The position numbers were made by a program, and so were the translations under genes. Positions 1-64,000 of a stretch of 64,000 nt of DNA are shown here, piece after piece. The notes under the pieces are model-generated. The model made no database searches. It was not told the origin of the DNA and was given only the letters and a program-made list of their open reading frames with translations. Numbering within the stretch: the stretch's first letter is position 1; each line of letters opens with the position of its first letter. Source of the DNA: a virus; the IMG/VR virus record IMGVR_UViG_3300011116_000416, positions 1-64,000 of that record. The stretch is one strand, 5' to 3'.

Positions 1-140
1 CGCTAAACTACTTGGCAGTATTTACTGATGACGCTAATGAAAAAGTCCAATCTGGTATTTGGGGTTTTGTAAGCGTTCAGTTTTTTATTCTAGCGTTTAT
101 TCTGGCGTTAGTGTTTATAATTCGTTCTAGAAAAAAGTAA
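1..140 (+). CDS. C-terminal part of a small membrane protein (5' end outside window)
   Basis: An open frame runs from base 3 to a TAA at 138-140, giving the last 45 residues. It contains a hydrophobic stretch of about 20 residues followed by a basic RSRKK tail, the pattern of a C-terminal transmembrane helix with the tail inside the cell. The function is not recognisable. The upstream part and any promoter lie outside the window. Confidence 0.6.
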   Translation, partial: LNYLAVFTDDANEKVQSGIWGFVSVQFFILAFILALVFIIRSRKK

Positions 141-150
141 AACTAAAAAT

Positions 151-189
151 AATTTTGTAGTGTGTTGCAACTTGACATACCGCAAAATT
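151..189 (+). terminator. hairpin after the first gene, loop with ACTTGACA
   Basis: AATTTTG (151-157) can pair with CAAAATT (183-189). The loop carries ACTTGACA. Related hairpins with the same loop sequence lie at 1301-1342 and 8434-8467, each just before a TGCCGAC/GTCGGCA heptamer. Terminator function is inferred from its position after a stop codon. Confidence 0.35.
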
Positions 190-203
190 TTTGCCGACCC
201 CCC

Positions 204-224
204 TGTGGATAACTTTGTGGATAA
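204..224. other. pair of perfect DnaA boxes
   Basis: TGTGGATAA (reverse complement of the consensus DnaA box TTATCCACA) occurs at 204-212 and 216-224, 12 bp apart, in the leader before the first TGTCAGTGG promoter. This could be a host DnaA-binding regulatory site or an accessory origin element. Confidence 0.6.
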
Positions 225-312
225 CCTTTACGGAGCTGGTTACGACACGCCCGAAAGTTTTTTATAACAAAATTGTTATAATTAATAAAAAAGGTGTGTT
301 TGTCCCCATAAA

Positions 313-334
313 TGTCAGTGGCTACCCCTATAAT
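313..334 (+). promoter_or_regulatory. TGTCAGTGG-type promoter 1
   Basis: TGTCAGTGG 313-321, seven-base spacer, TATAAT 329-334. Reads into the gene at 361. No -35 hexamer at the normal distance. Confidence 0.8.
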
Positions 335-360
335 TAGAACATAGCAAGAAAGGCTAAAGA

Positions 361-504
361 ATGAAATTACACAAAAACCCTATGAAGCGATACACCCTAT
401 TTATCTACAACCTAAACGGACAGCAAGTTATCTCAGCAATTCACCAACTAGACATTTTTAGTTTTTTGGCAGAACACCCTGACGCTAAGGTTTATCAACG
501 CTAG
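361..504 (+). CDS. small unknown protein, 47 aa
   Basis: ATG at 361 follows an AAGAAAGG ribosome site 12-20 bases upstream, and the frame ends in TAG at 502-504. The product is short and basic at its N-terminus (KLHKNPMKRY). Its form resembles small phage proteins of the 'hypothetical early' type. No domain is recognised. It is alone in its transcription unit between two TGTCAGTGG promoters. Confidence 0.65.
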   Translation: MKLHKNPMKRYTLFIYNLNGQQVISAIHQLDIFSFLAEHPDAKVYQR

Positions 505-507
505 GCG

Positions 508-529
508 TGTCAGTGGTTCCCCTTATAAT
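508..529 (+). promoter_or_regulatory. TGTCAGTGG-type promoter 2
   Basis: TGTCAGTGG 508-516 and TATAAT 524-529. Starts 3 bases after the preceding stop codon and serves the two-gene unit at 557-810. Confidence 0.8.
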
Positions 530-556
530 TTACTTATCAAAAGAAATGGAAAATAA

Positions 557-730
557 ATGAAATTAGAAAAGAATGCAACCCTTATCCAAGCAATTCACGC
601 CCTACAAAACAAAAGTGGAATTGCAGGTAAAGAACCAACTGCATACTTGTCAGGTTTGTTGTTCGCTCACATTAGCGACAGAGATTGGCAAGAAGTCATC
701 AAGAGAATAAATGAAATGGAGAATAAATAA
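557..730 (+). CDS. small unknown protein, 57 aa
   Basis: ATG at 557 is preceded by AAGAAATGGA. Charged, probably helical protein with no recognised domain. Its TAA overlaps the next ATG by one base (TAATG), so the two genes are translationally coupled. Confidence 0.65.
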   Translation: MKLEKNATLIQAIHALQNKSGIAGKEPTAYLSGLLFAHISDRDWQEVIKRINEMENK

Positions 731-810
731 TGGAAACTTTCGAATGTGCCAGATGTGGTGCGGAAGTAGAAAACACCGCTGAACACCCTGAAATTGGTTG
801 CGACTTTTAG
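730..810 (+). CDS. 26-aa zinc-knuckle microprotein
   Basis: ATG 730-732 overlaps the previous stop. The 26 residues include CARCG near the N-terminus and a GCDF end, so three cysteines could form part of a metal site (CxxC plus a distal Cys). Too short for a family assignment. The coupling to the upstream gene and the clean promoter that follows support it as a real gene. Confidence 0.5.
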   Translation: METFECARCGAEVENTAEHPEIGCDF

Positions 811-821
811 TCGCTTCCAAA

Positions 822-843
822 TGTCAGTGGTTAGATGTAAAAT
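822..843 (+). promoter_or_regulatory. TGTCAGTGG-type promoter 3
   Basis: TGTCAGTGG 822-830; -10 element is TAAAAT, 838-843. Feeds the three coupled genes at 873-1302. Confidence 0.8.
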
Positions 844-872
844 AGTTTTATCAAAAAGAAATGGAGAATAAA

Positions 873-1034
873 TTGGAACAGTTTGAGAAAAACAGGGTTG
901 CAGATTTGGAAAAGTATTTCGCTGAATTTGGCGAAGCAATTGCAAAAGGTTGGATTAGTCCAGAAGCAATTTTTGAACACGCTTACAATTTAGGGGCGTT
1001 AGGTTGGGAAAATAAAGATAAGGGAAAAAACTAA
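873..1034 (+). CDS. small unknown protein, 53 aa, TTG start
   Basis: I chose TTG at 873 because ATGGAGAATAAA in front of it matches the ribosome-site spacing of the sister leader at 541-557. An in-frame ATG at 861 would lie inside that site and would add 4 residues. Helical, charged, no known domain. TAA overlaps the next ATG (TAATG). Confidence 0.55.
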   Translation: MEQFEKNRVADLEKYFAEFGEAIAKGWISPEAIFEHAYNLGALGWENKDKGKN

Positions 1035-1234
1035 TGGACATTAGAGAAAAATACACTCAAGAAGAATTAGAAGAAATGCACGATGAAATGCTGGATGAAA
1101 CTTATCCACCTTATAAAATTGGATACTCAGATTTCTACGCTTCACAAATTCTTGCAAACTGCGACCCAATACTTTATTCAATTTCCGTTGATGAATTTGC
1201 AGATTTCTTGCAAGAACAGGAAGATGAAGACTAA
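1034..1234 (+). CDS. acidic unknown protein, 66 aa
   Basis: Middle gene of a TAATG-coupled trio. The protein is rich in Glu and Asp (EELEEMHDEMLDE near the N-terminus, EQEDED at the end) and aromatic residues. Strong acidity in a host-takeover region is compatible with a DNA-mimic or inhibitor, but nothing in the sequence proves that. Confidence 0.65.
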   Translation: MDIREKYTQEELEEMHDEMLDETYPPYKIGYSDFYASQILANCDPILYSISVDEFADFLQEQEDED

Positions 1235-1302
1235 TGGAACCTATAACTACTTTTGGAATTGTGTTTACAGTTCTACTAATAATCTGGGCAATCGCAGAAT
1301 AA
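1234..1302 (+). CDS. 22-aa single-span membrane microprotein
   Basis: ATG 1234-1236 overlaps the previous stop (TAATG) and the frame ends with TAA 1300-1302. Almost the whole chain after residue 4 is hydrophobic (TTFGIVFTVLLIIWAIA), one transmembrane helix with no soluble domain. One of several such microproteins here (2702, 9800, 16366). Confidence 0.5.
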   Translation: MEPITTFGIVFTVLLIIWAIAE

Positions 1303-1342
1303 ATTTGTGGGGTGTGTCGCTACTTGACATGCCCCCAAATTT
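1301..1342 (+). terminator. long hairpin with ACTTGACA loop
   Basis: AAATTTGTGGGG (1301-1312) faces CCCCCAAATTT (1332-1342). The loop has CTACTTGACA. The stem begins inside the preceding stop codon and is followed by TGCCGAC at 1344. There is no long U-tract, so termination is inferred. Confidence 0.45.
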
Positions 1343-1380
1343 ATGCCGACCGCCACCAGCTCAAATTGTATTAAGTACGA

Positions 1381-1402
1381 TGTCAGTGGTTCCCCCTATA
1401 AT
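1381..1402 (+). promoter_or_regulatory. TGTCAGTGG-type promoter 4
   Basis: TGTCAGTGG 1381-1389, TATAAT 1397-1402; reads into the pair at 1427-1740. Confidence 0.8.
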
Positions 1403-1426
1403 TATTTTATCAAGAAAGGAAAAAGT

Positions 1427-1612
1427 ATGTCATCACTTATTTACGCTTCAGGTCAAGTTTTAGAAAACATTAGAAAGTCAAACAATGACCTTGCCACACT
1501 CAACCCTGTAGCATACGCATTTGGTTTGGCTTGGGGTAGGCTTACTGAAAAGCAGAGAAAAGAAATTTTAGAATACACAGAAAAAATGGCACAAGAAAGC
1601 GAGAGCAACTAA
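1427..1612 (+). CDS. small unknown protein, 61 aa
   Basis: The start is ATG 1427, after AAGAAAGGAAAAAGT and downstream of the promoter. Longer versions of the frame would run through the promoter and are rejected. Alpha-helical pattern with a LTEKQRKEI segment; no recognised domain. TAATG coupling to the next gene. Confidence 0.65.
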   Translation: MSSLIYASGQVLENIRKSNNDLATLNPVAYAFGLAWGRLTEKQRKEILEYTEKMAQESESN

Positions 1613-1740
1613 TGATAGATGACCCAAGAGAAGCACACGCAATGAGAGTCTATGAAGAATACCCAACGGAGTATGATGATGAAGACTATGAAGAAGACGA
1701 TTGGTCTTGCGTAGAGTCTGGACTCTTTGGGGACTGCTAA
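1612..1740 (+). CDS. very acidic 42-aa protein
   Basis: Coupled to the upstream gene (TAATG). The centre is an Asp/Glu/Tyr run (EYDDEDYEEDDW) and the C-terminus carries two cysteines (WSCVESGLFGDC). Such acidity suggests interaction with a basic surface or a DNA-binding protein, by inference only. Confidence 0.6.
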   Translation: MIDDPREAHAMRVYEEYPTEYDDEDYEEDDWSCVESGLFGDC

Positions 1741-1760
1741 GGCAGCCCCTTTGGGTGCCG
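1741..1760 (+). terminator. short GC hairpin after the 42-aa gene
   Basis: GGCAGCCC and GGGTGCC around a CTTT loop, immediately after the stop codon and running into TGCCGAC. No U-tract. Confidence 0.45.
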
Positions 1761-1819
1761 ACCGCCCTGGGAACAATTTAATTAAGAAAGTTTTAAGAAA
1801 ACCCTTGACAAGCTCCCAA

Positions 1820-1841
1820 TGTCAGTGGTACCATTTATAAT
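1820..1841 (+). promoter_or_regulatory. TGTCAGTGG-type promoter 5
   Basis: TGTCAGTGG 1820-1828, TATAAT 1836-1841. A TTGACA at 1805-1810 is 25 bases from the -10, too far for a standard -35. Confidence 0.8.
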
Positions 1842-1865
1842 AGAAGTATCAAGAAAGGAAAAACT

Positions 1866-2009
1866 ATGGTTTATGTATGTGTATTTTGTGAAACTCTTTA
1901 CTCAAGCGAGGCTGTAATCTGTAATGAGTGCCAAGACTATAAGGGTATGATGCCCTTAGAACTTGCTAAGGAAACTTACGACTTTATAGCAGAAAGCCAC
2001 GCTGACTAA
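1866..2009 (+). CDS. zinc-ribbon microprotein, 47 aa
   Basis: ATG 1866 follows AAGAAAGGAAAAACT. Two CxxC pairs (CVFC near residue 5 and CNEC near residue 19) are spaced like a minimal zinc ribbon, followed by a short helix. Sole gene of its unit. Probable structural zinc site; partner unknown. Confidence 0.65.
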   Translation: MVYVCVFCETLYSSEAVICNECQDYKGMMPLELAKETYDFIAESHAD

Positions 2010-2010
2010 A

Positions 2011-2032
2011 TGTCAGTGGTAGCCTGTATAAT
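2011..2032 (+). promoter_or_regulatory. TGTCAGTGG-type promoter 6
   Basis: TGTCAGTGG 2011-2019, one base after the preceding stop codon; TATAAT 2027-2032. Confidence 0.8.
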
Positions 2033-2056
2033 AAATCTATCAAACAAAGGACACTA

Positions 2057-2263
2057 ATGGAACAACTAGCACAAGAACTAACTGCCCTAATGAACGAAAT
2101 TGAGCAGGAATACAATGATACAGGTATCGCTGTGGGCTATGACCCTGAACTACCTGACGAGGAACAAGACCCTAGATTAGTTAGAATTGGTAATCTAATT
2201 ACCCTTATCTCTACCCTTGCCCCTGACCTACTAGACCCTAGACTAAAATACGCTGACGAGTAA
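2057..2263 (+). CDS. acidic unknown protein, 68 aa
   Basis: ATG 2057 after CAAAGGACACTA. N-terminal helix rich in Glu, then a DPELPDEEQDP loop and a hydrophobic helix. No domain recognised. Monocistronic; the next promoter starts 2 bases after its stop. Confidence 0.65.
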   Translation: MEQLAQELTALMNEIEQEYNDTGIAVGYDPELPDEEQDPRLVRIGNLITLISTLAPDLLDPRLKYADE

Positions 2264-2264
2264 A

Positions 2265-2286
2265 TGTCAGTGGTTAGGTCTATAAT
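2265..2286 (+). promoter_or_regulatory. TGTCAGTGG-type promoter 7
   Basis: TGTCAGTGG 2265-2273, TATAAT 2281-2286; serves the coupled trio 2317-2839. Confidence 0.8.
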
Positions 2287-2316
2287 TAGATAATCAAGAA
2301 ACGAAAAGGATAAAAA

Positions 2317-2511
2317 ATGGAAAACAAGAAATACAACTTTGGTGGATACTCATTTGGAGATAAGGGCTTGGCTGTTCTAAGCATACAAGTTCTAAATCAC
2401 ACCGAAACAGGAACAAACTACTCAACCGAAATTGCTTTAGAACTAACGCCAGATGAACGAGTAGAACTAATCAAAAAAATTATCACACTAGACGAAAAGG
2501 AAGTTCGCTAA
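2317..2511 (+). CDS. small unknown protein, 64 aa
   Basis: ATG 2317. N-terminal half alternates hydrophobic and polar residues like beta strands, and the C-terminal half is a helix (TPDERVELIKKIITLDEKEV). No family recognised. TAATG overlap with the next gene. Confidence 0.65.
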   Translation: MENKKYNFGGYSFGDKGLAVLSIQVLNHTETGTNYSTEIALELTPDERVELIKKIITLDEKEVR

Positions 2512-2702
2512 TGATGACACGCAAGGACTATGTAGAAACTGCCAACATTCTCGCAGAGAGTAGAGATGCCTTACTCTCACTAGGAGTTGATGGTGAAATA
2601 ATTTTTGAGAACCTAGTTGGAGATTTTATTGAGATGTTCCAAAATGACAATGAGAGATTTATTGTCAGTAAGTTTGCTAAGGCTTGCTGGGGTGAAAACT
2701 AA
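2511..2702 (+). CDS. small unknown protein, 63 aa
   Basis: Start ATG 2511 overlaps the upstream stop; a second ATG follows directly. Helical, mildly acidic, no motif. Coupled to the membrane microprotein downstream. Confidence 0.6.
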   Translation: MMTRKDYVETANILAESRDALLSLGVDGEIIFENLVGDFIEMFQNDNERFIVSKFAKACWGEN

Positions 2703-2839
2703 TGGACATCACAATTTTACTAATGTTGGGATACATTCCGCTAATCGCTTGGCTACTTGTTCAGGCAATACAACTTGATAAGTTTGCTAAGTTTATCAAA
2801 GAACAAAATGATGAAATCAAAAGGCTAAAACCTTTTTAG
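2702..2839 (+). CDS. 45-aa membrane microprotein with charged tail
   Basis: ATG 2702 (TAATG overlap). Residues 4-23 form one hydrophobic helix, followed by a charged, probably coiled tail (KFIKEQNDEIKRLK). This organisation resembles small membrane anchors or antiholin-like proteins, but function cannot be assigned. Confidence 0.6.
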   Translation: MDITILLMLGYIPLIAWLLVQAIQLDKFAKFIKEQNDEIKRLKPF

Positions 2840-2848
2840 TTTCACCTG

Positions 2849-2867
2849 CCACCCTTCGGGGTGGTTT
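2849..2867 (+). terminator. rho-independent terminator
   Basis: CCACCC-TTCG-GGGTGG (2849-2864) followed by TTT, 10 bases after the stop codon; GTCGGCA follows at 2870. Confidence 0.75.
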
Positions 2868-2932
2868 GGGTCGGCAGCTCTTTATAACATTTTGATTAAG
2901 TTAATTAAGAAACACCCCCAGAATGCCCTGTA

Positions 2933-2954
2933 TGTCAGTGGCGTAGTGTATAAT
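2933..2954 (+). promoter_or_regulatory. TGTCAGTGG-type promoter 8, leaderless output
   Basis: TGTCAGTGG 2933-2941, TATAAT 2949-2954. Exactly six bases separate the -10 from the ATG at 2961, so the predicted +1 is the start codon. Confidence 0.8.
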
Positions 2955-2960
2955 CTTAGT

Positions 2961-3122
2961 ATGAAAAGAAATGGCAAACATAAAGGCACTGAAAACAAGG
3001 CTTACATTATCGCTATGCGTGAAATCCGTAAGTCTAACGCTGCGACTACCCACGACAACAGACCAAACAGGCTTCGCACACGCAAGGCTGTAATCACTAA
3101 CGCTATCAAGGAGTATAACTAA
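2961..3122 (+). CDS. basic unknown protein, 53 aa
   Basis: ATG 2961 lies at the expected transcription start and has no ribosome site, so a leaderless mRNA is likely. The product is strongly basic (KRNGKHKG, RPNRLRTRKA), which suggests nucleic-acid binding, unlike the acidic neighbours. TAATG coupling to the next gene. An upstream in-frame start at 2892 would precede the promoter and is rejected. Confidence 0.6.
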   Translation: MKRNGKHKGTENKAYIIAMREIRKSNAATTHDNRPNRLRTRKAVITNAIKEYN

Positions 3123-3427
3123 TGGCGAAAAAAGAACACAAGGTAATTCTTAGAGAAATTGAGATGTTGCCTTTACAGGAACAAATCTATCAAATACTTA
3201 TTGGCAAGGGTATCCGTAGAACCTTTGGTAATAGGTTAGATGTTATGGAATTGGCTGATGAACTTATCTTTACCCTTGACTTTGTAAATGGTGGAGAACC
3301 TGAACAATTGGTTTCTCTAAATACCCTGCCAGAACTAACCAATGGTGATGACGGAGTGCCAGCGATAGACCTAATCAAGTATTTTGAGTTAGATGACTAC
3401 ATCATTGAGAGTGTCCTAACTGCCTAA
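3122..3427 (+). CDS. unknown protein, 101 aa
   Basis: Start ATG overlaps the upstream TAA. N-terminus basic (MAKKEHK), remainder acidic and helical. No domain recognised. Second gene of a two-gene unit; the next promoter begins directly after its stop codon. Confidence 0.65.
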   Translation: MAKKEHKVILREIEMLPLQEQIYQILIGKGIRRTFGNRLDVMELADELIFTLDFVNGGEPEQLVSLNTLPELTNGDDGVPAIDLIKYFELDDYIIESVLTA

Positions 3428-3449
3428 TGTCAGTGGTTCAAAGTATAAT
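3428..3449 (+). promoter_or_regulatory. TGTCAGTGG-type promoter 9
   Basis: TGTCAGTGG 3428-3436, directly after the preceding TAA; TATAAT 3444-3449. Confidence 0.8.
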
Positions 3450-3473
3450 TAGATAAACAAGAAAGGTAAAACT

Positions 3474-3596
3474 ATGGAATCATGTTTCTATTGTGGTTGC
3501 GAACTAATAGAAGGCGAACTAATTCTATGCGACAAAGACCTCATGTCTGCAGTTATTGCTAAACTATTCTATGAGATAATCGAGGAAGGCTTCTAA
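3474..3596 (+). CDS. 40-aa Cys-rich microprotein
   Basis: ATG 3474 after GAAAGGTAAAACT. N-terminal CFYCGC plus a later LCD give four cysteines, compatible with a small zinc ribbon, followed by a hydrophobic helix. TAATG overlap with the next gene. Confidence 0.6.
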   Translation: MESCFYCGCELIEGELILCDKDLMSAVIAKLFYEIIEEGF

Positions 3597-3949
3597 TGAC
3601 CAGAGAACAAATAATCAAAAAGTATAACATCAACCCTAACCAAACTTTTGACGTATTCTATGAAAATGGCGAGGTATGGTGTAGCGATGACGGTATGCTA
3701 AGTGTATTCCATTGTGGCGAAATGCGTGTTGACTATCAAGACGAAAGACTATACACAAACACGGACTTCATCAAAGTTGGTTTAGATACTGATGATAAAG
3801 TCAGTTTAGCAGACCACAACAATGAACTTTACTGGCATTTGAACCCTTGGTTTATTGTTGCCAACAAAGATGAATTAGACTATGAATACTACATTAGCGG
3901 AGACATTGTTGACGCTATCAGGTATGCCCTTGACCTTAGCAAAAGCTAG
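3596..3949 (+). CDS. acidic unknown protein, 117 aa
   Basis: ATG overlaps the upstream stop. Aromatic- and Asp-rich with probable beta structure (VFYENGEVWCSDDG). No domain recognised. The final gene of its unit; its stop is followed within 12 bases by GTCGGCA and the next promoter. Confidence 0.65.
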   Translation: MTREQIIKKYNINPNQTFDVFYENGEVWCSDDGMLSVFHCGEMRVDYQDERLYTNTDFIKVGLDTDDKVSLADHNNELYWHLNPWFIVANKDELDYEYYISGDIVDAIRYALDLSKS

Positions 3950-3965
3950 GGTTTCGGGTCGGCAA

Positions 3966-3987
3966 TGTCAGTGGTAGCAATTATAAT
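3966..3987 (+). promoter_or_regulatory. TGTCAGTGG-type promoter 10
   Basis: TGTCAGTGG 3966-3974, overlapping the end of GTCGGCA; TATAAT 3982-3987. Confidence 0.8.
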
Positions 3988-4014
3988 TAAGATACACAAA
4001 AAGAAAGGCTGAAA

Positions 4015-4305
4015 ATGGCAGTATTCAATTTCATTCACGATGACTCTCACGGTTGGTTAGAAGTAAATCTAACTGAGTTTCCAGAAGCAAGAAACTACGC
4101 AACAGGTTGGGGCTACATCAACGGAAACACTATCTATCTTGAAGAAGACCAAGAAGCAGAAAACTTTATCTATCACCTAACAACTCAGGGCGAACCTATT
4201 GAATACATTGACAAAGTGTATGACGGTCAATGGTTTGGTAGAAGTTATGCCAGAAATGTCAGGGGTATCCACTATAATCAAGACATCATTAGAGAAGGGA
4301 ACTAA
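4015..4305 (+). CDS. unknown protein, 96 aa
   Basis: ATG 4015 after AGAAAGGCTGAAA. Aromatic- and Asp/Glu-rich, probably alpha/beta, with a conserved-looking DGQWFGRSYARNVRG segment. The segment coding for the C-terminus also carries a degenerate TGTCAG promoter. Confidence 0.65.
   Translation: MAVFNFIHDDSHGWLEVNLTEFPEARNYATGWGYINGNTIYLEEDQEAENFIYHLTTQGEPIEYIDKVYDGQWFGRSYARNVRGIHYNQDIIREGN
4257..4278 (+). promoter_or_regulatory. TGTCAGTGG-type promoter 11, one mismatch, inside a gene
   Basis: TGTCAGGGG 4257-4265, seven-base spacer, TATAAT 4273-4278, within the end of the 96-aa gene and 28 bases before the next ATG. Confidence 0.65.
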
Positions 4306-4428
4306 ATGAGCGACAGCTATGTTCAGGAACTATTTGACCTATACCACGCTGGCGAAATGGACTTACCAGAACTAATGGAGCAGTTAGAAGTAGAACGCTT
4401 CGATGGCGACATTTTTGATTACCTGTAA
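4306..4428 (+). CDS. acidic microprotein, 40 aa
   Basis: ATG 4306 directly follows the upstream TAA; AGAGAAGGGA is the ribosome site. Helical and acidic (ELMEQLEVERFDGDIFDYL). No domain. Confidence 0.6.
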   Translation: MSDSYVQELFDLYHAGEMDLPELMEQLEVERFDGDIFDYL

Positions 4429-4433
4429 AGGGT

Positions 4434-4450
4434 AGTCCCCTTCGGGGGTC
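4434..4450 (+). terminator. CCCC-TTCG-GGGG hairpin
   Basis: A four-pair stem with UUCG tetraloop at 4437-4448 that runs into GTCGGCA; no U-tract. Confidence 0.5.
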
Positions 4451-4510
4451 GGCAGCTTTATAACATCCTGGTTACGATAATTAAGAAACACCTTACGATA
4501 CCCTTGTAAA

Positions 4511-4532
4511 TGTCAGTGGTATCCTGTAAAAT
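4511..4532 (+). promoter_or_regulatory. TGTCAGTGG-type promoter 12
   Basis: TGTCAGTGG 4511-4519; -10 TAAAAT 4527-4532; serves the gene at 4565. Confidence 0.8.
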
Positions 4533-4564
4533 AGAGTTATCAAACAAAGAAAGAGAGAACCCCT

Positions 4565-4795
4565 ATGTTGTATGTAGCATTTGATGGAAACTATGGCGAT
4601 AGTGATGGTATGGTTGTTGTAGATAATGATGACTTTGATGACCATTTCTATCAATACCTTGACTATTGTAGCGACTGGCAAAGACCTAGTTTCGCTGAAT
4701 GGTTTGAGAAGAACAACCACGAACTAGTCCCTGAAAACGGAGTAGAATGGTCTTGCGATACTTGCGAAGACTGGATAAATGACGTGCAATACTAA
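4565..4795 (+). CDS. very acidic protein, 76 aa, with C-terminal CxxC
   Basis: ATG 4565 after AAAGAAAGAGAGAACCCCT. The N-terminal half is Asp-rich with many aromatics, and the end has WSCDTCEDW. DNA-mimic-like composition, no domain recognised. Monocistronic. Confidence 0.65.
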   Translation: MLYVAFDGNYGDSDGMVVVDNDDFDDHFYQYLDYCSDWQRPSFAEWFEKNNHELVPENGVEWSCDTCEDWINDVQY

Positions 4796-4796
4796 A

Positions 4797-4818
4797 TGTC
4801 AGTGGTATCAACTATAAT
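4797..4818 (+). promoter_or_regulatory. TGTCAGTGG-type promoter 13
   Basis: TGTCAGTGG 4797-4805 begins one base after the preceding TAA; TATAAT 4813-4818. Confidence 0.8.
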
Positions 4819-4847
4819 AATACTAACCCCTAAGAGAAAGTAGAGTA

Positions 4848-4988
4848 ATGGAACTTGAACGCCATTTCAATCACGACATTGTTATTGCTAAGTATTCTGG
4901 TTTGGATGCTGAACCAGTAAATTATGCGGTAGAGTGCGAAACCTGCTACGAAGTAATCATAGACCAAGATGTCAGTGGTATAGAGTAA
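4848..4988 (+). CDS. small protein, 46 aa, CxxC motif
   Basis: ATG 4848. Contains ECETCYE near residue 30. The last codons read Asp-Val-Ser-Gly because the next promoter's TGTCAGTGG box is inside the coding sequence, and the stop TAA (4986-4988) is the first half of that promoter's TAAAAT. Confidence 0.6.
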   Translation: MELERHFNHDIVIAKYSGLDAEPVNYAVECETCYEVIIDQDVSGIE

Positions 4989-4991
4989 AAT
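4970..4991 (+). promoter_or_regulatory. TGTCAGTGG-type promoter 14, embedded in a gene end
   Basis: TGTCAGTGG 4970-4978 and TAAAAT 4986-4991 overlap the final seven codons of the upstream gene. Confidence 0.75.
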
Positions 4992-5014
4992 AGTAATCTA
5001 ACGAAAGGAAGCCA

Positions 5015-5227
5015 ATGAACGAACAAACAAACGAAACTGAGTTTTCTAACGATTATAAGTTTATCTTGGAAAGTATAAGTATCTGGGTTGATTTGGTAAG
5101 TGAAAATCCTGACGAGTTTAGGGCAAGTATCTACAATAAGGATAAAGAACTTTTACAAGAAGCTTGGGACAACACAATCTCCAACGCAATCAGCAAAGCA
5201 ATCACTTACATCATAAAGGAAAACTAA
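5015..5227 (+). CDS. small unknown protein, 70 aa
   Basis: ATG 5015 after CGAAAGGAAGCCA. Acidic start, helical body, no recognised domain. TAATG overlap with the next gene. Confidence 0.65.
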   Translation: MNEQTNETEFSNDYKFILESISIWVDLVSENPDEFRASIYNKDKELLQEAWDNTISNAISKAITYIIKEN

Positions 5228-5400
5228 TGGAACTAGAGCAAGCATACCAAATAGTCTTAGCAGACTTAGAAAACAGAAACTCACACACAATAGGTAGGCT
5301 CTTACAATGGGACTATACAGGTCAAGAAAACGAAGTAATGTTTAGGGCTTGGCTTGCGGCTAAGAACTTTATAGAAAGTTTTGAGTGGGATAGGGCTTAG
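5227..5400 (+). CDS. small unknown protein, 57 aa
   Basis: ATG 5227 overlaps the upstream stop and is preferred to in-frame starts inside the previous gene. Helical, aromatic-rich C-terminal half (FRAWLAAKNFIESFEW). No domain recognised. Confidence 0.6.
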   Translation: MELEQAYQIVLADLENRNSHTIGRLLQWDYTGQENEVMFRAWLAAKNFIESFEWDRA

Positions 5401-5469
5401 GCTCTACCCTGGTCGGCAGCATAACAAATTGATAACATAATTTACGAAACACCATAAATTTCCCCTAAA

Positions 5470-5491
5470 TGTCAGTGGGTATCTGTATAAT
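5470..5491 (+). promoter_or_regulatory. TGTCAGTGG-type promoter 15
   Basis: TGTCAGTGG 5470-5478, TATAAT 5486-5491; last copy before the 6-8 kb block, which uses other promoters. Confidence 0.8.
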
Positions 5492-5520
5492 TGAACTACA
5501 CCAAAAGAAAGAAGATAATT

Positions 5521-5952
5521 ATGGAAAACGAAAACGCAACAAGCAACCACCCTGTTCTAACTGCCCTAAATGGTAAGATTACCGAATTGGTAAATAGAAT
5601 TGCTGAGTTGGAAAAAGACATTGAAACAAGAAAAGAGCAATCAAGGCAACGAGCAGTTGAAATGGTTGAGAATGAAGAAAAACTACAAGAAGTTTTGGTT
5701 GAAGGTATCAACGATAGTGAAATCACACACGAATTCGCACAGGCTATCGCAGACATCTTTGGCATTGAACTAACAGAAGAAATTGCTGTTGAATTCACTT
5801 TCAAGGTTCAGGCAAGTTTCACTGTTCCTATTGGTTTTGATAGTGATGAACTTGCTAGTGAAGTTGGAATAAAAACTGAGTTTATTGGCAAGGCTGACGA
5901 GTATCTCAATAACGATTATTGGGAACTTGAAGATTGGCAAGTTTCATCTTAG
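5521..5952 (+). CDS. coiled-coil acidic protein, 143 aa
   Basis: ATG 5521 follows AAGAAAGAAGATAATT; a start at 5491 would lie at the promoter's -10. Residues about 20-60 have a heptad-like coiled coil (ITELVNRIAELEKDIETRK). The rest is acidic with probable beta strands and ends WELEDWQVSS. Function unknown. It is followed by a structured RNA element rather than by a coupled gene. Confidence 0.65.
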   Translation: MENENATSNHPVLTALNGKITELVNRIAELEKDIETRKEQSRQRAVEMVENEEKLQEVLVEGINDSEITHEFAQAIADIFGIELTEEIAVEFTFKVQASFTVPIGFDSDELASEVGIKTEFIGKADEYLNNDYWELEDWQVSS

Positions 5953-5981
5953 GCGGTTCTAACCTTTCTTTTCCGCCTAAC

Positions 5982-6067
5982 CTGTGGCTCTCAATGATAA
6001 CAGAGTAAGAGTAGCGTAGTCGCTACCGCCACAACACCTGAGCAAGTGTATAAAAGGCTCTCCACAG
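5982..6067 (+). ncRNA. hairpin plus H-type pseudoknot RNA, copy A
   Basis: GTGGC (5984-5988) pairs with GCCAC (6028-6032), enclosing a perfect GTAGCG/CGCTAC hairpin (6011-6026). One base later a pseudoknot starts: stem ACAC/GTGT (6034-6037 with 6046-6049), loop CTGAGCAA, A-rich TAAAA, then GCTC (6057-6060) pairing with GAGC (6040-6043) of the loop. CCACAG (6062-6067) could alternatively pair with CTGTGG (5982-5987). The element begins 30 bases after the upstream stop codon. Confidence 0.65.
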
Positions 6068-6105
6068 CAGGAGTGGTGTCTTGAGTGTGTGATTATAATA
6101 ATAGT

Positions 6106-6126
6106 ATGAATAATGACCACACCTGA
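6106..6126 (+). CDS. possible six-codon leaderless ORF ahead of tRNA-Glu
   Basis: TATAAT at 6094-6099 is six bases from ATG 6106, the same spacing as the other leaderless genes. The frame codes for MNNDHT and ends at TGA 6124-6126, which is in the loop of pseudoknot copy B. It may be a leader peptide or chance. Confidence 0.25.
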   Translation: MNNDHT

Positions 6127-6145
6127 GCAAGTGTATAAAAGGCTC
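6119..6145 (+). ncRNA. H-type pseudoknot RNA, copy B
   Basis: Identical to copy A over the pseudoknot: ACAC 6119-6122 with GTGT 6131-6134, loop CTGAGCAA, TAAAA, and GCTC 6142-6145 with GAGC 6125-6128. It ends four bases before the tRNA-Glu. Confidence 0.6.
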
Positions 6146-6149
6146 ACTT

Positions 6150-6224
6150 GGTCCCATCGTCTAGTGGTCAGGACATCAGGTTTTCATCCTGAAAACGAGA
6201 GTTCGATTCTCTCTGGGACTGCCA
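6150..6224 (+). tRNA. tRNA-Glu (TTC)
   Basis: Complete cloverleaf: acceptor GGTCCCA with TGGGACT, anticodon loop TTTTCAT giving TTC, T-arm GAGAG-TTCGATT-CTCTC, discriminator G and an encoded CCA at 6222-6224. It is apart from the four-tRNA cluster of the minus strand. Confidence 0.92.
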
Positions 6225-6285
6225 ATTTTGGTCGGCACCAAAAATAACAGAATGATAACGCTTTACGAAAACCTTACGAAAACCC

Positions 6286-6314
6286 TTGACAAAACCCTGA
6301 AATCGTGGGACAAT
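6286..6314 (+). promoter_or_regulatory. sigma70-type promoter
   Basis: TTGACA 6286-6291, 17-base spacer, GACAAT 6309-6314; upstream of the gene at 6364. Confidence 0.7.
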
Positions 6315-6363
6315 AGATTATCAGCAAAAGTTGATAATAAAAATACTAGTAGAAAGAAGCAAA

Positions 6364-6516
6364 ATGGGAAACACTATTCCAACTGTTGGCTCACAGTTCG
6401 CAACGCAGAAGTCTGGCGTGGTTGGCACTGTTCAGGAAGTCATCAAAAACGCAAGTGGTTCGTATCGTATTCGCCTAGATGTAAATGGCAAGACACGCTG
6501 GACAACCGCTAAGTAG
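6364..6516 (+). CDS. small beta-rich protein, 50 aa
   Basis: ATG 6364 follows AGAAAGAAGCAAA; a start at 6331 has no ribosome site. Hydrophobic/polar alternation (GVVGTVQEVIKNASGSYRIR) suggests a small beta barrel, as in KOW or SH3-like folds, by appearance only. Downstream is RNA element copy E, starting at its stop codon. Confidence 0.6.
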   Translation: MGNTIPTVGSQFATQKSGVVGTVQEVIKNASGSYRIRLDVNGKTRWTTAK

Positions 6517-6561
6517 TTCATAACAGAACTATAACATCTGGGTAAATGTATAAACTGCCCA
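6515..6561 (+). ncRNA. hairpin plus pseudoknot RNA, copy E (covarying)
   Basis: AGTTC/GAACT hairpin (6515-6530), then stem ACAT/ATGT (6534-6537 with 6546-6549), loop CTGGGTAA, ATAAAC, and TGCCCA (6556-6561) pairing with the loop's TGGGTA. Compared with copy A, one stem pair changes C-G to T-A and one pseudoknot pair A-T to G-C, both keeping pairing. Confidence 0.6.
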
Positions 6562-6590
6562 TTTACAAATCACCCTTTATCCTGTATAAT
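6562..6590 (+). promoter_or_regulatory. sigma70-type promoter
   Basis: TTTACA 6562-6567, 17-base spacer, TATAAT 6585-6590; begins at the last base of RNA element E and serves the gene at 6625. Confidence 0.7.
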
Positions 6591-6624
6591 TTATACATAA
6601 CCCTAAATAGAAAGAAGATAAATA

Positions 6625-7068
6625 ATGGCTCGTTCATTAGCAGTAAAAGTTCCAACCGCTAGTTTGATTGTTCTCGTAGAAGACAAGATTGCTAGTATTC
6701 AGTCTGCTCTTGCTACATACCCTGCTGATGTAAAGCAGTATGAAGCAGATGTAAAGGCTCACCAAGCAAACCTAGTCAAGTCTGTAATCAAGGTTCTAAC
6801 TGATAACCCTGAGTTGATTGGCGAAAACTATGATAGCCCAATTCGTGTTTCTTATGGCTATCGTGGTGTTGATGTAAGCATAGATGCTGATGCTCTTGGC
6901 TTACCTGAGCAACCAAAAAAGCCACAGAACCCAAATGATAGACAATCGTTTGGTCGTGAGTATGCTACTCCACTAGAAATGTTGGAAAAGACACTCAAAG
7001 TTCTAAAACTAACAACTCAGGAAGAAGTAAATGCTTCTACCTATTCATCAGTAATGGACTTACTATAA
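6625..7068 (+). CDS. unknown phage protein, 147 aa
   Basis: ATG 6625 after AGAAAGAAGATAAATA. Long N-terminal helical region with Ala/Lys/Gln (about residues 15-60), a Pro/Asn-rich linker (PEQPKKPQNPND) and a C-terminal helix. No recognised domain. It lies between the 50-aa gene and the DUF932 gene, each followed by the same RNA element, so the three may act together. Confidence 0.65.
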   Translation: MARSLAVKVPTASLIVLVEDKIASIQSALATYPADVKQYEADVKAHQANLVKSVIKVLTDNPELIGENYDSPIRVSYGYRGVDVSIDADALGLPEQPKKPQNPNDRQSFGREYATPLEMLEKTLKVLKLTTQEEVNASTYSSVMDLL

Positions 7069-7072
7069 ACCA

Positions 7073-7163
7073 TTGGCTTCCCCTAGTCTTCCGTTCCGTC
7101 AGGGTAAATCGCTAGACTTGCGTTAGCCAAAACACCTGAGCAAGTGTCTAAAAGGCTTCCCAA
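7073..7163 (+). ncRNA. hairpin plus pseudoknot RNA, copy C
   Basis: TTGGCT (7073-7078) pairs with AGCCAA (7125-7130); one base later ACAC/GTGT (7132-7135 with 7144-7147), loop CTGAGCAA, CTAAAA, and GCTT (7155-7158) pairing with GAGC of the loop. CCCAA (7159-7163) could compete for the TTGG arm. The arrangement and one-base linker match copy A although the outer stem sequence differs. Confidence 0.65.
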
Positions 7164-7200
7164 GTTGGGGTAGCGACTAGATGGGTAAAATAATTTCGCT

Positions 7201-7254
7201 AATCCCCTTGTGAAGTCTGGAGTAAAATCCCGAAAGTAGCAAGGGGATTTTTTC
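7201..7254 (+). terminator. rho-independent terminator with long loop
   Basis: AATCCCCTTG (7201-7210) is perfectly complementary to CAAGGGGATT (7240-7249), followed by a T-run. It closes the unit of the 147-aa gene; TGCCGAC follows. Confidence 0.75.
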
Positions 7255-7266
7255 TTGCCGACCCCT

Positions 7267-7275
7267 TGTGGATAA
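7267..7275. other. single perfect DnaA box
   Basis: TGTGGATAA at 7267-7275, with a near match (TGTGGAAAA) 12 bp downstream; in the leader of the DUF932 gene. Confidence 0.5.
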
Positions 7276-7314
7276 AGCTGTGGAAAAGTTTATTAAGATT
7301 ATTTACGAAACCCC

Positions 7315-7343
7315 TTGACAATCCCTAGATTATTTGAGATAAT
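7315..7343 (+). promoter_or_regulatory. sigma70-type promoter
   Basis: TTGACA 7315-7320, 17-base spacer, GATAAT 7338-7343; transcribes the DUF932 gene. Confidence 0.75.
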
Positions 7344-7385
7344 TGAGTATCAAATAAATCCATTTATCACGAAAGGTGTCCATTT

Positions 7386-8399
7386 ATGGCTCACGAATTA
7401 GAAATAAACGAAGCAACAGGCGAAGCAACTTTTGCTAGCCTACGCCAACCTGCTTGGCACAATCTAGGAACTGTGTTTCAAGATGAAGTAAATACCGCAG
7501 AAATGCTATCCCTTGCTAAACTAGACAATTGGAATGTTCGCTTAGAAGAAGTCCCTGTCCCTGCTGGTTTTACTAGCGACAAAACTTATTCTTTTGTATC
7601 ACGAACTAATCCATTCAACAAAGACCAGACAGACATTCTGGGAATTGTTGGAGAACGCTACACACCTTTACAGAATGAAGACTTGTTTTCATTTGGCGAC
7701 AACTTGCTAGATGGTGGTGGGCGTTGGGAAACTGCTGGTTCAATCAAAGGTGGTAGAGTTGTATTTGGTTCTATTGCTTTACAGAACTCAATTACCCTAG
7801 ACCCGAATGGCATTGCTGATAAGATAGACAACTATCTACTTATCAACACATCTCACGATGGTTCTATCGCTATTCAAGCGTCAATCACACCTGTTAGAGT
7901 TGTATGTGCTAACACGCTAAACCTTGCTCTATCATCATTCAAGGGTAAAAAGGCAAGTAAGCAAACATTCAAGATTAGACACACTCAAACAGCGGAAGGC
8001 AAAATCGCAGTTGCTCGCCAAGCGTTGGGTCTTGCTAACTCTTACATTGACGAGTTTAGCGAACTTGCTAACAAACTTATTCAAACTGAGATTACTAAGG
8101 CTCAATTTGATAAGATTGTTGAACTTGCTTACCCTGCCCCTGAAAAAGACAGCAAGGGTTCATTCAAAAAGCACGACAGCAAAGTTGAACTACTAAACGA
8201 CATTTATGTTGGTCAGTATAACAACACTATTGCTGGAACTGCTTGGGGTGCTTACAATGCTCTAACAGAACGCTTGGATTGGTATAGAACTGCTCGTGGT
8301 GGCAACAGTGAAAGTATTTACGCTTCTGCTTCTGGTTTTGACCCTGTAATCAACGCTGAGAAAAATCGCCTAATGGGATTGGTTTTAGCAAACATCTAA
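7386..8399 (+). CDS. DUF932 (TIGR03299) phage/plasmid-like protein, 337 aa
   Basis: Recognised as the DUF932 family by its start (ATFASLRQPAWHNLGTVF) and by the GIVGERYTPLQNED and PVRVVCANTLNLAL segments; the length is normal for the family. DUF932 proteins occur in many phages and plasmids and are often called LGT proteins, but their biochemical role is not established. ATG 7386 follows CGAAAGGTGTCCATTT. It is the largest gene of the plus-strand arm, has its own consensus promoter and is followed seven bases after its stop by pseudoknot copy D. Confidence 0.85.
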   Translation: MAHELEINEATGEATFASLRQPAWHNLGTVFQDEVNTAEMLSLAKLDNWNVRLEEVPVPAGFTSDKTYSFVSRTNPFNKDQTDILGIVGERYTPLQNEDLFSFGDNLLDGGGRWETAGSIKGGRVVFGSIALQNSITLDPNGIADKIDNYLLINTSHDGSIAIQASITPVRVVCANTLNLALSSFKGKKASKQTFKIRHTQTAEGKIAVARQALGLANSYIDEFSELANKLIQTEITKAQFDKIVELAYPAPEKDSKGSFKKHDSKVELLNDIYVGQYNNTIAGTAWGAYNALTERLDWYRTARGGNSESIYASASGFDPVINAEKNRLMGLVLANI

Positions 8400-8432
8400 A
8401 CTGATAGACCTGAGCAAGTCTAAAAACTGCTC
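8384..8432 (+). ncRNA. hairpin plus pseudoknot RNA, copy D (covarying)
   Basis: TTTAG/CTAAA hairpin (8384-8400) overlaps the stop codon. Then stem TAGAC/GTCTA (8405-8409 with 8418-8422), loop CTGAGCAA, A-rich linker, and TGCTC (8428-8432) pairing with GAGCA of the loop. Relative to copies A-C a C-G stem pair is replaced by G-C, a compensatory double change. Confidence 0.65.
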
Positions 8433-8433
8433 A

Positions 8434-8467
8434 CCAATTTCCTACTTGACAAAGTGGGGAATTTGGG
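8434..8467 (+). terminator. hairpin with CTACTTGACA loop
   Basis: CCAATTTCC (8434-8442) and GGAATTTGG (8459-8467) form an imperfect stem around the loop also found at 1301-1342; runs into GTCGGCA. Confidence 0.4.
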
Positions 8468-8545
8468 TCGGCAATTTTACATAATCTTGTTAGATATAAA
8501 AACTTAATTACGAACAGGTAAATTTTTCCCCAGAACTATTGCATT

Positions 8546-8567
8546 TGTCAGTGGTGGTCTGTATAAT
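8546..8567 (+). promoter_or_regulatory. TGTCAGTGG-type promoter 16, leaderless output
   Basis: TGTCAGTGG 8546-8554, TATAAT 8562-8567, six bases to the ATG at 8574. Confidence 0.8.
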
Positions 8568-8573
8568 GGATTT

Positions 8574-8843
8574 ATGAATGAAGATGAAGAATACTATAAA
8601 TACCCTGAAGCACACGAACTAAAATCCTACCAAATCAAGCAATTTAAGGTTTGGGGTCTTGAAGCACTTGAAAGAGAGTTTTGGGACAGGATAGAGCGTG
8701 GTATCTTGAAACGCACCCCTGAAACAATGTCCTTTATTGAAATGCTAACAGGCATTCGTGAAGAAGCGTGGATTGCTCTTGAACCTGACAATCATAAGAT
8801 ACTTTATGATGAAATGCTGGAACAAGCGGCTATGCTTTGGTAA
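8574..8843 (+). CDS. acidic helical protein, 89 aa
   Basis: ATG 8574 sits at the predicted transcription start with no ribosome site. Mixed-charge helices with many Trp and Tyr; no family recognised. The next TGTCAGTGG box starts directly after its TAA. Confidence 0.65.
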   Translation: MNEDEEYYKYPEAHELKSYQIKQFKVWGLEALEREFWDRIERGILKRTPETMSFIEMLTGIREEAWIALEPDNHKILYDEMLEQAAMLW

Positions 8844-8865
8844 TGTCAGTGGTATCCCCTATAAT
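8844..8865 (+). promoter_or_regulatory. TGTCAGTGG-type promoter 17
   Basis: TGTCAGTGG 8844-8852, TATAAT 8860-8865; heads the six-gene overlapping unit 8894-9859. Confidence 0.8.
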
Positions 8866-8893
8866 AATAATCTAAGAGAAAGAGAAAACCCTT

Positions 8894-9085
8894 ATGGCAA
8901 ATCTATACAATGTAAAAGTAATCGTAGAACTAGAATACGAAGTTGAGTGTGAAACCGAAGATGAAGCAGAAGAACTTGGCTGGCATTGGGAAGAATACAC
9001 ACAATACTCGTCTGTCTATTCCATAGATGTAGAACATCTAAAAGAGATAGAAGACTTTGATGAAGAAGATGAAGATAATGACTGA
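8894..9085 (+). CDS. very acidic protein, 63 aa
   Basis: ATG 8894 after AGAGAAAGAGAAAACCCTT. Two strand-like stretches and an Asp/Glu C-terminus (EDFDEEDEDND). Related in style to the products at 9395 and 11593, which also start with an M-x-K/N-x-Y strand pattern, so these may be paralogues. Ends in an eight-base overlap with the next gene. Confidence 0.65.
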   Translation: MANLYNVKVIVELEYEVECETEDEAEELGWHWEEYTQYSSVYSIDVEHLKEIEDFDEEDEDND

Positions 9086-9254
9086 TTGTGAATGCGACAA
9101 GGTTGATTGTCCTAAACACGAAGGCAGTTATGACTGTCATTCATTCTGCGACATTTGCGAAGGTAATCAGGGTTATTGCCCTACCCACGATGAATGGGAA
9201 GCAGAACAAGCACAAATCTATTTAGACCAACACAGACAGGAAGATAATGAGTGA
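9078..9254 (+). CDS. Cys/His-rich zinc protein, 58 aa
   Basis: Start ATG 9078 is inside ATGACTGA, overlapping the upstream stop by eight bases. The N-terminal 36 residues contain eight Cys and several His (CECDKVDCPKH, CHSFCDICEGNQGYCPTH), enough for two zinc sites, then an acidic helix. No named family. Confidence 0.65.
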   Translation: MTDCECDKVDCPKHEGSYDCHSFCDICEGNQGYCPTHDEWEAEQAQIYLDQHRQEDNE

Positions 9255-9402
9255 ACTAAAAAGCCTAATGGCTGAACGCAAAGCAATAGAAGCAGACCTA
9301 GACAAGTTTGAGGGTATGCTAAACGATTGGACTTATGACCTTATCGTAGGTCGTATGGAAATATTAGACAGTATGATTGCGATTGAGAGTTATAATGCCT
9401 AA
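9247..9402 (+). CDS. small helical protein, 51 aa
   Basis: ATG 9247 within ATGAGTGA (eight-base overlap). Almost entirely helical, heptad-like (LMAERKAIEADLDKFEGML), so a short coiled coil is likely. Function unknown. Confidence 0.6.
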   Translation: MSELKSLMAERKAIEADLDKFEGMLNDWTYDLIVGRMEILDSMIAIESYNA

Positions 9403-9631
9403 AATTTATAGAGCACAAATCATCTGGGACTTTGAAGTGGATGATGATGGATACGTTGAAAGCGAACGTGAGTATCTGGACTATGAACTTGAAGATGGTG
9501 AAACTCTGGAACCACGCACCGAAGAACAAATCATCAACTATGCTCGTAGTGAACTAGTAGAAGCACTATACAATGGTGTCAAATACAATGACCTATACAA
9601 TATGGTTGATGTGGTGGTAGTAAATGAGTGA
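9395..9631 (+). CDS. acidic protein, 78 aa
   Basis: ATG 9395 within ATGCCTAA (eight-base overlap), preferred over 9377, which lacks coupling geometry. N-terminal strands (KIYRAQIIWDFEVDDDGYV) followed by acidic helix. Similar in design to the 63-aa and 58-aa proteins at 8894 and 11593. Confidence 0.6.
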   Translation: MPKIYRAQIIWDFEVDDDGYVESEREYLDYELEDGETLEPRTEEQIINYARSELVEALYNGVKYNDLYNMVDVVVVNE

Positions 9632-9803
9632 AATGTCAGATAAAGAACTAGTCTTGTCTATGATTGACAACTTTCAAAAAATCAAGGGCATTGACAATTT
9701 GCCAACATCACAAGTATTAGAACTAATTAGAAAAAGATTGAATGCAACACCAGAAGAAATGGCGTTCATCCAACATGCACGAGAAGTTCTAAAGGAAGTA
9801 TGA
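9624..9803 (+). CDS. small helical protein, 59 aa
   Basis: ATG 9624 within ATGAGTGA (eight-base overlap). All-helical composition without a recognised motif. Its TGA overlaps the ATG of the next microprotein (ATGA). Confidence 0.6.
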   Translation: MSEMSDKELVLSMIDNFQKIKGIDNLPTSQVLELIRKRLNATPEEMAFIQHAREVLKEV

Positions 9804-9859
9804 CGTGGACGGTTACCTTTCTTAGCGTTATGATTCTTATATGGCTTATTCGACAATAA
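9800..9859 (+). CDS. 19-aa membrane microprotein
   Basis: ATG 9800 overlaps the previous stop by four bases, and a strong terminator follows its TAA, so it is the true last gene of the unit. The sequence is one hydrophobic helix (VTFLSVMILIWLI) with an Arg-Gln end. Confidence 0.5.
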   Translation: MTWTVTFLSVMILIWLIRQ

Positions 9860-9872
9860 GGGATAATAGGGG

Positions 9873-9910
9873 ACCAGGGTGGTTGGAGCTTTCTAACTGC
9901 CCTGGTTTTT
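9873..9910 (+). terminator. strong rho-independent terminator
   Basis: ACCAGGG (9873-9879) pairs with CCCTGGT (9900-9906), followed by TTTT and then TGCCGAC. Confidence 0.85.
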
Positions 9911-9985
9911 GCCGACCACTTTACATAATAATTTTATTAGAGATAAAAAGTTTATTACGAACATGTAACAAAATCCCCTAAACTA

Positions 9986-10014
9986 TTGACTTTACGATGA
10001 TTAGACGGTATCCT
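9986..10014 (+). promoter_or_regulatory. sigma70-type promoter
   Basis: TTGACT 9986-9991, 17-base spacer, TATCCT 10009-10014, with TTACGATGA in the spacer; reads into the 182-aa gene. Confidence 0.6.
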
Positions 10015-10045
10015 TGAAATATAAACCTAGAGAAAGAGAAACCCT

Positions 10046-10594
10046 ATGCATGTAATGCAATACCTGCTCACTGAAGTTGAGCGTATGGATGAACAAACTG
10101 TTGAAGATATTGAGCAAGAAGCCATTAGTCATGTCAATGCTTGGCTAGACCTAGAAGCAGATGGTAATGGCTTTGTTGGTGGCTGGTCTGATGGTTGCAC
10201 TGTTGGCGGTAGATGGGCTGATGTTCCTATCCTTATTTATTCTGACGAGAATGCTTGTGAGTTCTTAGAAGCATTAGATATGCTAGACCTAAAGCAGCGA
10301 AGTCAGTTCAACGAGTATTTTGCTGAGTTTGATTTTCCTACTATCAACAGTCTTATGGTAAAGTATTCTAATGGTGAAGATGTTGAATACCGTGAAATTA
10401 TTGAAGCCAATGTATCTAGTTTGTCAGGAGCATTGAAGATTATGCGTGGCTACTGGAACTGGGATAGTGGCTATTACGATACCATTGACTATACCATCAA
10501 GACTGAGCCTTTACGAGCAAGGCTAAAAAAAGCTATTGACAACAATGATACTACTATGATACAATGTTTAGTGCCAGTAGATTTCCACTTCTAA
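10046..10594 (+). CDS. acidic unknown protein, 182 aa
   Basis: ATG 10046 after AGAGAAAGAGAAACCCT. Largest product of the 10-12 kb unit. It has a Gly/Trp-rich stretch (GFVGGWSDGCTVGGRWADVP) that could be a small beta sheet, followed by helices. No domain recognised. Its end contains a promoter for the genes that follow. Confidence 0.65.
   Translation: MHVMQYLLTEVERMDEQTVEDIEQEAISHVNAWLDLEADGNGFVGGWSDGCTVGGRWADVPILIYSDENACEFLEALDMLDLKQRSQFNEYFAEFDFPTINSLMVKYSNGEDVEYREIIEANVSSLSGALKIMRGYWNWDSGYYDTIDYTIKTEPLRARLKKAIDNNDTTMIQCLVPVDFHF
10536..10565 (+). promoter_or_regulatory. internal promoter
   Basis: TTGACA 10536-10541, 18-base spacer, TACAAT 10560-10565 with TGA in front (extended -10); inside the end of the 182-aa gene. 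Confidence 0.6.
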
Positions 10595-10608
10595 GAGAAA
10601 GACCCCAA

Positions 10609-10755
10609 ATGAAAATACTAGCAAAACCTGAAATGCTTGTAGATGAACTCTATAATGTTATGGATATGCTTGAAGATGTTCAAGACCCTAAAGCAGGGGA
10701 TATCTATCATTATATAAATCAACTTCTATTAGCAGTGGTGGTAGATGATGACTGA
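10609..10755 (+). CDS. small unknown protein, 48 aa
   Basis: ATG 10609 after AAGAGAAAGACCCCAA; longer frames start upstream inside the previous gene. Helical, ends VVVDDD. Eight-base overlap with the next gene (ATGACTGA). Confidence 0.6.
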   Translation: MKILAKPEMLVDELYNVMDMLEDVQDPKAGDIYHYINQLLLAVVVDDD

Positions 10756-11110
10756 ACTAACCTACGAAGAATGGTCTGAGAAATACAAGCCTATCAAAAA
10801 TCATTTAGTTACTGATGACACTACATCTTTTGAGACTTATGGCGATGAAGTGTTGTTTGTTTGTGAGCAACCTAACAATACCGTTTGGACTGAGATGGAT
10901 GGTGACGATGGTGTGTACATCGTTACTGGCTATCATTTGGCTAATAGGATTGCTTATTATGTTACCGAAGTACCGTGGACAGATGACGAGTATGTCACGG
11001 TATGCAAGTTTGTCGTATGTGACTGCTATGATGTAGATAACGAAGATGAAGAACCTGACCAAGACTGCGACCTATGTTTTGGTGATGGAACCTACACAGA
11101 TTGGAAATAA
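10748..11110 (+). CDS. acidic protein with C-terminal Cys motif, 120 aa
   Basis: ATG 10748 gives the eight-base overlap; an ATG three bases earlier is also possible. The C-terminal third holds VCDCYD and CDLCFGDGTYTDW, a CxxCxGxG element as in DnaJ-type zinc centres, in an otherwise acidic, aromatic chain. A zinc-binding role is likely, the partner unknown. Confidence 0.65.
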   Translation: MTELTYEEWSEKYKPIKNHLVTDDTTSFETYGDEVLFVCEQPNNTVWTEMDGDDGVYIVTGYHLANRIAYYVTEVPWTDDEYVTVCKFVVCDCYDVDNEDEEPDQDCDLCFGDGTYTDWK

Positions 11111-11111
11111 C

Positions 11112-11279
11112 ATGGATGAACTAATTGCTTGGCTTGAAGAGCGACTAAAAGAAAAAGACGCAGAGTTATCTGGTTTAGATAGTGATATAGATGAAGAAGA
11201 TTATTGCTATGCAAAGGGATATATGTATGCTTATCTTAATACACTAATAAAGATAAAGGAAATTACCAATGACAGATAA
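11112..11279 (+). CDS. acidic helical protein, 55 aa
   Basis: ATG 11112, two bases after the previous stop. N-terminal coiled-coil-like helix (MDELIAWLEERLKEKDAEL), acidic centre and a helical end. Overlaps the next gene by 11 bases. Confidence 0.6.
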   Translation: MDELIAWLEERLKEKDAELSGLDSDIDEEDYCYAKGYMYAYLNTLIKIKEITNDR

Positions 11280-11415
11280 ATTTAATAATAATCCTGACTA
11301 CGACCAGGGATGGCAAGAAGCCATTGACCATGTTATTGACATTATTAACGAAATGCAGTATACTTATGATTGGCACAACCCTACACTAGATGAACTGGAG
11401 CAACGAATAGTATGA
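11269..11415 (+). CDS. small unknown protein, 48 aa
   Basis: ATG 11269 after AAAGGAAATTACCA, inside the end of the previous gene. Asp/Asn-rich start, then a helix with GWQEAIDHVIDIIN. Overlaps the next gene by four bases (ATGA). Confidence 0.55.
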   Translation: MTDKFNNNPDYDQGWQEAIDHVIDIINEMQYTYDWHNPTLDELEQRIV

Positions 11416-11600
11416 GAAAATATGTAAAACACCTAAACAACAACGAACTGCTAGAGCGTATGGCAGAAGACCTTGTGTCAATGCACGAGCAAACTGGTAT
11501 TGACTTGGGGTATTGGGAGACAGCCCTAGAAGTTGTAGAACGTTTCTACAATGTATTTGTTGATGTAACAGTTGGTGGAAAGAAGATAGACAATGCCTAA
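11412..11600 (+). CDS. small helical protein, 62 aa
   Basis: ATG 11412 overlaps the previous TGA. Helical with a basic N-terminus; no domain recognised. Eight-base overlap downstream (ATGCCTAA). Confidence 0.6.
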   Translation: MRKYVKHLNNNELLERMAEDLVSMHEQTGIDLGYWETALEVVERFYNVFVDVTVGGKKIDNA

Positions 11601-11769
11601 ATTTAAAATCTATGCCCTGCGTAAAATCTGGTATGAAGTACCAATTGAAGCAGAAGACGAAGCAGATGCTTTTGATAAGATTGATGACTGGATTTCAGAT
11701 GACTTTGAAGATTTTGAAGTATCTGGTGAGTGGGAATTTGAAGCGGTAGGAGTAGAAGATAATGCGTAA
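11593..11769 (+). CDS. very acidic protein, 58 aa
   Basis: ATG 11593 within ATGCCTAA. Strand-like start (KFKIYALRKIWYEVPIEAED) and an Asp/Glu-rich middle. Probable paralogue of the products at 8894 and 9395. Eight-base overlap with the next gene. Confidence 0.6.
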   Translation: MPKFKIYALRKIWYEVPIEAEDEADAFDKIDDWISDDFEDFEVSGEWEFEAVGVEDNA

Positions 11770-11959
11770 GATGTTTGAAAGTCTAGTTTTAGATAAAGAA
11801 AACTTCGAGTCATACTTTGACCCTGAAGATGGTATTGACATTACTGACGAGTTGTGGGATACTATTATTGACGATGTTGATGGTACTGTTGCTAACTACC
11901 TTGACGAACTGTTAAATAATATTGTTTTAGATATCAAGGAAGGTATTTATAATGCTTAA
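11762..11959 (+). CDS. acidic protein, 65 aa
   Basis: ATG 11762 within ATGCGTAA. Asp-rich with hydrophobic helices (DITDELWDTIIDDVDGTVAN). No domain. Eight-base overlap with the last gene of the unit. Confidence 0.6.
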   Translation: MRKMFESLVLDKENFESYFDPEDGIDITDELWDTIIDDVDGTVANYLDELLNNIVLDIKEGIYNA

Positions 11960-12368
11960 AGATTGGGACCTAAACCTATGGTTCAGAGACTTAGGACGAG
12001 ATGAAGATGGCTTGGACATATTGGACGATGTTATAACTATAAACCCTGCTATCTATATCAACGAACAACCTGATGACTTTTACGGTGCAGTTAATAAAGT
12101 TTATACTGGTATTCTTTATATATGTACCCCAGAAGAAACGGCTAAAATCCGTGCATTCAGGAGCGAACAGGAATACGGTGATGACTGGTTTGACTTTAGA
12201 CAGGACCTATTTGCCCTTGAGATTAGCCAGGGTATTCAGCAGTTCCTAGAAGATTTAGGAGACCCCTATAGCATCAATACAGATGACTATGGAGACCTAT
12301 ATCACATTGATAGTATTAGTAAACTTGATGGGTTGAGAACACTCCCTGTCAATGGTCAGAGCAGTTAG
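11952..12368 (+). CDS. acidic unknown protein, 138 aa
   Basis: ATG 11952 within ATGCTTAA. Rich in Asp, Trp and Tyr with mixed helix/strand character. No family recognised. Last gene of an eight-gene overlapping unit, ending 22 bases before a terminator. Confidence 0.65.
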   Translation: MLKDWDLNLWFRDLGRDEDGLDILDDVITINPAIYINEQPDDFYGAVNKVYTGILYICTPEETAKIRAFRSEQEYGDDWFDFRQDLFALEISQGIQQFLEDLGDPYSINTDDYGDLYHIDSISKLDGLRTLPVNGQSS

Positions 12369-12390
12369 GGGTTTCTGTGTCTGACTATCT

Positions 12391-12435
12391 GGGGAAGCAT
12401 GGGTAAATTGCTACTTGTGCTTCCCCTACATTTTT
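12391..12435 (+). terminator. rho-independent terminator
   Basis: GGGGAAGCA (12391-12399) pairs with TGCTTCCCC (12418-12426), then TACATTTTT. It partly overlaps the -35 of the next promoter. Confidence 0.75.
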
Positions 12436-12443
12436 GGTATAAT
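12415..12443 (+). promoter_or_regulatory. promoter overlapping the terminator
   Basis: TTGTGC 12415-12420, 17-base spacer, TATAAT 12438-12443; leads to ATG 12462. Confidence 0.55.
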
Positions 12444-12461
12444 TGGACTATTGGAGTATAA

Positions 12462-12662
12462 ATGAGAAGACACATAATAACCAGAGAAGAAAGAGAAGTA
12501 AGTAAATTAGCAAACATTCTAGCAGATTTGAGATTAGACCTAGAACTGATGGGGTATTATCTGGGAATGAATGTCAGTAGCGTAGTGTATAATAGACTAC
12601 AAATCATCAGTGAAACAGCAAAACAAACAAAGGAAAAAGACTATGAGCCAAACGACAGATAA
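12462..12662 (+). CDS. basic helical protein, 66 aa
   Basis: ATG 12462 after TTGGAGTATAA. Basic N-terminus (RRHIITREEREVSK), helical. Its middle carries the next promoter, and it overlaps the start of the following gene by 20 bases. Function unknown. Confidence 0.6.
   Translation: MRRHIITREEREVSKLANILADLRLDLELMGYYLGMNVSSVVYNRLQIISETAKQTKEKDYEPNDR
12572..12593 (+). promoter_or_regulatory. TGTCAGTGG-type promoter 18, one mismatch, inside a gene
   Basis: TGTCAGTAG 12572-12580, spacer CGTAGTG as in promoter 8, TATAAT 12588-12593. Confidence 0.7.
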
Positions 12663-12906
12663 CGACAAGATTGCTATTCTGGCTGACCTATGGATAAACT
12701 ACCGCAATGACCAGAACTTTGAAGACTTCATTGCTTACAACGATTTAGGTTTGCCACTAGCCTATCTGCTAAACGAAGATGTCGTAGCACCAACACCACG
12801 AGCCCTAATGTTCGTTAGTGAAACATTTGACCTCTTGCTTGCTGGTCTAGAACTAAAAGACACAGGCTTCACAAACTTAGACGAGATGCTAGAAGCAGAA
12901 GAGTAA
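12643..12906 (+). CDS. acidic helical protein, 87 aa
   Basis: ATG 12643 after AAAGGAAAAAGACT. Helical, acidic and Leu-rich with a PTPRALMFVSETFDLLLAGL segment. No family recognised. TAA is followed immediately by ATGTCAGTGG. Confidence 0.65.
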   Translation: MSQTTDNDKIAILADLWINYRNDQNFEDFIAYNDLGLPLAYLLNEDVVAPTPRALMFVSETFDLLLAGLELKDTGFTNLDEMLEAEE

Positions 12907-12907
12907 A

Positions 12908-12929
12908 TGTCAGTGGTAGGTGATAGTGT
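12908..12929 (+). promoter_or_regulatory. TGTCAGTGG box 19 with weak -10
   Basis: Exact TGTCAGTGG at 12908-12916, but the hexamer at the usual place (12924-12929) is TAGTGT, so activity is uncertain. Confidence 0.4.
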
Positions 12930-12936
12930 GGATAGC

Positions 12937-13098
12937 ATGAAGATAGAACTAACCAAAAGAAAAGCAGAAGAACTCGCTGGCAGAGAACTAACAGATAAAG
13001 AGTGGGATTACATCACATCTGGAATAGTCAAATACATAGATGACTATTTTTATGGTGAAATAGACTACTACCTAACCGAGTTAGCAGAAGACTCTTAG
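12937..13098 (+). CDS. small acidic protein, 53 aa
   Basis: I chose ATG 12937, seven bases after the expected -10 position. ATG 12907 is also in frame but is part of the promoter box. Helical, ends YYLTELAEDS. The stop codon lies in a terminator hairpin. Confidence 0.55.
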   Translation: MKIELTKRKAEELAGRELTDKEWDYITSGIVKYIDDYFYGEIDYYLTELAEDS

Positions 13099-13105
13099 TC
13101 TTTTC
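13088..13105 (+). terminator. terminator at the end of the plus-strand arm
   Basis: AAGAC/GTCTT stem around the stop codon followed by TTC T; then an AGC-TTCG-GCT mini-hairpin and GTCGGCA at 13118. Confidence 0.5.
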
Positions 13106-13153
13106 TAGCTTCGGCTGGTCGGCAAAAAATAACAAAATTGTTATAAAACCCTA

Positions 13154-13182
13154 TTGACAAATAGCCATTACGATGGTATAAT
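13154..13182 (+). promoter_or_regulatory. consensus sigma70 promoter without a gene
   Basis: TTGACA 13154-13159, 17-base spacer, TATAAT 13177-13182 preceded by TGG (extended -10). Fires into the origin candidate. Confidence 0.75.
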
Positions 13183-13530
13183 TGTTATCCCCAAATTTGG
13201 GATATTACGATTTGATAACAATATCCAAATCAGGATAATTTGACATTATGAACCCAAGTCAAAAAATCGTGGAATGTTTTTATATATGTACTATAGGTAT
13301 TACGAACCCTTATTTTATATTCCCTGGCTTTGCCAGCTGCCGAAGGCAGGGTATCCAAACAACCCTTGAACAAATCCCCTATACATATATACACTATATA
13401 AAACATTACGAAGGGCTATTTATTTTCCCCAAATTTGAATATTTTTTATATAAAACTAATTTGTTTTTGATATTTTTTATAACAATTTGAGCAAAAAGCT
13501 TGACAAAATTGCATATTTATGATAGGGGTA

Positions 13531-13570
13531 TTTGGGGATATAAATGTTTGGGGATAAGGGGATTTGGGGG
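13531..13570. repeat. iteron-like TTTGGGGATA repeats
   Basis: TTTGGGGATA at 13531-13540 and 13547-13556, then ATTTGGGGG at 13562-13570. Inverted versions (TATCCCCAAA 13186, TCCCCAAATTT 13426) lie further left. Confidence 0.55.
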
Positions 13571-13599
13571 TTGACATTACGAACGCCATATGATAAAAT
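13571..13599 (+). promoter_or_regulatory. consensus promoter reading into the DnaA boxes
   Basis: TTGACA 13571-13576, 17-base spacer, TAAAAT 13594-13599 with TGA in front. Transcript would run through 13605-13800, antisense to the small gene at 13692-13922. Confidence 0.7.
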
Positions 13600-13670
13600 G
13601 TATAATTACACATACCACTATCCTCCATTTCCCTCCATTCTGATATCAAATTATTTCAGTAAGATTTATC

Positions 13671-13801
13671 TGTGGAAAACTATGTGGATAACTATGCTAT
13701 TTCTGTGGATAACTTTATATATTCCTGTGGATAACTTTCAGTATTTTCAGGTAAATCTGGGGTATCTAAACCAAGTTTGTTGTGGATATATCTGTGGATA
13801 T
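13671..13801. other. DnaA box cluster
   Basis: Perfect TGTGGATAA at 13683-13691, 13704-13712 and 13726-13734, spaced 21 and 22 bp (two helical turns). Near matches at 13671 (TGTGGAAAA), 13781 and 13793 (TGTGGATAT), each 12 bp from its neighbour. Confidence 0.7.
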
Positions 13802-13922
13802 CCATAAAATGTTTTGTATATGAATTAACATATTCTTGACTATATAGGCTATCACACATCTCACAATATAGCTCAAAGCCATCTTGTGTTTTTACATAAA
13901 GTAATATTTGCATATTTTTCAA
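13692..13922 (-). CDS. small protein with C2H2-like zinc motif, 76 aa
   Basis: The TTG start at 13922 overlaps the upstream stop (TTGA); ATG 13913 is the alternative. CEMC (about residues 20-23) with two later His (KHFMDIH) resembles a C2H2 zinc finger. The 3' end of the gene contains DnaA boxes, so coding sequence and origin overlap. Function unknown. Confidence 0.5.
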   Translation of the reverse strand: MKNMQILLYVKTQDGFELYCEMCDSLYSQEYVNSYTKHFMDIHRYIHNKLGLDTPDLPENTESYPQEYIKLSTEIA

Positions 13923-14125
13923 CGGTATTTCTGTGTATAACTGTTTACTTTTGTGTCTGTTGGAAAGGGTGTTTTCTTTCTATTCAGGGATAGTCCCATT
14001 ATGTGTTTGTTTGTTTGTATTCCTATACCAAATCCCCATTTCCAGAAAGCAATCTTGATTGGTGGTTGTTTGATTAGTCCTTTACTTAGAATTCTATATT
14101 TATATGTATGTATTCTCTTAGGCAT
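13919..14125 (-). CDS. basic unknown protein, 68 aa
   Basis: ATG at 14125, ribosome site AGAAAGAAGG upstream. Very basic and aromatic (PKRIHTYKYRILSKG), probably nucleic-acid binding or structural. Coupled to the zinc-motif gene. Confidence 0.5.
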   Translation of the reverse strand: MPKRIHTYKYRILSKGLIKQPPIKIAFWKWGFGIGIQTNKHIMGLSLNRKKTPFPTDTKVNSYTQKYR

Positions 14126-14126
14126 A

Positions 14127-14333
14127 TTATGAACCTTCTTTCTCTACCCTCGGATTTTTTAGATACTCAATAATATTAGTAATAAGCCCTGCTTCAGCAT
14201 AATAATGCTCTATCAAACATTCATCTGCCATTGCATCTAATTCTTTAAGTATGCGTTCTCTCTCTGCTTGGACACCTTTCTCAAAATCAGGTAGCTCATG
14301 CAGTATTGCATCTAAATCCTTTATCCTTCCCAT
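14127..14333 (-). CDS. helical acidic protein, 68 aa
   Basis: ATG 14333 lies within the end of the upstream gene (13-base overlap) after GGGATGG. Coiled-coil-like helix (FEKGVQAERERILKELDAM). Similar EREKI-type segments occur in the product at 14547. No known family. Confidence 0.6.
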   Translation of the reverse strand: MGRIKDLDAILHELPDFEKGVQAERERILKELDAMADECLIEHYYAEAGLITNIIEYLKNPRVEKEGS

Positions 14334-14563
14334 CCCACTAACTCCTTATCTTCTTTATGGTTCTTTACGATAGGCAAGATATCTCTTACCTCTAAAGGTG
14401 TTTCTTGAAGCCAATCAATGTTCTCAATATGGCTAGACAAAAGGTCTATGATTTGATTCTTTTGTTCTAGCATACCTGCTTCATAGCCATGCTCCCAACC
14501 CTTGTCATAGGCTTTCTGAACAATGCGTAATCTAAACTTAAATAGATTAAGAAACTTCTTCAT
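14321..14563 (-). CDS. helical basic protein, 80 aa
   Basis: ATG 14563 follows AGGGGGAAGA; a start at 14611 lacks a ribosome site. Begins MKKFLNLFKFRL and has GWEHGYEAG, a pattern shared with the 73-aa protein at 22158 (MKKFFKRRYNL, GWSEGFEVG), so the two are probable paralogues. Function unknown. Confidence 0.6.
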   Translation of the reverse strand: MKKFLNLFKFRLRIVQKAYDKGWEHGYEAGMLEQKNQIIDLLSSHIENIDWLQETPLEVRDILPIVKNHKEDKELVGWEG

Positions 14564-14750
14564 TCTTCCCCCTAATTTCAGCAATATAATCTTCAATAGG
14601 TGGATAATCAAGAGATACTTCTTCTAGTAATTTGACTATGCGTTCCTGTTCCTTATTACGAACATACTCCTGAAACTCAGCAACCGCTCTCATATCTTCC
14701 AGGGTTGCTGAACTATCTAACACCAACATACCGTGCTCAAACCTAATCAT
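14547..14750 (-). CDS. unknown protein, 67 aa
   Basis: ATG 14750 overlaps the upstream TGA by four bases. Helical and acidic, with a VRNKEQERIVKLLEEV helix. Second gene of the leftward unit. Confidence 0.6.
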   Translation of the reverse strand: MIRFEHGMLVLDSSATLEDMRAVAEFQEYVRNKEQERIVKLLEEVSLDYPPIEDYIAEIRGKNEEVS

Positions 14751-15250
14751 GCAGCCACCTTAACAAACTTAGGGTCATGTGCAACCCAATAATACTGGCA
14801 AGGCACCTTACGGTCAGGGCAACAAGGCTCACTAATATCAAGCGAATTATAAAAATCACAGTAATACACAGGGTCTTTCTTATATAGATTAGCCCTATGT
14901 GTAGTAGTTAGTCTAGACATTACGAAAGGGTCAGTAAACCACTTGGCTCTTCCATACCCCCACATACTACCAGCCCAAGCCTTAAGTTCCTTAAGATTAG
15001 ACATGTTCTTATCAGTCTTAATACCACGCATATCTGCTTCCTTAACCATAGCCATAATATACAGCCACAGTTGCCCTTCATGCCCACGCCACATCTTAAC
15101 CGCAGGGTGATTACGCCAAGCAGCTTTAGGGTCATCGTTAGACAATACTTTAAGAATTTGATAGCCTTCAAGAATTTGTTTATTTAAGCGTTTGCTATCT
15201 AACGCCTGTGCAGACTTATCGAAGTCTTTAAAAGGTAAAAAGGTTTGCAT
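14747..15250 (-). CDS. Pyr_excise / MSMEG_6728-type protein, 167 aa
   Basis: The start MQTFLPFKDFDKSAQALDSK, followed by KRLNKQ and by WRNHPAVKMWRGHE, matches the MSMEG_6728 type assigned to the Pyr_excise (pyrimidine dimer DNA glycosylase) family. By that relationship it may excise UV lesions, as T4 endonuclease V does; catalysis is not shown here. First gene of a leftward unit with a perfect promoter at 15287-15315 and ribosome site GAGAGAGA. A Cys/Pro-rich tail (CCPDRKVPCQYYW) follows the family domain. Confidence 0.7.
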   Translation of the reverse strand: MQTFLPFKDFDKSAQALDSKRLNKQILEGYQILKVLSNDDPKAAWRNHPAVKMWRGHEGQLWLYIMAMVKEADMRGIKTDKNMSNLKELKAWAGSMWGYGRAKWFTDPFVMSRLTTTHRANLYKKDPVYYCDFYNSLDISEPCCPDRKVPCQYYWVAHDPKFVKVAA

Positions 15251-15286
15251 ACGTTCTCTCTCTCGTTTAATGGACCTTATATATCA

Positions 15287-15315
15287 ATTATAGGGGATAT
15301 TCGCTTGCTTGTCAA
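15287..15315 (-). promoter_or_regulatory. consensus leftward promoter with inverted repeat over -35
   Basis: Read leftward: TTGACA (15315-15310), 17-base spacer, TATAAT (15292-15287). CGCTTG-CTTGT-CAAGCG (15302-15318) covers the -35, a possible operator. Confidence 0.8.
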
Positions 15316-15352
15316 GCGGTTAGACCTCCTATTTACCGCCCGACTTTGCCCC

Positions 15353-15381
15353 TTTACGAACCGAACTTTTAGTGGTATAAT
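15353..15381 (+). promoter_or_regulatory. rightward leaderless promoter
   Basis: TTTACG 15353-15358, 17-base spacer, TGG then TATAAT 15376-15381; six bases to ATG 15388. Confidence 0.65.
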
Positions 15382-15387
15382 GGGGAT

Positions 15388-15579
15388 ATGCCTAACAAGA
15401 CACGCTACCTAATACTTCCTGACCGCATGTATGTGGTTAAATTAGACAATGGCGAGGAAATAGAAGTATCTGGTCTTGACATTATCCAAATGGGACATTC
15501 AGTTAAACGAACCCAAATGATTGTTGAGGCTATGAAACATTTAGAAGATTTAGACGAAACAGGAAGGGCTTGGTTTTAA
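15388..15579 (+). CDS. small unknown protein, 63 aa
   Basis: ATG 15388 coincides with the predicted +1, so the mRNA is probably leaderless. Beta-rich N-terminal half (RYLILPDRMYVVKLDNGEEI) and a helical C-terminus. First gene of a rightward unit of about seven genes. Confidence 0.65.
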   Translation: MPNKTRYLILPDRMYVVKLDNGEEIEVSGLDIIQMGHSVKRTQMIVEAMKHLEDLDETGRAWF

Positions 15580-15771
15580 ATGAACAAGGCTAAAACAAGA
15601 TTGGCATTCCTAATCCTTTGGGGATTGCTATTTATCTCAGCACAAATACCGCTAATGATAATTTATACTGCTGTAAATTTTGAGCAATACACAGTTGCCG
15701 TCAGCGAAATACTTGCCGCTATCTTTACAGCTATGATTGCAGCAATGATGGTTGTAAAGGAGGACCTATAA
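15580..15771 (+). CDS. two-span membrane protein, 63 aa
   Basis: ATG directly after the previous TAA. Two hydrophobic helices (about 10-30 and 40-58) with basic residues at the N-terminus. Size and topology fit a holin-like or small channel protein, but the position, far from the lysin, argues against a lysis role. TAATG overlap with the next gene. Confidence 0.6.
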   Translation: MNKAKTRLAFLILWGLLFISAQIPLMIIYTAVNFEQYTVAVSEILAAIFTAMIAAMMVVKEDL

Positions 15772-15878
15772 TGGCTAAGAAACCAACAATCAGAAATGCA
15801 GACCGCAACAATGGCAAGGCTTGGAAAAAGCACCCAAAGAAGTTTGACCCTATCAAAAGAAAACTAGTTAGAGCCTAA
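15771..15878 (+). CDS. basic microprotein, 35 aa
   Basis: ATG 15771 overlaps the upstream TAA; its own TAA overlaps the next ATG. Dominated by Lys, Arg, Asn and Pro (GKAWKKHPKKFDPIKRKL), so probably disordered and nucleic-acid binding. Confidence 0.55.
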   Translation: MAKKPTIRNADRNNGKAWKKHPKKFDPIKRKLVRA

Positions 15879-16252
15879 TGCCAGCCAATAGCGATTTTGA
15901 TATTGACCTTAAGTTTGGACAGGAAGGCGAAAACACAGTAGCCAAAATCCTCTCTATCGAAACAGTAGAAGTTAAAAGAGACAAGCGTTGGAAAGAAACA
16001 GGCAACCTATATATCGAAACTGACTGTTGGTACAATGCTTCACAATCCTGGAAGCCATCTGGTCTTAGTGTATCTAAGGCTACCCACTATGCTTTTGTTC
16101 TTGAAAATATGGTGGTCATTACAACTACCCCCGATTTAAAGGCTATTGTCGAAAAGAGTGGCAGAGCTATCGAATGCAAAATTGAACCAAATCCATCTAA
16201 AGGATATTTAATTAAGTTATCTGACATAGTGGAGCATCAACTTGGGCGTTAG
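15878..16252 (+). CDS. possible PD-(D/E)XK-type nuclease, 124 aa
   Basis: The pattern FGQEGE, later VEVKRDKRWKETGN, then LYIETDCW resembles the acidic/lysine core of small restriction-like nucleases (E..., ExK, GN..IE). This would make it a DNA-cleaving or resolvase-type enzyme. Assignment rests on motif appearance only. TAATG-coupled in the rightward unit. Confidence 0.45.
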   Translation: MPANSDFDIDLKFGQEGENTVAKILSIETVEVKRDKRWKETGNLYIETDCWYNASQSWKPSGLSVSKATHYAFVLENMVVITTTPDLKAIVEKSGRAIECKIEPNPSKGYLIKLSDIVEHQLGR

Positions 16253-16358
16253 AATTTGTGGCTTCTGCATGACAGGGCATCACCAAAACTGCAAGAAGTC
16301 TATCACCTATTACGAAAAGACATGGGTATGCGAATGCTCATGCAACAATGAGGTATAA
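16242..16358 (+). CDS. Cys/His zinc protein, 38 aa, TTG start
   Basis: TTG 16242 is seven bases after GGAG (16231-16234) and overlaps the previous gene by 11 bases. CGFCMTGHHQNC and CECSC provide at least six Cys and two His, a compact zinc fold as often found in actinophage small proteins. Its stop codon is part of the next gene's -10. Confidence 0.6.
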   Translation: MGVRICGFCMTGHHQNCKKSITYYEKTWVCECSCNNEV

Positions 16359-16359
16359 T
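16354..16359 (+). promoter_or_regulatory. -10 element of a leaderless promoter
   Basis: TATAAT overlapping the TAA of the zinc protein; six bases to ATG 16366. No clear -35. Confidence 0.5.
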
Positions 16360-16365
16360 TATGTT

Positions 16366-16428
16366 ATGGAAGTTTTTATATTCTGTGTTATTTGCTTTGT
16401 TATTAGTTTGGTATTGATAAGAAAATGA
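16366..16428 (+). CDS. 20-aa membrane microprotein
   Basis: ATG 16366 at the leaderless position; TGA overlaps the ATG of the HAD gene (ATGA). Sequence is one hydrophobic helix with two cysteines and an IRK end. Confidence 0.5.
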   Translation: MEVFIFCVICFVISLVLIRK

Positions 16429-16808
16429 TTATCTGCGACATTGATAATACCCTGCTGAGAAATGGTACTCAGCCAATCAAACGCACCATTGACTATATAA
16501 ATTCCCTAAACACAAGAGTCATTATTGTAACTGGTAGAGAGCGTAGCCAAAGAGCCGAAACGGTAAGAGCCTTACGAGAAGCTGGAGTAAAATATAGTTC
16601 CCTTCTTATGAATCCTTACTCATATAAAGAATCAAATAGGTGGAAGGCTGAAACTGCCGAGAAACTAAAAGAAGCAACACTAGCAATTGACGATAACGCA
16701 GGAGCCAGAGCAGCCTACTCAAAGGCTGGTATCAAGGCTATTCATCCTAGCGATGTTCCAGACATGGACAAGTTCTGGACTATTTTTGAAACAGATAGCG
16801 GATATTAA
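16425..16808 (+). CDS. HAD-superfamily phosphatase, 127 aa
   Basis: Motif I DIDNT at residues 5-9 (nucleophile Asp5, general acid Asp7), motif II VTGR about residue 37, a Lys (RWKAETAEK) and a final IDDN for motif IV. The protein is a capless small HAD enzyme, comparable to the phosphatase part of phage polynucleotide kinases. Substrate unknown. Four-base overlap with the upstream microprotein. Confidence 0.8.
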   Translation: MIICDIDNTLLRNGTQPIKRTIDYINSLNTRVIIVTGRERSQRAETVRALREAGVKYSSLLMNPYSYKESNRWKAETAEKLKEATLAIDDNAGARAAYSKAGIKAIHPSDVPDMDKFWTIFETDSGY

Positions 16809-16820
16809 GATTAATCTCTA

Positions 16821-16842
16821 GTTTACTATTCGTTAACTAAGT
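16821..16842 (+). promoter_or_regulatory. possible PHO box before pstS
   Basis: Two adjacent 11-base direct repeats, GTTTACTATTC and GTTAACTAAGT. PHO boxes bound by PhoB/PhoP are 11-base direct repeats beginning GTTnAC in actinobacteria. It ends 28 bases before the pstS ATG. No clear -10 follows. Confidence 0.4.
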
Positions 16843-16870
16843 AAACAAACAAACCCATTACGATAGAGTT

Positions 16871-17890
16871 ATGAAGATTTCTCGTATTGTATCTATCGTT
16901 CTTTCTATTGGTCTGTTGACCTCTACTACCCCAGCCTATGCTGGCGAATCTCTTGCTGGCAAGGGTTCTTCTTTTGCTTATAATGTTCTGGCTGTTTGTT
17001 CTGCAAACTATACAGTTGATGATGTAAATTATGTTTCAACTGGTTCTGGTACAGGTCGTACTGAATTTGCTGCTAAAAATGTTGAATGGGCTGCTACTGA
17101 TGCAGCATATACTTCTGGTTATCCAAACTTTAACTATGTAACCTTTCCACTATTCGGTGGACCAATCGCTTTTGCTTATTCAGCAGTTGGTGTTGGTGAC
17201 GGTCTAAACCTAACTCCACAAATTGTTTCTGGAATCCTAAAAGGAACAATCACTCGCTGGGACGATGCTGCAATTAAAGCTTTAAATCCTAGAGTTAAAC
17301 TTCCAAAAAAGGCAATAAAAGTTGCTTACAGAACATCTGGCTCAGGAACTAATACAAATCTAATTAACTATTTGCGTCAAACTGTTGGTGGCTGGACACC
17401 AGGTAGCGACATGGCTGCATCTTCTGGTGGATTAACAGCAAACTCAACATCGTTTGCAAACTCACAACTGCTAGCAACCTACATCGAAGACAACTCGAAC
17501 GCTTTCGGCTACTTTGACCTATCTGACGCAATCAACGCTGATGTCTCTATCGCAAAATTGAGAAACGCAGCTGGTTCATTTGTTGCACCTACCGCTAGTG
17601 CCGCAGGTAGATTTATTAACGCACAGACAATAAATCCCGATGGAACAATTACAATTGATTTTAACAAAACTGTTTCTGGTGCTTATCAATTATCTATCAT
17701 TACTTATGGACTAGCCCCAAAGAGACCTGATTCTCAAAAAACATCTAGTGGCAAAGGCTTGGCTATTCAAAAATGGTTTACTTACGTTGTTAGCACTTGC
17801 TTACCAGCTAAAGGTGCTGGCTTAGGATATTCTCCATTGTCAAGTTCTGTAAAATCAAAAACGTTAACGATTATTAAGTCTATTGGTTAA
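16871..17890 (+). CDS. pstS: phosphate-binding protein PstS-like, 339 aa
   Basis: Signal peptide (residues 1 to about 24, ending TPAYA-GES), then the phosphate-site segments GKGSSFAYN, STGSGTGRTEF and RTSGSGTN of the PstS family. Family members bind phosphate outside the membrane and deliver it to the PstCAB transporter; length is usual. No Cys lipobox follows the signal, so it looks secreted rather than lipid-anchored. It is the last gene of the rightward unit, with a possible PHO box in front. As in cyanophages and pelagiphages, it may raise host phosphate uptake during infection (inference). Confidence 0.85.
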   Translation: MKISRIVSIVLSIGLLTSTTPAYAGESLAGKGSSFAYNVLAVCSANYTVDDVNYVSTGSGTGRTEFAAKNVEWAATDAAYTSGYPNFNYVTFPLFGGPIAFAYSAVGVGDGLNLTPQIVSGILKGTITRWDDAAIKALNPRVKLPKKAIKVAYRTSGSGTNTNLINYLRQTVGGWTPGSDMAASSGGLTANSTSFANSQLLATYIEDNSNAFGYFDLSDAINADVSIAKLRNAAGSFVAPTASAAGRFINAQTINPDGTITIDFNKTVSGAYQLSIITYGLAPKRPDSQKTSSGKGLAIQKWFTYVVSTCLPAKGAGLGYSPLSSSVKSKTLTIIKSIG

Positions 17891-18573
17891 TTATCTTTAG
17901 TCTTTTGTTTTACCAAAGCAAGCATACGTTCTGGAGTAGAGGCTGAATAGTAAAGCCAATATAGTTCGATATTGCGAAGATGATTGAAGTTAAATCCAGG
18001 GTCATGTATTTGCTGGTCATGTCCTAAGCAATAGATATATCCATCATGCTTGACTATTTTTCTACCCTTGATGACAGAGTGTGCTAACTCAAATGCTGAG
18101 TCTTCCCCACCCCACTGAATAAACTTTTCATCCATACCGCCAACTGACCACCAAGCCTCTGGAGTACATACATAAATCCCACCATTGGCTTCCGTGTATA
18201 ATGTATGTTTAACTAATTTAATATCAGCACCATTAAAAATCTTATCTGTCATATCCTTATCAAAATACTTACAAAGTCTGTAAGGATTGTGAATCATGCC
18301 ATCTTTTTGGCATTCTTCTATAGCTTCGAGCAATGGCTCAATTTCGGGTAGTGTATCTGCATCATTAATTATAATAACGTCACAGTGAGCCTCCTGTGCC
18401 CTTTTTACCCCATCATTTCGACTGGCGGCTGCATTCCAAAATTCCCCTGGTCTATCAGAATAAAAGACCTCAATGTCTATTAAATTAGTTTGATACCAAT
18501 CAAGGACTGCCTCAAGTGGCTTTATCCTACTTGGCTGTTCTCTCCAAGGTATTACTAATCCTATCTTAGACAA
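17887..18573 (-). CDS. family 2-like glycosyltransferase, 228 aa
   Basis: GT-A pattern: N-terminal SKIGLVIPWREQP, AASRNDGVKRA, then the DxD-containing IIINDADTLPE for sugar-nucleotide/metal binding, and the acceptor-site GGMDEKFIQWGGEDSAF typical of the galactosyltransferase C-terminal domain. The TTG start (18573) overlaps the epimerase stop by eight bases (TTGTCTAA). Last gene of the cassette 20840-17887; it probably builds or modifies a surface glycan on host or virion. Confidence 0.75.
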   Translation of the reverse strand: MSKIGLVIPWREQPSRIKPLEAVLDWYQTNLIDIEVFYSDRPGEFWNAAASRNDGVKRAQEAHCDVIIINDADTLPEIEPLLEAIEECQKDGMIHNPYRLCKYFDKDMTDKIFNGADIKLVKHTLYTEANGGIYVCTPEAWWSVGGMDEKFIQWGGEDSAFELAHSVIKGRKIVKHDGYIYCLGHDQQIHDPGFNFNHLRNIELYWLYYSASTPERMLALVKQKTKDN

Positions 18574-19432
18574 TGCCCTTCAGTGCCCTTTCGATACCCT
18601 CTTCCAAACTAATCTTTGGTGTATAGAATGATAGCATCTTGGCTGGGTTAGATATTCTGTTTAGCACTCCTACTGGAGCTGCTGGTAAATGCTTAAACTC
18701 TGGTGAATATCCCTCAATTTCACTAACAATCTTGGCTAACTCATTAAAAGTTGTTCTACGACCCCAACCAAGATTTACTGCCCCCTGGATATCCTGTCTG
18801 ATTGCTTCATCAACTGCGTTCACAACATCTATCATGTGAATAAAGTCTCTGCTCTGCTCTCCATCTCCCCAAATCTCAAATGGGTCCATGCGGTCTTTAG
18901 CCCTTTTTATGTAGCTGGGGAATGGGTAGTCAAGCGATTGGTCTGTTCCATACCCAGAGAATGGACGAAATACATGAACAGGGATGCCCTCAGCCTGTAC
19001 AAATTTGGCAAGGTACTCACCAGTTAGCTTAGACCAACCATAGGTGAGGTCTGGATTACTAATATCATCTAAATCAATCATTGACTCTGTAAGCAACTGC
19101 CAATTATTGTTTGTTTGATATTTAACAGGATAAGCAGCACTAGAACTAAAATAAACTATTCTTCCTGGTCTAGTTATTAATGCCCAGTTAAAGAAGTCTG
19201 AGTCAATTGCTAGGTCTGTTGCTACTGATAGAGGATTGCCTTCAATGGTTGCTCTACCACCAACAATTGCAGCAAGATGAATAACTAAATCATAATACTC
19301 TCTGTTGTTCTTAAAAAAGTCCCTGACATCATTTCCATCTGCTAGGTCAATTCCTGTTATATCGTGGTCAGCATACTTCTTAACAAAATACTTTCCAACA
19401 AATCCTTTGTGTCCTGTAATCAAAATCTTCAT
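18566..19432 (-). CDS. NAD-dependent epimerase/dehydratase, 288 aa
   Basis: Short-chain fold: N-terminal MKILITGHKGFVGKY (Rossmann GxxGxxG), HLAAIVGG, and the catalytic YGWSKLTGEY (YxxxK). Similar to GDP-L-fucose synthase-like sugar epimerases. It would supply a modified nucleotide sugar to the adjacent transferases. Four-base overlap with the upstream gene. Confidence 0.85.
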   Translation of the reverse strand: MKILITGHKGFVGKYFVKKYADHDITGIDLADGNDVRDFFKNNREYYDLVIHLAAIVGGRATIEGNPLSVATDLAIDSDFFNWALITRPGRIVYFSSSAAYPVKYQTNNNWQLLTESMIDLDDISNPDLTYGWSKLTGEYLAKFVQAEGIPVHVFRPFSGYGTDQSLDYPFPSYIKRAKDRMDPFEIWGDGEQSRDFIHMIDVVNAVDEAIRQDIQGAVNLGWGRRTTFNELAKIVSEIEGYSPEFKHLPAAPVGVLNRISNPAKMLSFYTPKISLEEGIERALKGIV

Positions 19433-20175
19433 GGCTTCTCCAATAAATCAAAATCGTATAGGTATCTATTGTGCTTGTTTTTTAATTTTGCTTGCTCTAT
19501 GTCAAATGGAAACACATAGTCATCGTTCTCGTCAATGGCTGCTCCTATGTGATTATCTGGATATCTATCTGGGCTGGGGAATCTTTTTTGTATGCTTCTT
19601 CCAGCAGGGTTGCACTCATAATGCTCGCTATGAAATAAACAATCGTCTTTAACAATTGGATAGACTTCTTCCGCCAAAAACGTCTGGTCAACGCCATAGA
19701 TGTAATATGGGTTTTCGTGAAAGAACTTTATCAACATCTTTTGCATGTTGCGTAGCTTATCTGTTCTACCACCAAACATACCACCAGAAATGAGATAGCC
19801 ATGACCAACAGGATGGTCTTTCATTATATGAAATGAAAAGTCTGTGGATAGCCATTCATTTACAGCCAGAATATCTCTGGCACTAATTCTGGCATCTACA
19901 TCTCTAACGATGGCTATATCAACTTCTGGGTCAGAAAATACTAAAAAGCGATAGGTCATTTTAAATAATCTAAGTTCTTCAAATCTAACAAAGATAACTT
20001 CGCAATTATCCATAAGAGTTAAAGTCTGAACAACCCACTGTGGAACTTCTTCATCAATGTAAAAACGACATTTCCAATCTGGCATATATTGTTTTGCAAG
20101 GACTGCATTTTTTATAGCCCCAATAGTATATCTTGGATTATTACCATACAAAGAATAAGAAATTACCTTTTTCAC
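19429..20175 (-). CDS. glycosyltransferase-like protein, 248 aa
   Basis: IAIVRDVDARIS supplies a DxD motif and GGMFGGR a donor-site loop; the start KVISYSLYGNNPRYTIGAI is like proteins that read a host-type glycosyl acceptor. The fold is probably GT-A. Substrate unknown. Four-base overlaps on both sides show it is part of the same cassette. Confidence 0.65.
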   Translation of the reverse strand: MKKVISYSLYGNNPRYTIGAIKNAVLAKQYMPDWKCRFYIDEEVPQWVVQTLTLMDNCEVIFVRFEELRLFKMTYRFLVFSDPEVDIAIVRDVDARISARDILAVNEWLSTDFSFHIMKDHPVGHGYLISGGMFGGRTDKLRNMQKMLIKFFHENPYYIYGVDQTFLAEEVYPIVKDDCLFHSEHYECNPAGRSIQKRFPSPDRYPDNHIGAAIDENDDYVFPFDIEQAKLKNKHNRYLYDFDLLEKP

Positions 20176-20840
20176 TTTTTGGTAAGTCTCCTCAAGTCTT
20201 GGTCAAACTCTGTTTGAGAATAAAGCAAATAGGCATTCTGGTCAGCCTTATATAGTTCGGAACTATTTACCTCTAGGTATCCGTTATCGGCATCAGCCTT
20301 GCCAGCTACTGGGTGCATATGCTCAATAATTGTGTCAGCACTGTATCTGAGTGTGCCAAGCTCCTGACCCAAATCTTTCCAAAAATTATCTAGGAACAAA
20401 TGCTTCATAGCAGGTGGAGCCATAAAGCCCAAGGTGTTTACAATGCTTGACTTCATAAGTACTGCTGTTGGCAGATTCTCTCCTTGATACAAATCATTTC
20501 CATAAGCAATACCGTGCTCAACATCAGCAATTAAATCAACAAGCTTCTGGTCCCAGCCATACGTCCTTGGTCTATGGTCATCTCCCATAAAAGCAAGGTA
20601 CTCATAATCATTAGCATACTTATTAGCAATAAGATTAAGCGTACCATTCATCATTGCTCTTGGATTAACCTCATATATTACCCCATCAAAATGTGGATAT
20701 TCCATATCATCATCGTCTAGACCCAGCACAAGGTCTGTAATCGTGGAATTCTTTTTAAACTCCTCATAGAACTCTACCGCTTTTAGTGGTCTACCACGAG
20801 TTGGAACAATCAGTAAAACTTTATTCTTCATCTTCTTCAC
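20172..20840 (-). CDS. glycosyltransferase family 2-like, 222 aa
   Basis: VLLIVPTRGRP, LVLGLDDDDMEYP and AFMGDDHRP are the nucleotide- and metal-binding acidic segments of GT-2 enzymes. First transferase of the cassette, overlapping the GroES gene by 20 bases. Confidence 0.75.
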   Translation of the reverse strand: MKKMKNKVLLIVPTRGRPLKAVEFYEEFKKNSTITDLVLGLDDDDMEYPHFDGVIYEVNPRAMMNGTLNLIANKYANDYEYLAFMGDDHRPRTYGWDQKLVDLIADVEHGIAYGNDLYQGENLPTAVLMKSSIVNTLGFMAPPAMKHLFLDNFWKDLGQELGTLRYSADTIIEHMHPVAGKADADNGYLEVNSSELYKADQNAYLLYSQTEFDQDLRRLTKK

Positions 20841-21132
20841 CTTCTAGGATTGCCAGAACGCTAACACTAAACAAAGATAAATATTCATCTTCATCATGCT
20901 TAAATGTCATTACACCACCTGGATTATACATAATCTTATCTCCAACTTTTACATCCATTGGAGCACGAACACCATTACGAAGCTGTCTGCCTTCGCCTAC
21001 AGCAACCACAATACCGATATTCTTATTCTCTTCATCCCCAAGATTAGCAAGGAACAGACCACTCTTAGTTTGCTCTGGCTCTGTCTTCTTTTCTTTCTTA
21101 ATGATAATGATATCTTCTGGTGCCTTAATCAC
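20821..21132 (-). CDS. GroES-type co-chaperonin, 103 aa
   Basis: The C-terminal two thirds match Cpn10: GIVVAVGEGRQLRNG, DVKVGDKIMYNPGG, and a LSLFSVSVLAILE end, with an intermediate mobile loop (KSGLFLANLGDEENKN). A phage GroES could replace the host co-chaperonin in the GroEL complex for folding virion proteins, as T4 gp31 does. I chose GTG 21132 because it follows GGGGAGTGGGACC and overlaps the upstream stop by eight bases; an ATG at 21147 adds 5 residues. Confidence 0.85.
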   Translation of the reverse strand: MIKAPEDIIIIKKEKKTEPEQTKSGLFLANLGDEENKNIGIVVAVGEGRQLRNGVRAPMDVKVGDKIMYNPGGVMTFKHDEDEYLSLFSVSVLAILEGEEDEE

Positions 21133-21457
21133 GGTCCCACTCCCCATCTAAAACCAATAATGCGATAATTGCATAGTTAGCCATATCGATAAAAGAATCC
21201 CGAAGACTTTCATTTTCGGGGGCAGCACCAGAGTCATAAAGATTGTTAATACGAGCCAGCTTATCATGGATGCGTACCCTAAGTCCATTGATAGGACCTC
21301 CTGGGCTTGCCGATATATTCTTAGGTCCATAATCCCTATGCTTTCTCAGTAGCAGTTCTTCTGCCTCTATGTACTTGCTTGAGACAGCCTTTTCGAATGG
21401 TGTCTGTTCTGCTAACTTTACGATTACATCTGGTGTTAGTTCTGTTTCTCTTTGCAT
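21125..21457 (-). CDS. nucleotide modification-associated domain protein, 110 aa
   Basis: LLRKHRDYGPKNIS and the long C-terminal helix DSFIDMANYAIIALLV fit the Nmad1/DUF1599 family, MazG-like all-alpha proteins linked to modified nucleotides. A metal-dependent nucleotide hydrolase role is likely from the family's acidic residues. TAATG-coupled to the membrane protein upstream. Confidence 0.7.
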   Translation of the reverse strand: MQRETELTPDVIVKLAEQTPFEKAVSSKYIEAEELLLRKHRDYGPKNISASPGGPINGLRVRIHDKLARINNLYDSGAAPENESLRDSFIDMANYAIIALLVLDGEWDRD

Positions 21458-21654
21458 TAATATACCTCATGCTCTACGCCATGCTTACTGTCTACATACT
21501 TGTGAATTTTGCGTAGTGTTCTAGCCTTTGCAAATGCGTATACTGCCAAAGCAAATACTGCATTCCAAAAGAACTCAGCAACAACATGCTCAATTCCAAA
21601 AGTTATTTCTACTATTGTATCCAATAGGCTTTCGCCCTCGTGTGCGTGTTCCAT
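21457..21654 (-). CDS. small membrane protein, 65 aa
   Basis: ATG 21654 follows GAGGGAGAAGAATA and overlaps the preceding stop (TAATG). One central hydrophobic helix (about residues 25-42) between a His/Glu-rich N-terminus and a basic C-terminus. Function unknown. Confidence 0.6.
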   Translation of the reverse strand: MEHAHEGESLLDTIVEITFGIEHVVAEFFWNAVFALAVYAFAKARTLRKIHKYVDSKHGVEHEVY

Positions 21655-21827
21655 TATTCTTCTCCCTCGCAATTTAAAATTGCTTCTCTCTCTGTGTTGT
21701 AATTATTCCAACAATTATTGTCAAAATATCTAGCATTCATTATCATACCAATAACAACTAATATATTAATAATAACTGATATTATTACTAATGTTTTAAT
21801 TGTTTTTTCACTTATTTGGTGAGTCAT
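21654..21827 (-). CDS. small membrane protein, 57 aa
   Basis: ATG 21827 to TAA 21656-21654. N-terminal helix of about 20 hydrophobic residues (TLVIISVIINILVVIGMIM) and a polar Asn/Cys/Glu tail. Overlaps the metallopeptidase gene by 20 bases and the next gene by one. Very AT-rich compared with neighbours. Confidence 0.5.
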   Translation of the reverse strand: MTHQISEKTIKTLVIISVIINILVVIGMIMNARYFDNNCWNNYNTEREAILNCEGEE

Positions 21828-22158
21828 CTTTAAGTAGCCATTCTACTAGTTTTGGGTTGTCTTTAAATACCGCCAATAAACCAGACTCGTACATGGCAAT
21901 AAAGTAATGTTCCCAAGTTTCAAAATCATCGTCTTTACTTGGCTTAGGCATACCATCATAGCTCATTCTTACAGCATGTAGCACTTCGTGTAGCAGTGTA
22001 ACCTGTTTCTTACCATTGCTTGCATCAGAACTTATTACGATAGTGTTAGAATTATCCAGGGTATAGCCATAGGCACCCTCGTTAAGCATACCGTCTTCTT
22101 TAGGACTGCGTTCAACAATAGTGAACTTCTGTGGACCTACCTTAACTGATTTAACCAT
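21808..22158 (-). CDS. minimal HExxH metallopeptidase-like protein, 116 aa
   Basis: TLLHEVLHAV carries HExxH with a downstream WEHYF acidic segment as third ligand, the layout of ImmA/IrrE-like and other minimal zinc peptidases. Without a fused DNA-binding domain it could cut a host repressor or simply be a structural relative. TAATG-coupled to the upstream gene. Confidence 0.7.
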   Translation of the reverse strand: MVKSVKVGPQKFTIVERSPKEDGMLNEGAYGYTLDNSNTIVISSDASNGKKQVTLLHEVLHAVRMSYDGMPKPSKDDDFETWEHYFIAMYESGLLAVFKDNPKLVEWLLKDDSPNK

Positions 22159-22379
22159 TATCTTATCTTTCTAATAATCTCGATTGCTTTTTCCATACCA
22201 GCAGTCACATTCTTATTCTGATTTGGATTGCTTTGAATATTCTTTTGAAGTGTAGCAAGAATTACCTTACGTTGTTCTGCAATTGCTTTCTTTCTACCCA
22301 CTTCGAATCCCTCACTCCAACCATCATTATGACCAATAGAATAGCCTAAATTATACCTACGCTTAAAGAATTTTTTCAT
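22158..22379 (-). CDS. helical basic protein, 73 aa
   Basis: ATG 22379 is six bases after TAAAAT, so leaderless. Begins MKKFFKRRYNLGYSIG and has GWSEGFEVG, like the protein at 14321. Function unknown. Confidence 0.6.
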   Translation of the reverse strand: MKKFFKRRYNLGYSIGHNDGWSEGFEVGRKKAIAEQRKVILATLQKNIQSNPNQNKNVTAGMEKAIEIIRKIR

Positions 22380-22385
22380 AAGTCT

Positions 22386-22414
22386 ATTTTACCCTAAAAG
22401 GTCATATGTGTCAA
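22386..22414 (-). promoter_or_regulatory. consensus leaderless promoter
   Basis: Leftward TTGACA (22414-22409), 17-base spacer, TAAAAT (22391-22386), six bases to ATG 22379. The -35 overlaps the thioredoxin stop. Confidence 0.75.
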
Positions 22415-22659
22415 GCAAATAGGGATAATATCTTATCTTCTGTGGCTGTTCCCTTATGGAAGGTTTCTTTGCCATCTACCTTAGCGATAAAGGCTGGAAC
22501 TCCAGTAATACCATGTTCCTGGAAAACGCTTACATCTTTGTCAGCATCATACTTTATATAATTAATGTCTGGATTCTCACTAAGAATCTTATCAATCATA
22601 GGCTGCATCTGCTTACAAGGCTGACACCAAGTAGCACTAAAATGAATTAGCTCTTTCAT
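22411..22659 (-). CDS. thioredoxin-like protein, 82 aa
   Basis: WCQPC at residues 11-15 is the redox-active CxxC, and GITGVPAFI contains the cis-proline; this is a shortened thioredoxin fold. Probable dithiol reductant, perhaps for phage nucleotide metabolism. Four-base overlap with the upstream gene. Confidence 0.85.
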   Translation of the reverse strand: MKELIHFSATWCQPCKQMQPMIDKILSENPDINYIKYDADKDVSVFQEHGITGVPAFIAKVDGKETFHKGTATEDKILSLFA

Positions 22660-23897
22660 CGTGCCCTTAATGTTTTTATCTTGTGTCCAACTAGAGTATC
22701 TGTTGGCTTGCCATCACGATAAATTCTAATAACTGCTGCTGGGTCTTCTGGTGTACCGCTCACAGTGAAGTCAGAGTTTGGAACGTTATATTTACCATTA
22801 CGAATAATTCTAACAATCTTGCCAGTGGCAGTGCCGCCAGACGAATTCCAAGATACCATATCACCAACGCCAACTCCTTTATAAACTAATGTTTCTTCTC
22901 TAGAATAATCTTTACCAAAATCAGCAAACAGTGCTTTATCTTTCATTCTGTTTACGATTGCTCGTGACCATGTGAAGCCAGCATCGCCGCCCCAAGCGTC
23001 CCACATTATTCTACCGTTCGAAGGATTGCTTGTGTTATAGAAGTCTTTACCCTTTTTGTCTACCTCGTGACGAGAGAAGAATGAGTACATCCTTCGTACC
23101 ACGCTTAATGACATTGAGCGACCTGCTACAATATCTCTTGCTCTACCCCAACCAACTGGAGTACCTGCACCTGTAGCCTTCCCCTGTTCTTTCCAACGGA
23201 TAGCACGAGCAGCTGCTGCCTTCATACCAGAAGTAGGAGTATAGCCTTCAGCCTTATCCATTTCATTTTCCATCTCGTCTTCTTCATCTTCTTCTTCCAT
23301 CTCTAATTCTAAATCTGGAATCTTTTCTGCATCAGACATTAGCATACCAATTGAGTATGCGGTTGGCTCCCAGACACCTTCGTCTTCTTCGAATACTCTA
23401 ACAGCCATTGCTGGATTTTCTGGGGTAGACTGAATAGCATACTCTGTGCCTGGAATACCATACACGCCACCTTCAGTCATTACATGCTCAACAAGACCAA
23501 CAACCGTACCCTCTGATGTCATACCACGAACATAATCGCCTTCAGCAATAGGGAGTGCTTTATACATTGCACTAATGGCTGTGCCTCCACTACTTACGGC
23601 ACCAGAAGCAGACTGACCATTACCACCCTGCATTCTTTTTGGTTTACGAATCTTAACTTTCTTACCACCACGCATTGAGTCTGGTGTTCTTACTCCAACA
23701 TTTGGATATTTTGGATTAGGGGTAGATGATGGATTTACCCCTGTATCTGCTTTATCAGCTTCAGAAGCGTAAAGGGCTTGCACTTGTGCTGCTGCCTCTG
23801 CTTGTGTTGTGTGGCATCCCATCACTTCGCCACCTTCTTTTACTACTGGATATCCTGAGCATCCGTATGAACCTTTTTGTCCTACTGCATATGGCAT
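22656..23897 (-). CDS. tandem Tudor-like (DUF2945) protein, 413 aa
   Basis: The N-terminus (CSGYPVVK, VMGCHTTQA) is Cys-containing and the next part is basic and Gly-rich. Two related Tudor/DUF2945-like units follow (GDYVRGMTSEGTVVG at about 120 and GDMVSWNSSGGTATGKIV at about 350), each with PENPAMAV/PEDPAAVI. Between them is a Glu-rich stretch and a GGDAGFTWSRAI domain of unknown role. It may be a structural or nucleic-acid-associated accessory protein. TAATG coupling to the Dps-like gene. Confidence 0.6.
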   Translation of the reverse strand: MPYAVGQKGSYGCSGYPVVKEGGEVMGCHTTQAEAAAQVQALYASEADKADTGVNPSSTPNPKYPNVGVRTPDSMRGGKKVKIRKPKRMQGGNGQSASGAVSSGGTAISAMYKALPIAEGDYVRGMTSEGTVVGLVEHVMTEGGVYGIPGTEYAIQSTPENPAMAVRVFEEDEGVWEPTAYSIGMLMSDAEKIPDLELEMEEEDEEDEMENEMDKAEGYTPTSGMKAAAARAIRWKEQGKATGAGTPVGWGRARDIVAGRSMSLSVVRRMYSFFSRHEVDKKGKDFYNTSNPSNGRIMWDAWGGDAGFTWSRAIVNRMKDKALFADFGKDYSREETLVYKGVGVGDMVSWNSSGGTATGKIVRIIRNGKYNVPNSDFTVSGTPEDPAAVIRIYRDGKPTDTLVGHKIKTLRAR

Positions 23898-24361
23898 TAG
23901 TCTTCCATCTCCATTTCATTCTCTGGCTCTTCCATGCTTGCACGAAGTTGCCAACAGAATTTCTGAGATGCTGTTTGCCTATCTGCAAAGAAGTTTGCCA
24001 ATCCATATTGTTTAGCATTGTTAGCCATATCACTTGCAAGAACAAGGTCTTCGATATGCTTTTCAATTGTGTCATACAGGTCTTCAATCATTGGTTCTGG
24101 TTCTCCAACCAATACTGGTTCTGATACCGTGCTCAAATCAAAAAAGTCTGCAAGTCTGTATGGTGAATAAGCTTTTAACATACGCAACCATTCTGCGTAT
24201 TCGTCTGTTGCACCATCAAAATCTTCATAAATTTCTGCAAAAAAATCGTGTAATTGTTTAAAGTCATCGGACTCTACGTTCCAGTGATAGCCATGTGCTT
24301 TAAATTTAATAGCAATATTGTTTGCTAGAAGCACCCTAAGTGCCGATAATAATTGTTCCAT
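23897..24361 (-). CDS. Dps/ferritin-like protein, 154 aa
   Basis: AHGYHWNVESDDFKQLHDFF has the His/Trp ferroxidase signature of Dps proteins (His26, His38, later Asp/Glu). The acidic Glu/Asp C-terminal tail is longer than usual. It could store iron or protect DNA from oxidation during infection. ATG 24361 is at the leaderless position from its own -10. Confidence 0.75.
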   Translation of the reverse strand: MEQLLSALRVLLANNIAIKFKAHGYHWNVESDDFKQLHDFFAEIYEDFDGATDEYAEWLRMLKAYSPYRLADFFDLSTVSEPVLVGEPEPMIEDLYDTIEKHIEDLVLASDMANNAKQYGLANFFADRQTASQKFCWQLRASMEEPENEMEMED

Positions 24362-24367
24362 TTGACA

Positions 24368-24373
24368 ATTATA
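24368..24373 (-). promoter_or_regulatory. extended -10 leaderless promoter
   Basis: Read leftward TGG-TATAAT (24373-24368), six bases to ATG 24361; no -35. Confidence 0.65.
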
Positions 24374-24416
24374 CCATAATAAGTGGGCAGTTTTTAGTCA
24401 TACCCAGGACCGCTAA

Positions 24417-24821
24417 TTACTTGATAGTAATAGTCTTGGGCTTCTTTTCCTCTGGAATATTGATAACTAAATCAATAGTCAGAATGCCGTGCTTTAGTTC
24501 AGCCTTAGCGACTTCAGCGTATTCTGGTAGAGTAAATGAACGAGAGAACTTACGACCAGCAATACCCTTATAAACATAGCGGATATCTTCTGGTAGTTCT
24601 TTGTCCTCCTTAGTTTCACCACTGACTGTTAGGACATTCTTGTCTGTAGTGATTGTGATGTCATCTTTCTCAAATCCAGCAAGAGCGAATTCAAGATACC
24701 ATTCGTTCTTATCCTTTGAGTAGATTACATTATAGGGTGGGTATGTAGCCTTAATTGGCTGTGCAAACAACTTATCAAATTCCTGACTAAGCGTTGCGAA
24801 TGGGTCTGTATAGATTACCAT
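24417..24821 (-). CDS. small heat-shock protein Hsp20, 134 aa
   Basis: Alpha-crystallin domain: WYLEFALAGFEKDDITITTD, VSGE, then KFSRSFTLPEYA and AELKHGILTIDL (IxV-type end). Holdase chaperone for unfolding proteins; phage Hsp20 is known from T4-like cyanophages. Strong ribosome site AAGGAG. Preceded on its strand by a terminator and an extended -10. Confidence 0.9.
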   Translation of the reverse strand: MVIYTDPFATLSQEFDKLFAQPIKATYPPYNVIYSKDKNEWYLEFALAGFEKDDITITTDKNVLTVSGETKEDKELPEDIRYVYKGIAGRKFSRSFTLPEYAEVAKAELKHGILTIDLVINIPEEKKPKTITIK

Positions 24822-24881
24822 TTATATCATCTCCTTATTAAGCGAGTTATTTTTGTACCCCCAATAGGCAGGTACATATTT

Positions 24882-24887
24882 ATTATA
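24882..24887 (-). promoter_or_regulatory. extended -10 promoter after a terminator
   Basis: TTTTTTGC-TATAAT read leftward; the T-tract of the upstream terminator leads into TGC-TATAAT for Hsp20. Confidence 0.6.
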
Positions 24888-24889
24888 GC

Positions 24890-24916
24890 AAAAAAGGACA
24901 GGCTTTGCACCTGTCC
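24890..24916 (-). terminator. rho-independent terminator
   Basis: Leftward GGACAGG-TGCAAAG-CCTGTCC followed by six T; ends the membrane/Lys-rich gene unit. Confidence 0.85.
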
Positions 24917-24933
24917 CTCAATGCTTACTAAGA

Positions 24934-25215
24934 CTACTTCTTAGCAGGTGTCTTCTTGGCAGGTGCCTTCTTGACTGGTGCCTTCTTAGGCGTTGCCTTG
25001 GCTAGTGCATCCTTGATGTCACTTTCCTTTGGAACAACACCGAATGCTTTGTCATTTGGATTTACTGCTCTAAGAACTACTGGTAATACAGCAGCGACTA
25101 GTGACCATGCTAGGTCTAGTGGGTCAGTCAGTCCAGCAAGATAAAGAGCTGCGGCTGCTGATAGAACGCTACGACCATATGATGCCAGTAGTGCCTTTAG
25201 TTGAACTACGTTCAT
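24934..25215 (-). CDS. holin-like membrane protein with Lys/Ala tail, 93 aa
   Basis: ATG 25215 follows GGAGAAACAA; a start at 25248 is possible. One or two hydrophobic helices (about 10-50), an NPNDKAFG turn, and a C-terminal repeat of K/A/P (APVKKAPAKKTPAKK). Such small proteins with a basic tail may be holins, but the distance from the lysin makes that uncertain. Confidence 0.55.
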   Translation of the reverse strand: MNVVQLKALLASYGRSVLSAAAALYLAGLTDPLDLAWSLVAAVLPVVLRAVNPNDKAFGVVPKESDIKDALAKATPKKAPVKKAPAKKTPAKK

Positions 25216-25228
25216 TTGTTTCTCCTTG

Positions 25229-25675
25229 TTAGTTGTTTGGTGTTTCATTGTTCTTTGGCAAAAGACTTTGTAGTTTTTTATATGCCAAAGAAATCTCTAA
25301 TAATCTATCACGAAATACGTTGTCCTGAATAGCTGAACCATATGTTTCTGTCCACCTTAAAATTGGAGCAACTATTTCATCAAATTCTTCAAGTGCTTCT
25401 TGTACTTCTTCAATATAGTCAAAAGCCCAGTCACGAGAAGTAGAAAGAAACTTTACGAAACCATCACTTTCAGACAGTTCTCGTAATGCCTTTTCTTCTT
25501 GCAACGTTGTTATTTCCATTCCAAGTAGTTTTTTGTCTAGTTCTGCCTGAATGTATCTTGCAAAAAGTTCTTTGTTGTTTACCCTTGCCCTGTATACAAA
25601 ATATAACAATACCGAAACAAGAATTGTGTATACAGCATATAAAACTATGTCTATGCTAAAGCCCCATTGAGTCAT
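25229..25675 (-). CDS. N-anchored coiled-coil protein, 148 aa
   Basis: An N-terminal membrane helix (about residues 8-28) precedes long charged helices. Topology is like spanin or anchored scaffolding proteins; no domain recognised. Four-base overlap with the upstream gene. Confidence 0.6.
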   Translation of the reverse strand: MTQWGFSIDIVLYAVYTILVSVLLYFVYRARVNNKELFARYIQAELDKKLLGMEITTLQEEKALRELSESDGFVKFLSTSRDWAFDYIEEVQEALEEFDEIVAPILRWTETYGSAIQDNVFRDRLLEISLAYKKLQSLLPKNNETPNN

Positions 25676-25905
25676 TCTTCTAGTGCCTTTCTAACCACAA
25701 AGACAACAGTTCCAAAAGACTCTAAAGTTCTCTTTACATCGTTTACATATTTTACAGCATCTAGTTTAGCTTCATCAGATAGTTTAATTAAATCTTTTGG
25801 GTCAACTTCTACTGTAATAAAATCTGGATTTTCGTATAGAACAACTCCAAATCCTTCTGGTGCCTTGATTGCTTTAAATGCAGATGCCATTTCTGGTGTA
25901 TACAT
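25672..25905 (-). CDS. small unknown protein, 77 aa
   Basis: ATG 25905 overlaps the WhiB stop (TGATG). Mixed alpha/beta with a VVLYENPDFITVEVDPKDL strand region. No family. Confidence 0.6.
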   Translation of the reverse strand: MYTPEMASAFKAIKAPEGFGVVLYENPDFITVEVDPKDLIKLSDEAKLDAVKYVNDVKRTLESFGTVVFVVRKALEE

Positions 25906-26195
25906 CAGTATTCCTTATCTGTTGTTAGATATTGCCAGGTGTTAGCCCAGTCTTGCTTTGTCTTATGTTTATTAAATTCTCTGGATACTTTACCCTTATC
26001 AAGATAAATACCGCCCCAAACCCCATAAGCCTTTTGGGATACTCCAACTGCAAAACATATTCTAGCCATAGGACAAATTGAACAAAGAGAGTCAATCTCT
26101 TTTCTTACCTCGACATCTTCTTCATATTTTTCAAAGAATAGTTCGACATCTTCCCCAGCACAAATTGCTTCGTCTTTCCAATTCTCATTCGGCAT
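25905..26195 (-). CDS. WhiB-family Fe-S regulator, 96 aa
   Basis: Four cysteines at residues 12, 38, 41 and 47 (CxxC, CxxxxxC) and the GVWGG turn define WhiB, an actinobacterial 4Fe-4S protein that binds the principal sigma factor or DNA; phage homologues such as WhiBTM4 affect host transcription. It is a candidate for a factor that alters promoter use in this phage (inference). Overlaps the upstream gene by 11 bases. Confidence 0.9.
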   Translation of the reverse strand: MPNENWKDEAICAGEDVELFFEKYEEDVEVRKEIDSLCSICPMARICFAVGVSQKAYGVWGGIYLDKGKVSREFNKHKTKQDWANTWQYLTTDKEY

Positions 26196-26406
26196 ACTTC
26201 TTCACCAACTTGGATGGTATGTTCCAACCATCTTTACCAGCTTCAAAGCGATTGGTGATGAACCATTTGTTATTTTTAAACATAGCATTTGGTGACATCC
26301 ACGCTGTTTGAGATACCCTGGACTCTACTACGGTCCAGCCATCCCATGATAGAGACTTGTTGTTTTCTACAATTATCTCCATCTGCTCTAGTGATTTAAT
26401 TAACAT
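26185..26406 (-). CDS. unknown protein, 73 aa
   Basis: ATG 26406 is eight bases after AAAGGG; a GTG at 26412 is possible. Trp-rich, compact alpha/beta appearance. No domain. Overlaps WhiB by 11 bases. Confidence 0.6.
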   Translation of the reverse strand: MLIKSLEQMEIIVENNKSLSWDGWTVVESRVSQTAWMSPNAMFKNNKWFITNRFEAGKDGWNIPSKLVKKYAE

Positions 26407-26420
26407 AATCACCCTTTCGT

Positions 26421-26771
26421 TTAGTAACGATATACTCCGACTTCGATATCTTTTGCTTCTGCAAAATCTACCAATTCAGATACTGGCTCTTTTGGTTTGC
26501 TAAAATATGCAAAGTATCCAATATCGTGAATATTTTCTTTTATCCACTTGGGTGGAATCTTAATAAGTTTAATTTTGATATTACGAGCTTTTAGGCTTCT
26601 CTCCGAGATATTTCTAAACTCCATACCCATCTGGTTAATCTGTAGAGGACCAGCGGAAGCAATAACAAACTCTGTGTCATCTTCTTTCATGCTAGAAAGT
26701 GCAACACCCATGGCTCTTAGAAAAACATTGTAATCATTAAAATTCTTTGTTCCTTGAATTGCCACTATCAT
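26421..26771 (-). CDS. Rossmann/SLOG-like small protein, 116 aa
   Basis: Starts with MIVAIQGTKNFNDYNVFLRA and has FVIASAGPLQINQMGMEF, a nucleotide-binding pattern like YspA/DUF2493 SLOG proteins. These may sense nucleotides or ADP-ribose derivatives. Ribosome site AAGGAGATAACA. Confidence 0.55.
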   Translation of the reverse strand: MIVAIQGTKNFNDYNVFLRAMGVALSSMKEDDTEFVIASAGPLQINQMGMEFRNISERSLKARNIKIKLIKIPPKWIKENIHDIGYFAYFSKPKEPVSELVDFAEAKDIEVGVYRY

Positions 26772-27147
26772 TGTTATCTCCTTCCGTCAACTTTTCTACA
26801 ATGAATATTACTCTATCTAATTCTACCTTATCAAGGTTATGCGTGTCAACCCTTTTCTTAGAATCTCTATCAATTTGTCCATCTATAAAATCTGCGGTAA
26901 CTAGATAGCCATCCTCAATCCAATAAACAGCATCACCATACACCAGTGCACGGTGCGAAGATTTTTTTCTGTTGTTGAGTGATTGAGTGTCATTTGATTT
27001 TTTAATAAAATAAATTTTGATTAAATCAAACTTCCTACTTTGAGAAAACAAGGGTACTGAAAGTTTGGGACTAATGTTCCTATTAATCTTTATATTAAGA
27101 AAAATAAGCGATAGCAAGGTTATCAGAGAACCCAAGAAATATTCCAT
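26737..27147 (-). CDS. N-anchored unknown protein, 136 aa
   Basis: Hydrophobic N-terminus (residues 2-20), Lys/Ser/Asn-rich middle and a beta-rich C-terminal domain (ALVYGDAVYWIEDGYLVTAD). Overlaps the next gene by 35 bases. Function unknown. Confidence 0.55.
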   Translation of the reverse strand: MEYFLGSLITLLSLIFLNIKINRNISPKLSVPLFSQSRKFDLIKIYFIKKSNDTQSLNNRKKSSHRALVYGDAVYWIEDGYLVTADFIDGQIDRDSKKRVDTHNLDKVELDRVIFIVEKLTEGDNNDSGNSRNKEF

Positions 27148-27149
27148 AA

Positions 27150-27371
27150 TTAATCACCTATTTTGCTACGCTCGTCTATAATCTGATAAGCAAATTGGTT
27201 CATTGCTTTCTGTGCTTTCTCATTACTTAGAATACCCTCGTAATGATGGGCACAGAAAAGCAAATCACCTGCTGTTCCAATAGTTTGAACATAGGCTTGT
27301 GCATTACAGACATCGCATCTGTGGGTTGCATCCAAAACCCATTTCTTTTCTTCTATTAGATTATTTGTCAT
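27150..27371 (-). CDS. DUF7455-like zinc protein, 73 aa
   Basis: HRCDVCNAQAYV with LFCAHH is the actinobacterial DUF7455 pattern (two CxxC/CxxH ligands). ATG 27371 gives an 11-base overlap with the FmdB-like gene; start sites 27410 and 27392 are possible. A helical tail follows. Confidence 0.7.
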   Translation of the reverse strand: MTNNLIEEKKWVLDATHRCDVCNAQAYVQTIGTAGDLLFCAHHYEGILSNEKAQKAMNQFAYQIIDERSKIGD

Positions 27372-27537
27372 TTGAGTAAAATCCTCCACCATTAAATTTA
27401 ATTGCTCCAACCGAGTATACCTTATTCATTGGTATATTGCAAGACTTGCATAGGAATTCTTTATCTGCATCAGAAAAAGACCTCACATCCGTATCAATCT
27501 TGTCACACTTAGGGCATTGAAATTTATAGGTTGGCAT
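27361..27537 (-). CDS. FmdB-like zinc-ribbon protein, 58 aa
   Basis: MPTYKFQCPKCDK and a second CKSC pair, then VGAIKFNGGGFYSND, match FmdB-type zinc ribbons, small regulatory proteins common in actinobacteria and their phages. ATG 27537, stop TAA 27363-27361. It lies six bases after the endolysin gene on its own strand. Confidence 0.75.
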   Translation of the reverse strand: MPTYKFQCPKCDKIDTDVRSFSDADKEFLCKSCNIPMNKVYSVGAIKFNGGGFYSNDK

Positions 27538-27542
27538 GATAT

Positions 27543-28007
27543 TTACTTTGCTGAGTTTGCTAGAATGTGCTTTAGTGGGTCAACCAGGTCTTCGTATGGA
27601 GCCAAGTGAATGTTTGGATTGCTCCAAGCCTTATTAGCCTTACCAATAGACATGTGGAGGTGAGCCCCAGTACTGGCTGTACCGCTGGGAGTATTCTTTC
27701 CACCGCCCACAAGACCAATGGTGTCTCCAAGCTTAACCTTAGCATCTTTCTTCAATGGTGACTGTTCTGCTAGGTGAGCATAAAGCACAAAGTATCCATC
27801 CTTTGCTGAGTGAACCAGGAACCATCCTAGAACATCAGACCAAGCATTTACGAATACAGTTCCATCAGTGATTGCTGGAATTGGAGACTTCTCCTTTGGT
27901 GCCCAGTCCTGACCACGGTGTGGTCTACCCTGACGATATGGTGCTAGATTTCCAAATTCATCTCCACGAGTTTTAGCAGGAAATGGCTCTTTGTAAATTA
28001 CTGTCAT
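27543..28007 (-). CDS. M23 (LytM) peptidase, probable endolysin, 154 aa
   Basis: Zinc ligands His30/Asp34 in HRGQDW and His in TGAHLHMSIG, with VGLVGGGKN-type Gly loops; a complete M23 fold without a wall-binding domain. Likely cleaves peptidoglycan cross-links at lysis. ATG 28007 after AAAGGAAGTAGAAAT. tRNAs separate it from the holin candidates. Confidence 0.85.
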   Translation of the reverse strand: MTVIYKEPFPAKTRGDEFGNLAPYRQGRPHRGQDWAPKEKSPIPAITDGTVFVNAWSDVLGWFLVHSAKDGYFVLYAHLAEQSPLKKDAKVKLGDTIGLVGGGKNTPSGTASTGAHLHMSIGKANKAWSNPNIHLAPYEDLVDPLKHILANSAK

Positions 28008-28073
28008 ATTTCTACTTCCTTTCAAAAAGTATTCTATGAACTATTCATAGTAATATAATTATAACATTCTTAC

Positions 28074-28149
28074 TGGAGCTACCTGTGGGATTCGAACCCA
28101 CCACCTATGCATTACAAGTGCATTGCTCTACCGAATGAGCTAAGGTAGC
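28074..28149 (-). tRNA. tRNA-Thr (TGT)
   Basis: Read leftward from GCTACCT (28149); anticodon loop CTTGTAA gives TGT; T-arm GTGGG-TTCGAAT-CCCAC; encoded CCA at 28076-28074. Confidence 0.93.
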
Positions 28150-28153
28150 GTTG

Positions 28154-28227
28154 CGACTTCGATGGGACTTGAACCCACGACCTGTTGCCTGACAAACAAC
28201 TGCTCTAACCAACTGAGCTACGAAGCC
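28154..28227 (-). tRNA. tRNA-Asp (GTC)
   Basis: Acceptor GGCTTCG with CGAAGTC, anticodon loop TTTGTCA giving GTC. The 3' trinucleotide is CAA, so CCA is not encoded. Confidence 0.92.
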
Positions 28228-28228
28228 T

Positions 28229-28302
28229 TGGAGCGTGTAGGGAGAATCGAACTCCCACTACAACCTTGGCAAGGTTGGGCACTACCATTATGCAACACAC
28301 GC
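28229..28302 (-). tRNA. tRNA-Gly (GCC)
   Basis: Acceptor GCGTGTG, anticodon loop TTGCCAA giving GCC, T-arm GGGAG-TTCGATT-CTCCC, encoded CCA at 28231-28229. Confidence 0.93.
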
Positions 28303-28306
28303 ATTG

Positions 28307-28379
28307 CTCCCCCTTCTGGACTCGAACCAGAAACCTTAGAGTTAACAGCTCTCTGCTCTGCCATTGAGCTAAAGGGGAA
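28307..28379 (-). tRNA. tRNA-Asn (GTT)
   Basis: Acceptor TTCCCCT with AGGGGGA, anticodon loop CTGTTAA giving GTT. No CCA encoded. First of four tightly packed tRNAs in the direction of transcription. Confidence 0.92.
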
Positions 28380-28385
28380 TGCTAG

Positions 28386-28628
28386 TTAAAGTGTGTAGCC
28401 ACTGTTAGTTGCTCGCCATACAGACGGAGCATGATTCTCTTCTACAGCCAACTTGGTTGCTTCATCTTCATACAATCTTAGAACATGGATGCAATCATCT
28501 GCCCCTTGCTCCCATCCAGCATCTTCTTCTGCAGTTGTTGGTAATCCATCGTGGATAGCACAAACAGCAGGACCACAGAATCCAAGGCTAATGCCTTCCT
28601 GTAGCCATTCGTCAAACGACTTTTCCAT
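28386..28628 (-). CDS. unknown phage protein, 80 aa
   Basis: Contains FCGPAVCAIHDGLPTT, a Cys/His segment that could bind metal, and an acidic helical end. Phage conserved-looking but unassigned. ATG 28628 follows AAAGGGGTTTTTCT and reads into the tRNAs. Confidence 0.65.
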   Translation of the reverse strand: MEKSFDEWLQEGISLGFCGPAVCAIHDGLPTTAEEDAGWEQGADDCIHVLRLYEDEATKLAVEENHAPSVWRATNSGYTL

Positions 28629-28655
28629 AGAAAAACCCCTTTCAGGTCTATATCA

Positions 28656-28684
28656 ATTATAGGGCACCAAAAGGGGTTTGTCAA
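28656..28684 (-). promoter_or_regulatory. consensus promoter flanked by an inverted repeat
   Basis: Leftward TTGACA (28684-28679), 17-base spacer, TATAAT (28661-28656). AAACCCCTTT (28633-28642) and AAAGGGGTTT (28670-28679) flank the -10. Drives the 80-aa gene and probably the tRNAs. Confidence 0.8.
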
Positions 28685-28685
28685 G

Positions 28686-28982
28686 TTATTTCTTAGATGT
28701 GCTAGATGTTTGTTCATCTTTAGCAACATCTTTAAGAGCAACTGTCTGGCGGAAAGCAGCATCAATCTCATTACGAGATAGTTTGCCATCTTCCAGGAAT
28801 GCTAGGGATAGTAGTTCTACTACCTTGGCTACCGCCAAAATACCACCCATAACAGCACTGAACCAAACTGGGATATCAATTCCGCTTACACCGCTTGCAA
28901 CGGTACCAGCACCAACTACTCCAAGTGCCGATGCAACGAAAGTTGCAACGATACGCATAAGGACATTACCGAATGTTTTCAT
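28686..28982 (-). CDS. two-span holin-like protein, 98 aa
   Basis: Two hydrophobic, Gly/Ala-rich helices (about 8-30 and 38-60) with a charged C-terminal tail, the class of small actinophage holins. Its place next to another two-span protein and near the lysin supports a role in the lysis pore. TAATG-coupled to the preceding gene. Confidence 0.65.
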   Translation of the reverse strand: MKTFGNVLMRIVATFVASALGVVGAGTVASGVSGIDIPVWFSAVMGGILAVAKVVELLSLAFLEDGKLSRNEIDAAFRQTVALKDVAKDEQTSSTSKK

Positions 28983-29161
28983 TAGTCTTCCTCCTTATCT
29001 TTAGGGTTTCTGAGTCTATAGGTCAAAGCCCACAATACAGTGCTACCAAGAATACAGTAGCCTACAACAGTTTTTGCTGAACCTTCAAGAACAATCCAGG
29101 CAACAAACATACCAAGAAGTGTCCATAGTTGGTTAATCATATCACTCAAAAAATCTTTCAT
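28982..29161 (-). CDS. two-span membrane protein, 59 aa
   Basis: ATG 29161; two helices (LWTLLGMFVAWIVLEG and TVVGYCILGSTVLWALTY) and a charged end. Likely partner of the holin candidate. Overlaps the genes on both sides by one base (TAATG). Confidence 0.6.
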   Translation of the reverse strand: MKDFLSDMINQLWTLLGMFVAWIVLEGSAKTVVGYCILGSTVLWALTYRLRNPKDKEED

Positions 29162-29376
29162 TATGTTCTCCTTCTAGCAGAACCAGACGATGCCGAAGCA
29201 CTTGCCGCAGCAGCTGCTTGTGTAGCCATAGCCGCTGCCTGTGTTGCAATCTGTGTAACGATAATTGCTGATACCACAACCTTTTGTGCTTTTTCACGAA
29301 CTGCTGGTGGTAGGTCAGCACCGATATTATTCAGAGCATTTAATGCATCAGCAAGCCCTTCAAATACCGCCCCCAC
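29161..29376 (-). CDS. Ala-rich protein, 71 aa, GTG start uncertain
   Basis: The frame is open above GTG 29376 up to the preceding gene, but a good start is missing. Hydrophobic Ala/Val stretch with an Arg tail (TQAAAMATQAAAAASASAS). Perhaps a membrane component of the lysis unit. Confidence 0.45.
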   Translation of the reverse strand: MGAVFEGLADALNALNNIGADLPPAVREKAQKVVVSAIIVTQIATQAAAMATQAAAAASASASSGSARRRT

Positions 29377-29423
29377 TAGTGGGATGTCTGCGACTGGGTT
29401 AGTCCCAAACTCCTTGGGGGGAA

Positions 29424-30875
29424 TTATTTTGGGTCTGGTACAAATGTTGGTCTAGGAACATATGCTCCATCTGCCATCGGTCTATTCGTCACCTTCTTCG
29501 GCTTTCTTTTATCCTTTGCTGTTGGCTTAGGAATGTTTGCTAAATCTAATTTTGCTTGAGCCAATTGTGCCTCTAATTCATCTACACGATTAACGGCACT
29601 CTGAATACCAGCAAATGTACTGGCATATTCTGCTTTTAGGTCTCTTAGATTTGCATCTTTAATAGCCTTATCATCACTTCTGAATTGCCATTCATTTTCT
29701 GCGTTATTCATTATTGTCTCAAATTGTTCTAGTGTATTTCGTTTACTTGCAAGGTCTCCACTCAATGAAACATAAGTTAGCCATTTGCCATCATAAACAT
29801 TTTCTGCAATGATGTATGTATTATATTTTTGTTCTTCTACAGCTACTGCAGCAACGAAAGCCGCTGTCTTCTGGTCTAGAACTACTTTCTTTGCAGGGTC
29901 TTTTACCCAAGTAGCAGCAGCATCTTGAGTAAAGAATGAAGTAGGAGCCACTGCCCATTGACCACCTTGTGGCTGATAGTTCAAAGTAGAACATGCACCG
30001 CCAGTCCACTCATAGAACCAAGCGTCAATAGTGTAAGATTTACCACCAGTAAAAGAGAATACACCAGTTGAGTTAGCCCCACAACCTTTCAACGACCAGT
30101 CATTAATAATTTGCTGACCATTAATTTTCATGTAAAAACCATCATCAGCAGGTGCCTGAAAATAAACTTTTGTTGTTGTTGGGTATGTAATGTATCCACG
30201 ATAATTAAGCATAATGTAGTCACCACCACAACCAAAAATACTTCCGCTACCCCAGTTAGCGTTAATGTTGCTTACCGTAACTGTTTTACACTTTGTATAT
30301 ACAACATCAGAACGACTTGGTGGATTGCCATTTCTATTAATACCAACATAGATATCGACAACCAGTCCTGGCTGAGTACCCTGACCACCTTCATTAATAA
30401 GTTGTGTATCATAATTGTTTTGAGCAATATTCATTTCTACTTCTGCATTATCTGCATTAGCCTGTGCAACAAGATAATCATTGTAAGTATTATCTACCAC
30501 ATCAGCGGCTGCATTAACATCGACAATTGCTACAGATACTAATTGCTCTGCTTCCTGAACCTGTGCATACCAAGAGTCATAATCACCCTTTTTAGACAAA
30601 TAATCTGATGAAGCAATGTCTAATGCTTCTTGTGCTTCTGTAGCCGCTGTCTGGGCTGAGTTAATCAATACCGCTTGGTCATTAGACGAATTTGTCCAGC
30701 TATCTAAATTTGCCTGAGCAGCATTAAGTTGATTTTGTAGGTCTGCAATCTTTGCTTGTGCATCTGCTACCTTGCGATTATAGTCATCTGTTGTGTCTGC
30801 ATACGCTAAAGGTGTTGCAATCATAAACAAACAGGATAGGGCTAATCCTACTGTAAATTTAAAAATTTTTTTCAT
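29424..30875 (-). CDS. secreted coiled-coil protein with PA14 domain, 483 aa
   Basis: Signal peptide (MKKIFKFTVGLALSCLFMIA, cleaved near YADTT), an N-terminal coiled coil (about 30-170), a PA14-like module (about 180-330: VYFQAPADDGFYMKINGQ, WSLKGCG, DAWFYEWTGGACS), another coiled coil and a Pro-rich end. PA14 binds carbohydrate. Export through the host Sec system during infection is implied, unusual for a phage gene located between terminase and lysis. It may alter the host surface or be released at lysis. Confidence 0.75.
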   Translation of the reverse strand: MKKIFKFTVGLALSCLFMIATPLAYADTTDDYNRKVADAQAKIADLQNQLNAAQANLDSWTNSSNDQAVLINSAQTAATEAQEALDIASSDYLSKKGDYDSWYAQVQEAEQLVSVAIVDVNAAADVVDNTYNDYLVAQANADNAEVEMNIAQNNYDTQLINEGGQGTQPGLVVDIYVGINRNGNPPSRSDVVYTKCKTVTVSNINANWGSGSIFGCGGDYIMLNYRGYITYPTTTKVYFQAPADDGFYMKINGQQIINDWSLKGCGANSTGVFSFTGGKSYTIDAWFYEWTGGACSTLNYQPQGGQWAVAPTSFFTQDAAATWVKDPAKKVVLDQKTAAFVAAVAVEEQKYNTYIIAENVYDGKWLTYVSLSGDLASKRNTLEQFETIMNNAENEWQFRSDDKAIKDANLRDLKAEYASTFAGIQSAVNRVDELEAQLAQAKLDLANIPKPTAKDKRKPKKVTNRPMADGAYVPRPTFVPDPK

Positions 30876-30887
30876 GGGGTTCTCCTA

Positions 30888-30915
30888 GTCAGAGGCATCT
30901 GACAAGACTATTATA
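30888..30915 (-). promoter_or_regulatory. extended -10 promoter with 5'-terminal hairpin
   Basis: Leftward TGG-TATAAT (30915-30910). The predicted +1 is 30903, the start of a perfect GTCAGA-TGCC-TCTGAC hairpin, followed by AGGAGA and the ATG. Confidence 0.65.
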
Positions 30916-30920
30916 CCATT

Positions 30921-31085
30921 CTATTCGTAAGAAAGGTTATCGTTCTTTTTGCTTGGAGCCATTCGAGTTTGATTTTGATATCTATTTTGGCTCATTTTGT
31001 ATTGACTGCGTAACAGATTTCGTGGTCTTCGTAGATGCCAGTGCTGGCTTTTACGATGGTGAAATGGTGTCACGTTATTAGCCAT
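30921..31085 (-). CDS. basic small protein, 54 aa
   Basis: ATG 31085 (GGAG four bases upstream) to TAG 30923-30921. His/Arg/Asn-rich and probably disordered (HHRKSQHWHLRRPRN). Follows terL on the same strand; unknown. Confidence 0.5.
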   Translation of the reverse strand: MANNVTPFHHRKSQHWHLRRPRNLLRSQYKMSQNRYQNQTRMAPSKKNDNLSYE

Positions 31086-31110
31086 GTTGCTCCATGACTT
31101 TATTATATCA

Positions 31111-32898
31111 TTACATTATATTAATGTTGAACTGTTTGAAATAGGCATCCAAGTCTTTTTGTTCTGGTCTATTTCTTTCAATGATTGAACGCTTATCCCA
31201 TTCGTGCATATCTTCAACTTTTCTATCCCTAAAGGTATGTATTTCTACCATTTGATTTTGGTTTCTAGGTGTGTGAGATATTGCACCAAAAATTGCACCA
31301 CAGACAGCATCTGCCAAGTCTTTTGATGATTTACGAGGGTGGTCAACACGATTACCCTTCATAATCTTAAGTTCTGTTAGTTCGTGAAATAGCAGTTCGA
31401 TTGCTGGCATTACTAGACGCTCTTCATAAATAAGCATAGCCATATCTTCATAGTGCTTCTTTGCAACAGAAACAGTTTCGGTACGAATACCCACAGACTT
31501 TAGCTCATTCTGGATATCAAATGACTGCCAGCGGTCAAAGCTTACCATACCGATATCAAAGCCCAGCCTACGCAGATTTTGAATCCATTGCTTCACTTCT
31601 GATAGGTTTACTGGACCTTCAATGCGTGGCTCCCACCATACTACTGCATCTACTACTACGATAGGCATTACTTGTGAGTAGTCTTTAACTACCTGGACAT
31701 TTACCCATTTTTCAACGTGAGCAATAGCAACCGCACACTTGTCGTGCTTTTGTGCAAGGTCAGCATGGACAAAGTATTTCTTTTCTGGGTCAGGCTTAAA
31801 GGATTCTATAAAACTCTTGTTTGTGTCAATTGGATTTACGACAGTCATACAGGCACGAACCTTGTCCTGTTGCTTGAAAAATGCGTCAGACATGTATGTT
31901 GGAATACAGGCAAAACGCTGCATAGCATCGCCAAGGTCTGTATAAAAGGCTAGTTTAAAATCATCGATTTTACGAGTAGGATTGACCACCCATGTTGGTC
32001 TTTTAATGGCAAACATTCCTGGAAACTTGTAGGATAGAATATTGTCTTCTTCCCACTCAATCTCAAGGCTGTTGCCCTCAGCATCTTCGGGTAGGTCTGG
32101 ATTCATAATAAACTTATGTTTCTTTACTATGACTTCTTTGTCTGCAATTACCTCGTCATATCTAGTCGAAATAAAGTCTCCAGGGTATCTAGGAAAGGAT
32201 AGTAGGGCAACTTTGCCTAAATCTGGAAAACGGCTGTCTACGGAGGCACGGAAGGCTTTATAGATGTTGTCTGCGGTCTTTCCCTGCTCGTTTCCTGTGC
32301 CCACCTCTTGTGCAAAACCAGAAATCTCGTCCAGTACTGCCAAGATAAGGTTAAGACCCTCGTGAGACTCACGTTCTGAGTGACCAGAATAAACAGTAAT
32401 AGCTTTATTAAACTCAATGCTGTCTACCTTGGCATAGTATTTACCAGCAAACCATGGGGACTTTTCTACCTTAGTTTTAAAGCCTTTAAAAAACACGTTC
32501 TTAGCCTGTTGTGCGTTAATAGCGATGTTAATAATATCGATGGCATCTCCAGATGGTTTGCCAAAATAGCGAGCAGGGTCTTTCAAACAAAGGAGTTTAT
32601 AGACCACATAGCAACAAGCCACAGTAGATACAAAGTCTTTACCAGAACCCTTACCAAGCTGTAGGATAACCTCATTCTTTGTGTATTTTGCATAATGCTT
32701 GCGACCAGCATCATCACCCATTACCTCAATTAATTCTTCCAGTTTATAGATTTGGCTCATAGCCTCTACAATGTCATACTGAATATCTGATAGCCCTGGC
32801 TGACCCAAAAAGTCTTCGCCTTCAACAAATGTCTTTACGTCTACTGGCTTTTCTTCGAATACGTTACTCTTAAGTACCTCAATGAAATCATTGAACAT
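31111..32898 (-). CDS. terL: terminase large subunit, 595 aa
   Basis: ATPase: Walker A GKGSGKD and Walker B LILAVLDEIS; nuclease: HADLAQKHDK, VSFDRWQS and KDLADAVCGA acidic metal ligands. It translocates and cuts the DNA concatemer into proheads. The last gene of the nuclease-terminase block. I took ATG 32898 (11-base overlap); ATG 32901 or TTG 32907 are possible. Confidence 0.95.
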   Translation of the reverse strand: MFNDFIEVLKSNVFEEKPVDVKTFVEGEDFLGQPGLSDIQYDIVEAMSQIYKLEELIEVMGDDAGRKHYAKYTKNEVILQLGKGSGKDFVSTVACCYVVYKLLCLKDPARYFGKPSGDAIDIINIAINAQQAKNVFFKGFKTKVEKSPWFAGKYYAKVDSIEFNKAITVYSGHSERESHEGLNLILAVLDEISGFAQEVGTGNEQGKTADNIYKAFRASVDSRFPDLGKVALLSFPRYPGDFISTRYDEVIADKEVIVKKHKFIMNPDLPEDAEGNSLEIEWEEDNILSYKFPGMFAIKRPTWVVNPTRKIDDFKLAFYTDLGDAMQRFACIPTYMSDAFFKQQDKVRACMTVVNPIDTNKSFIESFKPDPEKKYFVHADLAQKHDKCAVAIAHVEKWVNVQVVKDYSQVMPIVVVDAVVWWEPRIEGPVNLSEVKQWIQNLRRLGFDIGMVSFDRWQSFDIQNELKSVGIRTETVSVAKKHYEDMAMLIYEERLVMPAIELLFHELTELKIMKGNRVDHPRKSSKDLADAVCGAIFGAISHTPRNQNQMVEIHTFRDRKVEDMHEWDKRSIIERNRPEQKDLDAYFKQFNINIM

Positions 32899-33424
32899 CA
32901 TGGACAATTGTAATTACCTCTTGTTCTTTTGATACCGCAGAAAGTCTACGCATAATCTCGTCTCGAATCTCTGGATACTCTGAAGCAACATCTCTTAAAA
33001 TACCAACAAGAATATCTTGCTTGCGTTCAATCTCTACCATCTCTTCTGCAAGTTCTTTATTTTCTAGCAAGCCAGCCTTTTGTAGCATATCAATACGCTT
33101 ACTTTCAATATCTAAAACAAGTTTGATTGCACCAGTCTTAGCACCAAGATTTCCATTGGTCGTGGCATCGTCAATAACTTCGTATGCCTTGTTAATAAGT
33201 TTATTAAAGTGTGCGTCAGCACCTGCAAGAGCTTCTTTAGCTCTAGCACGAATAATAGAATTGTCTGCTGCAAGCTGCTTCCACTGATTGATATGAGAAA
33301 CAACTTTATTTCTTGATAGCGAAAGTTCTTTAGAAATCTGAGTAGGCTCAACACCCTGGAGATACTTCTCCACAACTTTGTTCATCTCGTCAAGATGTTC
33401 AACCGTTAGGTCTTCAATCGACAT
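32888..33424 (-). CDS. terminase small-subunit-like protein, 178 aa
   Basis: N-terminal helix-turn-helix (VEKYLQGVEPTQISKELSLS, NKVVSHINQW) and a long coiled-coil oligomerisation region. Place directly before terL supports the DNA-recognition subunit. ATG 33424 gives an 11-base overlap; an in-frame start at 33442 exists. Confidence 0.7.
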   Translation of the reverse strand: MSIEDLTVEHLDEMNKVVEKYLQGVEPTQISKELSLSRNKVVSHINQWKQLAADNSIIRARAKEALAGADAHFNKLINKAYEVIDDATTNGNLGAKTGAIKLVLDIESKRIDMLQKAGLLENKELAEEMVEIERKQDILVGILRDVASEYPEIRDEIMRRLSAVSKEQEVITIVHDVQ

Positions 33425-33701
33425 TCTTTTTCCTTCTTCCACGCTTTGTTGGAATTCTCTTTATCCTGTTTGGATAAAATGAACGCCAAGATGAAGGCTT
33501 ACCCTTATCCAACTCAAAGCAATCTATCCAAGAAACGCCTGTTTCGGTATTGGTCACAAGGCTATCAAATTGGAACTTTAAGCCATGTTCTCCATCTATT
33601 TTAATGATATCACCTTTGGAGATAGTAAAGTTGCCAAATTGCAACTGGTACTCTCTGCTAAACTTTGTGGTTTGTGGCTTGCTTGCCTTTACTTTTTTCA
33701 T
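33414..33701 (-). CDS. basic beta-rich protein, 95 aa
   Basis: Basic N- and C-terminal ends (KRGRRKKNVD) around a beta-rich SH3-like centre (FTISKGDIIKIDGEHGLKF). Probably a nucleic-acid-binding protein. Four-base overlap with the upstream HTH gene. Confidence 0.55.
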   Translation of the reverse strand: MKKVKASKPQTTKFSREYQLQFGNFTISKGDIIKIDGEHGLKFQFDSLVTNTETGVSWIDCFELDKGKPSSWRSFYPNRIKRIPTKRGRRKKNVD

Positions 33702-33853
33702 CTCTTAGACTTCCTTAATCCAAACTTGGCTAGATATACATAGATTGTTTCTACGCTGGCTCCGCATTCTTTAGCGATTTCCTCTGCACTCTTCTTGTCT
33801 ATCCAATAACGTTTGCGTAGCCATGCTTCATTAGTGTAAAACTTATTTGCCAT
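33698..33853 (-). CDS. helix-turn-helix protein, 51 aa
   Basis: MANKFYTNEAWLRKRYW start and a compact HTH (SAEEIAKECGASVETIYVYL). ATG 33853 overlaps the RuvC stop by one base. A small DNA-binding protein, common near phage terminases. Confidence 0.65.
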   Translation of the reverse strand: MANKFYTNEAWLRKRYWIDKKSAEEIAKECGASVETIYVYLAKFGLRKSKR

Positions 33854-34419
33854 TAGTACCCTCCAAATGCCTTGGTCCAGTTGTGAATAGCCCAATGCCC
33901 AATGGCACAGGCATCGGCAACATCATCATCTACCAAGTGTTTATCATAGTTTATATTAACAAAGTTTATTGTTCTTTGCTTGCGAATATTTCGTTCCTCA
34001 TTTTTAAGCCAGGAGTTCGACTTCTTAGGGTTGTCTTTCATAATCTGAAGTTTTTCTTCCTTAGTTAGTTTCTTGTTGCCAATAAAGTTTTGCCAAGTTA
34101 TTGGGGATACAGAGCCTATGTGCTTTACCCCAGACATAGATGCAGCCCCAAGAAGTGCTCCCTGGACCATAGCCAATTGTGCAGCAGTCTTTGGACTGTT
34201 CATAAATACTGTATGTTCTATTACAATTGTGTCAAAGTCAAAGTTGTCAAAGAACTGTTTTGTTTTCTTGGCTGCATCCATAACTTTTTCATATGTGCTT
34301 GCACCCTCAAACTTAATCTTGCCACAAGCAGTTATCTTACCATTGTCAAATATTGCAAAGGCTAGGCTGTTAGTGCTAGCATCAATAGCACAGAATTTTT
34401 TAGAGTTCAATTTTACCAT
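33853..34419 (-). CDS. ruvC: RuvC-like Holliday junction resolvase, 188 aa
   Basis: RNase H fold with catalytic acids in CAIDASTNS, IVIEH and DDDVADACAIG. Resolves branched DNA before packaging. Overlaps the zinc-ribbon gene by 20 bases and is coupled to the HTH gene. Confidence 0.85.
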   Translation of the reverse strand: MVKLNSKKFCAIDASTNSLAFAIFDNGKITACGKIKFEGASTYEKVMDAAKKTKQFFDNFDFDTIVIEHTVFMNSPKTAAQLAMVQGALLGAASMSGVKHIGSVSPITWQNFIGNKKLTKEEKLQIMKDNPKKSNSWLKNEERNIRKQRTINFVNINYDKHLVDDDVADACAIGHWAIHNWTKAFGGY

Positions 34420-34696
34420 TTACAATACCTCTAATTTCTTTAAGAGCATTTTTGACTTCATCTGGAACTACCTCACAAGACTGACAAACAGTTTCTTCTG
34501 TATAGATAGACAATTGCTTGCCACAGTTTTTGCAAAGTCTAACCTTGCCAATACGCTTCTTAATCTTATTCTTTAAATATTTTTCTGCAATTTTTTGTTT
34601 TGTTGCTTGCTCCCTGCATTCAGCAGAGCAGTATATCTGATAAGATAATGTAGTTTCAAACTGATGGTCGCACCAGCTACAGTGTTTGGTTTTCAT
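34400..34696 (-). CDS. double zinc-ribbon protein, 98 aa
   Basis: First ribbon CSWCDHQF/YCSAEC, second CKNCGKQL/CQSC, with a basic linker. HNH-like or nucleic-acid-binding adaptor without a visible catalytic motif. Between RuvC and a RecB-type nuclease. Confidence 0.65.
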   Translation of the reverse strand: MKTKHCSWCDHQFETTLSYQIYCSAECREQATKQKIAEKYLKNKIKKRIGKVRLCKNCGKQLSIYTEETVCQSCEVVPDEVKNALKEIRGIVNGKIEL

Positions 34697-35495
34697 CTAA
34701 CGGCTCCAGAGAATTTAGTTTTATCTCTCCAGAACCAGCAGACTCACAGGCTTCCTTAATTGGACATACCTTGCAAATCTTTGAATTAGAACGATAGTTC
34801 TTCGTAGGCAAGGTTTTGTCTTCCCATGCTTTACGAACCTGTCGCATCCATTCAAATGTGTTCTCTACCCACTCATACATGTACTGATTTAGTTCAACAG
34901 GGAACACCAACAATTCGTGGTTATTCTTGTTTTCATAAATTAGTACAGCTTTGCTCTTGTTCAAAATCTTCATATAGATAAGCAACTGAACTAGGTGTCC
35001 AGTTTTTGGCTTGCCAGCAGCTTTTCTATACTCAAAGCCCTCGTGAGGCATTGTCTTGATTTCTCCAAGTAACTCTTTTTCATCCCAGTTTAGAATAACG
35101 TCACCAAATCCGAAGATTGGTGGGTCATTATATGTCACCTTAAATTCAGAATCAACTAGAAGTCCTGGTACGTTTGCCATTGCTTCCTGTATTCTTTCAT
35201 GTGACTTAGTTCCAGCTGTCATATTTGCAGCACCATAGGCATCAGCATTGTCTGTAAATACCGCACCCTCAAACGCAAGATACCAGTATCTAGGACACTC
35301 ACCAAACGCATAAGCGATTGTGCTAGGTGCAAACGACTTCTTCTGCTGGAACTTGTCTACACGATTAACTGTGTATCCAGAATTAATTTTTGCAATCAGT
35401 TCTTCTTTGTTCAAGAAAGATGGTTTTGATTCTGGATTAGATTCTACTTTCTTAAGCATAACCTGATTTAATAAGTTTTTAGCCATAGTAGCCAC
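34677..35495 (-). CDS. Cas4/RecB-like exonuclease, 272 aa
   Basis: PD-(D/E)XK core (GFGDVILNWDEKELLGEIKT: D, then ExK) with an N-terminal CPRY and C-terminal CKVCPIKEAC, the four Cys expected for a 4Fe-4S cluster as in Cas4/AddB-type nucleases. Processes DNA ends for recombination with the RecA-like protein. GTG 35495 overlaps the previous stop; ATG 35486 is an alternative. Confidence 0.8.
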   Translation of the reverse strand: MATMAKNLLNQVMLKKVESNPESKPSFLNKEELIAKINSGYTVNRVDKFQQKKSFAPSTIAYAFGECPRYWYLAFEGAVFTDNADAYGAANMTAGTKSHERIQEAMANVPGLLVDSEFKVTYNDPPIFGFGDVILNWDEKELLGEIKTMPHEGFEYRKAAGKPKTGHLVQLLIYMKILNKSKAVLIYENKNNHELLVFPVELNQYMYEWVENTFEWMRQVRKAWEDKTLPTKNYRSNSKICKVCPIKEACESAGSGEIKLNSLEPLDENQTL

Positions 35496-35809
35496 TAGCG
35501 AGTAATATATTTAAGTGCTGATACCAAGTCATTAATTGCCTCGGCAGCAGTGAAGTAAATATTCTTCTTCGCTCTATCTCCTTTTTCTACATTGACCATC
35601 CAAGTGGCTTTAAGCGACATCTTTGCAGCAATTGCTTGCAAGCGTACTATTTCTATTGTTGCAACGTTTAGTGGAATATCTGGCTTTAGAATTACCTTTG
35701 CTACAAAGGTTAATGCTGTGGTAAGCTCTTCGTCATTCATAAAGTCAGCAATCTCTGAAAGACCGTTGACCATCTCTAAAGTTGTTTTATTCTGCTCTGT
35801 GTTTTCCAT
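35495..35809 (-). CDS. helical unknown protein, 104 aa
   Basis: All-helical, acidic N-terminus. No motif. A promoter-like TATAAT (leftward, 35840 region) and AAGGAAAC ribosome site precede it. Within the recombination block. Confidence 0.6.
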   Translation of the reverse strand: MENTEQNKTTLEMVNGLSEIADFMNDEELTTALTFVAKVILKPDIPLNVATIEIVRLQAIAAKMSLKATWMVNVEKGDRAKKNIYFTAAEAINDLVSALKYITR

Positions 35810-35835
35810 TTTGTTTCCTTAATGTTATAATTCTA

Positions 35836-36123
35836 TTATACACTATCATCAAGGATTTGTTCAAGTAGCGATAATTCAATGACTGCCAATCTTGTTTTAC
35901 TATTACCCTCGCCAATAACAACCACAATTGCAGGGTCATTATTGTTTCTTATGGCATCAGTAACAGCCTTAGCCCAAACATCCTTATTTAGAGTAAAAGA
36001 CTTGCCAACCTCTTTAAAGTCTACGGTAAAGTTCTCCCAAGACGCATCGCCTTTCTTGATGCCCCTACCAGAGTTTTTGTGCTGTTTAGCACCCAAACGC
36101 TTGCTTTCGCCTCTTTCACTCAT
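35836..36123 (-). CDS. small PD-(D/E)XK resolvase-like protein, 95 aa
   Basis: SKRLGAKQHKNSGRG, then KGDASWENFTVDFKEVGKSF (GD and DxK core) resemble Hjc-type nucleases in miniature. May be a structure-specific endonuclease, making a second resolvase next to RuvC. Starts in an ATGAGTGA overlap. Confidence 0.6.
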   Translation of the reverse strand: MSERGESKRLGAKQHKNSGRGIKKGDASWENFTVDFKEVGKSFTLNKDVWAKAVTDAIRNNNDPAIVVVIGEGNSKTRLAVIELSLLEQILDDSV

Positions 36124-36286
36124 AGTCTTTTTTGCTTTTCTTTGTTTCTAGGCTAACTTCGCTTAGGTGCTTTTCTGGACACATCCAGGTAATCAGCTTC
36201 TCTTTTGGATAAAGTCTGACGGTCTTAACCTCAGTCTTACAGGTGTGGCAAGGAAAGGTGCCTGTATAGATGCTATACTTGCCCAT
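36116..36286 (-). CDS. zinc-ribbon protein, 56 aa
   Basis: ATG 36286; CHTC and a distal MCPEKH give Cys/His ligands. Basic C-terminus. Overlaps the RecA gene by 14 bases and the downstream gene by eight. Confidence 0.6.
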   Translation of the reverse strand: MGKYSIYTGTFPCHTCKTEVKTVRLYPKEKLITWMCPEKHLSEVSLETKKSKKDYE

Positions 36287-37283
36287 TTACCTTAGCCTTA
36301 ATTTCATCCTGTAGGTCTAGGTCCTCTCGTACTCTTGCTACGAACTTATCTCTACCCTGCAGTTTAGTGCCATCTGGTAGGATATACCAAGCACCTGTAC
36401 GCTCTACAATACCCATCATCTCGGCAGTATCAACCAAATCACCAATGCTGTCAATGCCAACATCACCTCGGAAATAAAAATCGTACTCTCCAGATTGGAA
36501 GGCTGGCGATGTCTTGGAGAACTGGACTTCCCAACGAACTTTCCTACCAATCTTTTCCTCAATGAGTTTATCGCCAACTGCAATCTTGCCTTTAATTGCT
36601 TGATTTTCTGATTCGGAACTGAATAACTTGATAATCGTAGATGAATAAAATTTAGTAGCCTGACCACCAGAAGGCTGTTGACTAGTATACATAGCAGAAA
36701 TATTGTTACGAGATTGCGAAATAAGTACCAAAAGGGTTGGCTTAACTTTGTTATTAGCGTAATTAAGCATCTTCCAAGCATTGCTAAAATCTCTAGACTC
36801 CGCACCAATCTGCTTAGTGTTCTCCAACTGTTTAAGTTCATCTGAATCCTTTTCAAAATAAATTGCTGGTAGTAGTGATGTAATTGAATCAACCACAATC
36901 AAATCTACGCCAGCTGTCATTAGGTTTGTGCCAACATCAACCATCTCGTTGATTGTTCTGGCTTGTGATACGATTAGGTTTGCCGTATCCACTCCAAGAG
37001 CCTTAGCCCATTCTTCTGAGTACGACATCTCTGCATCAATCCAAGCACACAGTTTGCCTTCCTGTTGTGCTAGTGCAATCATCTGTAGACATAGTGAAGA
37101 CTTAGCGGATGACTTGCTACCCCAGATAAGTACCTGGCGACCATATGGCAAACCACCATTGAGTGCACGGTTTAGTCCAAAGCTAGGCGTAGCCTGATAC
37201 TCAGTCTTAAAACCAACACCAGTAGTAAGGTTCTTGCGAATGCGTGGGTCTAATTGTGCCAAAGCTTCTTCGATAGTTGTCAT
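36273..37283 (-). CDS. RecA/UvsX-like recombinase, 336 aa
   Basis: ATPase core: Walker A region GSKSSAKSS (one Gly replaced by Ala, Lys kept), DAEMSYSEEW, Walker B LIVVDSITSL, and SQSRNN/GGQATKFYSS loops. Strand exchange enzyme for phage recombination and replication restart. TAATG-coupled to MazG. Confidence 0.9.
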   Translation of the reverse strand: MTTIEEALAQLDPRIRKNLTTGVGFKTEYQATPSFGLNRALNGGLPYGRQVLIWGSKSSAKSSLCLQMIALAQQEGKLCAWIDAEMSYSEEWAKALGVDTANLIVSQARTINEMVDVGTNLMTAGVDLIVVDSITSLLPAIYFEKDSDELKQLENTKQIGAESRDFSNAWKMLNYANNKVKPTLLVLISQSRNNISAMYTSQQPSGGQATKFYSSTIIKLFSSESENQAIKGKIAVGDKLIEEKIGRKVRWEVQFSKTSPAFQSGEYDFYFRGDVGIDSIGDLVDTAEMMGIVERTGAWYILPDGTKLQGRDKFVARVREDLDLQDEIKAKVNGQV

Positions 37284-37618
37284 TAGAAACGTACCCCATG
37301 CTTTTCTGGACGTGTCTTGTTGAATCCAGTCTTCTTGTCAAGTGCATAGTCTAAAGAAATATTTGTGTAACCCTGCTCTACCAAACCTGCATATAGGTCA
37401 AGTGTGCGGATAAGTATGTCTGCAAATTCTGCAGCAATCTCTTCTTCGCCTTTGTCTTTGCGGATTGCTTCCATAACCTCGGTTACTTCAGAAACAATCA
37501 TCATTAGTTGTTTAGTTACAAAGATATCTACCTGCTCTGCAGAAGCATCATCAATAACTTTCCAGAAACCTTTTTTAACTGCGGTTTCATGCAGTTCCAT
37601 TGCTAGTTCATCAAACAT
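37283..37618 (-). CDS. MazG-like nucleotide pyrophosphohydrolase, 111 aa
   Basis: IVSEVTEVMEAIRKD with later EFADILIRTLDL is the ExxE...ExxD metal site of MazG. Likely removes abnormal nucleotides or lowers (p)ppGpp. ATG 37618 follows GGAGG by nine bases and gives an eight-base overlap with the polymerase. Confidence 0.8.
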   Translation of the reverse strand: MFDELAMELHETAVKKGFWKVIDDASAEQVDIFVTKQLMMIVSEVTEVMEAIRKDKGEEEIAAEFADILIRTLDLYAGLVEQGYTNISLDYALDKKTGFNKTRPEKHGVRF

Positions 37619-40600
37619 TGAATACATCCTCCATTATCGTTGTTCCATCTTTTGTTTTGCCTAATGCAAACTTATAAACATTTCCCTCGTCCAACTTCAT
37701 GTATGCCTTTGCAAACGTAGTTGGAAATACCGTAACGCTGTGAAGCTCTCTAGCGGCATCTGCCAGAACCAGCGAAGCCATCTTCTTCCCAGCCTTAGTC
37801 ACACGAGGTTTGAATGACACTACAAATAGTTCATCATCCTTGTATGGCAATTGCCTAAAGTTTAGCAACTTAATCAGTGCTGACGGATTACCCTTAACTT
37901 CATCGGCTGGAATAGCAGTAACAACCCTATTATCACTTGCTAAAACAATGTATGTTCTACCAGCTTCGATTGTCGTATTCTCGTCATCAAAGATACCTGT
38001 GCTACCAGTCTTATCTAGTAGTTCTACTCTTGACCATCCCTTGCCACGCTTGATACTCTTAATCATACCCATCAAAACGTATGCACCTTTTTCTTCGTAT
38101 TCTTCGACATCGTTGATGAATGCGTGATAGTGCTGTGGAATAGAAATGCTAAACTCTGGCAGATTTAGATACTCGTAAAGATTTTCACGAATTTCTTCAT
38201 CGTTTCTAGGGTTGTCATCAAATGTGGCAGCACCTACGAGCCTTAGAGCCTGTAATGCACGACTATTTACGCCATTGCCCTTACCAAATGTAAACGCTTC
38301 TAAGTCTTTATATGAAGCAAATGGTCTAGCCGCAATATACTTATTAGCAATGTTATCACTAATAAACTTGATAGCACTTAGTCCAAATCTAATACCCTTG
38401 CCTTCAATCTTGAAATCAACATCGGATTCATTGATGTGTGGCAAGCGAACTGGAATACCCATACGCTTTGCTTCGATTAGATATTCTGTACGAGCATCTT
38501 TATCGCTCTCATTCTTAAGTAGCGAATACATGAACTCAATTGGATAGTTGTACTTTAGCCATGCAGTCCAGTAAGATACTGTCGAATAGGCAACAGCGTG
38601 AGACTTGTTAAACGAATATCCAGCGTGAGCCTCAAAGTCATGCCACAGGTCTTCTGCCATGTTTGGTGACAGGTAGCGTGAAGCACCTGCAATAAACTTA
38701 TCTTGGAATACCTTAAACTCTTTAGCATCCTTTTTCTTACCGATAATCTTACGAACCTTGTCAGCTTCTGCCATCGTCATACCGCCAAGTTCCACACAGG
38801 CAAGCATAACCTGTTCCTGATACAGAATGCAACCATAAGTTTCTGCTGTAAATGACTTTATGACTTCGTGCTTGTAGTCAATATTTTGCTTACCGTGCTT
38901 ACGAGCAATATAGTCTTTACCGATTGTGTTCATAGCACCTGGACGAACCAAGGCGTTAGAAGCCGCCAACTCATTAAAGTTTTTAACAACCATCTTAATT
39001 AGTAGGTTGGTGTATGGCGTTGCTTCACATTGGAATACACCTTTAGTAAAACCATCAGACAACATACGATAAACATTGGCATCTTCCATATTAATTTTGT
39101 GTAGGTCAATGTCTTCGCCTGTACGCTCTTTAATAATTGCAAGCGTGTCCTGAATAACAGATAGAGTCTTTAGACCCAAAGCATCAATCTTAATTAGACC
39201 AATACGTTCTGCTTCTTCCATGTCCACTGCCACAACTGGAATACGTTCCTTGCTACCTGGAGTTGTTCTAGTCTCTAGTGGTGCATACTTAAAGATAGGC
39301 TCTTTAGCAGTAACCACACCAGCAGCGTGAATACCTGTACCACGAATACGACCACGAAGTTGTTCTCCATAAAGTTCAATCTCTGGATACTTCTCACGGA
39401 ATTCAGCAGTAGATTTTGATGTTAGGTAGTCATCCCAGTCATCAACCAACTTAAGAACCTTGTTCACATCTGGTAGCGGAATATTTAACACACGAGCAAT
39501 ATCACGAATCATTCCCTTACCCTTGAACTCTAGGAATGTTGCAATAGAAGCAACGTGACGATACTGACGGACAAGGTAATCCTTTACTTCTTCACGTCTT
39601 GAATCCTGAATGTCTGTATCGATATCTGGGAAGTCATTACGTTCTGGGTTAATAAATCTAAAGAACAGAAGACCATGCTTGATTGGGTCAACATCTGTAA
39701 TACCGAGAGCATAGCAGACAAGCGAGCCAGCGGCTGAACCACGACCTGGACCAACCATAATGCCTTCTTTCTTAGCCCAGTTAATCATATTACGAACAAC
39801 CAAGAAGTATGGTGCAAAATTCTTGTCTTTAATAATTTGCAGTTCTTCTTCAACTCTAGCGTGGTATGTTGGGTCTAAGTCTAGTCCACGAGCCTTTAAG
39901 CCATCTAGCGATAACTCATATAGTTCTTGGTCTGGATTCTGATATTGTGCAGGTAGCAGGTCTAAGTAGTCTTTGATATTGTAGTCTTCAACCTTGTTCA
40001 TAATCTCAACAGTGTTGTCGTACATGTCCTGTCTTACAATACCCTGGGCTTCCATAGCATTGTGCATCTCTTCGTCAGATAGCAGGTGAATTTCATAATC
40101 CCTAAAAGTAATCTGGCGGTCAGCACCATACAGGTAATCCAACTTGTCCATAAGATTGTCTAGCTTTTGGCTACCAGCAAAAGTAGCATCTTTCTCAATC
40201 TTGTTAGAATATGTGTTTAGGATTAGTTTGAGTTCCTGGATTTCTCTCTGCTCTTTATTTGCGTGATGGCAGTCAGGAGTCACAATTGGCTTGATACCAA
40301 ATTCATCTGCAAGACTTAGAATAGTCTTGTTAATCTCTGGTGGGTTATGTGGCATAACCTCGATGTAGTAGTCATCACCAAATGTCTCTTTAGCCCATTG
40401 TAGGTGCGACTTAGCACTTGCTAGGTCATCCGCTTCAATTGCTTTTGCAAGATAGCCAGATAGACAGCCAGAAGTAATAATAAGTCCTTCTTTATACTTT
40501 TCTAGTGAAGCCCAATCCATTCTTGGCTTCTTAAAAAATCCTTCTGTCCAAGCAATCTCATTAAGTTTGTTTAGGTTCTCTAAACCTTTTTCGTTTTTAG

Positions 40601-40892
40601 CAAGAATGATTAGGTGGTTATAAACCAAGTCTAGTGGGGTATCTTCTCGTTCATTCTTGTCACGTTGGTCAAATCTGTCCTGTGCAATATATCCTTCAAC
40701 ACCGAGGATTGGCTTGATACCCTTTTCAATTGCAGCACGATACATCTCACGATGTCCAGATAGCGAACCATGGTCAGTAATAGCGATGGCTGGCATTCCA
40801 ATCTCGATTGCCCTGTCCACATATTCTTGTGGTGTCGCAATGCCATCAAATAGCGAATAGTGAGTGTGAACGTGTAGTCCAGCATAACTCAT
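37611..40892 (-). CDS. dnaE: DNA polymerase III alpha subunit (DnaE-type), 1093 aa
   Basis: N-terminal PHP domain (HVHTHYSLFDG, ITDHGS), C-family core with GPGRGSAAGS and catalytic PDIDTDI, a helix-hairpin-helix and an OB-like C-terminus. No separate exonuclease gene is seen nearby, so the PHP domain may supply proofreading. Main replicative polymerase of the phage. Confidence 0.95.
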   Translation of the reverse strand: MSYAGLHVHTHYSLFDGIATPQEYVDRAIEIGMPAIAITDHGSLSGHREMYRAAIEKGIKPILGVEGYIAQDRFDQRDKNEREDTPLDLVYNHLIILAKNEKGLENLNKLNEIAWTEGFFKKPRMDWASLEKYKEGLIITSGCLSGYLAKAIEADDLASAKSHLQWAKETFGDDYYIEVMPHNPPEINKTILSLADEFGIKPIVTPDCHHANKEQREIQELKLILNTYSNKIEKDATFAGSQKLDNLMDKLDYLYGADRQITFRDYEIHLLSDEEMHNAMEAQGIVRQDMYDNTVEIMNKVEDYNIKDYLDLLPAQYQNPDQELYELSLDGLKARGLDLDPTYHARVEEELQIIKDKNFAPYFLVVRNMINWAKKEGIMVGPGRGSAAGSLVCYALGITDVDPIKHGLLFFRFINPERNDFPDIDTDIQDSRREEVKDYLVRQYRHVASIATFLEFKGKGMIRDIARVLNIPLPDVNKVLKLVDDWDDYLTSKSTAEFREKYPEIELYGEQLRGRIRGTGIHAAGVVTAKEPIFKYAPLETRTTPGSKERIPVVAVDMEEAERIGLIKIDALGLKTLSVIQDTLAIIKERTGEDIDLHKINMEDANVYRMLSDGFTKGVFQCEATPYTNLLIKMVVKNFNELAASNALVRPGAMNTIGKDYIARKHGKQNIDYKHEVIKSFTAETYGCILYQEQVMLACVELGGMTMAEADKVRKIIGKKKDAKEFKVFQDKFIAGASRYLSPNMAEDLWHDFEAHAGYSFNKSHAVAYSTVSYWTAWLKYNYPIEFMYSLLKNESDKDARTEYLIEAKRMGIPVRLPHINESDVDFKIEGKGIRFGLSAIKFISDNIANKYIAARPFASYKDLEAFTFGKGNGVNSRALQALRLVGAATFDDNPRNDEEIRENLYEYLNLPEFSISIPQHYHAFINDVEEYEEKGAYVLMGMIKSIKRGKGWSRVELLDKTGSTGIFDDENTTIEAGRTYIVLASDNRVVTAIPADEVKGNPSALIKLLNFRQLPYKDDELFVVSFKPRVTKAGKKMASLVLADAARELHSVTVFPTTFAKAYMKLDEGNVYKFALGKTKDGTTIMEDVFNV

Positions 40893-40912
40893 ATTGTTTT
40901 TCCTTAAAGTCT

Positions 40913-40949
40913 AAAAAGTGGGGGCACAGAGCAAATCATGTACCCCCAC
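40913..40949 (-). terminator. rho-independent terminator
   Basis: Leftward GTGGGGGTACA and TGTGCCCCCAC form a long stem followed by TTTTT; ends the SSB-like unit before dnaE. Confidence 0.85.
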
Positions 40950-40956
40950 AGCCTGA

Positions 40957-41610
40957 TTACCAGTCTATGTTACTTGATGTAACAGACGGAGTGTCAAAGC
41001 CGAAGAAGAAATTCTCCTGCTCTGCATATGGAACTTCACGAACAACCTTTTCAAGATTGAAAGGCTCGATACCATCCCATTTGAATGGTTCTGTATCTGG
41101 CTTAGTTGGAAGCAAGGTGTAGCTGGTTTCAGTTCCCTGACCATTACGCTTAATCTTCCACTCCAAGTTAGAGATAGAACCAGTTTCCAGTGCATACTCA
41201 CGAATAGTGTTGAATGCAGACTGCTTTGAAATACCCTGAGACCATACAGCAACGTATGTTGGCTCTAGACCATCTTCGATTAGTACGTTTCCGTACCAGC
41301 GTAGACGTGCTCTCCAGCCAGACTTAGGCTCCTTACGAGCCATCTCACAGCCATAGCAACGACCTTCTGATTCGATGGTACAAGCAGCCTTACGCTTGTA
41401 GTCCTTTGGGTTAGTGTGTTCTGCGATTACAACAGAAAGACCACGGCTCTCGTTGTATGTTGCAGAATCGGTGTCCAGTTCCTCGATGAAACGGATTTTT
41501 GCAGACTGTCCATCCGCTAGCTTTACCCAGCGAACTTTCTGTCCAGTGCTTTCATACTTTGGCTTATCAAGTATATCGCTGATATTCTTTAGCCCTTTAA
41601 TTACGCTCAT
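40957..41610 (-). CDS. single-stranded DNA-binding-like protein, 217 aa
   Basis: N-terminal KYESTGQKVRWVKLADGQ, a Cys-containing centre (CTIESEGRCYGCE), OB-like strands and an acidic, aromatic end (SSNIDW) like the docking tip of phage SSBs. Location between polymerase and primase fits. RBS AAGGAG. Confidence 0.65.
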   Translation of the reverse strand: MSVIKGLKNISDILDKPKYESTGQKVRWVKLADGQSAKIRFIEELDTDSATYNESRGLSVVIAEHTNPKDYKRKAACTIESEGRCYGCEMARKEPKSGWRARLRWYGNVLIEDGLEPTYVAVWSQGISKQSAFNTIREYALETGSISNLEWKIKRNGQGTETSYTLLPTKPDTEPFKWDGIEPFNLEKVVREVPYAEQENFFFGFDTPSVTSSNIDW

Positions 41611-41641
41611 AATATTCTCCTTATGTTTTTGTAGCGGTATA

Positions 41642-42586
41642 TTAGTTTAGCATACTAGCAATAGTTTTGTCAAATGATTCATCAAGATTCTTAATAGCTT
41701 CATCAGACATATCGCCAATATCCTTATATTGTTTATCTAGTTGTACAACAGATACACGAGAGCCAAGACGTTCAATAATCTTGTCTTTCATATTTCCGCC
41801 AGCTTCATCATTATCAGCAATAACAATAATGTTATTGAAATACTTCTGAAGTAGGTCTGTTTGGAAGTTGGACACATTTGCACCCAACGTTGCTACCGCT
41901 GAAAAACCGCATTGGTCTAGACGGATAGCATCAAATGATGATTCAACTACATAGACTTTGCTAGAAGTCTTTACACGATGTAAGTTGAATAAAGTCTTTG
42001 CTTTCGGCAATCCTGGTGTATTCTTGAAGTCCTTGCCTTCAATGGAACGACCAACAAAGCCAACAGGTATGCCATCTGGAGAGTGAACAGGGATAGTGAC
42101 CATATCTTGCTTTTCACTAAATCCAAGGTCAAACTTCTTGATTGATTCTTCTGTTATTAGTCTGCCACTGTAATATCTCAATGCCCTTGGCGATTCCAAT
42201 GCCTGTTGATTTAAACGTCTAATCTGCAACTCGTCATATGGGATATAGTCTGGCTTAGTCACCAATGTTTGATTAATTTGATACTCTAGGTCAGTTTCTG
42301 TTTCTTTGGACTTGATAAAGCGTACTGCCTCAAAGTATGTTCTAGCGGATGTTTGCATAACCAATGCAACTAAATCACAAACATGTTGGCAAGAGAAGCA
42401 ATAGAACATACCAGAACGCTTGTCAACTTCCCCAGCTGGTGAGCGGTAGTTGTTGTGAAATGGACAGAAAATGATATAATCAGAGTCTACTTCGTTTTCG
42501 ACTGTGATGCCTGACCCTGCAATAACTCTTTTAATTTGTTCTTTTGAGTAGGAACCAGTTGAGTTCCGTCTATTCCTGATATCCAT
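41642..42586 (-). CDS. dnaG: DnaG-type primase, 314 aa
   Basis: Zinc module (FCPFHNN, FYCFSCQHVC) followed by the TOPRIM domain (VVESSFDA, ADNDEAG). Shorter than bacterial DnaG and lacking the helicase-binding domain. ATG 42586 is the only start and overlaps the upstream gene by 100 bases. Confidence 0.9.
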   Translation of the reverse strand: MDIRNRRNSTGSYSKEQIKRVIAGSGITVENEVDSDYIIFCPFHNNYRSPAGEVDKRSGMFYCFSCQHVCDLVALVMQTSARTYFEAVRFIKSKETETDLEYQINQTLVTKPDYIPYDELQIRRLNQQALESPRALRYYSGRLITEESIKKFDLGFSEKQDMVTIPVHSPDGIPVGFVGRSIEGKDFKNTPGLPKAKTLFNLHRVKTSSKVYVVESSFDAIRLDQCGFSAVATLGANVSNFQTDLLQKYFNNIIVIADNDEAGGNMKDKIIERLGSRVSVVQLDKQYKDIGDMSDEAIKNLDESFDKTIASMLN

Positions 42587-42831
42587 AAAGCCTTTTTCTT
42601 TCCTATGTATGTTCCGTATACTGTTAATGTGAATTCAAAGTAATCGTGTTCGTTATTATATTTTATCGTAAACTGTGGGTCTATGTCAAGTCTTGGAATA
42701 TAGCCCAGTTCACACATTTCAAGGTTCTTTAGTCTAACTAATTCGAGCCTGAGCCTTCCGATAGCAGCATCATTCTTGATGATACCATCAAAAGTAAAGT
42801 TCTTAATAGGCTTGTGATATAAATTGTCCAC
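42487..42831 (-). CDS. unknown replication-block protein, 114 aa
   Basis: Beta-rich centre (FTIKYNNEHDYFEFTLTVYGTYIGKK) with a basic C-terminal helix. No domain recognised. Between helicase and primase, and 100 bases of its 3' end also code for the primase N-terminus. Confidence 0.55.
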   Translation of the reverse strand: MDNLYHKPIKNFTFDGIIKNDAAIGRLRLELVRLKNLEMCELGYIPRLDIDPQFTIKYNNEHDYFEFTLTVYGTYIGKKKALWISGIDGTQLVPTQKNKLKELLQGQASQSKTK

Positions 42832-42843
42832 AATCCATTATAA

Positions 42844-44064
42844 CTAGTTATCTTCATAATCCTTGTATTTATACCAGCCCTTGTCAAAGTCAACCTGAAC
42901 CAGGAACTCGCCCATAAAGCCATTACGGTTTTTACGGAATACGCACTCGATAATGTCTGAATTTGTCCCACGACCTAGAGCCATTACCCAGTCAGCATCG
43001 TAGGCAATCTGGCGTGACCAAGCGGTTTGCCCCAAAGTAGGAACAGTATCTAACTTGGTAACGTCATCTGGTGTAGCAGACGAAATTGCAATAATCGGCA
43101 CTTCTTCTGCGATAGCCATAAGCTTTAGTTCACGAGATAGGTTCTTCATACGAACTGTTTCGTTGTCTGACTTTTGGTTTGGAGACATAAGTTGCAAATA
43201 GTCCACAATAATAAAGTCTGGCTTGTACTGGTCAATCTTGCCACGAATAACCGATGGAGTAACTTCTCCACCAGAATCATTAGAGATGATATGGAATTCT
43301 GGCTTGCCAGCAAGCTCTTTGCCATGCCAACGCTTTAGGTCATCAATCTCTACCTGACCATTACTTAGTTTACGGTGTGACCATAAACCATCACCCATAA
43401 TCGTAAAGACACGATTACGAACTTCTGTTTCTGACATTTCTAGCGATATGATTAGTGGTGACTTGCCCTGCTTCCATGCCTGTACCGCAAAATATAGCGA
43501 TAGCCAAGATTTACCAATACCTGGATAAGCAAGGAATACGCCCAATTGTCCTGGCATAATTCCAGCAGGTAGATAGTTATCAAATCCTGGTAGCCCAGTC
43601 TTGATACCAACAGCACCTAATTCGTTTTGCTTTTGTACTTGCTCAAAGTATGCGACAGCAGAATCAATATCAGTAACGTCAATATCACGAATTACTGCTG
43701 TGTTTTTCTTTAGCTCTGATGTTTTTTGAATAATGTCTTCGAGTGCTTTGCTACCCTGACCAGCCTGAACATCTGTAGCAGTAGTACGCAAGATATCTTT
43801 AAGGCTATCATTTAGGTATTCAGCCTGTAGCTCTTCTAGGTGATATTTAGTTGCACCCACGCCATCTATTGGTGCAAAATCACGGAACTTTTCTACAACC
43901 AAAGATACAGGTGGAACCGTGCCATTGGCTTCAGAATAGTTGCGGATAAATGTCCATATATCATTATGTGTTCTAAGAATGTTCTCGACATTTGCTTGCA
44001 GCAAAACGTGAACTTGTTTGTCTGCCAATACAGCAGATATTAGTTTTGATTCTGTATTATTCAC
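42844..44064 (-). CDS. dnaB: replicative DnaB-type helicase, 406 aa
   Basis: RecA-type motor: Walker A AYPGIGKSWLS, ISLEMSE, and Walker B FIIVDYLQLM, with an N-terminal helical domain. GTG start (44064) overlaps the preceding stop by eight bases. Works with the primase and polymerase downstream. Confidence 0.93.
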   Translation of the reverse strand: MNNTESKLISAVLADKQVHVLLQANVENILRTHNDIWTFIRNYSEANGTVPPVSLVVEKFRDFAPIDGVGATKYHLEELQAEYLNDSLKDILRTTATDVQAGQGSKALEDIIQKTSELKKNTAVIRDIDVTDIDSAVAYFEQVQKQNELGAVGIKTGLPGFDNYLPAGIMPGQLGVFLAYPGIGKSWLSLYFAVQAWKQGKSPLIISLEMSETEVRNRVFTIMGDGLWSHRKLSNGQVEIDDLKRWHGKELAGKPEFHIISNDSGGEVTPSVIRGKIDQYKPDFIIVDYLQLMSPNQKSDNETVRMKNLSRELKLMAIAEEVPIIAISSATPDDVTKLDTVPTLGQTAWSRQIAYDADWVMALGRGTNSDIIECVFRKNRNGFMGEFLVQVDFDKGWYKYKDYEDN

Positions 44065-44365
44065 TTAGCCACTCCTTAGCCCTTGCCCTACGTTCTGCAC
44101 GTTCTTCTATATCTTCTTGTATTTGCTTACGCTTATACACAATGTGGTCTGCATAATTTGCAAAGTATTTCCAGTTTGGTGTTGGTGCTACATCAAAGTA
44201 GTATTGTAGTAACTCATAGCAATCTGGCAAGCCATAGGATTCGATAAGGGCATCTGCTGCCCATTGCTCTACGTTTAAGTTTAGTGATGGCTTTTCTTCG
44301 TACCTTGCAGTATGTAACTTGCTGTAGCGACTAAGCAAAGCCATGCGGTCTTTGCGGTCTGCCAT
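44057..44365 (-). CDS. unknown protein before the helicase, 102 aa
   Basis: Basic ends with an aromatic centre (YELLQYYFDVAPTPNWKYF). Its position suggests a helicase loader or accessory factor, without sequence proof. Confidence 0.5.
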   Translation of the reverse strand: MADRKDRMALLSRYSKLHTARYEEKPSLNLNVEQWAADALIESYGLPDCYELLQYYFDVAPTPNWKYFANYADHIVYKRKQIQEDIEERAERRARAKEWLSE

Positions 44366-44574
44366 TACTTACTTTCTGTTTCTTCTACTGCTTCTGCAAC
44401 TTTTTCAGATAGCTTCTGCTCTACAAAAGCATAAACACGCTCAAATGCATCGTTTGTATTTTCACCTTCACGCTTATTATCTGATACAGATAGGTCAATA
44501 CGCAGGGATTGAAAGTTGCCTAGATTAAGCGTATAGCCTAGCCCAACTGTTACTTTAGTGTTGTCGTTTTCCAT
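44365..44574 (-). CDS. small acidic protein, 69 aa
   Basis: ATG 44574 is nine bases after GGGT. Beta N-terminal part (KVTVGLGYTLNLGNFQSLRI) and acidic helix. Common kind of small protein in phage replication blocks; unknown. Confidence 0.55.
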   Translation of the reverse strand: MENDNTKVTVGLGYTLNLGNFQSLRIDLSVSDNKREGENTNDAFERVYAFVEQKLSEKVAEAVEETESK

Positions 44575-44595
44575 TATTCTCATACCCTTTCAAGG

Positions 44596-45126
44596 CTAAA
44601 TAGATTCAGACCAGACAGGGATAAAACGCCCATCTTCAGTCTTCGTATATGTAAGTATACCATCTCCCATTCGTCTTGTCAACTCCTGTTTGGTAGGTGT
44701 TACATCATTTGTAATTAGTTTATCTTTTCTTGGTCTACCGTGATGGTAGGAAGCCAGTATATCACGAATTTCCCTAACTTGTGCCTCGGAATAGTAAGAA
44801 CGAACCTGCCAAGCCCTCTCTCCGCCCTTCTGTGACCCCATAGGGAAGGGAATAATGCCTTTGAACATTAATTGTGGCATATATTTTTTATGTCTGTTTA
44901 CGAGCTGTGCAGCCTGTCCAACGGTATATGCACGAAGCCTATTTTTCTTAAAATCATTAACTAAACAACTTTCGATTCTATCTTTTGTAATATTATAAAC
45001 AGACATTATTCCATTAGAGTTGTTCATATGATAAACACGAACCAAGTCCCCATTCAAAAACCATACCTTTTTGCTTGCTGGTACAACTGGGGCTGAATTA
45101 TACTCTTCCATTGTTAGAGCAGCCAT
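44596..45126 (-). CDS. MerR-like DNA-binding protein, 176 aa
   Basis: Central VGQAAQLVNRHKKYMPQLMF has the winged-helix MerR/excise pattern, and GRPRKDK looks like an AT-hook. Could regulate the adjacent late or replication genes. Start MAALTMEEYNSAP follows AGGAGTTTAA. Confidence 0.65.
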   Translation of the reverse strand: MAALTMEEYNSAPVVPASKKVWFLNGDLVRVYHMNNSNGIMSVYNITKDRIESCLVNDFKKNRLRAYTVGQAAQLVNRHKKYMPQLMFKGIIPFPMGSQKGGERAWQVRSYYSEAQVREIRDILASYHHGRPRKDKLITNDVTPTKQELTRRMGDGILTYTKTEDGRFIPVWSESI

Positions 45127-45134
45127 TTAAACTC

Positions 45135-45605
45135 CTAAGTAGTAGTTGTAGCTAATTTTCCAATAGCTGTGATAAGAACGCCAAGTGTTTGTGAGTCTGC
45201 TGTTTTGGCTGGACCACAAACAACCTTAAATGTACAGGAGTCAAGCCCAACGTCTGTAATCACTATACTAGATAAAATATCCTGTGAATTTACTTGACCA
45301 CCAGAAGCATATATTGTTGCCTGAACTATTGGATTTTCTAAAAATCTTATGCCAAAATTAACCTTTTCTTCTCCACTAGTGCTATTTGCAGTAGTTTTTA
45401 AAGTAAAGGTTGTTCTTTGAAAAACAGTAGAAGTTCCCCATTGACCATTTTTTAAAATAGATTTTGTGGTATCTCCATTTTTACCTATTGAAGAGTCGGA
45501 GGAGTATTGCAATGAAGAAATTGCATTAATAGTATTTACTATGTTAGAAAGTACTTGCTGGTCTATTAGTGTACCAGATTGGATTGGTGAAATGTCTTGA
45601 GCCAT
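45135..45605 (-). CDS. tail/baseplate protein, 156 aa
   Basis: Ser/Thr-rich, beta-strand composition and place at the end of the tail block indicate a virion protein. ATG 45605 is leaderless from the -10 at 45612-45617. Confidence 0.55.
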   Translation of the reverse strand: MAQDISPIQSGTLIDQQVLSNIVNTINAISSLQYSSDSSIGKNGDTTKSILKNGQWGTSTVFQRTTFTLKTTANSTSGEEKVNFGIRFLENPIVQATIYASGGQVNSQDILSSIVITDVGLDSCTFKVVCGPAKTADSQTLGVLITAIGKLATTTT

Positions 45606-45611
45606 AACTCT

Positions 45612-45617
45612 ATTATA
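45612..45617 (-). promoter_or_regulatory. extended -10 leaderless promoter
   Basis: Leftward TGG-TATAAT, six bases to ATG 45605. Confidence 0.65.
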
Positions 45618-45639
45618 CCATTAAATCCTTTGCTTATTA

Positions 45640-46161
45640 TTAAACAATAGACCCTGCATCGAATATGGGTCTAGTGGAGATTCCACCTGTTTGGAAGAGA
45701 AGTGCGTTAGTATTAATAACCTTTAGCCCTGTTGGAATTTGAACAGCAACCTTAACATATTGAGCTAAAACCGATGAAACTATGGGTATCTCAATAAAGT
45801 AAGTATATGTATTTACCGTATCAGCATATTCAAAATCTGTGTAAGAAGCTCCATTATCATAAGACCAGGCAAAATATATATCAAATTTTTGTCTATCTAA
45901 GATTTCGGGAACTGTCCATCTAACATTCAATGCTGTTCCACCAGATTGAAAAGATGTTACAGAATACTCTGGAGTGTATCCAGCTATTATAGATGAAACG
46001 CTATCTTGAGAAGATAATGAAAATGTTGACCATTCAGATGCTGTTTCACCATCAGTTGAAACAAGTTTAAATCTATTGAGATAGCTTAAGCTAGATGATG
46101 AATTTTCTATTGTTGCCGAGCCTACCGCTGCTAAAATTGCTGTTGCTATTTGTTCTGCCAT
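45640..46161 (-). CDS. FN3-like virion protein, 173 aa
   Basis: The pattern TSFQSGGTALNVRWTVPE, FDIYFAWSYDNG and YFIEI resembles a fibronectin type III repeat, typical for tail tip decoration. TAATG-coupled upstream. Confidence 0.6.
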   Translation of the reverse strand: MAEQIATAILAAVGSATIENSSSSLSYLNRFKLVSTDGETASEWSTFSLSSQDSVSSIIAGYTPEYSVTSFQSGGTALNVRWTVPEILDRQKFDIYFAWSYDNGASYTDFEYADTVNTYTYFIEIPIVSSVLAQYVKVAVQIPTGLKVINTNALLFQTGGISTRPIFDAGSIV

Positions 46162-47513
46162 TATGTCACATCCACAACTGCTTTAAATTCCATAAAGTTT
46201 GCAGTGTTTTCTTTTTTAATGATTGGTTGTAAATCGGTTGTTGCTATTTTTGTATATCCTGTTAAACCATAAACGTTACTAAAAGATGATATATTTTCAA
46301 TTCTCATTGCATCTAAGGCTACATAGAAGTCATCTGGAGTAGCACCTCCAGAGCCAGTGACATAAACATAAATATGTACAACAGTTACTTCAGACCATTT
46401 AAATGAGGCACTTTTAACTAATTCACTTAATTTTTTAGTTGCAACAACATATCTATTATTTGGATAATCTTGTTGCGTTGTTGATGTTCCATTATCTAAA
46501 TTCACTACAAAATTTGCATAGTTTGTTGCAGATTCATCACTTAGGAATCTTACTAATATTTTTACATTGCTTACTGCATCTGTGTTTCCAATTCCACCTT
46601 TATTTAACACCGAAAATGCTAGCTTTAATTCATCATCAGTTGAATTTGAATCAAAATCAAATCCGTTTGGTGTATCTAGATGTAAGTGAGAGCCAGAACT
46701 TATTGTAAGATTGCTTCCGCTAGCTGCTAAAACTGATGTATCTCCTCTTATGATGACTACGTTATTTAGAAATCTCGGTCTTTCATATCTATTAATTCTT
46801 GTAGGATATAGTGTGCTATCAAACAATCCATTATCTGCGTTTGTAAAAAATGCGTCAGAGGTTTCTGTTATGTCATTATTTGCATTTGTTATTGCTCCAA
46901 ATTTTTCTGGAATAGAAGTTATGGCTGTTCCTGTATCATATTGCCAAGCTTCCGTTGTGTTAAATAGCATAATGTTTATACTGTCTGAGCCAGTTGCAGT
47001 TGGATTTACAAGAGCTGGATAAAGACCAACCTCTGTAATTTCATATCTATTTAAACTAGGAAGTTCTGCAGTAAAAATTATTTTAGATATTCCATCTTCT
47101 GTTACATAAGATTTTGAAATTATTGGAACCCTTTCCATTTCAAATAGCATAGATGTTTTATTTGCAAAGCTTACTACCGCAGTTCCTGTTGGGCTTACTG
47201 CAGTAGAACTAATGGTTGCCGAAGAAGCAACCGTATAAACTAGTGATGTGTTGCTAGTTCCAGCAATTAATTGATATGTTCCATTAAGTCTAGTATCTAC
47301 GTTATAAACACTAATATAATCACCAACAGCAAGTCCATGTGCAACTGAAGTTGTTAAAGTTGCGGTATTTGATAATAATGCCTTATTGTTAATTGTAAAT
47401 GTTTGTGTAGAGACTGGTTTTGTTCCACAGCCAATAGCCAAATAAGATGCGAACTCTTGTGCCTGACCAACAAGATATTTGCCAATTATCGATTTTCCTG
47501 TATTTGTAATCAT
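46161..47513 (-). CDS. minor tail/baseplate protein, 450 aa
   Basis: Long Ser/Thr/Asn-rich beta protein. Opening residues GKSIIGKYLVGQ and SYLAIGCG resemble tail fibre-adaptor proteins. Probable receptor-binding or baseplate component. ATG overlaps a 17-residue ORF (ATGA). Confidence 0.65.
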   Translation of the reverse strand: MITNTGKSIIGKYLVGQAQEFASYLAIGCGTKPVSTQTFTINNKALLSNTATLTTSVAHGLAVGDYISVYNVDTRLNGTYQLIAGTSNTSLVYTVASSATISSTAVSPTGTAVVSFANKTSMLFEMERVPIISKSYVTEDGISKIIFTAELPSLNRYEITEVGLYPALVNPTATGSDSINIMLFNTTEAWQYDTGTAITSIPEKFGAITNANNDITETSDAFFTNADNGLFDSTLYPTRINRYERPRFLNNVVIIRGDTSVLAASGSNLTISSGSHLHLDTPNGFDFDSNSTDDELKLAFSVLNKGGIGNTDAVSNVKILVRFLSDESATNYANFVVNLDNGTSTTQQDYPNNRYVVATKKLSELVKSASFKWSEVTVVHIYVYVTGSGGATPDDFYVALDAMRIENISSFSNVYGLTGYTKIATTDLQPIIKKENTANFMEFKAVVDVT

Positions 47514-47563
47514 ATTATCCTAGAATCTATTGTAGCAGATTTAGCCCATACTTTCTTTATCAT
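47510..47563 (-). CDS. possible 17-aa ORF between tail genes
   Basis: ATG 47563 overlaps the preceding stop (ATGA), and its TGA overlaps the next ATG (ATGA). It codes for a basic peptide, MIKKVWAKSATIDSRII. Such a double coupling is unlikely to be chance, but translation is unproven. Confidence 0.35.
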   Translation of the reverse strand: MIKKVWAKSATIDSRII

Positions 47564-48093
47564 GGCAACAATGACCCCCAGTTTCCAAAAACTAGCTTCG
47601 TTTCTGGGGTTGCTATTTGAAGCACAATTTGAGTATTTTTAGGAACACCAGTTGTAGGAACATTAATAGTAATAACCCCAGAGGTGGATGTTGTAGAGCC
47701 ATAACCCTTGATATCCTCTGCATAAATTGCCGCCATTGTTTTAATTGGTATAATTTTTGTAGAACGATTAGACTCGGTTATTTCCCTAATATTCGAAATA
47801 TTGTCAGTTAGACCAAGCACTTGAATATTACTATTTATATTATTATTTAAAGCAAGACCAACAATATCTTTTGCACTTATTTCATCAAATAGTGCTTGGG
47901 TTATTTGGTCTACCGTGACTTCTGGCTCATTTTGAATAAATAAATTTGATGTAGCTATCTTAACATCATTTGTCTTTTTTATATCCTTTTTAGGAACTTC
48001 TGGTGTTGCCGCTGTAAGTTCCGCCCTTCTTGGACTTGAAAAACCTGATGCTGATGTCGCTGTTCTTTCTGCAATTCTTGCATTTACTGACAT
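47560..48093 (-). CDS. tail protein, 177 aa
   Basis: Arg/Ser-rich start, then a helical linker and a beta C-terminal part. Located between the large hub protein and the 450-aa protein. Probably baseplate. Confidence 0.55.
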   Translation of the reverse strand: MSVNARIAERTATSASGFSSPRRAELTAATPEVPKKDIKKTNDVKIATSNLFIQNEPEVTVDQITQALFDEISAKDIVGLALNNNINSNIQVLGLTDNISNIREITESNRSTKIIPIKTMAAIYAEDIKGYGSTTSTSGVITINVPTTGVPKNTQIVLQIATPETKLVFGNWGSLLP

Positions 48094-48094
48094 A

Positions 48095-51000
48095 TTACAC
48101 TACCTCACTTACATATACTAGCATACTTAATCCAGTTTCGTTTTTGCTATGTTCAATTCCATATACAAGAAATTTTGAATTTGGGGATACTTCAAATACA
48201 TCAGAGCCTGGATTTGTATAGTTAATTTGAACGATATCTCCCAGTTGCAAAATTGGTAAACCAAAAACATCTATACCCAATACTTGTCTTGGTTTTCTTA
48301 ATTTATTAATTGTCCAATCCATAAGTCTATATGCTGTATCGTAGTTTTGAATATATGGTGAATCGATTGTAAACGATTTTGTTCCATATGTTAATCTACT
48401 ATTTTTAATATCAGTATATTGCTTTTTGTAAGAGTTTGGGTCTTCTCCAAAATTAAGACCATCATTATAAGATAGGTCGCTTCTCTTAAGGTAGTATTCA
48501 TCTACCGTTAAATCGTGAGTTGATTCTTGTGTAAACGCTATTCCTAGAATTCTTAAATAATTTCCAGATGTTGCGTCTAATGAAAGTGCAGAATCAGTAG
48601 CGTTAAATACTAAAAATTCTGCACCATATGGATTATCATTATATCCAGAAACAACGTATCCTCTTTCACCAGTAAATGTTGGTGCAATTTTAGAAAATAG
48701 TGCTGGATAAGCTTTTTCAAATCTAACATTAAAATAAGCCATCTCTCTCATAATTGTTCCAAATTCTTCATAGTATATTGTTGGTGCTGGTTTTCCAGTT
48801 GTTCTAATTCCGCTCAAAGCTGTTGATTGCAAAATTCCACTAAGAGCATATCTATTTGTAGAAATAGTTGCTGAAGATTCTCTAAAAATTGAATTAACTA
48901 ATTTTATATCCTCTGTATTGTTGGCGGTTGTGTCTACTGCAAATACGTTTTCAAACATTACTTTTGAGGAACCACGAATAAACAAGCCAACATTTTGAAC
49001 AAGAGGCAATGGAGAAGTATCTTCTACTGTGTCGATAAGACTATTATTTAGGTATATATAAAATTTTCTGCGATTACCTACTGTGAGCTCTTGTTCTGCT
49101 TGAACCGATAGGTCGTATACCGTTGGGTTTTGTTCTGCAGATACCCTACCCTGACCCACAAACTGACCATCATCTGTAATGATTGACCTTAAAGAACTAG
49201 ATAACAATATTGGTTTTAAGACACCGTTAGTTTTTTGTAACTTTGTGCTTGAAAGTGCAACATAATTGCCATTCTCTGTGGATGGTGATTGTCCAGTTAG
49301 TCTGACATAATCTCCAGCGGTAACTCCAGAAATTGCAGAAGATGCAGTAAAAATATCTCCGCTTAAACTTCCAGCAATATTATCTTTTGTTATTTCATAA
49401 GCCACTAGCTTATAAAATAAAACATTATAAATATCACTAGCAGATGTTATTCCTGTAAGAATTGGATTGCTGTCAGTTAATGCTATGATTTCATAGTAAT
49501 ATCCCTCTCCAGCTGCATTTGTGTAAAATGACATACCGCCAGACGAACCACCCAAAACCGTAGTTTTGTTTTTAGAATTTGTTAGAGAATATATGTCTAT
49601 GCTTCCATTTGGAAATTGTTTCGATGATGAAGATTCTTTATTTCCAATAATTCTCATTCTGGTTCCAAACGTATCGTATTTTGAGCCAGAAGATGTTAAA
49701 TTTTTAGTGATTCTATTAATTGATGCAGATGCAGAGCTATCTAAAACAAAGCCAGCTCCAGAGAATACCAAACTTGATGATTGCAACATATCTGTAGATG
49801 TGTCATATTTTTGTGTAGACATATTGTATTTTAGTGTAGATAAATAATTTTTAATTGCATAAGTTGCTGTGCCTAATTTTGTTAATGCAGACACATTTTC
49901 TGTTATGTTGGTAGATTTTTCTTCATTAAACACGTTTGTATAGACACCAGTATTTTCGTTTTTCTTTACATTAAATAAAAACTGGTAGTCGTTCAGGGTT
50001 GATTTTATTGTAGATGTTTGCCAATCTGTAATATTTGAACTTATTAAATGGTTGGTTATTGTTGTTCCAAATTGACCTCTACCGTGTTTTGCAACATCTC
50101 CTTCTTTTAACTTTCCATCTCTAGTCCATCTAGGTTCTGCATAAATTCTAACTTTTCCAGTCGGATACATTCTTCCACCTGCAGGTAAACTAGCAAAATA
50201 TTTTTGATAATCTTCTGTACTTGTAATAAATACTTCATTGTTTAAATAAGCTGTTCCAGATGTGGTTATTGCTCCTGTTGTTGTAGTTTTAAACTTAAAT
50301 TGTGTTAAATTTGGAACTGCTGTAATTGTTTGAACTCCACGATATCCAATAGGAACCACATCCATGATTACTATTTCATCCCCAACTTGCAAGTTATGAT
50401 TTGCGGAAGCAGTAAAAGTAACTTCTCCAGCTACTGAAACTATGCTAGAGTTATTTGCTGGTGTAATTGATATTGGAGAATTTGGAGATGTTACGTTATA
50501 TTGTATTGCATCATATTTTATAATTTCACCATTTGCATAGAAATATCCGTTATATCTACTCAGCCAGTAAACGCCATCCCCAAATTCAATGATATTGTTT
50601 ACAATTTGTCCCTTATTGTTTACCTGTGGTACTGAACTCCTTAATACTGCGTTTAACGGTACCGCACTTAAAACATAATTTGATTGAGTGGATAGCTCTT
50701 CATTAATGCTTTTGGTAGTTTGTTCTCCAGAAACTTCCCAAAGTAAAACTGGCTTATATCTCCAAATCCTATCTTTATCTAATTTACTTGCTTGTGTTAA
50801 TGAACTTATAGATTTTTGAATATATCTATTTTTATAAATAACCTTACCATCATTAAAGATGTCTTTATTTTCACCTTTTAAATTTATTATATTTGCTTTA
50901 ATTCCATTTGATAAATCATCGCCATATAAAACTATGTTTGTGTCCCTAACATTGCTTGTTTCTGGAACCAAAAATTGTTTGCTCATACAAACAAAATTAT

Positions 51001-52855
51001 TGTCCTCGTCAAAAAACATTGCTGTTTGCGTAGAAGTAGCTAGGTCATTTAAAACTTCCATTATTGTTTTGTCTGGTGGTACAAAAAAGTATGGAATAAC
51101 TGGGTCATATTCCCCAAAAGCCCTTTTAAAAATATAATTTGTAAATCCAATATTATCTAGCAAAGTTGCTATAATTTTGCTTAGAGTTGCATTATTTAAC
51201 ATAATTCTAGGTGCTAAAATTGATTCGAAATAAAATGACAAATCTCTTAAATTAAAGGTTACTTCTCTATTTGCATTATCGTATTGAGGATATCCGTCTG
51301 TATACATTGTTTTAACTGGTAGCATATAGTCTTTAAAACTTGACAAAACTGGAACAGATATCACAGACTCGTAAAACTTAAGTTGTAAATTTTTACTTGC
51401 AAAGGTAAATTGTAATTCATCTCCTGCATACTTATTTAATATACTAAATTTATTATTTTGATTAAATGCCTGGCTAAAATCAAATAGACTCATTTGTCCA
51501 GTTGAAGCTAAAAGCTGCCCTACTGGAAGGCTTGTCAAGCCGATGTCTGAAGCCATTTTCTTTATTGAATACGACACTACAATATCTGAAATGTCTGCTG
51601 TTAATCTTGGAGAAAGCTCAATCAGGTCAAAGGTTGTATTGACGTTCTTCATTTTTGTTACAGAAAGTCTTAATCCATCGACATAATCGAACTGTCTATA
51701 TACCCTTGTAGAGTTAGACATGTAATAATCTACTTTATCTGTTCTATCTTCGGTATCTGTTTTTGGAACTATAAAATCTGTTACATATTGCTGTGTGTTT
51801 GTAACAGTTTGTGTATTCTTATACCATCCATAGTTAGGAACAACCTGCTCCCAAGAATCTCCATCCCAAATATGTAAAGTTCCAATGCTTTGGTTTGTTG
51901 CCTTTAATAAATATGCAAAGCCCTTTTCTTTGTCGGATAGATTTGGCAACACAAAATTAGAAGAAACATTATCAATTAATTTAAAATTATTAGTGTATGC
52001 AACTGGAATATTTGTAATTCCATAAGATAATTCTAGATATCCATCTGTTGGAAAATCATCGCCTCCGTTATAAACTGTTGTCCAGGTTGTACCAACCAAC
52101 TTTTCTAGCTTCCATTCAACTGGGGTTGATTTATAATTTGTTGCAGAGCCAGACCAAAATGGGTCATTCGTTCCATCTGGCTTAAGGTCTAGTTTAATAT
52201 CTCCGACATTTGTTTGAACCTTAATTACGACTCTATTTGCTGGAATTGAATTTTTATATTTAACAAATGGTGCAACATCTTCAATAAGAAATTCACCAGA
52301 CTTATTGTAAGAAAGACCAACAATTTCGGTATCACTTGGTTTAGATAATGATGTTATTCTTCTATAGGAAGACCAGTATTTAAATATATCATCTTTTCCA
52401 GCAACATAATATCTTGGTCTAGAATAAGTTGTTTCATTTGTTGGTGGTATTTTGTTATTAGCATCAAATCTTAACTTATTAATTCCAGAACGTGGTCTAA
52501 ATCTAGTAAAACATGACTCTAGTGACATGAGTAATTTTTGCTGGTCATTTTGCTTTAAGAAAATGGCTGGGGTACTACCATCTTCTTCATAGCCACCATC
52601 TATCACTGTATCATAGTCTGTTCCACCATAATATCTTGGACTTGTTGTGTTTTCATCCTCTAAAACAAAAGTTGTTGGTAATGTGGCATATGTTGAAACA
52701 TATCTAGAACTAGCTGTATCATGTCTATAAAAATAATTACCAATAACATCCAGATTTTCAAATATGTTTAGATTCCATTCGGCAATTATTTTACTTTTTA
52801 ATTCTACAACACTAGATGTTTGCAGATGATTTGTTAAATCACTATCTGTATACAT
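48095..52855 (-). CDS. large baseplate/minor tail protein, 1586 aa
   Basis: Very long, beta-rich, with a hub-like segment near residues 570-650 (MLNNATLSKIIATLL, DKTIMEVLNDLATS) of the type found in phage tail hubs, and fibre-like C-terminal regions. ATG 52855 after GAGGAGGCATA overlaps the previous stop; a start at 52888 is inside that gene and is rejected. Confidence 0.75.
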   Translation of the reverse strand: MYTDSDLTNHLQTSSVVELKSKIIAEWNLNIFENLDVIGNYFYRHDTASSRYVSTYATLPTTFVLEDENTTSPRYYGGTDYDTVIDGGYEEDGSTPAIFLKQNDQQKLLMSLESCFTRFRPRSGINKLRFDANNKIPPTNETTYSRPRYYVAGKDDIFKYWSSYRRITSLSKPSDTEIVGLSYNKSGEFLIEDVAPFVKYKNSIPANRVVIKVQTNVGDIKLDLKPDGTNDPFWSGSATNYKSTPVEWKLEKLVGTTWTTVYNGGDDFPTDGYLELSYGITNIPVAYTNNFKLIDNVSSNFVLPNLSDKEKGFAYLLKATNQSIGTLHIWDGDSWEQVVPNYGWYKNTQTVTNTQQYVTDFIVPKTDTEDRTDKVDYYMSNSTRVYRQFDYVDGLRLSVTKMKNVNTTFDLIELSPRLTADISDIVVSYSIKKMASDIGLTSLPVGQLLASTGQMSLFDFSQAFNQNNKFSILNKYAGDELQFTFASKNLQLKFYESVISVPVLSSFKDYMLPVKTMYTDGYPQYDNANREVTFNLRDLSFYFESILAPRIMLNNATLSKIIATLLDNIGFTNYIFKRAFGEYDPVIPYFFVPPDKTIMEVLNDLATSTQTAMFFDEDNNFVCMSKQFLVPETSNVRDTNIVLYGDDLSNGIKANIINLKGENKDIFNDGKVIYKNRYIQKSISSLTQASKLDKDRIWRYKPVLLWEVSGEQTTKSINEELSTQSNYVLSAVPLNAVLRSSVPQVNNKGQIVNNIIEFGDGVYWLSRYNGYFYANGEIIKYDAIQYNVTSPNSPISITPANNSSIVSVAGEVTFTASANHNLQVGDEIVIMDVVPIGYRGVQTITAVPNLTQFKFKTTTTGAITTSGTAYLNNEVFITSTEDYQKYFASLPAGGRMYPTGKVRIYAEPRWTRDGKLKEGDVAKHGRGQFGTTITNHLISSNITDWQTSTIKSTLNDYQFLFNVKKNENTGVYTNVFNEEKSTNITENVSALTKLGTATYAIKNYLSTLKYNMSTQKYDTSTDMLQSSSLVFSGAGFVLDSSASASINRITKNLTSSGSKYDTFGTRMRIIGNKESSSSKQFPNGSIDIYSLTNSKNKTTVLGGSSGGMSFYTNAAGEGYYYEIIALTDSNPILTGITSASDIYNVLFYKLVAYEITKDNIAGSLSGDIFTASSAISGVTAGDYVRLTGQSPSTENGNYVALSSTKLQKTNGVLKPILLSSSLRSIITDDGQFVGQGRVSAEQNPTVYDLSVQAEQELTVGNRRKFYIYLNNSLIDTVEDTSPLPLVQNVGLFIRGSSKVMFENVFAVDTTANNTEDIKLVNSIFRESSATISTNRYALSGILQSTALSGIRTTGKPAPTIYYEEFGTIMREMAYFNVRFEKAYPALFSKIAPTFTGERGYVVSGYNDNPYGAEFLVFNATDSALSLDATSGNYLRILGIAFTQESTHDLTVDEYYLKRSDLSYNDGLNFGEDPNSYKKQYTDIKNSRLTYGTKSFTIDSPYIQNYDTAYRLMDWTINKLRKPRQVLGIDVFGLPILQLGDIVQINYTNPGSDVFEVSPNSKFLVYGIEHSKNETGLSMLVYVSEVV

Positions 52856-53490
52856 TATGCCTCCTCTAGTGTCATTTGTATATTCCACATATCGTAATTT
52901 GTTCTACCACGTTTTTCTACGGACCATGTGAAATTTGTTATATACATTTCCAATCTTTCATTATATTGTGTTAGTTTTGTAAAAGATGATGCATCTTTAT
53001 CTCCACTAACACCAGCAACAGGAAATTCTGCATAATTGTCATATGCTAAAAAGACCCAAAAGGTTCCATAATGATTGTTGTACCAATCTAAAAGTTCTAC
53101 TCCACCTGCTCCACCATCAACTGTATATTCATCTACCGTGCTAGTTGGTGCACCTGTTGTTGTATTAAAATTAGGGTCTGAGCTATATGCTCTAGATGGT
53201 AGCATTTGCCAGCTAACAGAGAGCTGTCTTTTATCGGCTACCCAATAAGAACGCATACGACCGTTAACCATACGCTGACGATTTTCAATTCTTTGAACGT
53301 TAAAATCTAAAGCACTTCTGTTATGGTCAGAAAGTATTAAAAAATCTCCATTATTATTTGAGGCGTTTCCTATTTCAAGACCATCTGGAACATAAATACC
53401 ATTATCAATAGAGCCAGAACTTTCTGAAAACAGAATAGCTTGAGGTCTTGGGTAGGACTTTCTACCATTGATATATCCTGAAGTAGCCAT
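52855..53490 (-). CDS. distal tail-like protein, 211 aa
   Basis: Follows the tape measure and precedes the hub, the usual place of the distal tail protein. Beta composition, conserved-like WSVEKRGRTNYDMWNIQMTL end. TAATG coupling on both sides. Confidence 0.7.
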   Translation of the reverse strand: MATSGYINGRKSYPRPQAILFSESSGSIDNGIYVPDGLEIGNASNNNGDFLILSDHNRSALDFNVQRIENRQRMVNGRMRSYWVADKRQLSVSWQMLPSRAYSSDPNFNTTTGAPTSTVDEYTVDGGAGGVELLDWYNNHYGTFWVFLAYDNYAEFPVAGVSGDKDASSFTKLTQYNERLEMYITNFTWSVEKRGRTNYDMWNIQMTLEEA

Positions 53491-56400
53491 TAGATAGTGT
53501 TGCCCCTAACTCTCATATTGTCAATACGTCTAATTTGTGTCAGAACTGCCTGAGCAATTGTGTCAGGGTTAGAATCAGAACGAACATTGACGTTTATACT
53601 ATAATTATACACTGAATCGCCTATGCTTGCTCCATTATTAATACTTCCTAATTTAGCGGCACCTATTCTGTCTACCGCTGACTTCTTAATTACAAATTCT
53701 CCTGGGGTAAGCATAGCAGGAACAATATCGGTTCCACGAGCAGCCCCACCAAATGCAAAGTATGAGACTAAACCACCTTTAGCAAATGGTTTTCTGGCAT
53801 ATCCAGCAAAACTTCCAGACCCAAGAGTCTTAGTTAAATCCGCATATTCTAATGCATTTAGCATTTCTTGTAAATCTTGTTTTGTATATTTCTTTCCACC
53901 AACAGTTACAGTTGCACCAGCAAGCTCTGCTTCTCTAGCTGCATTAATTCCAGCCCTTTGGTCTTCAAGTGCGGACTGGGCATTCTGTGCCCTAATTCCA
54001 GTAACAATTCCAGCAGCAGCAGAAATATCTCCACGAGACAAAGCATCCGCAAGGTCAAGCTGTCCTCTTTGCTGTTGAGCAATCTTGTCGTTAGCTTTCT
54101 GAATCTCGTCTAATTTCTTTAGCCTTGCATCATATTTCTTATTAATGGCATCTTCTTGTTTACCTAACAATGTCATGGCTGCATTTAATCTAGACTGTTT
54201 TTTGATTGCAATATCTTGAGCAATTTCTGCTGGAGTTTTTTGCTGTTCTAAAGAATCTGTAATTGCATCCATAATTTCGGAAATTGCATTTGTAAGACTA
54301 TTTCTTGTCCATTGTTTTGCTGCTTCTTGTACTCTAGGACTTGCACCAGCCAATTTACCCTTGCCACTAAGAATATCGGCTTGGCTCTTAGTTACTTCAA
54401 TTCCAAGCGAAGATGCCTTGATAATCAAAAGTTTATCGTTTATGTCTTTTAGCCCCTGAACAGTTGTTTTAATACTACTTGGAAGATTGTTTACCGCAAT
54501 GTTTAATAGCTTTATTGCAACGCTTTTATCTTTTATGTTATTTAATTTTTCTCCCAGGTTATCAAACTGTGCATTAAAGGCTTTGATGTCTAAAGTGCCT
54601 TCTTTAAATTGACTAGAAAAACCTTTAAGCATAGTCGATAGATTAGCACCAGTTGTATATAATGCCTTGTCAGTTTTTAACTGCTCTGGTGTTCTTTGAT
54701 TGTTTCCAAAATTATACCGACCAAAGTCCTGAGCCTTTGTTCCATAATATCCAGTTTGACCAGATACTGGTTTCGGCATATTTGCTGCCACAATTTTTTC
54801 TGCAGTAGATATTTGATAACCTATATTTTCCTGAACTGCCTTATTGGTTATCTTATTTACATCAAATGCTATATTTGACTTTCCAGAAGATTGCCTTAAA
54901 GCATTCATAACTGTTTGAATCATGTCATCTTTAAATCCCTTGCCTCTTAAGCCTACGGTTAATGATGTCATTAAATTTCTTGTTTCTTCTGCTGTTGCTT
55001 TTTTAAGTGCGTCTATTGTTGAGCCAAATTCTTTTTTAAATTCTGGTAACCCCAACAGAGCCGCTGTAGATTGCATTTGTCCTACATCTTTAGTTAATCC
55101 TGCAGATATTTTAGCTGTTTCAAGCGGTGATTTTTCATTTGGAGCTATGCCAAAAAAGTCACCCAAAGTTTTTATTTTTTTACTTGTTAGAGTTGCAGCA
55201 TTTCCTAAGTCATGTATTGCCTTATACTCCTTTTTCTTTCTCTCCTGCTCTTGATTATATAAAAGTGTTAATCCACCTACCGCTAAAGCTAATCCACCAA
55301 AAACTGGTAATAATGGAGTTATTGCTGGCAATAAAGCACCAAATCCACTGATTAAGTTTGGGAACATTGATGTAAGTGTTGACATTAACATTACTGGTCC
55401 AGCAGCTTGTCCAGCAATTTGTCCAACTGGACCAGGCATCATAGAAGCCATACCAACAGTAGAGCTAAGACCAAATCCAACACCCATAACTCTATTTCTA
55501 TCTATTTTCTGCAATCCTGCGGACGCTCTTCCTACTCCACTATTTAATGCATAATTAAATCTGGATTTAAATCTTTCTAGTCTTGTTCCCTGTCTAGGAC
55601 CTTGTAGAATACCGCCTTGTCCATCAAAATCGGTAGCAAACATTCCAGGAATATATTTTGTTCCAGACGAAGCAGCAATACCATTACGCATACCCTGTGT
55701 AGCTGCTGCACCTAGCTGTTCACCAGTAATAACAGCTTCTTTAATTTTTTTCTTTGCACCAGCGTTAAGACTTTGTCCATAGTTCTGTCCAATTGCATCA
55801 GCTTCCCTTGATGGAGAAGCCATTCTAGTGCTCTTCTTAAATCCTTTTTGAACTCCTTCTTTAGCACTAGCTTGAACCTGCTGAATTATATTTGTGGCAG
55901 CAGCTTCTACTATTGCTTCAACTTCATATGCAAACTTTCCTCTGGAAGCTCCACTACCAGCACCCATCCAAGGTCCCATGAGTTGTACAAGCCTTGCCTG
56001 TCTTCTTACATCTCCTGTTCTTCTTGCAAATCTTTCTGGAGTATATATTTCTGATGTACCAGTTGCCATGGCTCTAGTTGCAAATTTAATTCTGTCTTCT
56101 GCTGAAGTTGTTCCAGAAAAACTTGTAACATTTTTGCCATATGGATTTATAACAGATGGGGTAAGATATGCCAATGCAGATTTTCTTGACAATTCTGAAC
56201 CAGTAAGACCTTGAGTCCTAAGTGCTGCAATCTTTTTATCTTGTTCTGTCAGAAGTCTTTCTGCCTCTATTCTTGCTTTTTCTACAGACAAACCTTGTTT
56301 TGAAATTAATGATGCTTCTAATGCTTCTTTTGCTGTTTTTCTTGCAAAAGCAACTCTTTCATTATCTGCATTTGCCACGTCAGCCAGGGCTTTTGAAGCA

Positions 56401-59400
56401 ACTGTCCCCCTATTCGACAATTCTTTTAATGCAGAAACTTCTTCTTCTCTAGCCTTAATTTCTCCATTTTTAATTTTTAGCAATCTTTCATCGGCTAACT
56501 TCCCTTGCTCAGATGATGCTTCTAATGTTGATGCCCTACCCTTGATTCCCAAAGGATTATATGCCATATTAATATTTGCTGCTTCTGGAATAGTTGTACC
56601 ACCATAAAGTCTTCCAGTTCCAAATAATGTGCCATATCCTTGTTTAATTGTCTCTAATAAGGTCATATGTCTTTGACGTGCTTCGGTAATTCCCTTTGCA
56701 CCCTGTTTTATTTCATAAACCATTACTTTAGCTTCTGCGATTTCAGGCGATAGGTCTATCATTTCTGATAAAGTTGATGATAAACTTTCTGCTTGTAAAA
56801 TATCTAAATGTGAAGCTTGTGCACGAGTTGGGTCATTCGGTCCTTTAATTTTAAGACCTGCAGTTCCTTTTGCAAATTTAGGTAGACTATCTGCAATCAT
56901 TCCCTTGACAATACCAGAATATTTCTGTGCCTGTTTAGCAGGAATAATAGCTTCGCCATTTGATACCATAGCTAAGATAGAGTCTGAAGTGCCTGAGCCT
57001 GGACCAGAAATTATTCCACCATTAGCAAGATAGTTGTGTTTTGACGTAAACATCTTTCCTAATTCTCTAGAAGATGTTCCAAGGTCAAAAACCGATATGT
57101 TTTCTAAACCATTTTCTTTTAGAAGCTTTTGAACCTCTACTATTTTTGCAGCTGTTCTTTCTGGGAAGTCATTAGAAATACCAATTCTTTCAACATCCTG
57201 TATACTAAATCCGCCTGGCAAATGTGCTTCAATATATGGAATTGCACCCATCTTGCTATCTTTGTATATTGACTTACTGGCTTTCAATGTTTTTGCAAGA
57301 GAAGACTTGTTTGTTTGGAATAATTTCCTAACTAATGGAACTTTCTTGCCAAGTTTTAATGCCTGTTCCCAAATTGTTAGTGTATCTCCAAATGATATAG
57401 ATGCTCTTGCTAGTGCTTCTGGTTTTAAGAATAACGTGTTTTCTCCATATTTTCTTAATGCCACGCTTTGAGGATTAATTAGTCTAAGGAACTCTTCCTC
57501 AATTCTTTGCTCTGGAGTAAGTGGGTCGTGGGTGCCAAAGGAGTCTTTTTTCAGTTGTGTTGGCGTTCCACCCTGATACAGGGTTCCATAATAAGTTGGT
57601 ACCATTTCTTTACTTGTCAAGAATCCATAAACTGGTCGCTGACCAGCACCAGAACCAACTGGAACACCCATTGTTGCTTTTTCAATAAGGGCTCGCTGTG
57701 ACTGAGTGTCCTGTGCTGAACTTCTTACACCATGGAACAAACTCTTATATTGACCTTCTTGAATAAACTGACCTAAAGCATCACCACGCATCTTAAAAGC
57801 AAGCGTTGGTGTTCTACTTGCAGCAGCCTTGCCACCAAAAAGTTGGAAAAGACTTCTTGCATTTGCCATTGCGGTATTAATAACTCCACCAGCAGCAAAT
57901 CTAGGAAGATTATCCATAATCATGTTCTGAATTAAACCAGAATATTTTGCTGTCTGTTTTGCTGGAATAACTGCTTCACCATTAGAAAGCATTGCTGGAA
58001 TTGAATCTGATGTTCCTGTGCCAGGACCTCTAACAATACCACCCTTAGCAAATGCCTTTCTCTTGGTACCATCTCCAGATACGATTGGTCCCATAAATGC
58101 TCGTTGTGCTGCAATAGAACGACCGTAGGCTGCTGTTAGTTGGTCAACTGCTTTTGCTTCTACTGTAAATCTTTGCTGCAGTTTAGAGTGTACCTGTTCA
58201 AGAGATGCTCCTACTGCTGCCGCCTCAATTTGCTTAGTTGTCATATACTTTGTTTGAGAACCAAGGTCAAGAGATGACTTTCCTGTTCTGTTAAAGAAGT
58301 CTTTTAGATTAGCAAATAGCTTAATTAAGTTTGCCACACCGTTAGCAATTAGACCAAATGTCATTAGCAAGACTGGACCTAATCCACCAACACCAGCAAC
58401 TAGAATCATTGCAAAGTTTTTAACGGAATCTGGAAGATTATTGAAAGCATTAAGTATCTTGGTAATTCCATCAATAATTGGTGTAACTACCTTCATAAAC
58501 TGCTCACCAATTGGAGCCATAGCAGCCTGTAGCTTGGCAACACTTTCCTGGAACTTATACATGGTGGACTCTTGCATCTTTTCCATTTCTTTTTGAGAGA
58601 TGTATGCAAGTTGCTGTGGTGTTCTTGCTGCAAGCTCCATTACCCTATTTGCTTGGCTATTTTCATCTGCCACGTTCTTGAACAATGTGGATAGACGAGA
58701 GAACTGGAACTTACCAAACATCTGCTCAATAGCACGAGCACGGTTTAGAGGGTCTAGAGTGTCAAGTGCAGATGCAAAGTTAAGAACTGTTTGCTTTAGA
58801 TTTCCTTGGTCCTTTTCTACGATAGCATTGATGTCAATACCCATCTGCTTCATCATTGCACTCGTTTTAGCTGTTGGGTTAATCAAGGATGCCAGACCAG
58901 ACTTTAAGGCGTTAGCACCCTCTGAAGCGTTAACACCACCTTCTTTCATAGCAGTTAGGAAGAACGTTAAGTCTTCTACATCTCCACCAAGCTGTCTAAC
59001 TACTGGAGCAGCCTTTGGAATTGCAATTGTTAGGTCTTCAATCGATGTAATGGTTTGGTTTTCTACTGCGTTTAGGAAGTCTATTTTCTTTGTTAGGTCT
59101 TCCGCAGAAATACCAAATGCGTCAACCAAAGAGATTGTTGTTTGAAGTGCTTGCTGTTGGTCAATAGCACCTAGAGTTGCAAGCTTATTTGCCTGTGTTA
59201 CCTGTGCTAATAGTTTTGCACCTGTAGCACCAGTGGCAGCAGCGGTAGCAGCCATATCCATGGTATCTTGAACAGTAAGTCCAAACTTGGTAAATTCCAT
59301 AGCAATCTTTTTGATATCATTGAATACCTTGTTTGTTTCTTCTGTTGTTGTAAACATGTCTCCATAGACACGCTTAAACTTGATTGCTGCTTTTTCCATT

Positions 59401-60044
59401 TCCATGAATGATTTTGCAGCCGCTGTACCAGCCATTGTTAGAGGTACGGTAAAACCAACCATAAGCTGACGACCAGCCCATTGTGTGTTTTTACCAAAGT
59501 TTAGAAGATTTGTAGAGCCTTGTTTTAAAAGCTGATTTAATAGTTGCTGTCTTTGTGCTGCAATCTGTGTTTTAGTAGATAAATTCTCCATGTCGAGAAT
59601 TAAGGGTCTTACCTTAATTGCTCGCATTGCACCATTTGCATCACGACCAAGTTTGATGTATTGGGTTTGTAGGTCTTTTACTCTTTCACGAGCAACCTTG
59701 TTTATTGTTTCAAACTCTGTTTTAAAGAATCTTCCAAAAGACCTGGATGATGCACCAGCATATCTAAAATATTCTCCAAGAGAAAGTTTATTCTTTTCAA
59801 GTGAATCTGTGAACTGTTCAGCAGATGATTTTACTGTTGTCATGCTAGCAGCAAATTTGTTGGTAGCATTAATAGAGTTTATTAAGTTTTGCTGTAGATT
59901 TCTTGCTTCCGCTGCGGCTTGAGCACCGCCTTTGGACATTTGGGTGTGGAAGGCTGAGATTTGAGTCTGAAGTTGCTTGATACTAGCCAATGCAGCACTA
60001 GTATCAATATTAACTTTAATATTGGACTGAATTTCGTCAGCCAT
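53490..60044 (-). CDS. tape measure protein, 2184 aa
   Basis: N-terminal coiled coil, then the phage tail tape-measure core (about 190-560), hydrophobic segments, and three PGE-type motifs (IPAMLSNGEAVIPA, ILAMVSNGEAIIPA, VPAMLTPGEFVIKK). Two related repeats with GPGTGTSDS. The size implies a long tail of about 0.33 micrometre by the usual 1.5 angstrom per residue. Confidence 0.93.
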   Translation of the reverse strand: MADEIQSNIKVNIDTSAALASIKQLQTQISAFHTQMSKGGAQAAAEARNLQQNLINSINATNKFAASMTTVKSSAEQFTDSLEKNKLSLGEYFRYAGASSRSFGRFFKTEFETINKVARERVKDLQTQYIKLGRDANGAMRAIKVRPLILDMENLSTKTQIAAQRQQLLNQLLKQGSTNLLNFGKNTQWAGRQLMVGFTVPLTMAGTAAAKSFMEMEKAAIKFKRVYGDMFTTTEETNKVFNDIKKIAMEFTKFGLTVQDTMDMAATAAATGATGAKLLAQVTQANKLATLGAIDQQQALQTTISLVDAFGISAEDLTKKIDFLNAVENQTITSIEDLTIAIPKAAPVVRQLGGDVEDLTFFLTAMKEGGVNASEGANALKSGLASLINPTAKTSAMMKQMGIDINAIVEKDQGNLKQTVLNFASALDTLDPLNRARAIEQMFGKFQFSRLSTLFKNVADENSQANRVMELAARTPQQLAYISQKEMEKMQESTMYKFQESVAKLQAAMAPIGEQFMKVVTPIIDGITKILNAFNNLPDSVKNFAMILVAGVGGLGPVLLMTFGLIANGVANLIKLFANLKDFFNRTGKSSLDLGSQTKYMTTKQIEAAAVGASLEQVHSKLQQRFTVEAKAVDQLTAAYGRSIAAQRAFMGPIVSGDGTKRKAFAKGGIVRGPGTGTSDSIPAMLSNGEAVIPAKQTAKYSGLIQNMIMDNLPRFAAGGVINTAMANARSLFQLFGGKAAASRTPTLAFKMRGDALGQFIQEGQYKSLFHGVRSSAQDTQSQRALIEKATMGVPVGSGAGQRPVYGFLTSKEMVPTYYGTLYQGGTPTQLKKDSFGTHDPLTPEQRIEEEFLRLINPQSVALRKYGENTLFLKPEALARASISFGDTLTIWEQALKLGKKVPLVRKLFQTNKSSLAKTLKASKSIYKDSKMGAIPYIEAHLPGGFSIQDVERIGISNDFPERTAAKIVEVQKLLKENGLENISVFDLGTSSRELGKMFTSKHNYLANGGIISGPGSGTSDSILAMVSNGEAIIPAKQAQKYSGIVKGMIADSLPKFAKGTAGLKIKGPNDPTRAQASHLDILQAESLSSTLSEMIDLSPEIAEAKVMVYEIKQGAKGITEARQRHMTLLETIKQGYGTLFGTGRLYGGTTIPEAANINMAYNPLGIKGRASTLEASSEQGKLADERLLKIKNGEIKAREEEVSALKELSNRGTVASKALADVANADNERVAFARKTAKEALEASLISKQGLSVEKARIEAERLLTEQDKKIAALRTQGLTGSELSRKSALAYLTPSVINPYGKNVTSFSGTTSAEDRIKFATRAMATGTSEIYTPERFARRTGDVRRQARLVQLMGPWMGAGSGASRGKFAYEVEAIVEAAATNIIQQVQASAKEGVQKGFKKSTRMASPSREADAIGQNYGQSLNAGAKKKIKEAVITGEQLGAAATQGMRNGIAASSGTKYIPGMFATDFDGQGGILQGPRQGTRLERFKSRFNYALNSGVGRASAGLQKIDRNRVMGVGFGLSSTVGMASMMPGPVGQIAGQAAGPVMLMSTLTSMFPNLISGFGALLPAITPLLPVFGGLALAVGGLTLLYNQEQERKKKEYKAIHDLGNAATLTSKKIKTLGDFFGIAPNEKSPLETAKISAGLTKDVGQMQSTAALLGLPEFKKEFGSTIDALKKATAEETRNLMTSLTVGLRGKGFKDDMIQTVMNALRQSSGKSNIAFDVNKITNKAVQENIGYQISTAEKIVAANMPKPVSGQTGYYGTKAQDFGRYNFGNNQRTPEQLKTDKALYTTGANLSTMLKGFSSQFKEGTLDIKAFNAQFDNLGEKLNNIKDKSVAIKLLNIAVNNLPSSIKTTVQGLKDINDKLLIIKASSLGIEVTKSQADILSGKGKLAGASPRVQEAAKQWTRNSLTNAISEIMDAITDSLEQQKTPAEIAQDIAIKKQSRLNAAMTLLGKQEDAINKKYDARLKKLDEIQKANDKIAQQQRGQLDLADALSRGDISAAAGIVTGIRAQNAQSALEDQRAGINAAREAELAGATVTVGGKKYTKQDLQEMLNALEYADLTKTLGSGSFAGYARKPFAKGGLVSYFAFGGAARGTDIVPAMLTPGEFVIKKSAVDRIGAAKLGSINNGASIGDSVYNYSINVNVRSDSNPDTIAQAVLTQIRRIDNMRVRGNTI

Positions 60045-60063
60045 CCATGAACACCCTCTTTAA

Positions 60064-60381
60064 TTAAATATTACCAAGAAGCGATGTGCCTGACAAATCA
60101 ATGCCAGATGCTTCGTTGATAATCTTATAAACCATCGGAAGATTCAAGATTTCTTCCAGGTCAACCTCTTTTTCCAAGAGCTTTGGCTCATATTGTTTTA
60201 GTGCAATTTTCACACACTCTACAAGCAAAGCCAAAGATTTTTCGTTGTCTTCAGCGACCGCAGAGATTTCATCAAACTTCTTCATAAATTCACGAAGAAG
60301 AGAAATCTTCAGTGGTCTAACTGTGATGGATGTTCCATCAAGTAGTTCTACTGTTGTTGCTTCATTAACAGTTACTGCCAT
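60064..60381 (-). CDS. short tail assembly chaperone, 105 aa
   Basis: ELLDGTSITVRPLKI, LREFMKKFDE and ALKQYEP align with the N-terminal part of the 235-aa protein upstream, so they are paralogues. It has its own promoter and AAAGGAGG ribosome site. It lies immediately before the tape measure gene, which tail assembly chaperones fold around. Confidence 0.7.
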   Translation of the reverse strand: MAVTVNEATTVELLDGTSITVRPLKISLLREFMKKFDEISAVAEDNEKSLALLVECVKIALKQYEPKLLEKEVDLEEILNLPMVYKIINEASGIDLSGTSLLGNI

Positions 60382-60407
60382 TATTCCTCCTTTTAAGGTC
60401 TTATTAA

Positions 60408-60413
60408 ATTATA
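60408..60413 (-). promoter_or_regulatory. extended -10 promoter
   Basis: Leftward TGT-TATAAT ahead of the short chaperone; no -35 seen. Confidence 0.5.
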
Positions 60414-60428
60414 ACATAAATAAGGCTT

Positions 60429-61136
60429 TTATTCTGTCATTACTTCGTAATCAAGTCCCATGCCTATACCAAATCCAAGCTGTTGTGCTCTTACTCCCTG
60501 TAGTGCTGTTACATCATTAGGATTGCCATCACCAATACCGCTTAATTTTGCCGAAACTCTTGCTTTCATTGCTTCCCAAGGGTCTTCTTGAGCCTTTCCG
60601 CTAGCTTCATCAAGGTCTATGCCTTTTAGTGATGCTGTAAATTTTTTATCTTGATAATCTGATTCTCGTTTAGATTCTAATGTTGCAAATAATTCTGCTA
60701 ATGATAATGACTTTTCTAGTTCTTCATAATCCTTCCAAATTCCCAACAAGAATATTTCTGATTCTAACTTTGCTAAATCCAGGGTATCCCAAGTACTTTT
60801 ACTTTTAGAATCACTGTCTATATTATTATTCTCTTTTGAGCCATTTTCGTCAGTTGTAAATTTAATACCAGAACAATATTCAATCAGATTATACATATTC
60901 TTCATGTCTAGCGAATCTTCTAGCTGTTCTTTGGTTTTTATTATTGGGTAATATTGAGCCATAGCAATTAGGGAGCATTCAATGAGTACATCCAATGGGT
61001 CTTCTGTGGTTGGTTTATCTAATTCGTCAAACTTGTCCATAAACTGCCTTAGATAGTATATCTTTAGTGGACCTATCAAAAGGGCTGTGCCATCAATCAG
61101 CTCTATGTACTTTGTTTCATATATTTTTGTGCTCAT
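60429..61136 (-). CDS. long tail assembly chaperone, 235 aa
   Basis: The N-terminal 85 residues match the 105-aa neighbour (ELIDGTALLIGPLKI, LRQFMDKFDE, AMAQYYP); the C-terminal extension (LESEIFLLGIWKDYEELEKS, LAELFATLESKRESDYQDKK) looks like the part usually added by ribosomal frameshift. ATG 61136 is leaderless. Confidence 0.7.
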   Translation of the reverse strand: MSTKIYETKYIELIDGTALLIGPLKIYYLRQFMDKFDELDKPTTEDPLDVLIECSLIAMAQYYPIIKTKEQLEDSLDMKNMYNLIEYCSGIKFTTDENGSKENNNIDSDSKSKSTWDTLDLAKLESEIFLLGIWKDYEELEKSLSLAELFATLESKRESDYQDKKFTASLKGIDLDEASGKAQEDPWEAMKARVSAKLSGIGDGNPNDVTALQGVRAQQLGFGIGMGLDYEVMTE

Positions 61137-61142
61137 TTATCT

Positions 61143-61148
61143 ATTATA
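61143..61148 (-). promoter_or_regulatory. extended -10 leaderless promoter after terminator
   Basis: Leftward TTTTTGC-TATAAT with six bases to ATG 61136. Confidence 0.65.
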
Positions 61149-61150
61149 GC

Positions 61151-61180
61151 AAAAACTGCCCCAGGAATCCCCAGGGCAGT
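61151..61180 (-). terminator. rho-independent terminator
   Basis: Leftward ACTGCCC-TGGGGATTCCTG-GGGCAGT followed by TTTTT after the major tail gene. Confidence 0.85.
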
Positions 61181-61206
61181 TCTCTATATTCAATTATTAT
61201 TAAATT

Positions 61207-61914
61207 TTAGTAGGTGCGGTCGATAATCTTTCCGTAAGCACCAGAGTCATCTGGTAGAAGGCGGAACTCTACATCGAACATGCTTGCAGCATCACGCTTT
61301 GCAGAAACAGTTACAGAGCTAATCGAGATAACTCGATATGCAATGTATACACGCTCTGTCTGGTCTGTTGTACCAGCACCAGAAGCAAACGCTGCCTGTG
61401 GTCCAGGACCAACAGCAACCAAGCTTCTTTCTACTGGGTAATCACCCAAGTCACCAGAAGTAAGGTCGATGTATCTACCCTGAGAAGTTGAACCTTCTGT
61501 CCACGATGGAACAGTTACAGTTACAACAGTTCCGCTTGCAGTTGCACCAGTTGTGTAGCTGTTTACGGAACCCTTCTGACCGATAGAAATTAGAAGATTT
61601 TCTAATGTTGCCTCGGCAAAAGATGTTCTCAGAGTTACTGTCATTCCAGACTTGAAAAGCTTTGCTACGTCTAGAAGCTGGTCCACCATTACATCACCAA
61701 ATGTTGGGTTAAATGTAATGTCAACACCATTGCTTGTGTAGCCAACGTTAGTTACGTTAGCTGAGTTTGTACAGATATCCTTGTAAGAAACACCGTTAGT
61801 AAAAGCTGGCTGGTTAGTAGTTGATGTACTAGTCCAAGTTTTATCTGGTTTCGACAAGAATAGAGCAGCAGCACCAACGATGATGTTGGCGTTTGTACCT
61901 CTTGAATATGCCAT
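61207..61914 (-). CDS. major tail tube protein, 235 aa
   Basis: Gly/Ser/Thr-rich beta protein with strong own promoter and terminator on either side, as expected for an abundant tail protein. Contains a GDYPVERSLVAVGPGPQ loop and ends with DDSGAYGKIIDRTY. Position before the chaperones is diagnostic. Confidence 0.8.
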   Translation of the reverse strand: MAYSRGTNANIIVGAAALFLSKPDKTWTSTSTTNQPAFTNGVSYKDICTNSANVTNVGYTSNGVDITFNPTFGDVMVDQLLDVAKLFKSGMTVTLRTSFAEATLENLLISIGQKGSVNSYTTGATASGTVVTVTVPSWTEGSTSQGRYIDLTSGDLGDYPVERSLVAVGPGPQAAFASGAGTTDQTERVYIAYRVISISSVTVSAKRDAASMFDVEFRLLPDDSGAYGKIIDRTY

Positions 61915-61966
61915 ATTTTTTCACCTCTTATTCATATGCAAAATATGGGCGTGTTTCCTCTGTATA

Positions 61967-61972
61967 ATTATA
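61967..61972 (-). promoter_or_regulatory. extended -10 promoter of the major tail gene
   Basis: Leftward TGG-TATAAT, leader of 50 bases with GAGGTG ribosome site. Confidence 0.65.
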
Positions 61973-61980
61973 CCATGCTT

Positions 61981-62505
61981 TTATGGTTGTTCCATCATGT
62001 GGTAATCGTAATAAATGATTATCTTATTACCAGCATAAGTTCTGGCTGTGCCAAAGTCGATAACGTCTCTGGTTTCTTGCAGCTGAAATACTTTAAAACT
62101 ATGGAATATAAAGTTTGGCTCAATTGATGTTCCGTCAACTGTGATTGACCCCTTTGTTCCACACCATCTGTTTAGTTCATCTGCTGTTTCATCTTCACGG
62201 TCCATTAACCTTAGCGTTTCTTCTGTAATCTTTACCATGTTTAATACCGAATTTTCTGCTGTTGCATAGAAATAGTACAGCAACTGTTCGCACTTGATGT
62301 GTGGGAATGGACTTTTACGCATTCTTATCATGCGGTCATAGGTAGCCATTACACCGCTTGATGGGAATGATTCTGTGAGGTTGTTGATTGTGGATGGTAC
62401 CGATGGAAAAAATGGCATTGTGTCAAAGCCCAGTGTTTCTAGCTTTTCCTGCAAATATGCATTTATCCATAGCACTGGTGTGTTTAATACCGATGTTTTA
62501 GACAT
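61981..62505 (-). CDS. tail completion-like protein, 174 aa
   Basis: Mixed alpha/beta, SSGVMATYDRMIRMRKSPFP and KIIIYYDYHM end. Its place before the tail tube fits the tail terminator. ATG 62505 is in an eight-base overlap (ATGTCTAA). Confidence 0.6.
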   Translation of the reverse strand: MSKTSVLNTPVLWINAYLQEKLETLGFDTMPFFPSVPSTINNLTESFPSSGVMATYDRMIRMRKSPFPHIKCEQLLYYFYATAENSVLNMVKITEETLRLMDREDETADELNRWCGTKGSITVDGTSIEPNFIFHSFKVFQLQETRDVIDFGTARTYAGNKIIIYYDYHMMEQP

Positions 62506-63178
62506 TTAGACCTCCTGCATTAGCAATCCAATTATATCCTACTTCCAAACCTTTTGCTTTACCTCCAGTTTTTGCGGCACGAAGGTTGTCGTTATATGGC
62601 TTGGCGTTTGATAAATACTTTCTAATTCCAGTTGCCTCTAGCACGGATTGCCTAAAATGGTCTTTAAAGAAGTTAATAAATATTCTTTCAAATGAGCCAA
62701 CGACTCTAGTTCCTCCTGGATTGTCAATAAGCACTGGACCAGAAACAAAGATATCTTCTGTTCCTATGTTAAACTTAAGAGCCTTGGCTGTCTTTGGTTT
62801 AATCCTAACAGAGATGCCCTTTTCCATAATTGTTGCTTTGTTATAAAATGGAACATTTGAGCCATTCTTGATAGATGTTGATTGCTTTAATGTGCCATAA
62901 AACGATATGCCACCGCCACTAACTGAGTAGTCTATGTCAAACAATCTACCTTCTGGTGAGCCTTCCATGTACCATTCATAGATGTGGTGATACATTTCTG
63001 GACTTACCCTGGCTTGCTGGTCTATAAACTGTTTAAGGATTTCGATAGTGTCTTTTGCTATTGCTTTGGCAAATTCTGGCTTTGCTTTTTCTGCACCCTC
63101 TAGAAATCCTTCAGAGTATCCAAGGATATTCTCCATATCTCTAAAGAATTGCTTATCATCAAACTTAACAGTTATCAT
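62498..63178 (-). CDS. neck/tail-completion protein, 226 aa
   Basis: N-terminal charged helix, then beta domain (GGGISFYGTLKQ) and basic C-terminus. Resembles HK97 gp10-like proteins by location. Four-base overlap upstream. Confidence 0.55.
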   Translation of the reverse strand: MITVKFDDKQFFRDMENILGYSEGFLEGAEKAKPEFAKAIAKDTIEILKQFIDQQARVSPEMYHHIYEWYMEGSPEGRLFDIDYSVSGGGISFYGTLKQSTSIKNGSNVPFYNKATIMEKGISVRIKPKTAKALKFNIGTEDIFVSGPVLIDNPGGTRVVGSFERIFINFFKDHFRQSVLEATGIRKYLSNAKPYNDNLRAAKTGGKAKGLEVGYNWIANAGGLNV

Positions 63179-63621
63179 AGGTCTACCGCCTGATTGTCTG
63201 AACGAGTAATGACTAATTTGTAGTGGTCAACGTTGCCAAAAGGACCAACTACTGGATTTGATGTCGATAGCTCAAAGATTGTTGGCTGACCCTTTCTTGG
63301 TCCTGCTGACTCTGTGTAAATATAGTTTCCTTGACTATCCCTAATATTAGTGATGACAATGTTGGTTATAGCATATAAGTCATTGCCGTTTGATGCAGTT
63401 AAGTCATTTCTTGTTCTTCCAACATAGGAGTTGTCTATGGTAATGTTTGGCTCTGGTCTAACGTCTTCTTTAAACTTTCTACCTGCTGGATTAAAGAAAC
63501 AAGCAATTGTTCTATCTAAAACCCACTGCTTTTTTAGATTACCATAAGCACCTGTTTCAATTATAGGATAGTAAACATCTGCTAAAAGTGGATAGATAAA
63601 ATCGGTATTTTCGCATATCAT
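63175..63621 (-). CDS. head-tail stopper-like protein, 148 aa
   Basis: Beta-rich with DFIYPLLADVYYPIIETGAYGN start; connector-region position. TAATG-type coupling to the adaptor gene. Confidence 0.55.
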   Translation of the reverse strand: MICENTDFIYPLLADVYYPIIETGAYGNLKKQWVLDRTIACFFNPAGRKFKEDVRPEPNITIDNSYVGRTRNDLTASNGNDLYAITNIVITNIRDSQGNYIYTESAGPRKGQPTIFELSTSNPVVGPFGNVDHYKLVITRSDNQAVDL

Positions 63622-64000
63622 TATAGTACTGATGGCTTGAAGTTGCTGCCCTTATAGTTGTTAAGAATCTTATCAACGAGCATGTTGCCAGTTCCTTCCA
63701 AGAATTGTGGAGCAAATTTAATGTTGAATTGGTCAGTGCTATATTGCGTGACGAAACGCTTATAATAGTCGTTTGTACCACATTTTAGCTCTTCTACAAG
63801 AATTGTTGCTGCTCTCTCTACATCTGGTGGAATAGTCTTGTGTCCAGCATCAAGAACAAAGGTGTAGTCGTAGCCTTCTGGGAATGCAACATAGCCACTT
63901 CTAGAACCAGAATATAGACCCAAGTCTCCAGTAGCAGCTGGTATCCTTAATGGCGTTGATTCACTCCTATTATAAATTCCATTTGCCTCTACCCTCGCAA
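63621..64000 (-). CDS. head-tail adaptor-like protein (5' end outside window)
   Basis: The frame stays open from the window edge. A TTG at 63923 could be a start, but 25 further residues (including EANGIYNRSESTPLRIPAAT) are open upstream, so the gene probably begins beyond 64000. Helical C-terminal part. First visible gene of the virion block. Confidence 0.55.
   Translation of the reverse strand, partial: ARVEANGIYNRSESTPLRIPAATGDLGLYSGSRSGYVAFPEGYDYTFVLDAGHKTIPPDVERAATILVEELKCGTNDYYKRFVTQYSTDQFNIKFAPQFLEGTGNMLVDKILNNYKGSNFKPSVL

What the first reader, a model, noticed from the sequence alone, without database searches (positions are those of the whole stretch)
313..12929. A family of 19 phage promoters: TGTCAGTGG, fixed 7-base spacer, -10, no -35
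Seventeen exact and two one-mismatch copies lie between 0.3 and 12.9 kb, all in plus orientation, and I found none in the minus-strand arm. In all of them exactly seven bases separate the box from the -10 position (15 TATAAT, 3 TAAAAT, 1 degenerate). The box occupies about -28 to -20, overlapping neither a normal -35 nor an extended -10, and no TTGACA is at the right place. The first spacer base is usually T while the rest varies, so conservation is in the box. Downstream leaders share an A-rich AAGAAAGG ribosome site. This resembles T4 middle promoters (MotA box) in principle, but the sequence differs. It suggests an undescribed activator or sigma-appropriation system that turns on many micro-operons at once. 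WhiB (25905) or the MerR-like protein (44596) are possible partners, by inference.
Basis: partly seen in the sequence, partly recalled or inferred. Interest (0 to 1): 0.92.

Follow-up and report, generated by a model that had tools for sequence, protein, structure and literature searches.

The report
Freshwater phage promoters with unknown activator
A large group of uncultured, mostly freshwater, viruses of actinobacteria switches on many small early genes from a shared promoter in which a virus-specific DNA tag (TGTCAG) at a fixed distance replaces one of the usual bacterial promoter signals, which points to a dedicated viral activator that nobody has yet identified.

Summary
There are 17 exact and 2 one-mismatch TGTCAGTGG boxes at 313-12916, all on the + strand, all 7 bases before a -10 (15 TATAAT, 3 TAAAAT, 1 TAGTGT). 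The same promoter fills the early arm of an environmental phage clade related to Streptomyces Stanwilliamsviridae. The clade-wide anatomy is WWW-TGTCRG-WSS-N7-TANNNT, with a Y(-1)A(+1) start. Where the mRNA lacks a leader, ATG sits exactly at the predicted +1. The window's lineage has no -35 and no extended -10. Sister lineages often have TGN and sometimes a weak -35. Five cultured Streptomyces relatives have none, and 85,000 bacterial and archaeal genomes hold only chance hits to a strict form. Most likely these are host sigma-A promoters in which a phage-encoded activator bound at -31..-20 replaces -35 recognition. This works like T4 MotA middle promoters, but the box differs, lies closer to the -10, and MotA, AsiA and phage sigma factors were not detected. 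The reader protein is unidentified; WhiB and the MerR-like protein are conserved, but box-free relatives have them too. No expression data exist.

The parts
313..341 (+). box promoter 1: box 313-321, -10 TATAAT 329-334, predicted +1 341
   Evidence: ATG 361, 20-nt leader
508..536 (+). box promoter 2, TATAAT
   Evidence: ATG 557
822..850 (+). box promoter 3, TAAAAT
1381..1409 (+). box promoter 4, TATAAT
   Evidence: ATG 1427
1820..1848 (+). box promoter 5, TATAAT
   Evidence: ATG 1866
2011..2039 (+). box promoter 6, TATAAT
   Evidence: ATG 2057
2265..2293 (+). box promoter 7, TATAAT
   Evidence: ATG 2317
2933..2961 (+). box promoter 8, TATAAT; ATG exactly at predicted +1 (leaderless)
3428..3456 (+). 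box promoter 9, TATAAT
   Evidence: ATG 3474
3966..3994 (+). box promoter 10, TATAAT
   Evidence: ATG 4015
4257..4285 (+). box promoter 11, one-mismatch box TGTCAGGGG, TATAAT
   Evidence: score 25
4511..4539 (+). box promoter 12, TAAAAT
   Evidence: ATG 4565
4797..4825 (+). box promoter 13, TATAAT
   Evidence: ATG 4848
4970..4998 (+). box promoter 14, TAAAAT
   Evidence: ATG 5015
5470..5498 (+). box promoter 15, TATAAT
   Evidence: ATG 5521
8546..8574 (+). box promoter 16, TATAAT; ATG exactly at predicted +1 (leaderless)
8844..8872 (+). box promoter 17, TATAAT
   Evidence: ATG 8894
12572..12600 (+). box promoter 18, one-mismatch box TGTCAGTAG, TATAAT
   Evidence: score 23
12908..12936 (+). box promoter 19, degenerate -10 TAGTGT; weakest copy
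   Evidence: score 15
25905..26195 (-). WhiB-like protein; possible sigma-A-binding helper, not shown
   Evidence: Pfam PF02467 2.3e-11; present in all lineages and in box-free BillNye
44596..45126 (-). phrog_9440 protein with MerR-like winged HTH; candidate reader, not shown and not favoured
33698..33895 (-). small stand-alone HTH (weakly sigma region-4-like); candidate, not shown

Best explanation
These are real promoters for the host's own sigma-A RNA polymerase. Sigma region 2 reads the -10 (TANNNT, with an extended -10 in sister lineages). A sequence-specific, asymmetric activator encoded by the phage binds WWW-TGTCRG-WSS at -31..-20 and replaces the -35 contact, probably by touching sigma region 4 or the beta flap. 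One protein would thereby turn on roughly 6-24 short, often single-gene, early-arm operons together. This is functionally like T4 sigma appropriation (MotA) but independently evolved. Shown: the element, its fixed register, start-site and leader anatomy, restriction to one phage clade, absence from sampled relatives, only chance-level hits in cellular genomes, and no detected phage sigma.
For: Specificity in IMG/VR: N7 at least 120 stretches, many with several copies; N8 40, N6 45 and core mutant TGTGAG 36, all singletons in completed scans. All 302 boxes in the fetched loci have TANNNT at N7, including 115 not selected for TAWAAT. In 51 records the reversed-pattern control is 0 and one strand is used in nearly all. 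In 80 loci chosen by a protein rather than by DNA, 56 carry 2-18 copies, and gap 10 occurs 431 times against at most 69 for any other gap. In 349 non-redundant sites: a Y(-1)A(+1) start not selected for (0.79/0.68), no TTGACA, and phased A-tracts at -63, -52, -41 and -30. ATG piles up at +1 (17) and +2 (8), all open frames. The box stands in for the -35 in the window's lineage while the same genome has perfect TTGACA-N17-TATAAT elsewhere. Clade-restricted: 116 of 120 N7 loci belong to it; five cultured Stanwilliamsviridae have 0. Cellular genomes: 25 strict hits against about 30 expected by chance. No Sigma70_r2.
Against: No transcript data exist. No protein is both universal in the box phages, absent from box-free relatives and clearly DNA-binding. 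The best phage-specific early gene (6625 family) also occurs in box-free phages and folds as a long helix. A host factor with few, poorly matching host targets is not excluded, because only one strict pattern was scanned in host genomes. In lineages B-E some sites also have a partial -35, so the box may modulate rather than replace recognition there.
Confidence: 0.62

Rival explanations
1. The box is read by a host-encoded factor (or host-specific RNAP accessory protein) that this phage clade exploits, so the promoters are immediate-early and need no phage protein.
For: The box tracks the environmental phages rather than phage phylogeny: Streptomyces phage BillNye is closer to lineage B than the window is, yet lacks it. 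No phage-specific reader gene was found.
Against: Strict pattern at chance level in GTDB genomes (25 hits, about 30 expected). Nearly all box-bearing viral contigs belong to one clade; a common host factor should also serve unrelated phages of the same host. The early-arm gene module is itself shared across lineages A-E, so module exchange explains the distribution equally well.
Confidence: 0.17
2. The box is an operator for a phage repressor (an early-gene shut-off factor, or an immunity repressor as with cluster A stoperators), and the promoters are basally recognised by host RNAP.
For: A fixed position inside the promoter also suits repression. Some B-E sites have partial -35 plus extended -10 and could be recognised without help. 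Many unidirectional copies recall stoperators (own knowledge).
Against: In the window's lineage nothing is left for sigma-A except the -10. Lineages with a looser box gain an extended -10, as expected of a recognition element. Every exact box in the window has its own -10. No integrase or resolvase was detected in nine records, and no HTH_3 repressor above cut-off.
Confidence: 0.13
3. A phage-encoded sigma factor or RNA polymerase reads box and -10 together.
For: One fixed two-part element; the small HTH at 33698 is weakly sigma region-4-like.
Against: No Sigma70_r2 in nine records with a working control. No single-subunit RNAP was found, although that search's control was uninformative. The -10 has the ordinary sigma-A pattern, with variable 3rd-5th bases.
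Confidence: 0.06
4. Chance repetition or copying of one promoter cassette without function.
For: Promoters within a genome are alike (13-copy repeat family).
Against: Only box, -10, start site and ribosome-site region are conserved while the spacer varies; the register is exact in hundreds of diverged sites; controls are at background.
Confidence: 0.02

Closest known systems
T4 middle promoters (MotA box + AsiA, sigma appropriation)
   Same: A phage element replaces the -35 next to a good host -10. Asymmetric box starting with three A/T then TG. About half of T4 middle promoters also have TGN (PMC2988021, PMC6755090). Many small operons from one element.
   Different: Core TGTCRG not TGCTT. 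The box ends 7 bases before the -10 (T4: 12 +/- 1), about 3 bp closer at its upstream edge. No MotA or AsiA homologue detected. Actinobacterial phages, element on the small-gene early arm.
Cluster A mycobacteriophage stoperators (from own knowledge)
   Same: Many copies of a short asymmetric site, one orientation relative to transcription; contains TGTCA.
   Different: Stoperators are repressor sites not generally tied to a -10. Here every copy has a -10 at one fixed distance, and no integrase was detected.
MerR-type spacer-binding activators
   Same: Act from between the -35 and -10 positions; the phage encodes a MerR-like winged HTH (weak).
   Different: MerR operators are palindromes within long spacers (own knowledge); this box is asymmetric and most copies have no -35.
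Actinobacterial WhiA/WhiB co-activation
   Same: Phage and host both have WhiB-type partners. The box complement contains TGACA, near the WhiA GACAC motif.
   Different: WhiA sites show no consistent orientation (PMC3781837); this element is strictly oriented and spaced and the fifth base does not match.
Stanwilliamsviridae (Streptomyces phages BillNye, Annadreamy, Paradiddles, Muntaha, Moab)
   Same: Nearest cultured relatives: DnaE 54-57% identical; head, tail and replication gene order shared between BillNye and the box phages.
   Different: No box promoters at all; BillNye has canonical TTGACA promoters on both arms (33 hits, control 1).

Membership tests
T4-type sigma-appropriation (MotA-dependent middle promoters) | Phage box replaces -35 upstream of a sigma-70 -10 | tested here: met
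   Lineage A sites lack a -35 and keep the -10
T4-type sigma-appropriation (MotA-dependent middle promoters) | MotA box sequence WWWTGCTTtA, 12 +/- 1 bp from the -10 | tested here: not met
   WWWTGTCRGWSS, 7 bp from the -10; consensus from PMC2988021
T4-type sigma-appropriation (MotA-dependent middle promoters) | MotA and AsiA encoded by the phage | tested here: inconclusive
   No match to PF09158, PF09114 or PF09010 in nine records, but the control genomes contain no T4, so sensitivity is untested
T4-type sigma-appropriation (MotA-dependent middle promoters) | Transcription depends on the phage activator and co-activator | not testable with these tools
   No expression data
Phage-encoded sigma factor regulon | Phage encodes a sigma with region 2 | tested here: not met
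   PF04542 absent in nine records, control rings in 11 genomes; some records may be fragments
Stoperator/immunity repressor system | Temperate phage with integrase and repressor | tested here: not met
   No PF00589 or PF00239 match, no HTH_3 above cut-off; some records may be fragments
Stoperator/immunity repressor system | Sites not tied to a fixed promoter register | tested here: not met
   All exact boxes in the window have a -10 at N7
MerR-regulated promoters | Palindromic operator in a 19-20-bp spacer between -35 and -10 | tested here: not met
   Asymmetric box; -35 absent in lineage A, partial at spacer 17-18 in B-E
WhiA/WhiB-regulated promoters | GACAC motif | tested here: not met
   Complement reads CTGACA(T/A), 4 of 5 bases (motif from PMC3781837)
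Stanwilliamsviridae (window phage as a relative) | Shared core genes and order | tested here: inconclusive
   Shared DnaE, helicase, UvsX, terminase and tail genes at about 25-60% identity; no formal phylogeny done

The most novel reading that the evidence does not exclude
A second, independently evolved kind of sigma appropriation: an actinobacteriophage activator of a new family, possibly a winged-HTH protein acting with phage WhiB on sigma-A region 4, reads WWWTGTCRGWSS at -31..-20 and has replaced the -35 throughout the early arm of a widespread environmental phage clade.
Probability: 0.45. Interest if true: 0.85.

Novelty: new variant of a known kind. Interest (0 to 1): 0.72.

Why it matters
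T4 middle promoters are the textbook case of a phage box standing in for the -35. A clade-wide equivalent in actinobacteriophages would show that this strategy evolved again on a different RNA polymerase (with its own WhiB proteins). It would give a ready DNA bait for finding a new transcription factor. In practice, the element marks early genes, start sites and leaderless mRNAs in uncultured phages with high specificity, so it can be used to find and annotate these phages in metagenomes.

Tried and rejected
(1) The 6625-7068 family was the best early-arm gene in all box lineages and absent from BillNye. Rejected as reader: 24 of 80 loci carrying it have no box, AlphaFold gives a long helix, and no PDB match reaches E 0.001. 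(2) WhiB 25905: in every lineage but equally similar in BillNye. (3) MerR-like 44596: weak MerR-fold matches (best E 0.13, model pLDDT 71); its recognition helix differs between lineages A/E and B while the box does not, and BillNye has it. (4) Small HTH 33698: same objection. (5) 22411 is thioredoxin, 24417 Hsp20, 27361 an FmdB zinc ribbon, 28982 membrane-like; the 2511 family has an HeH-like hint only. (6) Replacement box in the box-free loci: none found. (7) TGG versus extended -10 trade-off: significant over all sites (p 9e-8) but confounded by lineage; within B-E only a trend (p 0.21). (9) No held paper describes the element: TGTCAGTGG hits are led by unrelated papers, and searches for phage or actinophage promoter motifs found no description of it.
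Full report
OBSERVATION. TGTCAGTGG occurs exactly 17 times between 313 and 12916, all on the + strand, and twice with one mismatch and a -10 (4257, 12572); no exact copy lies on the minus strand. All 19 are followed after exactly seven bases by a -10-like hexamer, 15 TATAAT, 3 TAAAAT and 1 TAGTGT. The window is part of an 85.6-kb virus record, and the remaining 21.6 kb hold no further exact copy.

IS IT MORE THAN CHANCE? The same pattern with N8 gave 40, N6 gave 45 and a one-base core mutant (TGTGAG) gave 36, all single matches in completed scans. The chance level is therefore about 40. In the fetched loci all 302 boxes have TANNNT at N7, including 115 that were not selected for TAWAAT. In 51 records scanned whole, the reversed pattern never occurs and the copies lie on one strand in nearly all records.

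AN UNBIASED TEST. I fetched 80 loci with a protein (the 6625-7068 family) instead of the DNA pattern. In 56 of them there are 2-18 copies. The distance from WTGTCAG to TANNNT is 10 in 431 cases and at most 69 for any other distance. Some of the others are overlapping TA...T readings of the same promoters.

WHO HAS IT. 116 of the 120 N7 loci encode several proteins of the same phage clade; the N8 control loci do not. The clade has several lineages: A (window, G042, G025), B (about 115 kb: G043, G050, G049), C (G037), D (G046) and E (G044, G048), with 6-24 copies each in the sequence read. Nearest cultured relatives are Streptomyces phages of the family Stanwilliamsviridae (DnaE 54-57% identical). 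Five of these, scanned whole with TGTCAG-N10-TANAAT, have none. BillNye has canonical TTGACA promoters on both arms (33 against 1 in the control). In 84,980 bacterial and archaeal genomes a strict form of the element gave 25 hits, against about 30 expected by chance (2 x 257 Gb / 4^17). The only convincing one is a 5-kb contig in a Saccharibacteria bin that is itself a piece of such a phage. The element is therefore viral, and restricted to this clade as far as tested.

ANATOMY. From 349 non-redundant sites, numbering the -10 as -12..-7: A-tracts in 11-bp phase at about -63, -52, -41 and -30; three A/T positions at -31..-29; TGTC(A/G)G at -28..-23; then T/A, G/C, G/C at -22..-20 (TGG, ACC, TGC, TCC); an extended -10 TG at -15/-14; TAtAaT; and a pyrimidine-A start at -1/+1. 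The start was not selected for. A sharp pile of ATG codons at +1 (17 sites) and +2 (8 sites), all opening reading frames, independently places the start. In the window this predicts leaderless mRNAs at 2961 and 8574. Most other window promoters have 17-26-nt leaders with an AAGAAAGG-type ribosome site. Degenerate W-S-S and W-W-W flanks around a fixed core suggest major-groove reading of TGTCRG with minor-groove contacts on both sides; this is inference.

TWO VERSIONS. In lineage A the box is long (TGG in 43 of 50), with no -35 signal at any spacing and TGN in only 16%. In B-E the 3' part is loose and TGN is present in 58-86%; a few sites add a partial -35. The same window genome carries perfect TTGACA-N17-TATAAT promoters elsewhere (13154, 15315, 28684), so its host RNAP does use a -35. 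This pattern is what one expects if the box contributes to recognition. The statistical trade-off between TGG and TGN is strong overall but confounded by lineage.

MECHANISM. Shown: promoter anatomy, start, register, clade restriction. No sigma region 2 was found in nine records. The single-subunit RNAP search also found nothing, but its control was uninformative. No integrase or resolvase was detected. Inferred: a phage activator binds the box and holds host sigma-A RNAP at promoters that lack a -35, as MotA does in T4. In T4 the box (WWWTGCTTtA) is 12 +/- 1 bp from the -10, replaces the -35, and about half the promoters have TGN (PMC2988021, PMC6755090). Here the box differs in sequence and sits about 3 bp closer to the -10, and no MotA or AsiA homologue was detected (the controls do not prove sensitivity). 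So it works like T4 middle promoters, but it is not filed as a member.

THE READER PROTEIN. I compared gene content of lineages A-E and BillNye. DNA-binding candidates shared across the lineages (WhiB 25905, winged HTH 44596, small HTH 33698) are also in BillNye, and the HTH recognition helices differ between A/E and B although the box core does not. Genes specific to the box phages (6625 family, DUF932, a small SH3-like protein at about 6364, the 2511 family) are not convincing DNA-binding proteins, and the 6625/DUF932 pair also occurs in box-free phages.

LITERATURE. Searches of held open-access papers found no description of this element. The freshwater actinophage paper PMC6802176 does not mention promoters. 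The held library is incomplete.

VERDICT. A real, clade-wide and so far apparently undescribed phage promoter class. It is a new variant of a known kind (phage box in place of the -35).

Noticed in passing
window 2961, 8574, 12937: Start codons fall exactly at, or one base after, the predicted +1 of three box promoters, so these mRNAs are probably leaderless; the same pile-up is seen in 25 of 349 non-redundant sites of the clade.
   Followed up: yes
window 6625-7068 and 7386-8399; L264 5929-8004: A conserved gene pair (a 140-aa long-helix protein and a DUF932 protein) is shared by the box phages and by an otherwise different, box-free phage group; function unknown.
   Followed up: partly
L189 (Saccharibacteria MAG contig CAIMCP010000002.1): A 5-kb contig binned as Candidatus Saccharibacteria carries a genuine box promoter and early proteins of this phage clade; probably a mis-binned phage contig.
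   Followed up: partly
window 2880-2916, 4456-4492, 5417-5453: A 37-nt repeat (CTTTATAACATTTTGATTAAGTTAATTAAGAAACACC) precedes three of the micro-operons; A/T-rich, with a shared GTCGGCAGC just upstream; unexplained.
   Followed up: no
G050 record (L205-L210): The 8-mer TATTAATA occurs 60 times (both strands) in this 117-kb relative, more than any other 8-mer; not examined.
   Followed up: no
L184, L185 (Leptospiraceae KatS3mg129): Three strict box-N7-TATAAT matches in one MAG, two of them in a local duplication; probably a coincidental repeat.
   Followed up: no
window 6562-6590 and 6286-6314: Ordinary sigma-A-like promoters (TTTACA-17-TATAAT; TTGACA-17-GACAAT) precede the conserved non-box early genes at about 6364 and 6625; these could be immediate-early.
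   Followed up: partly
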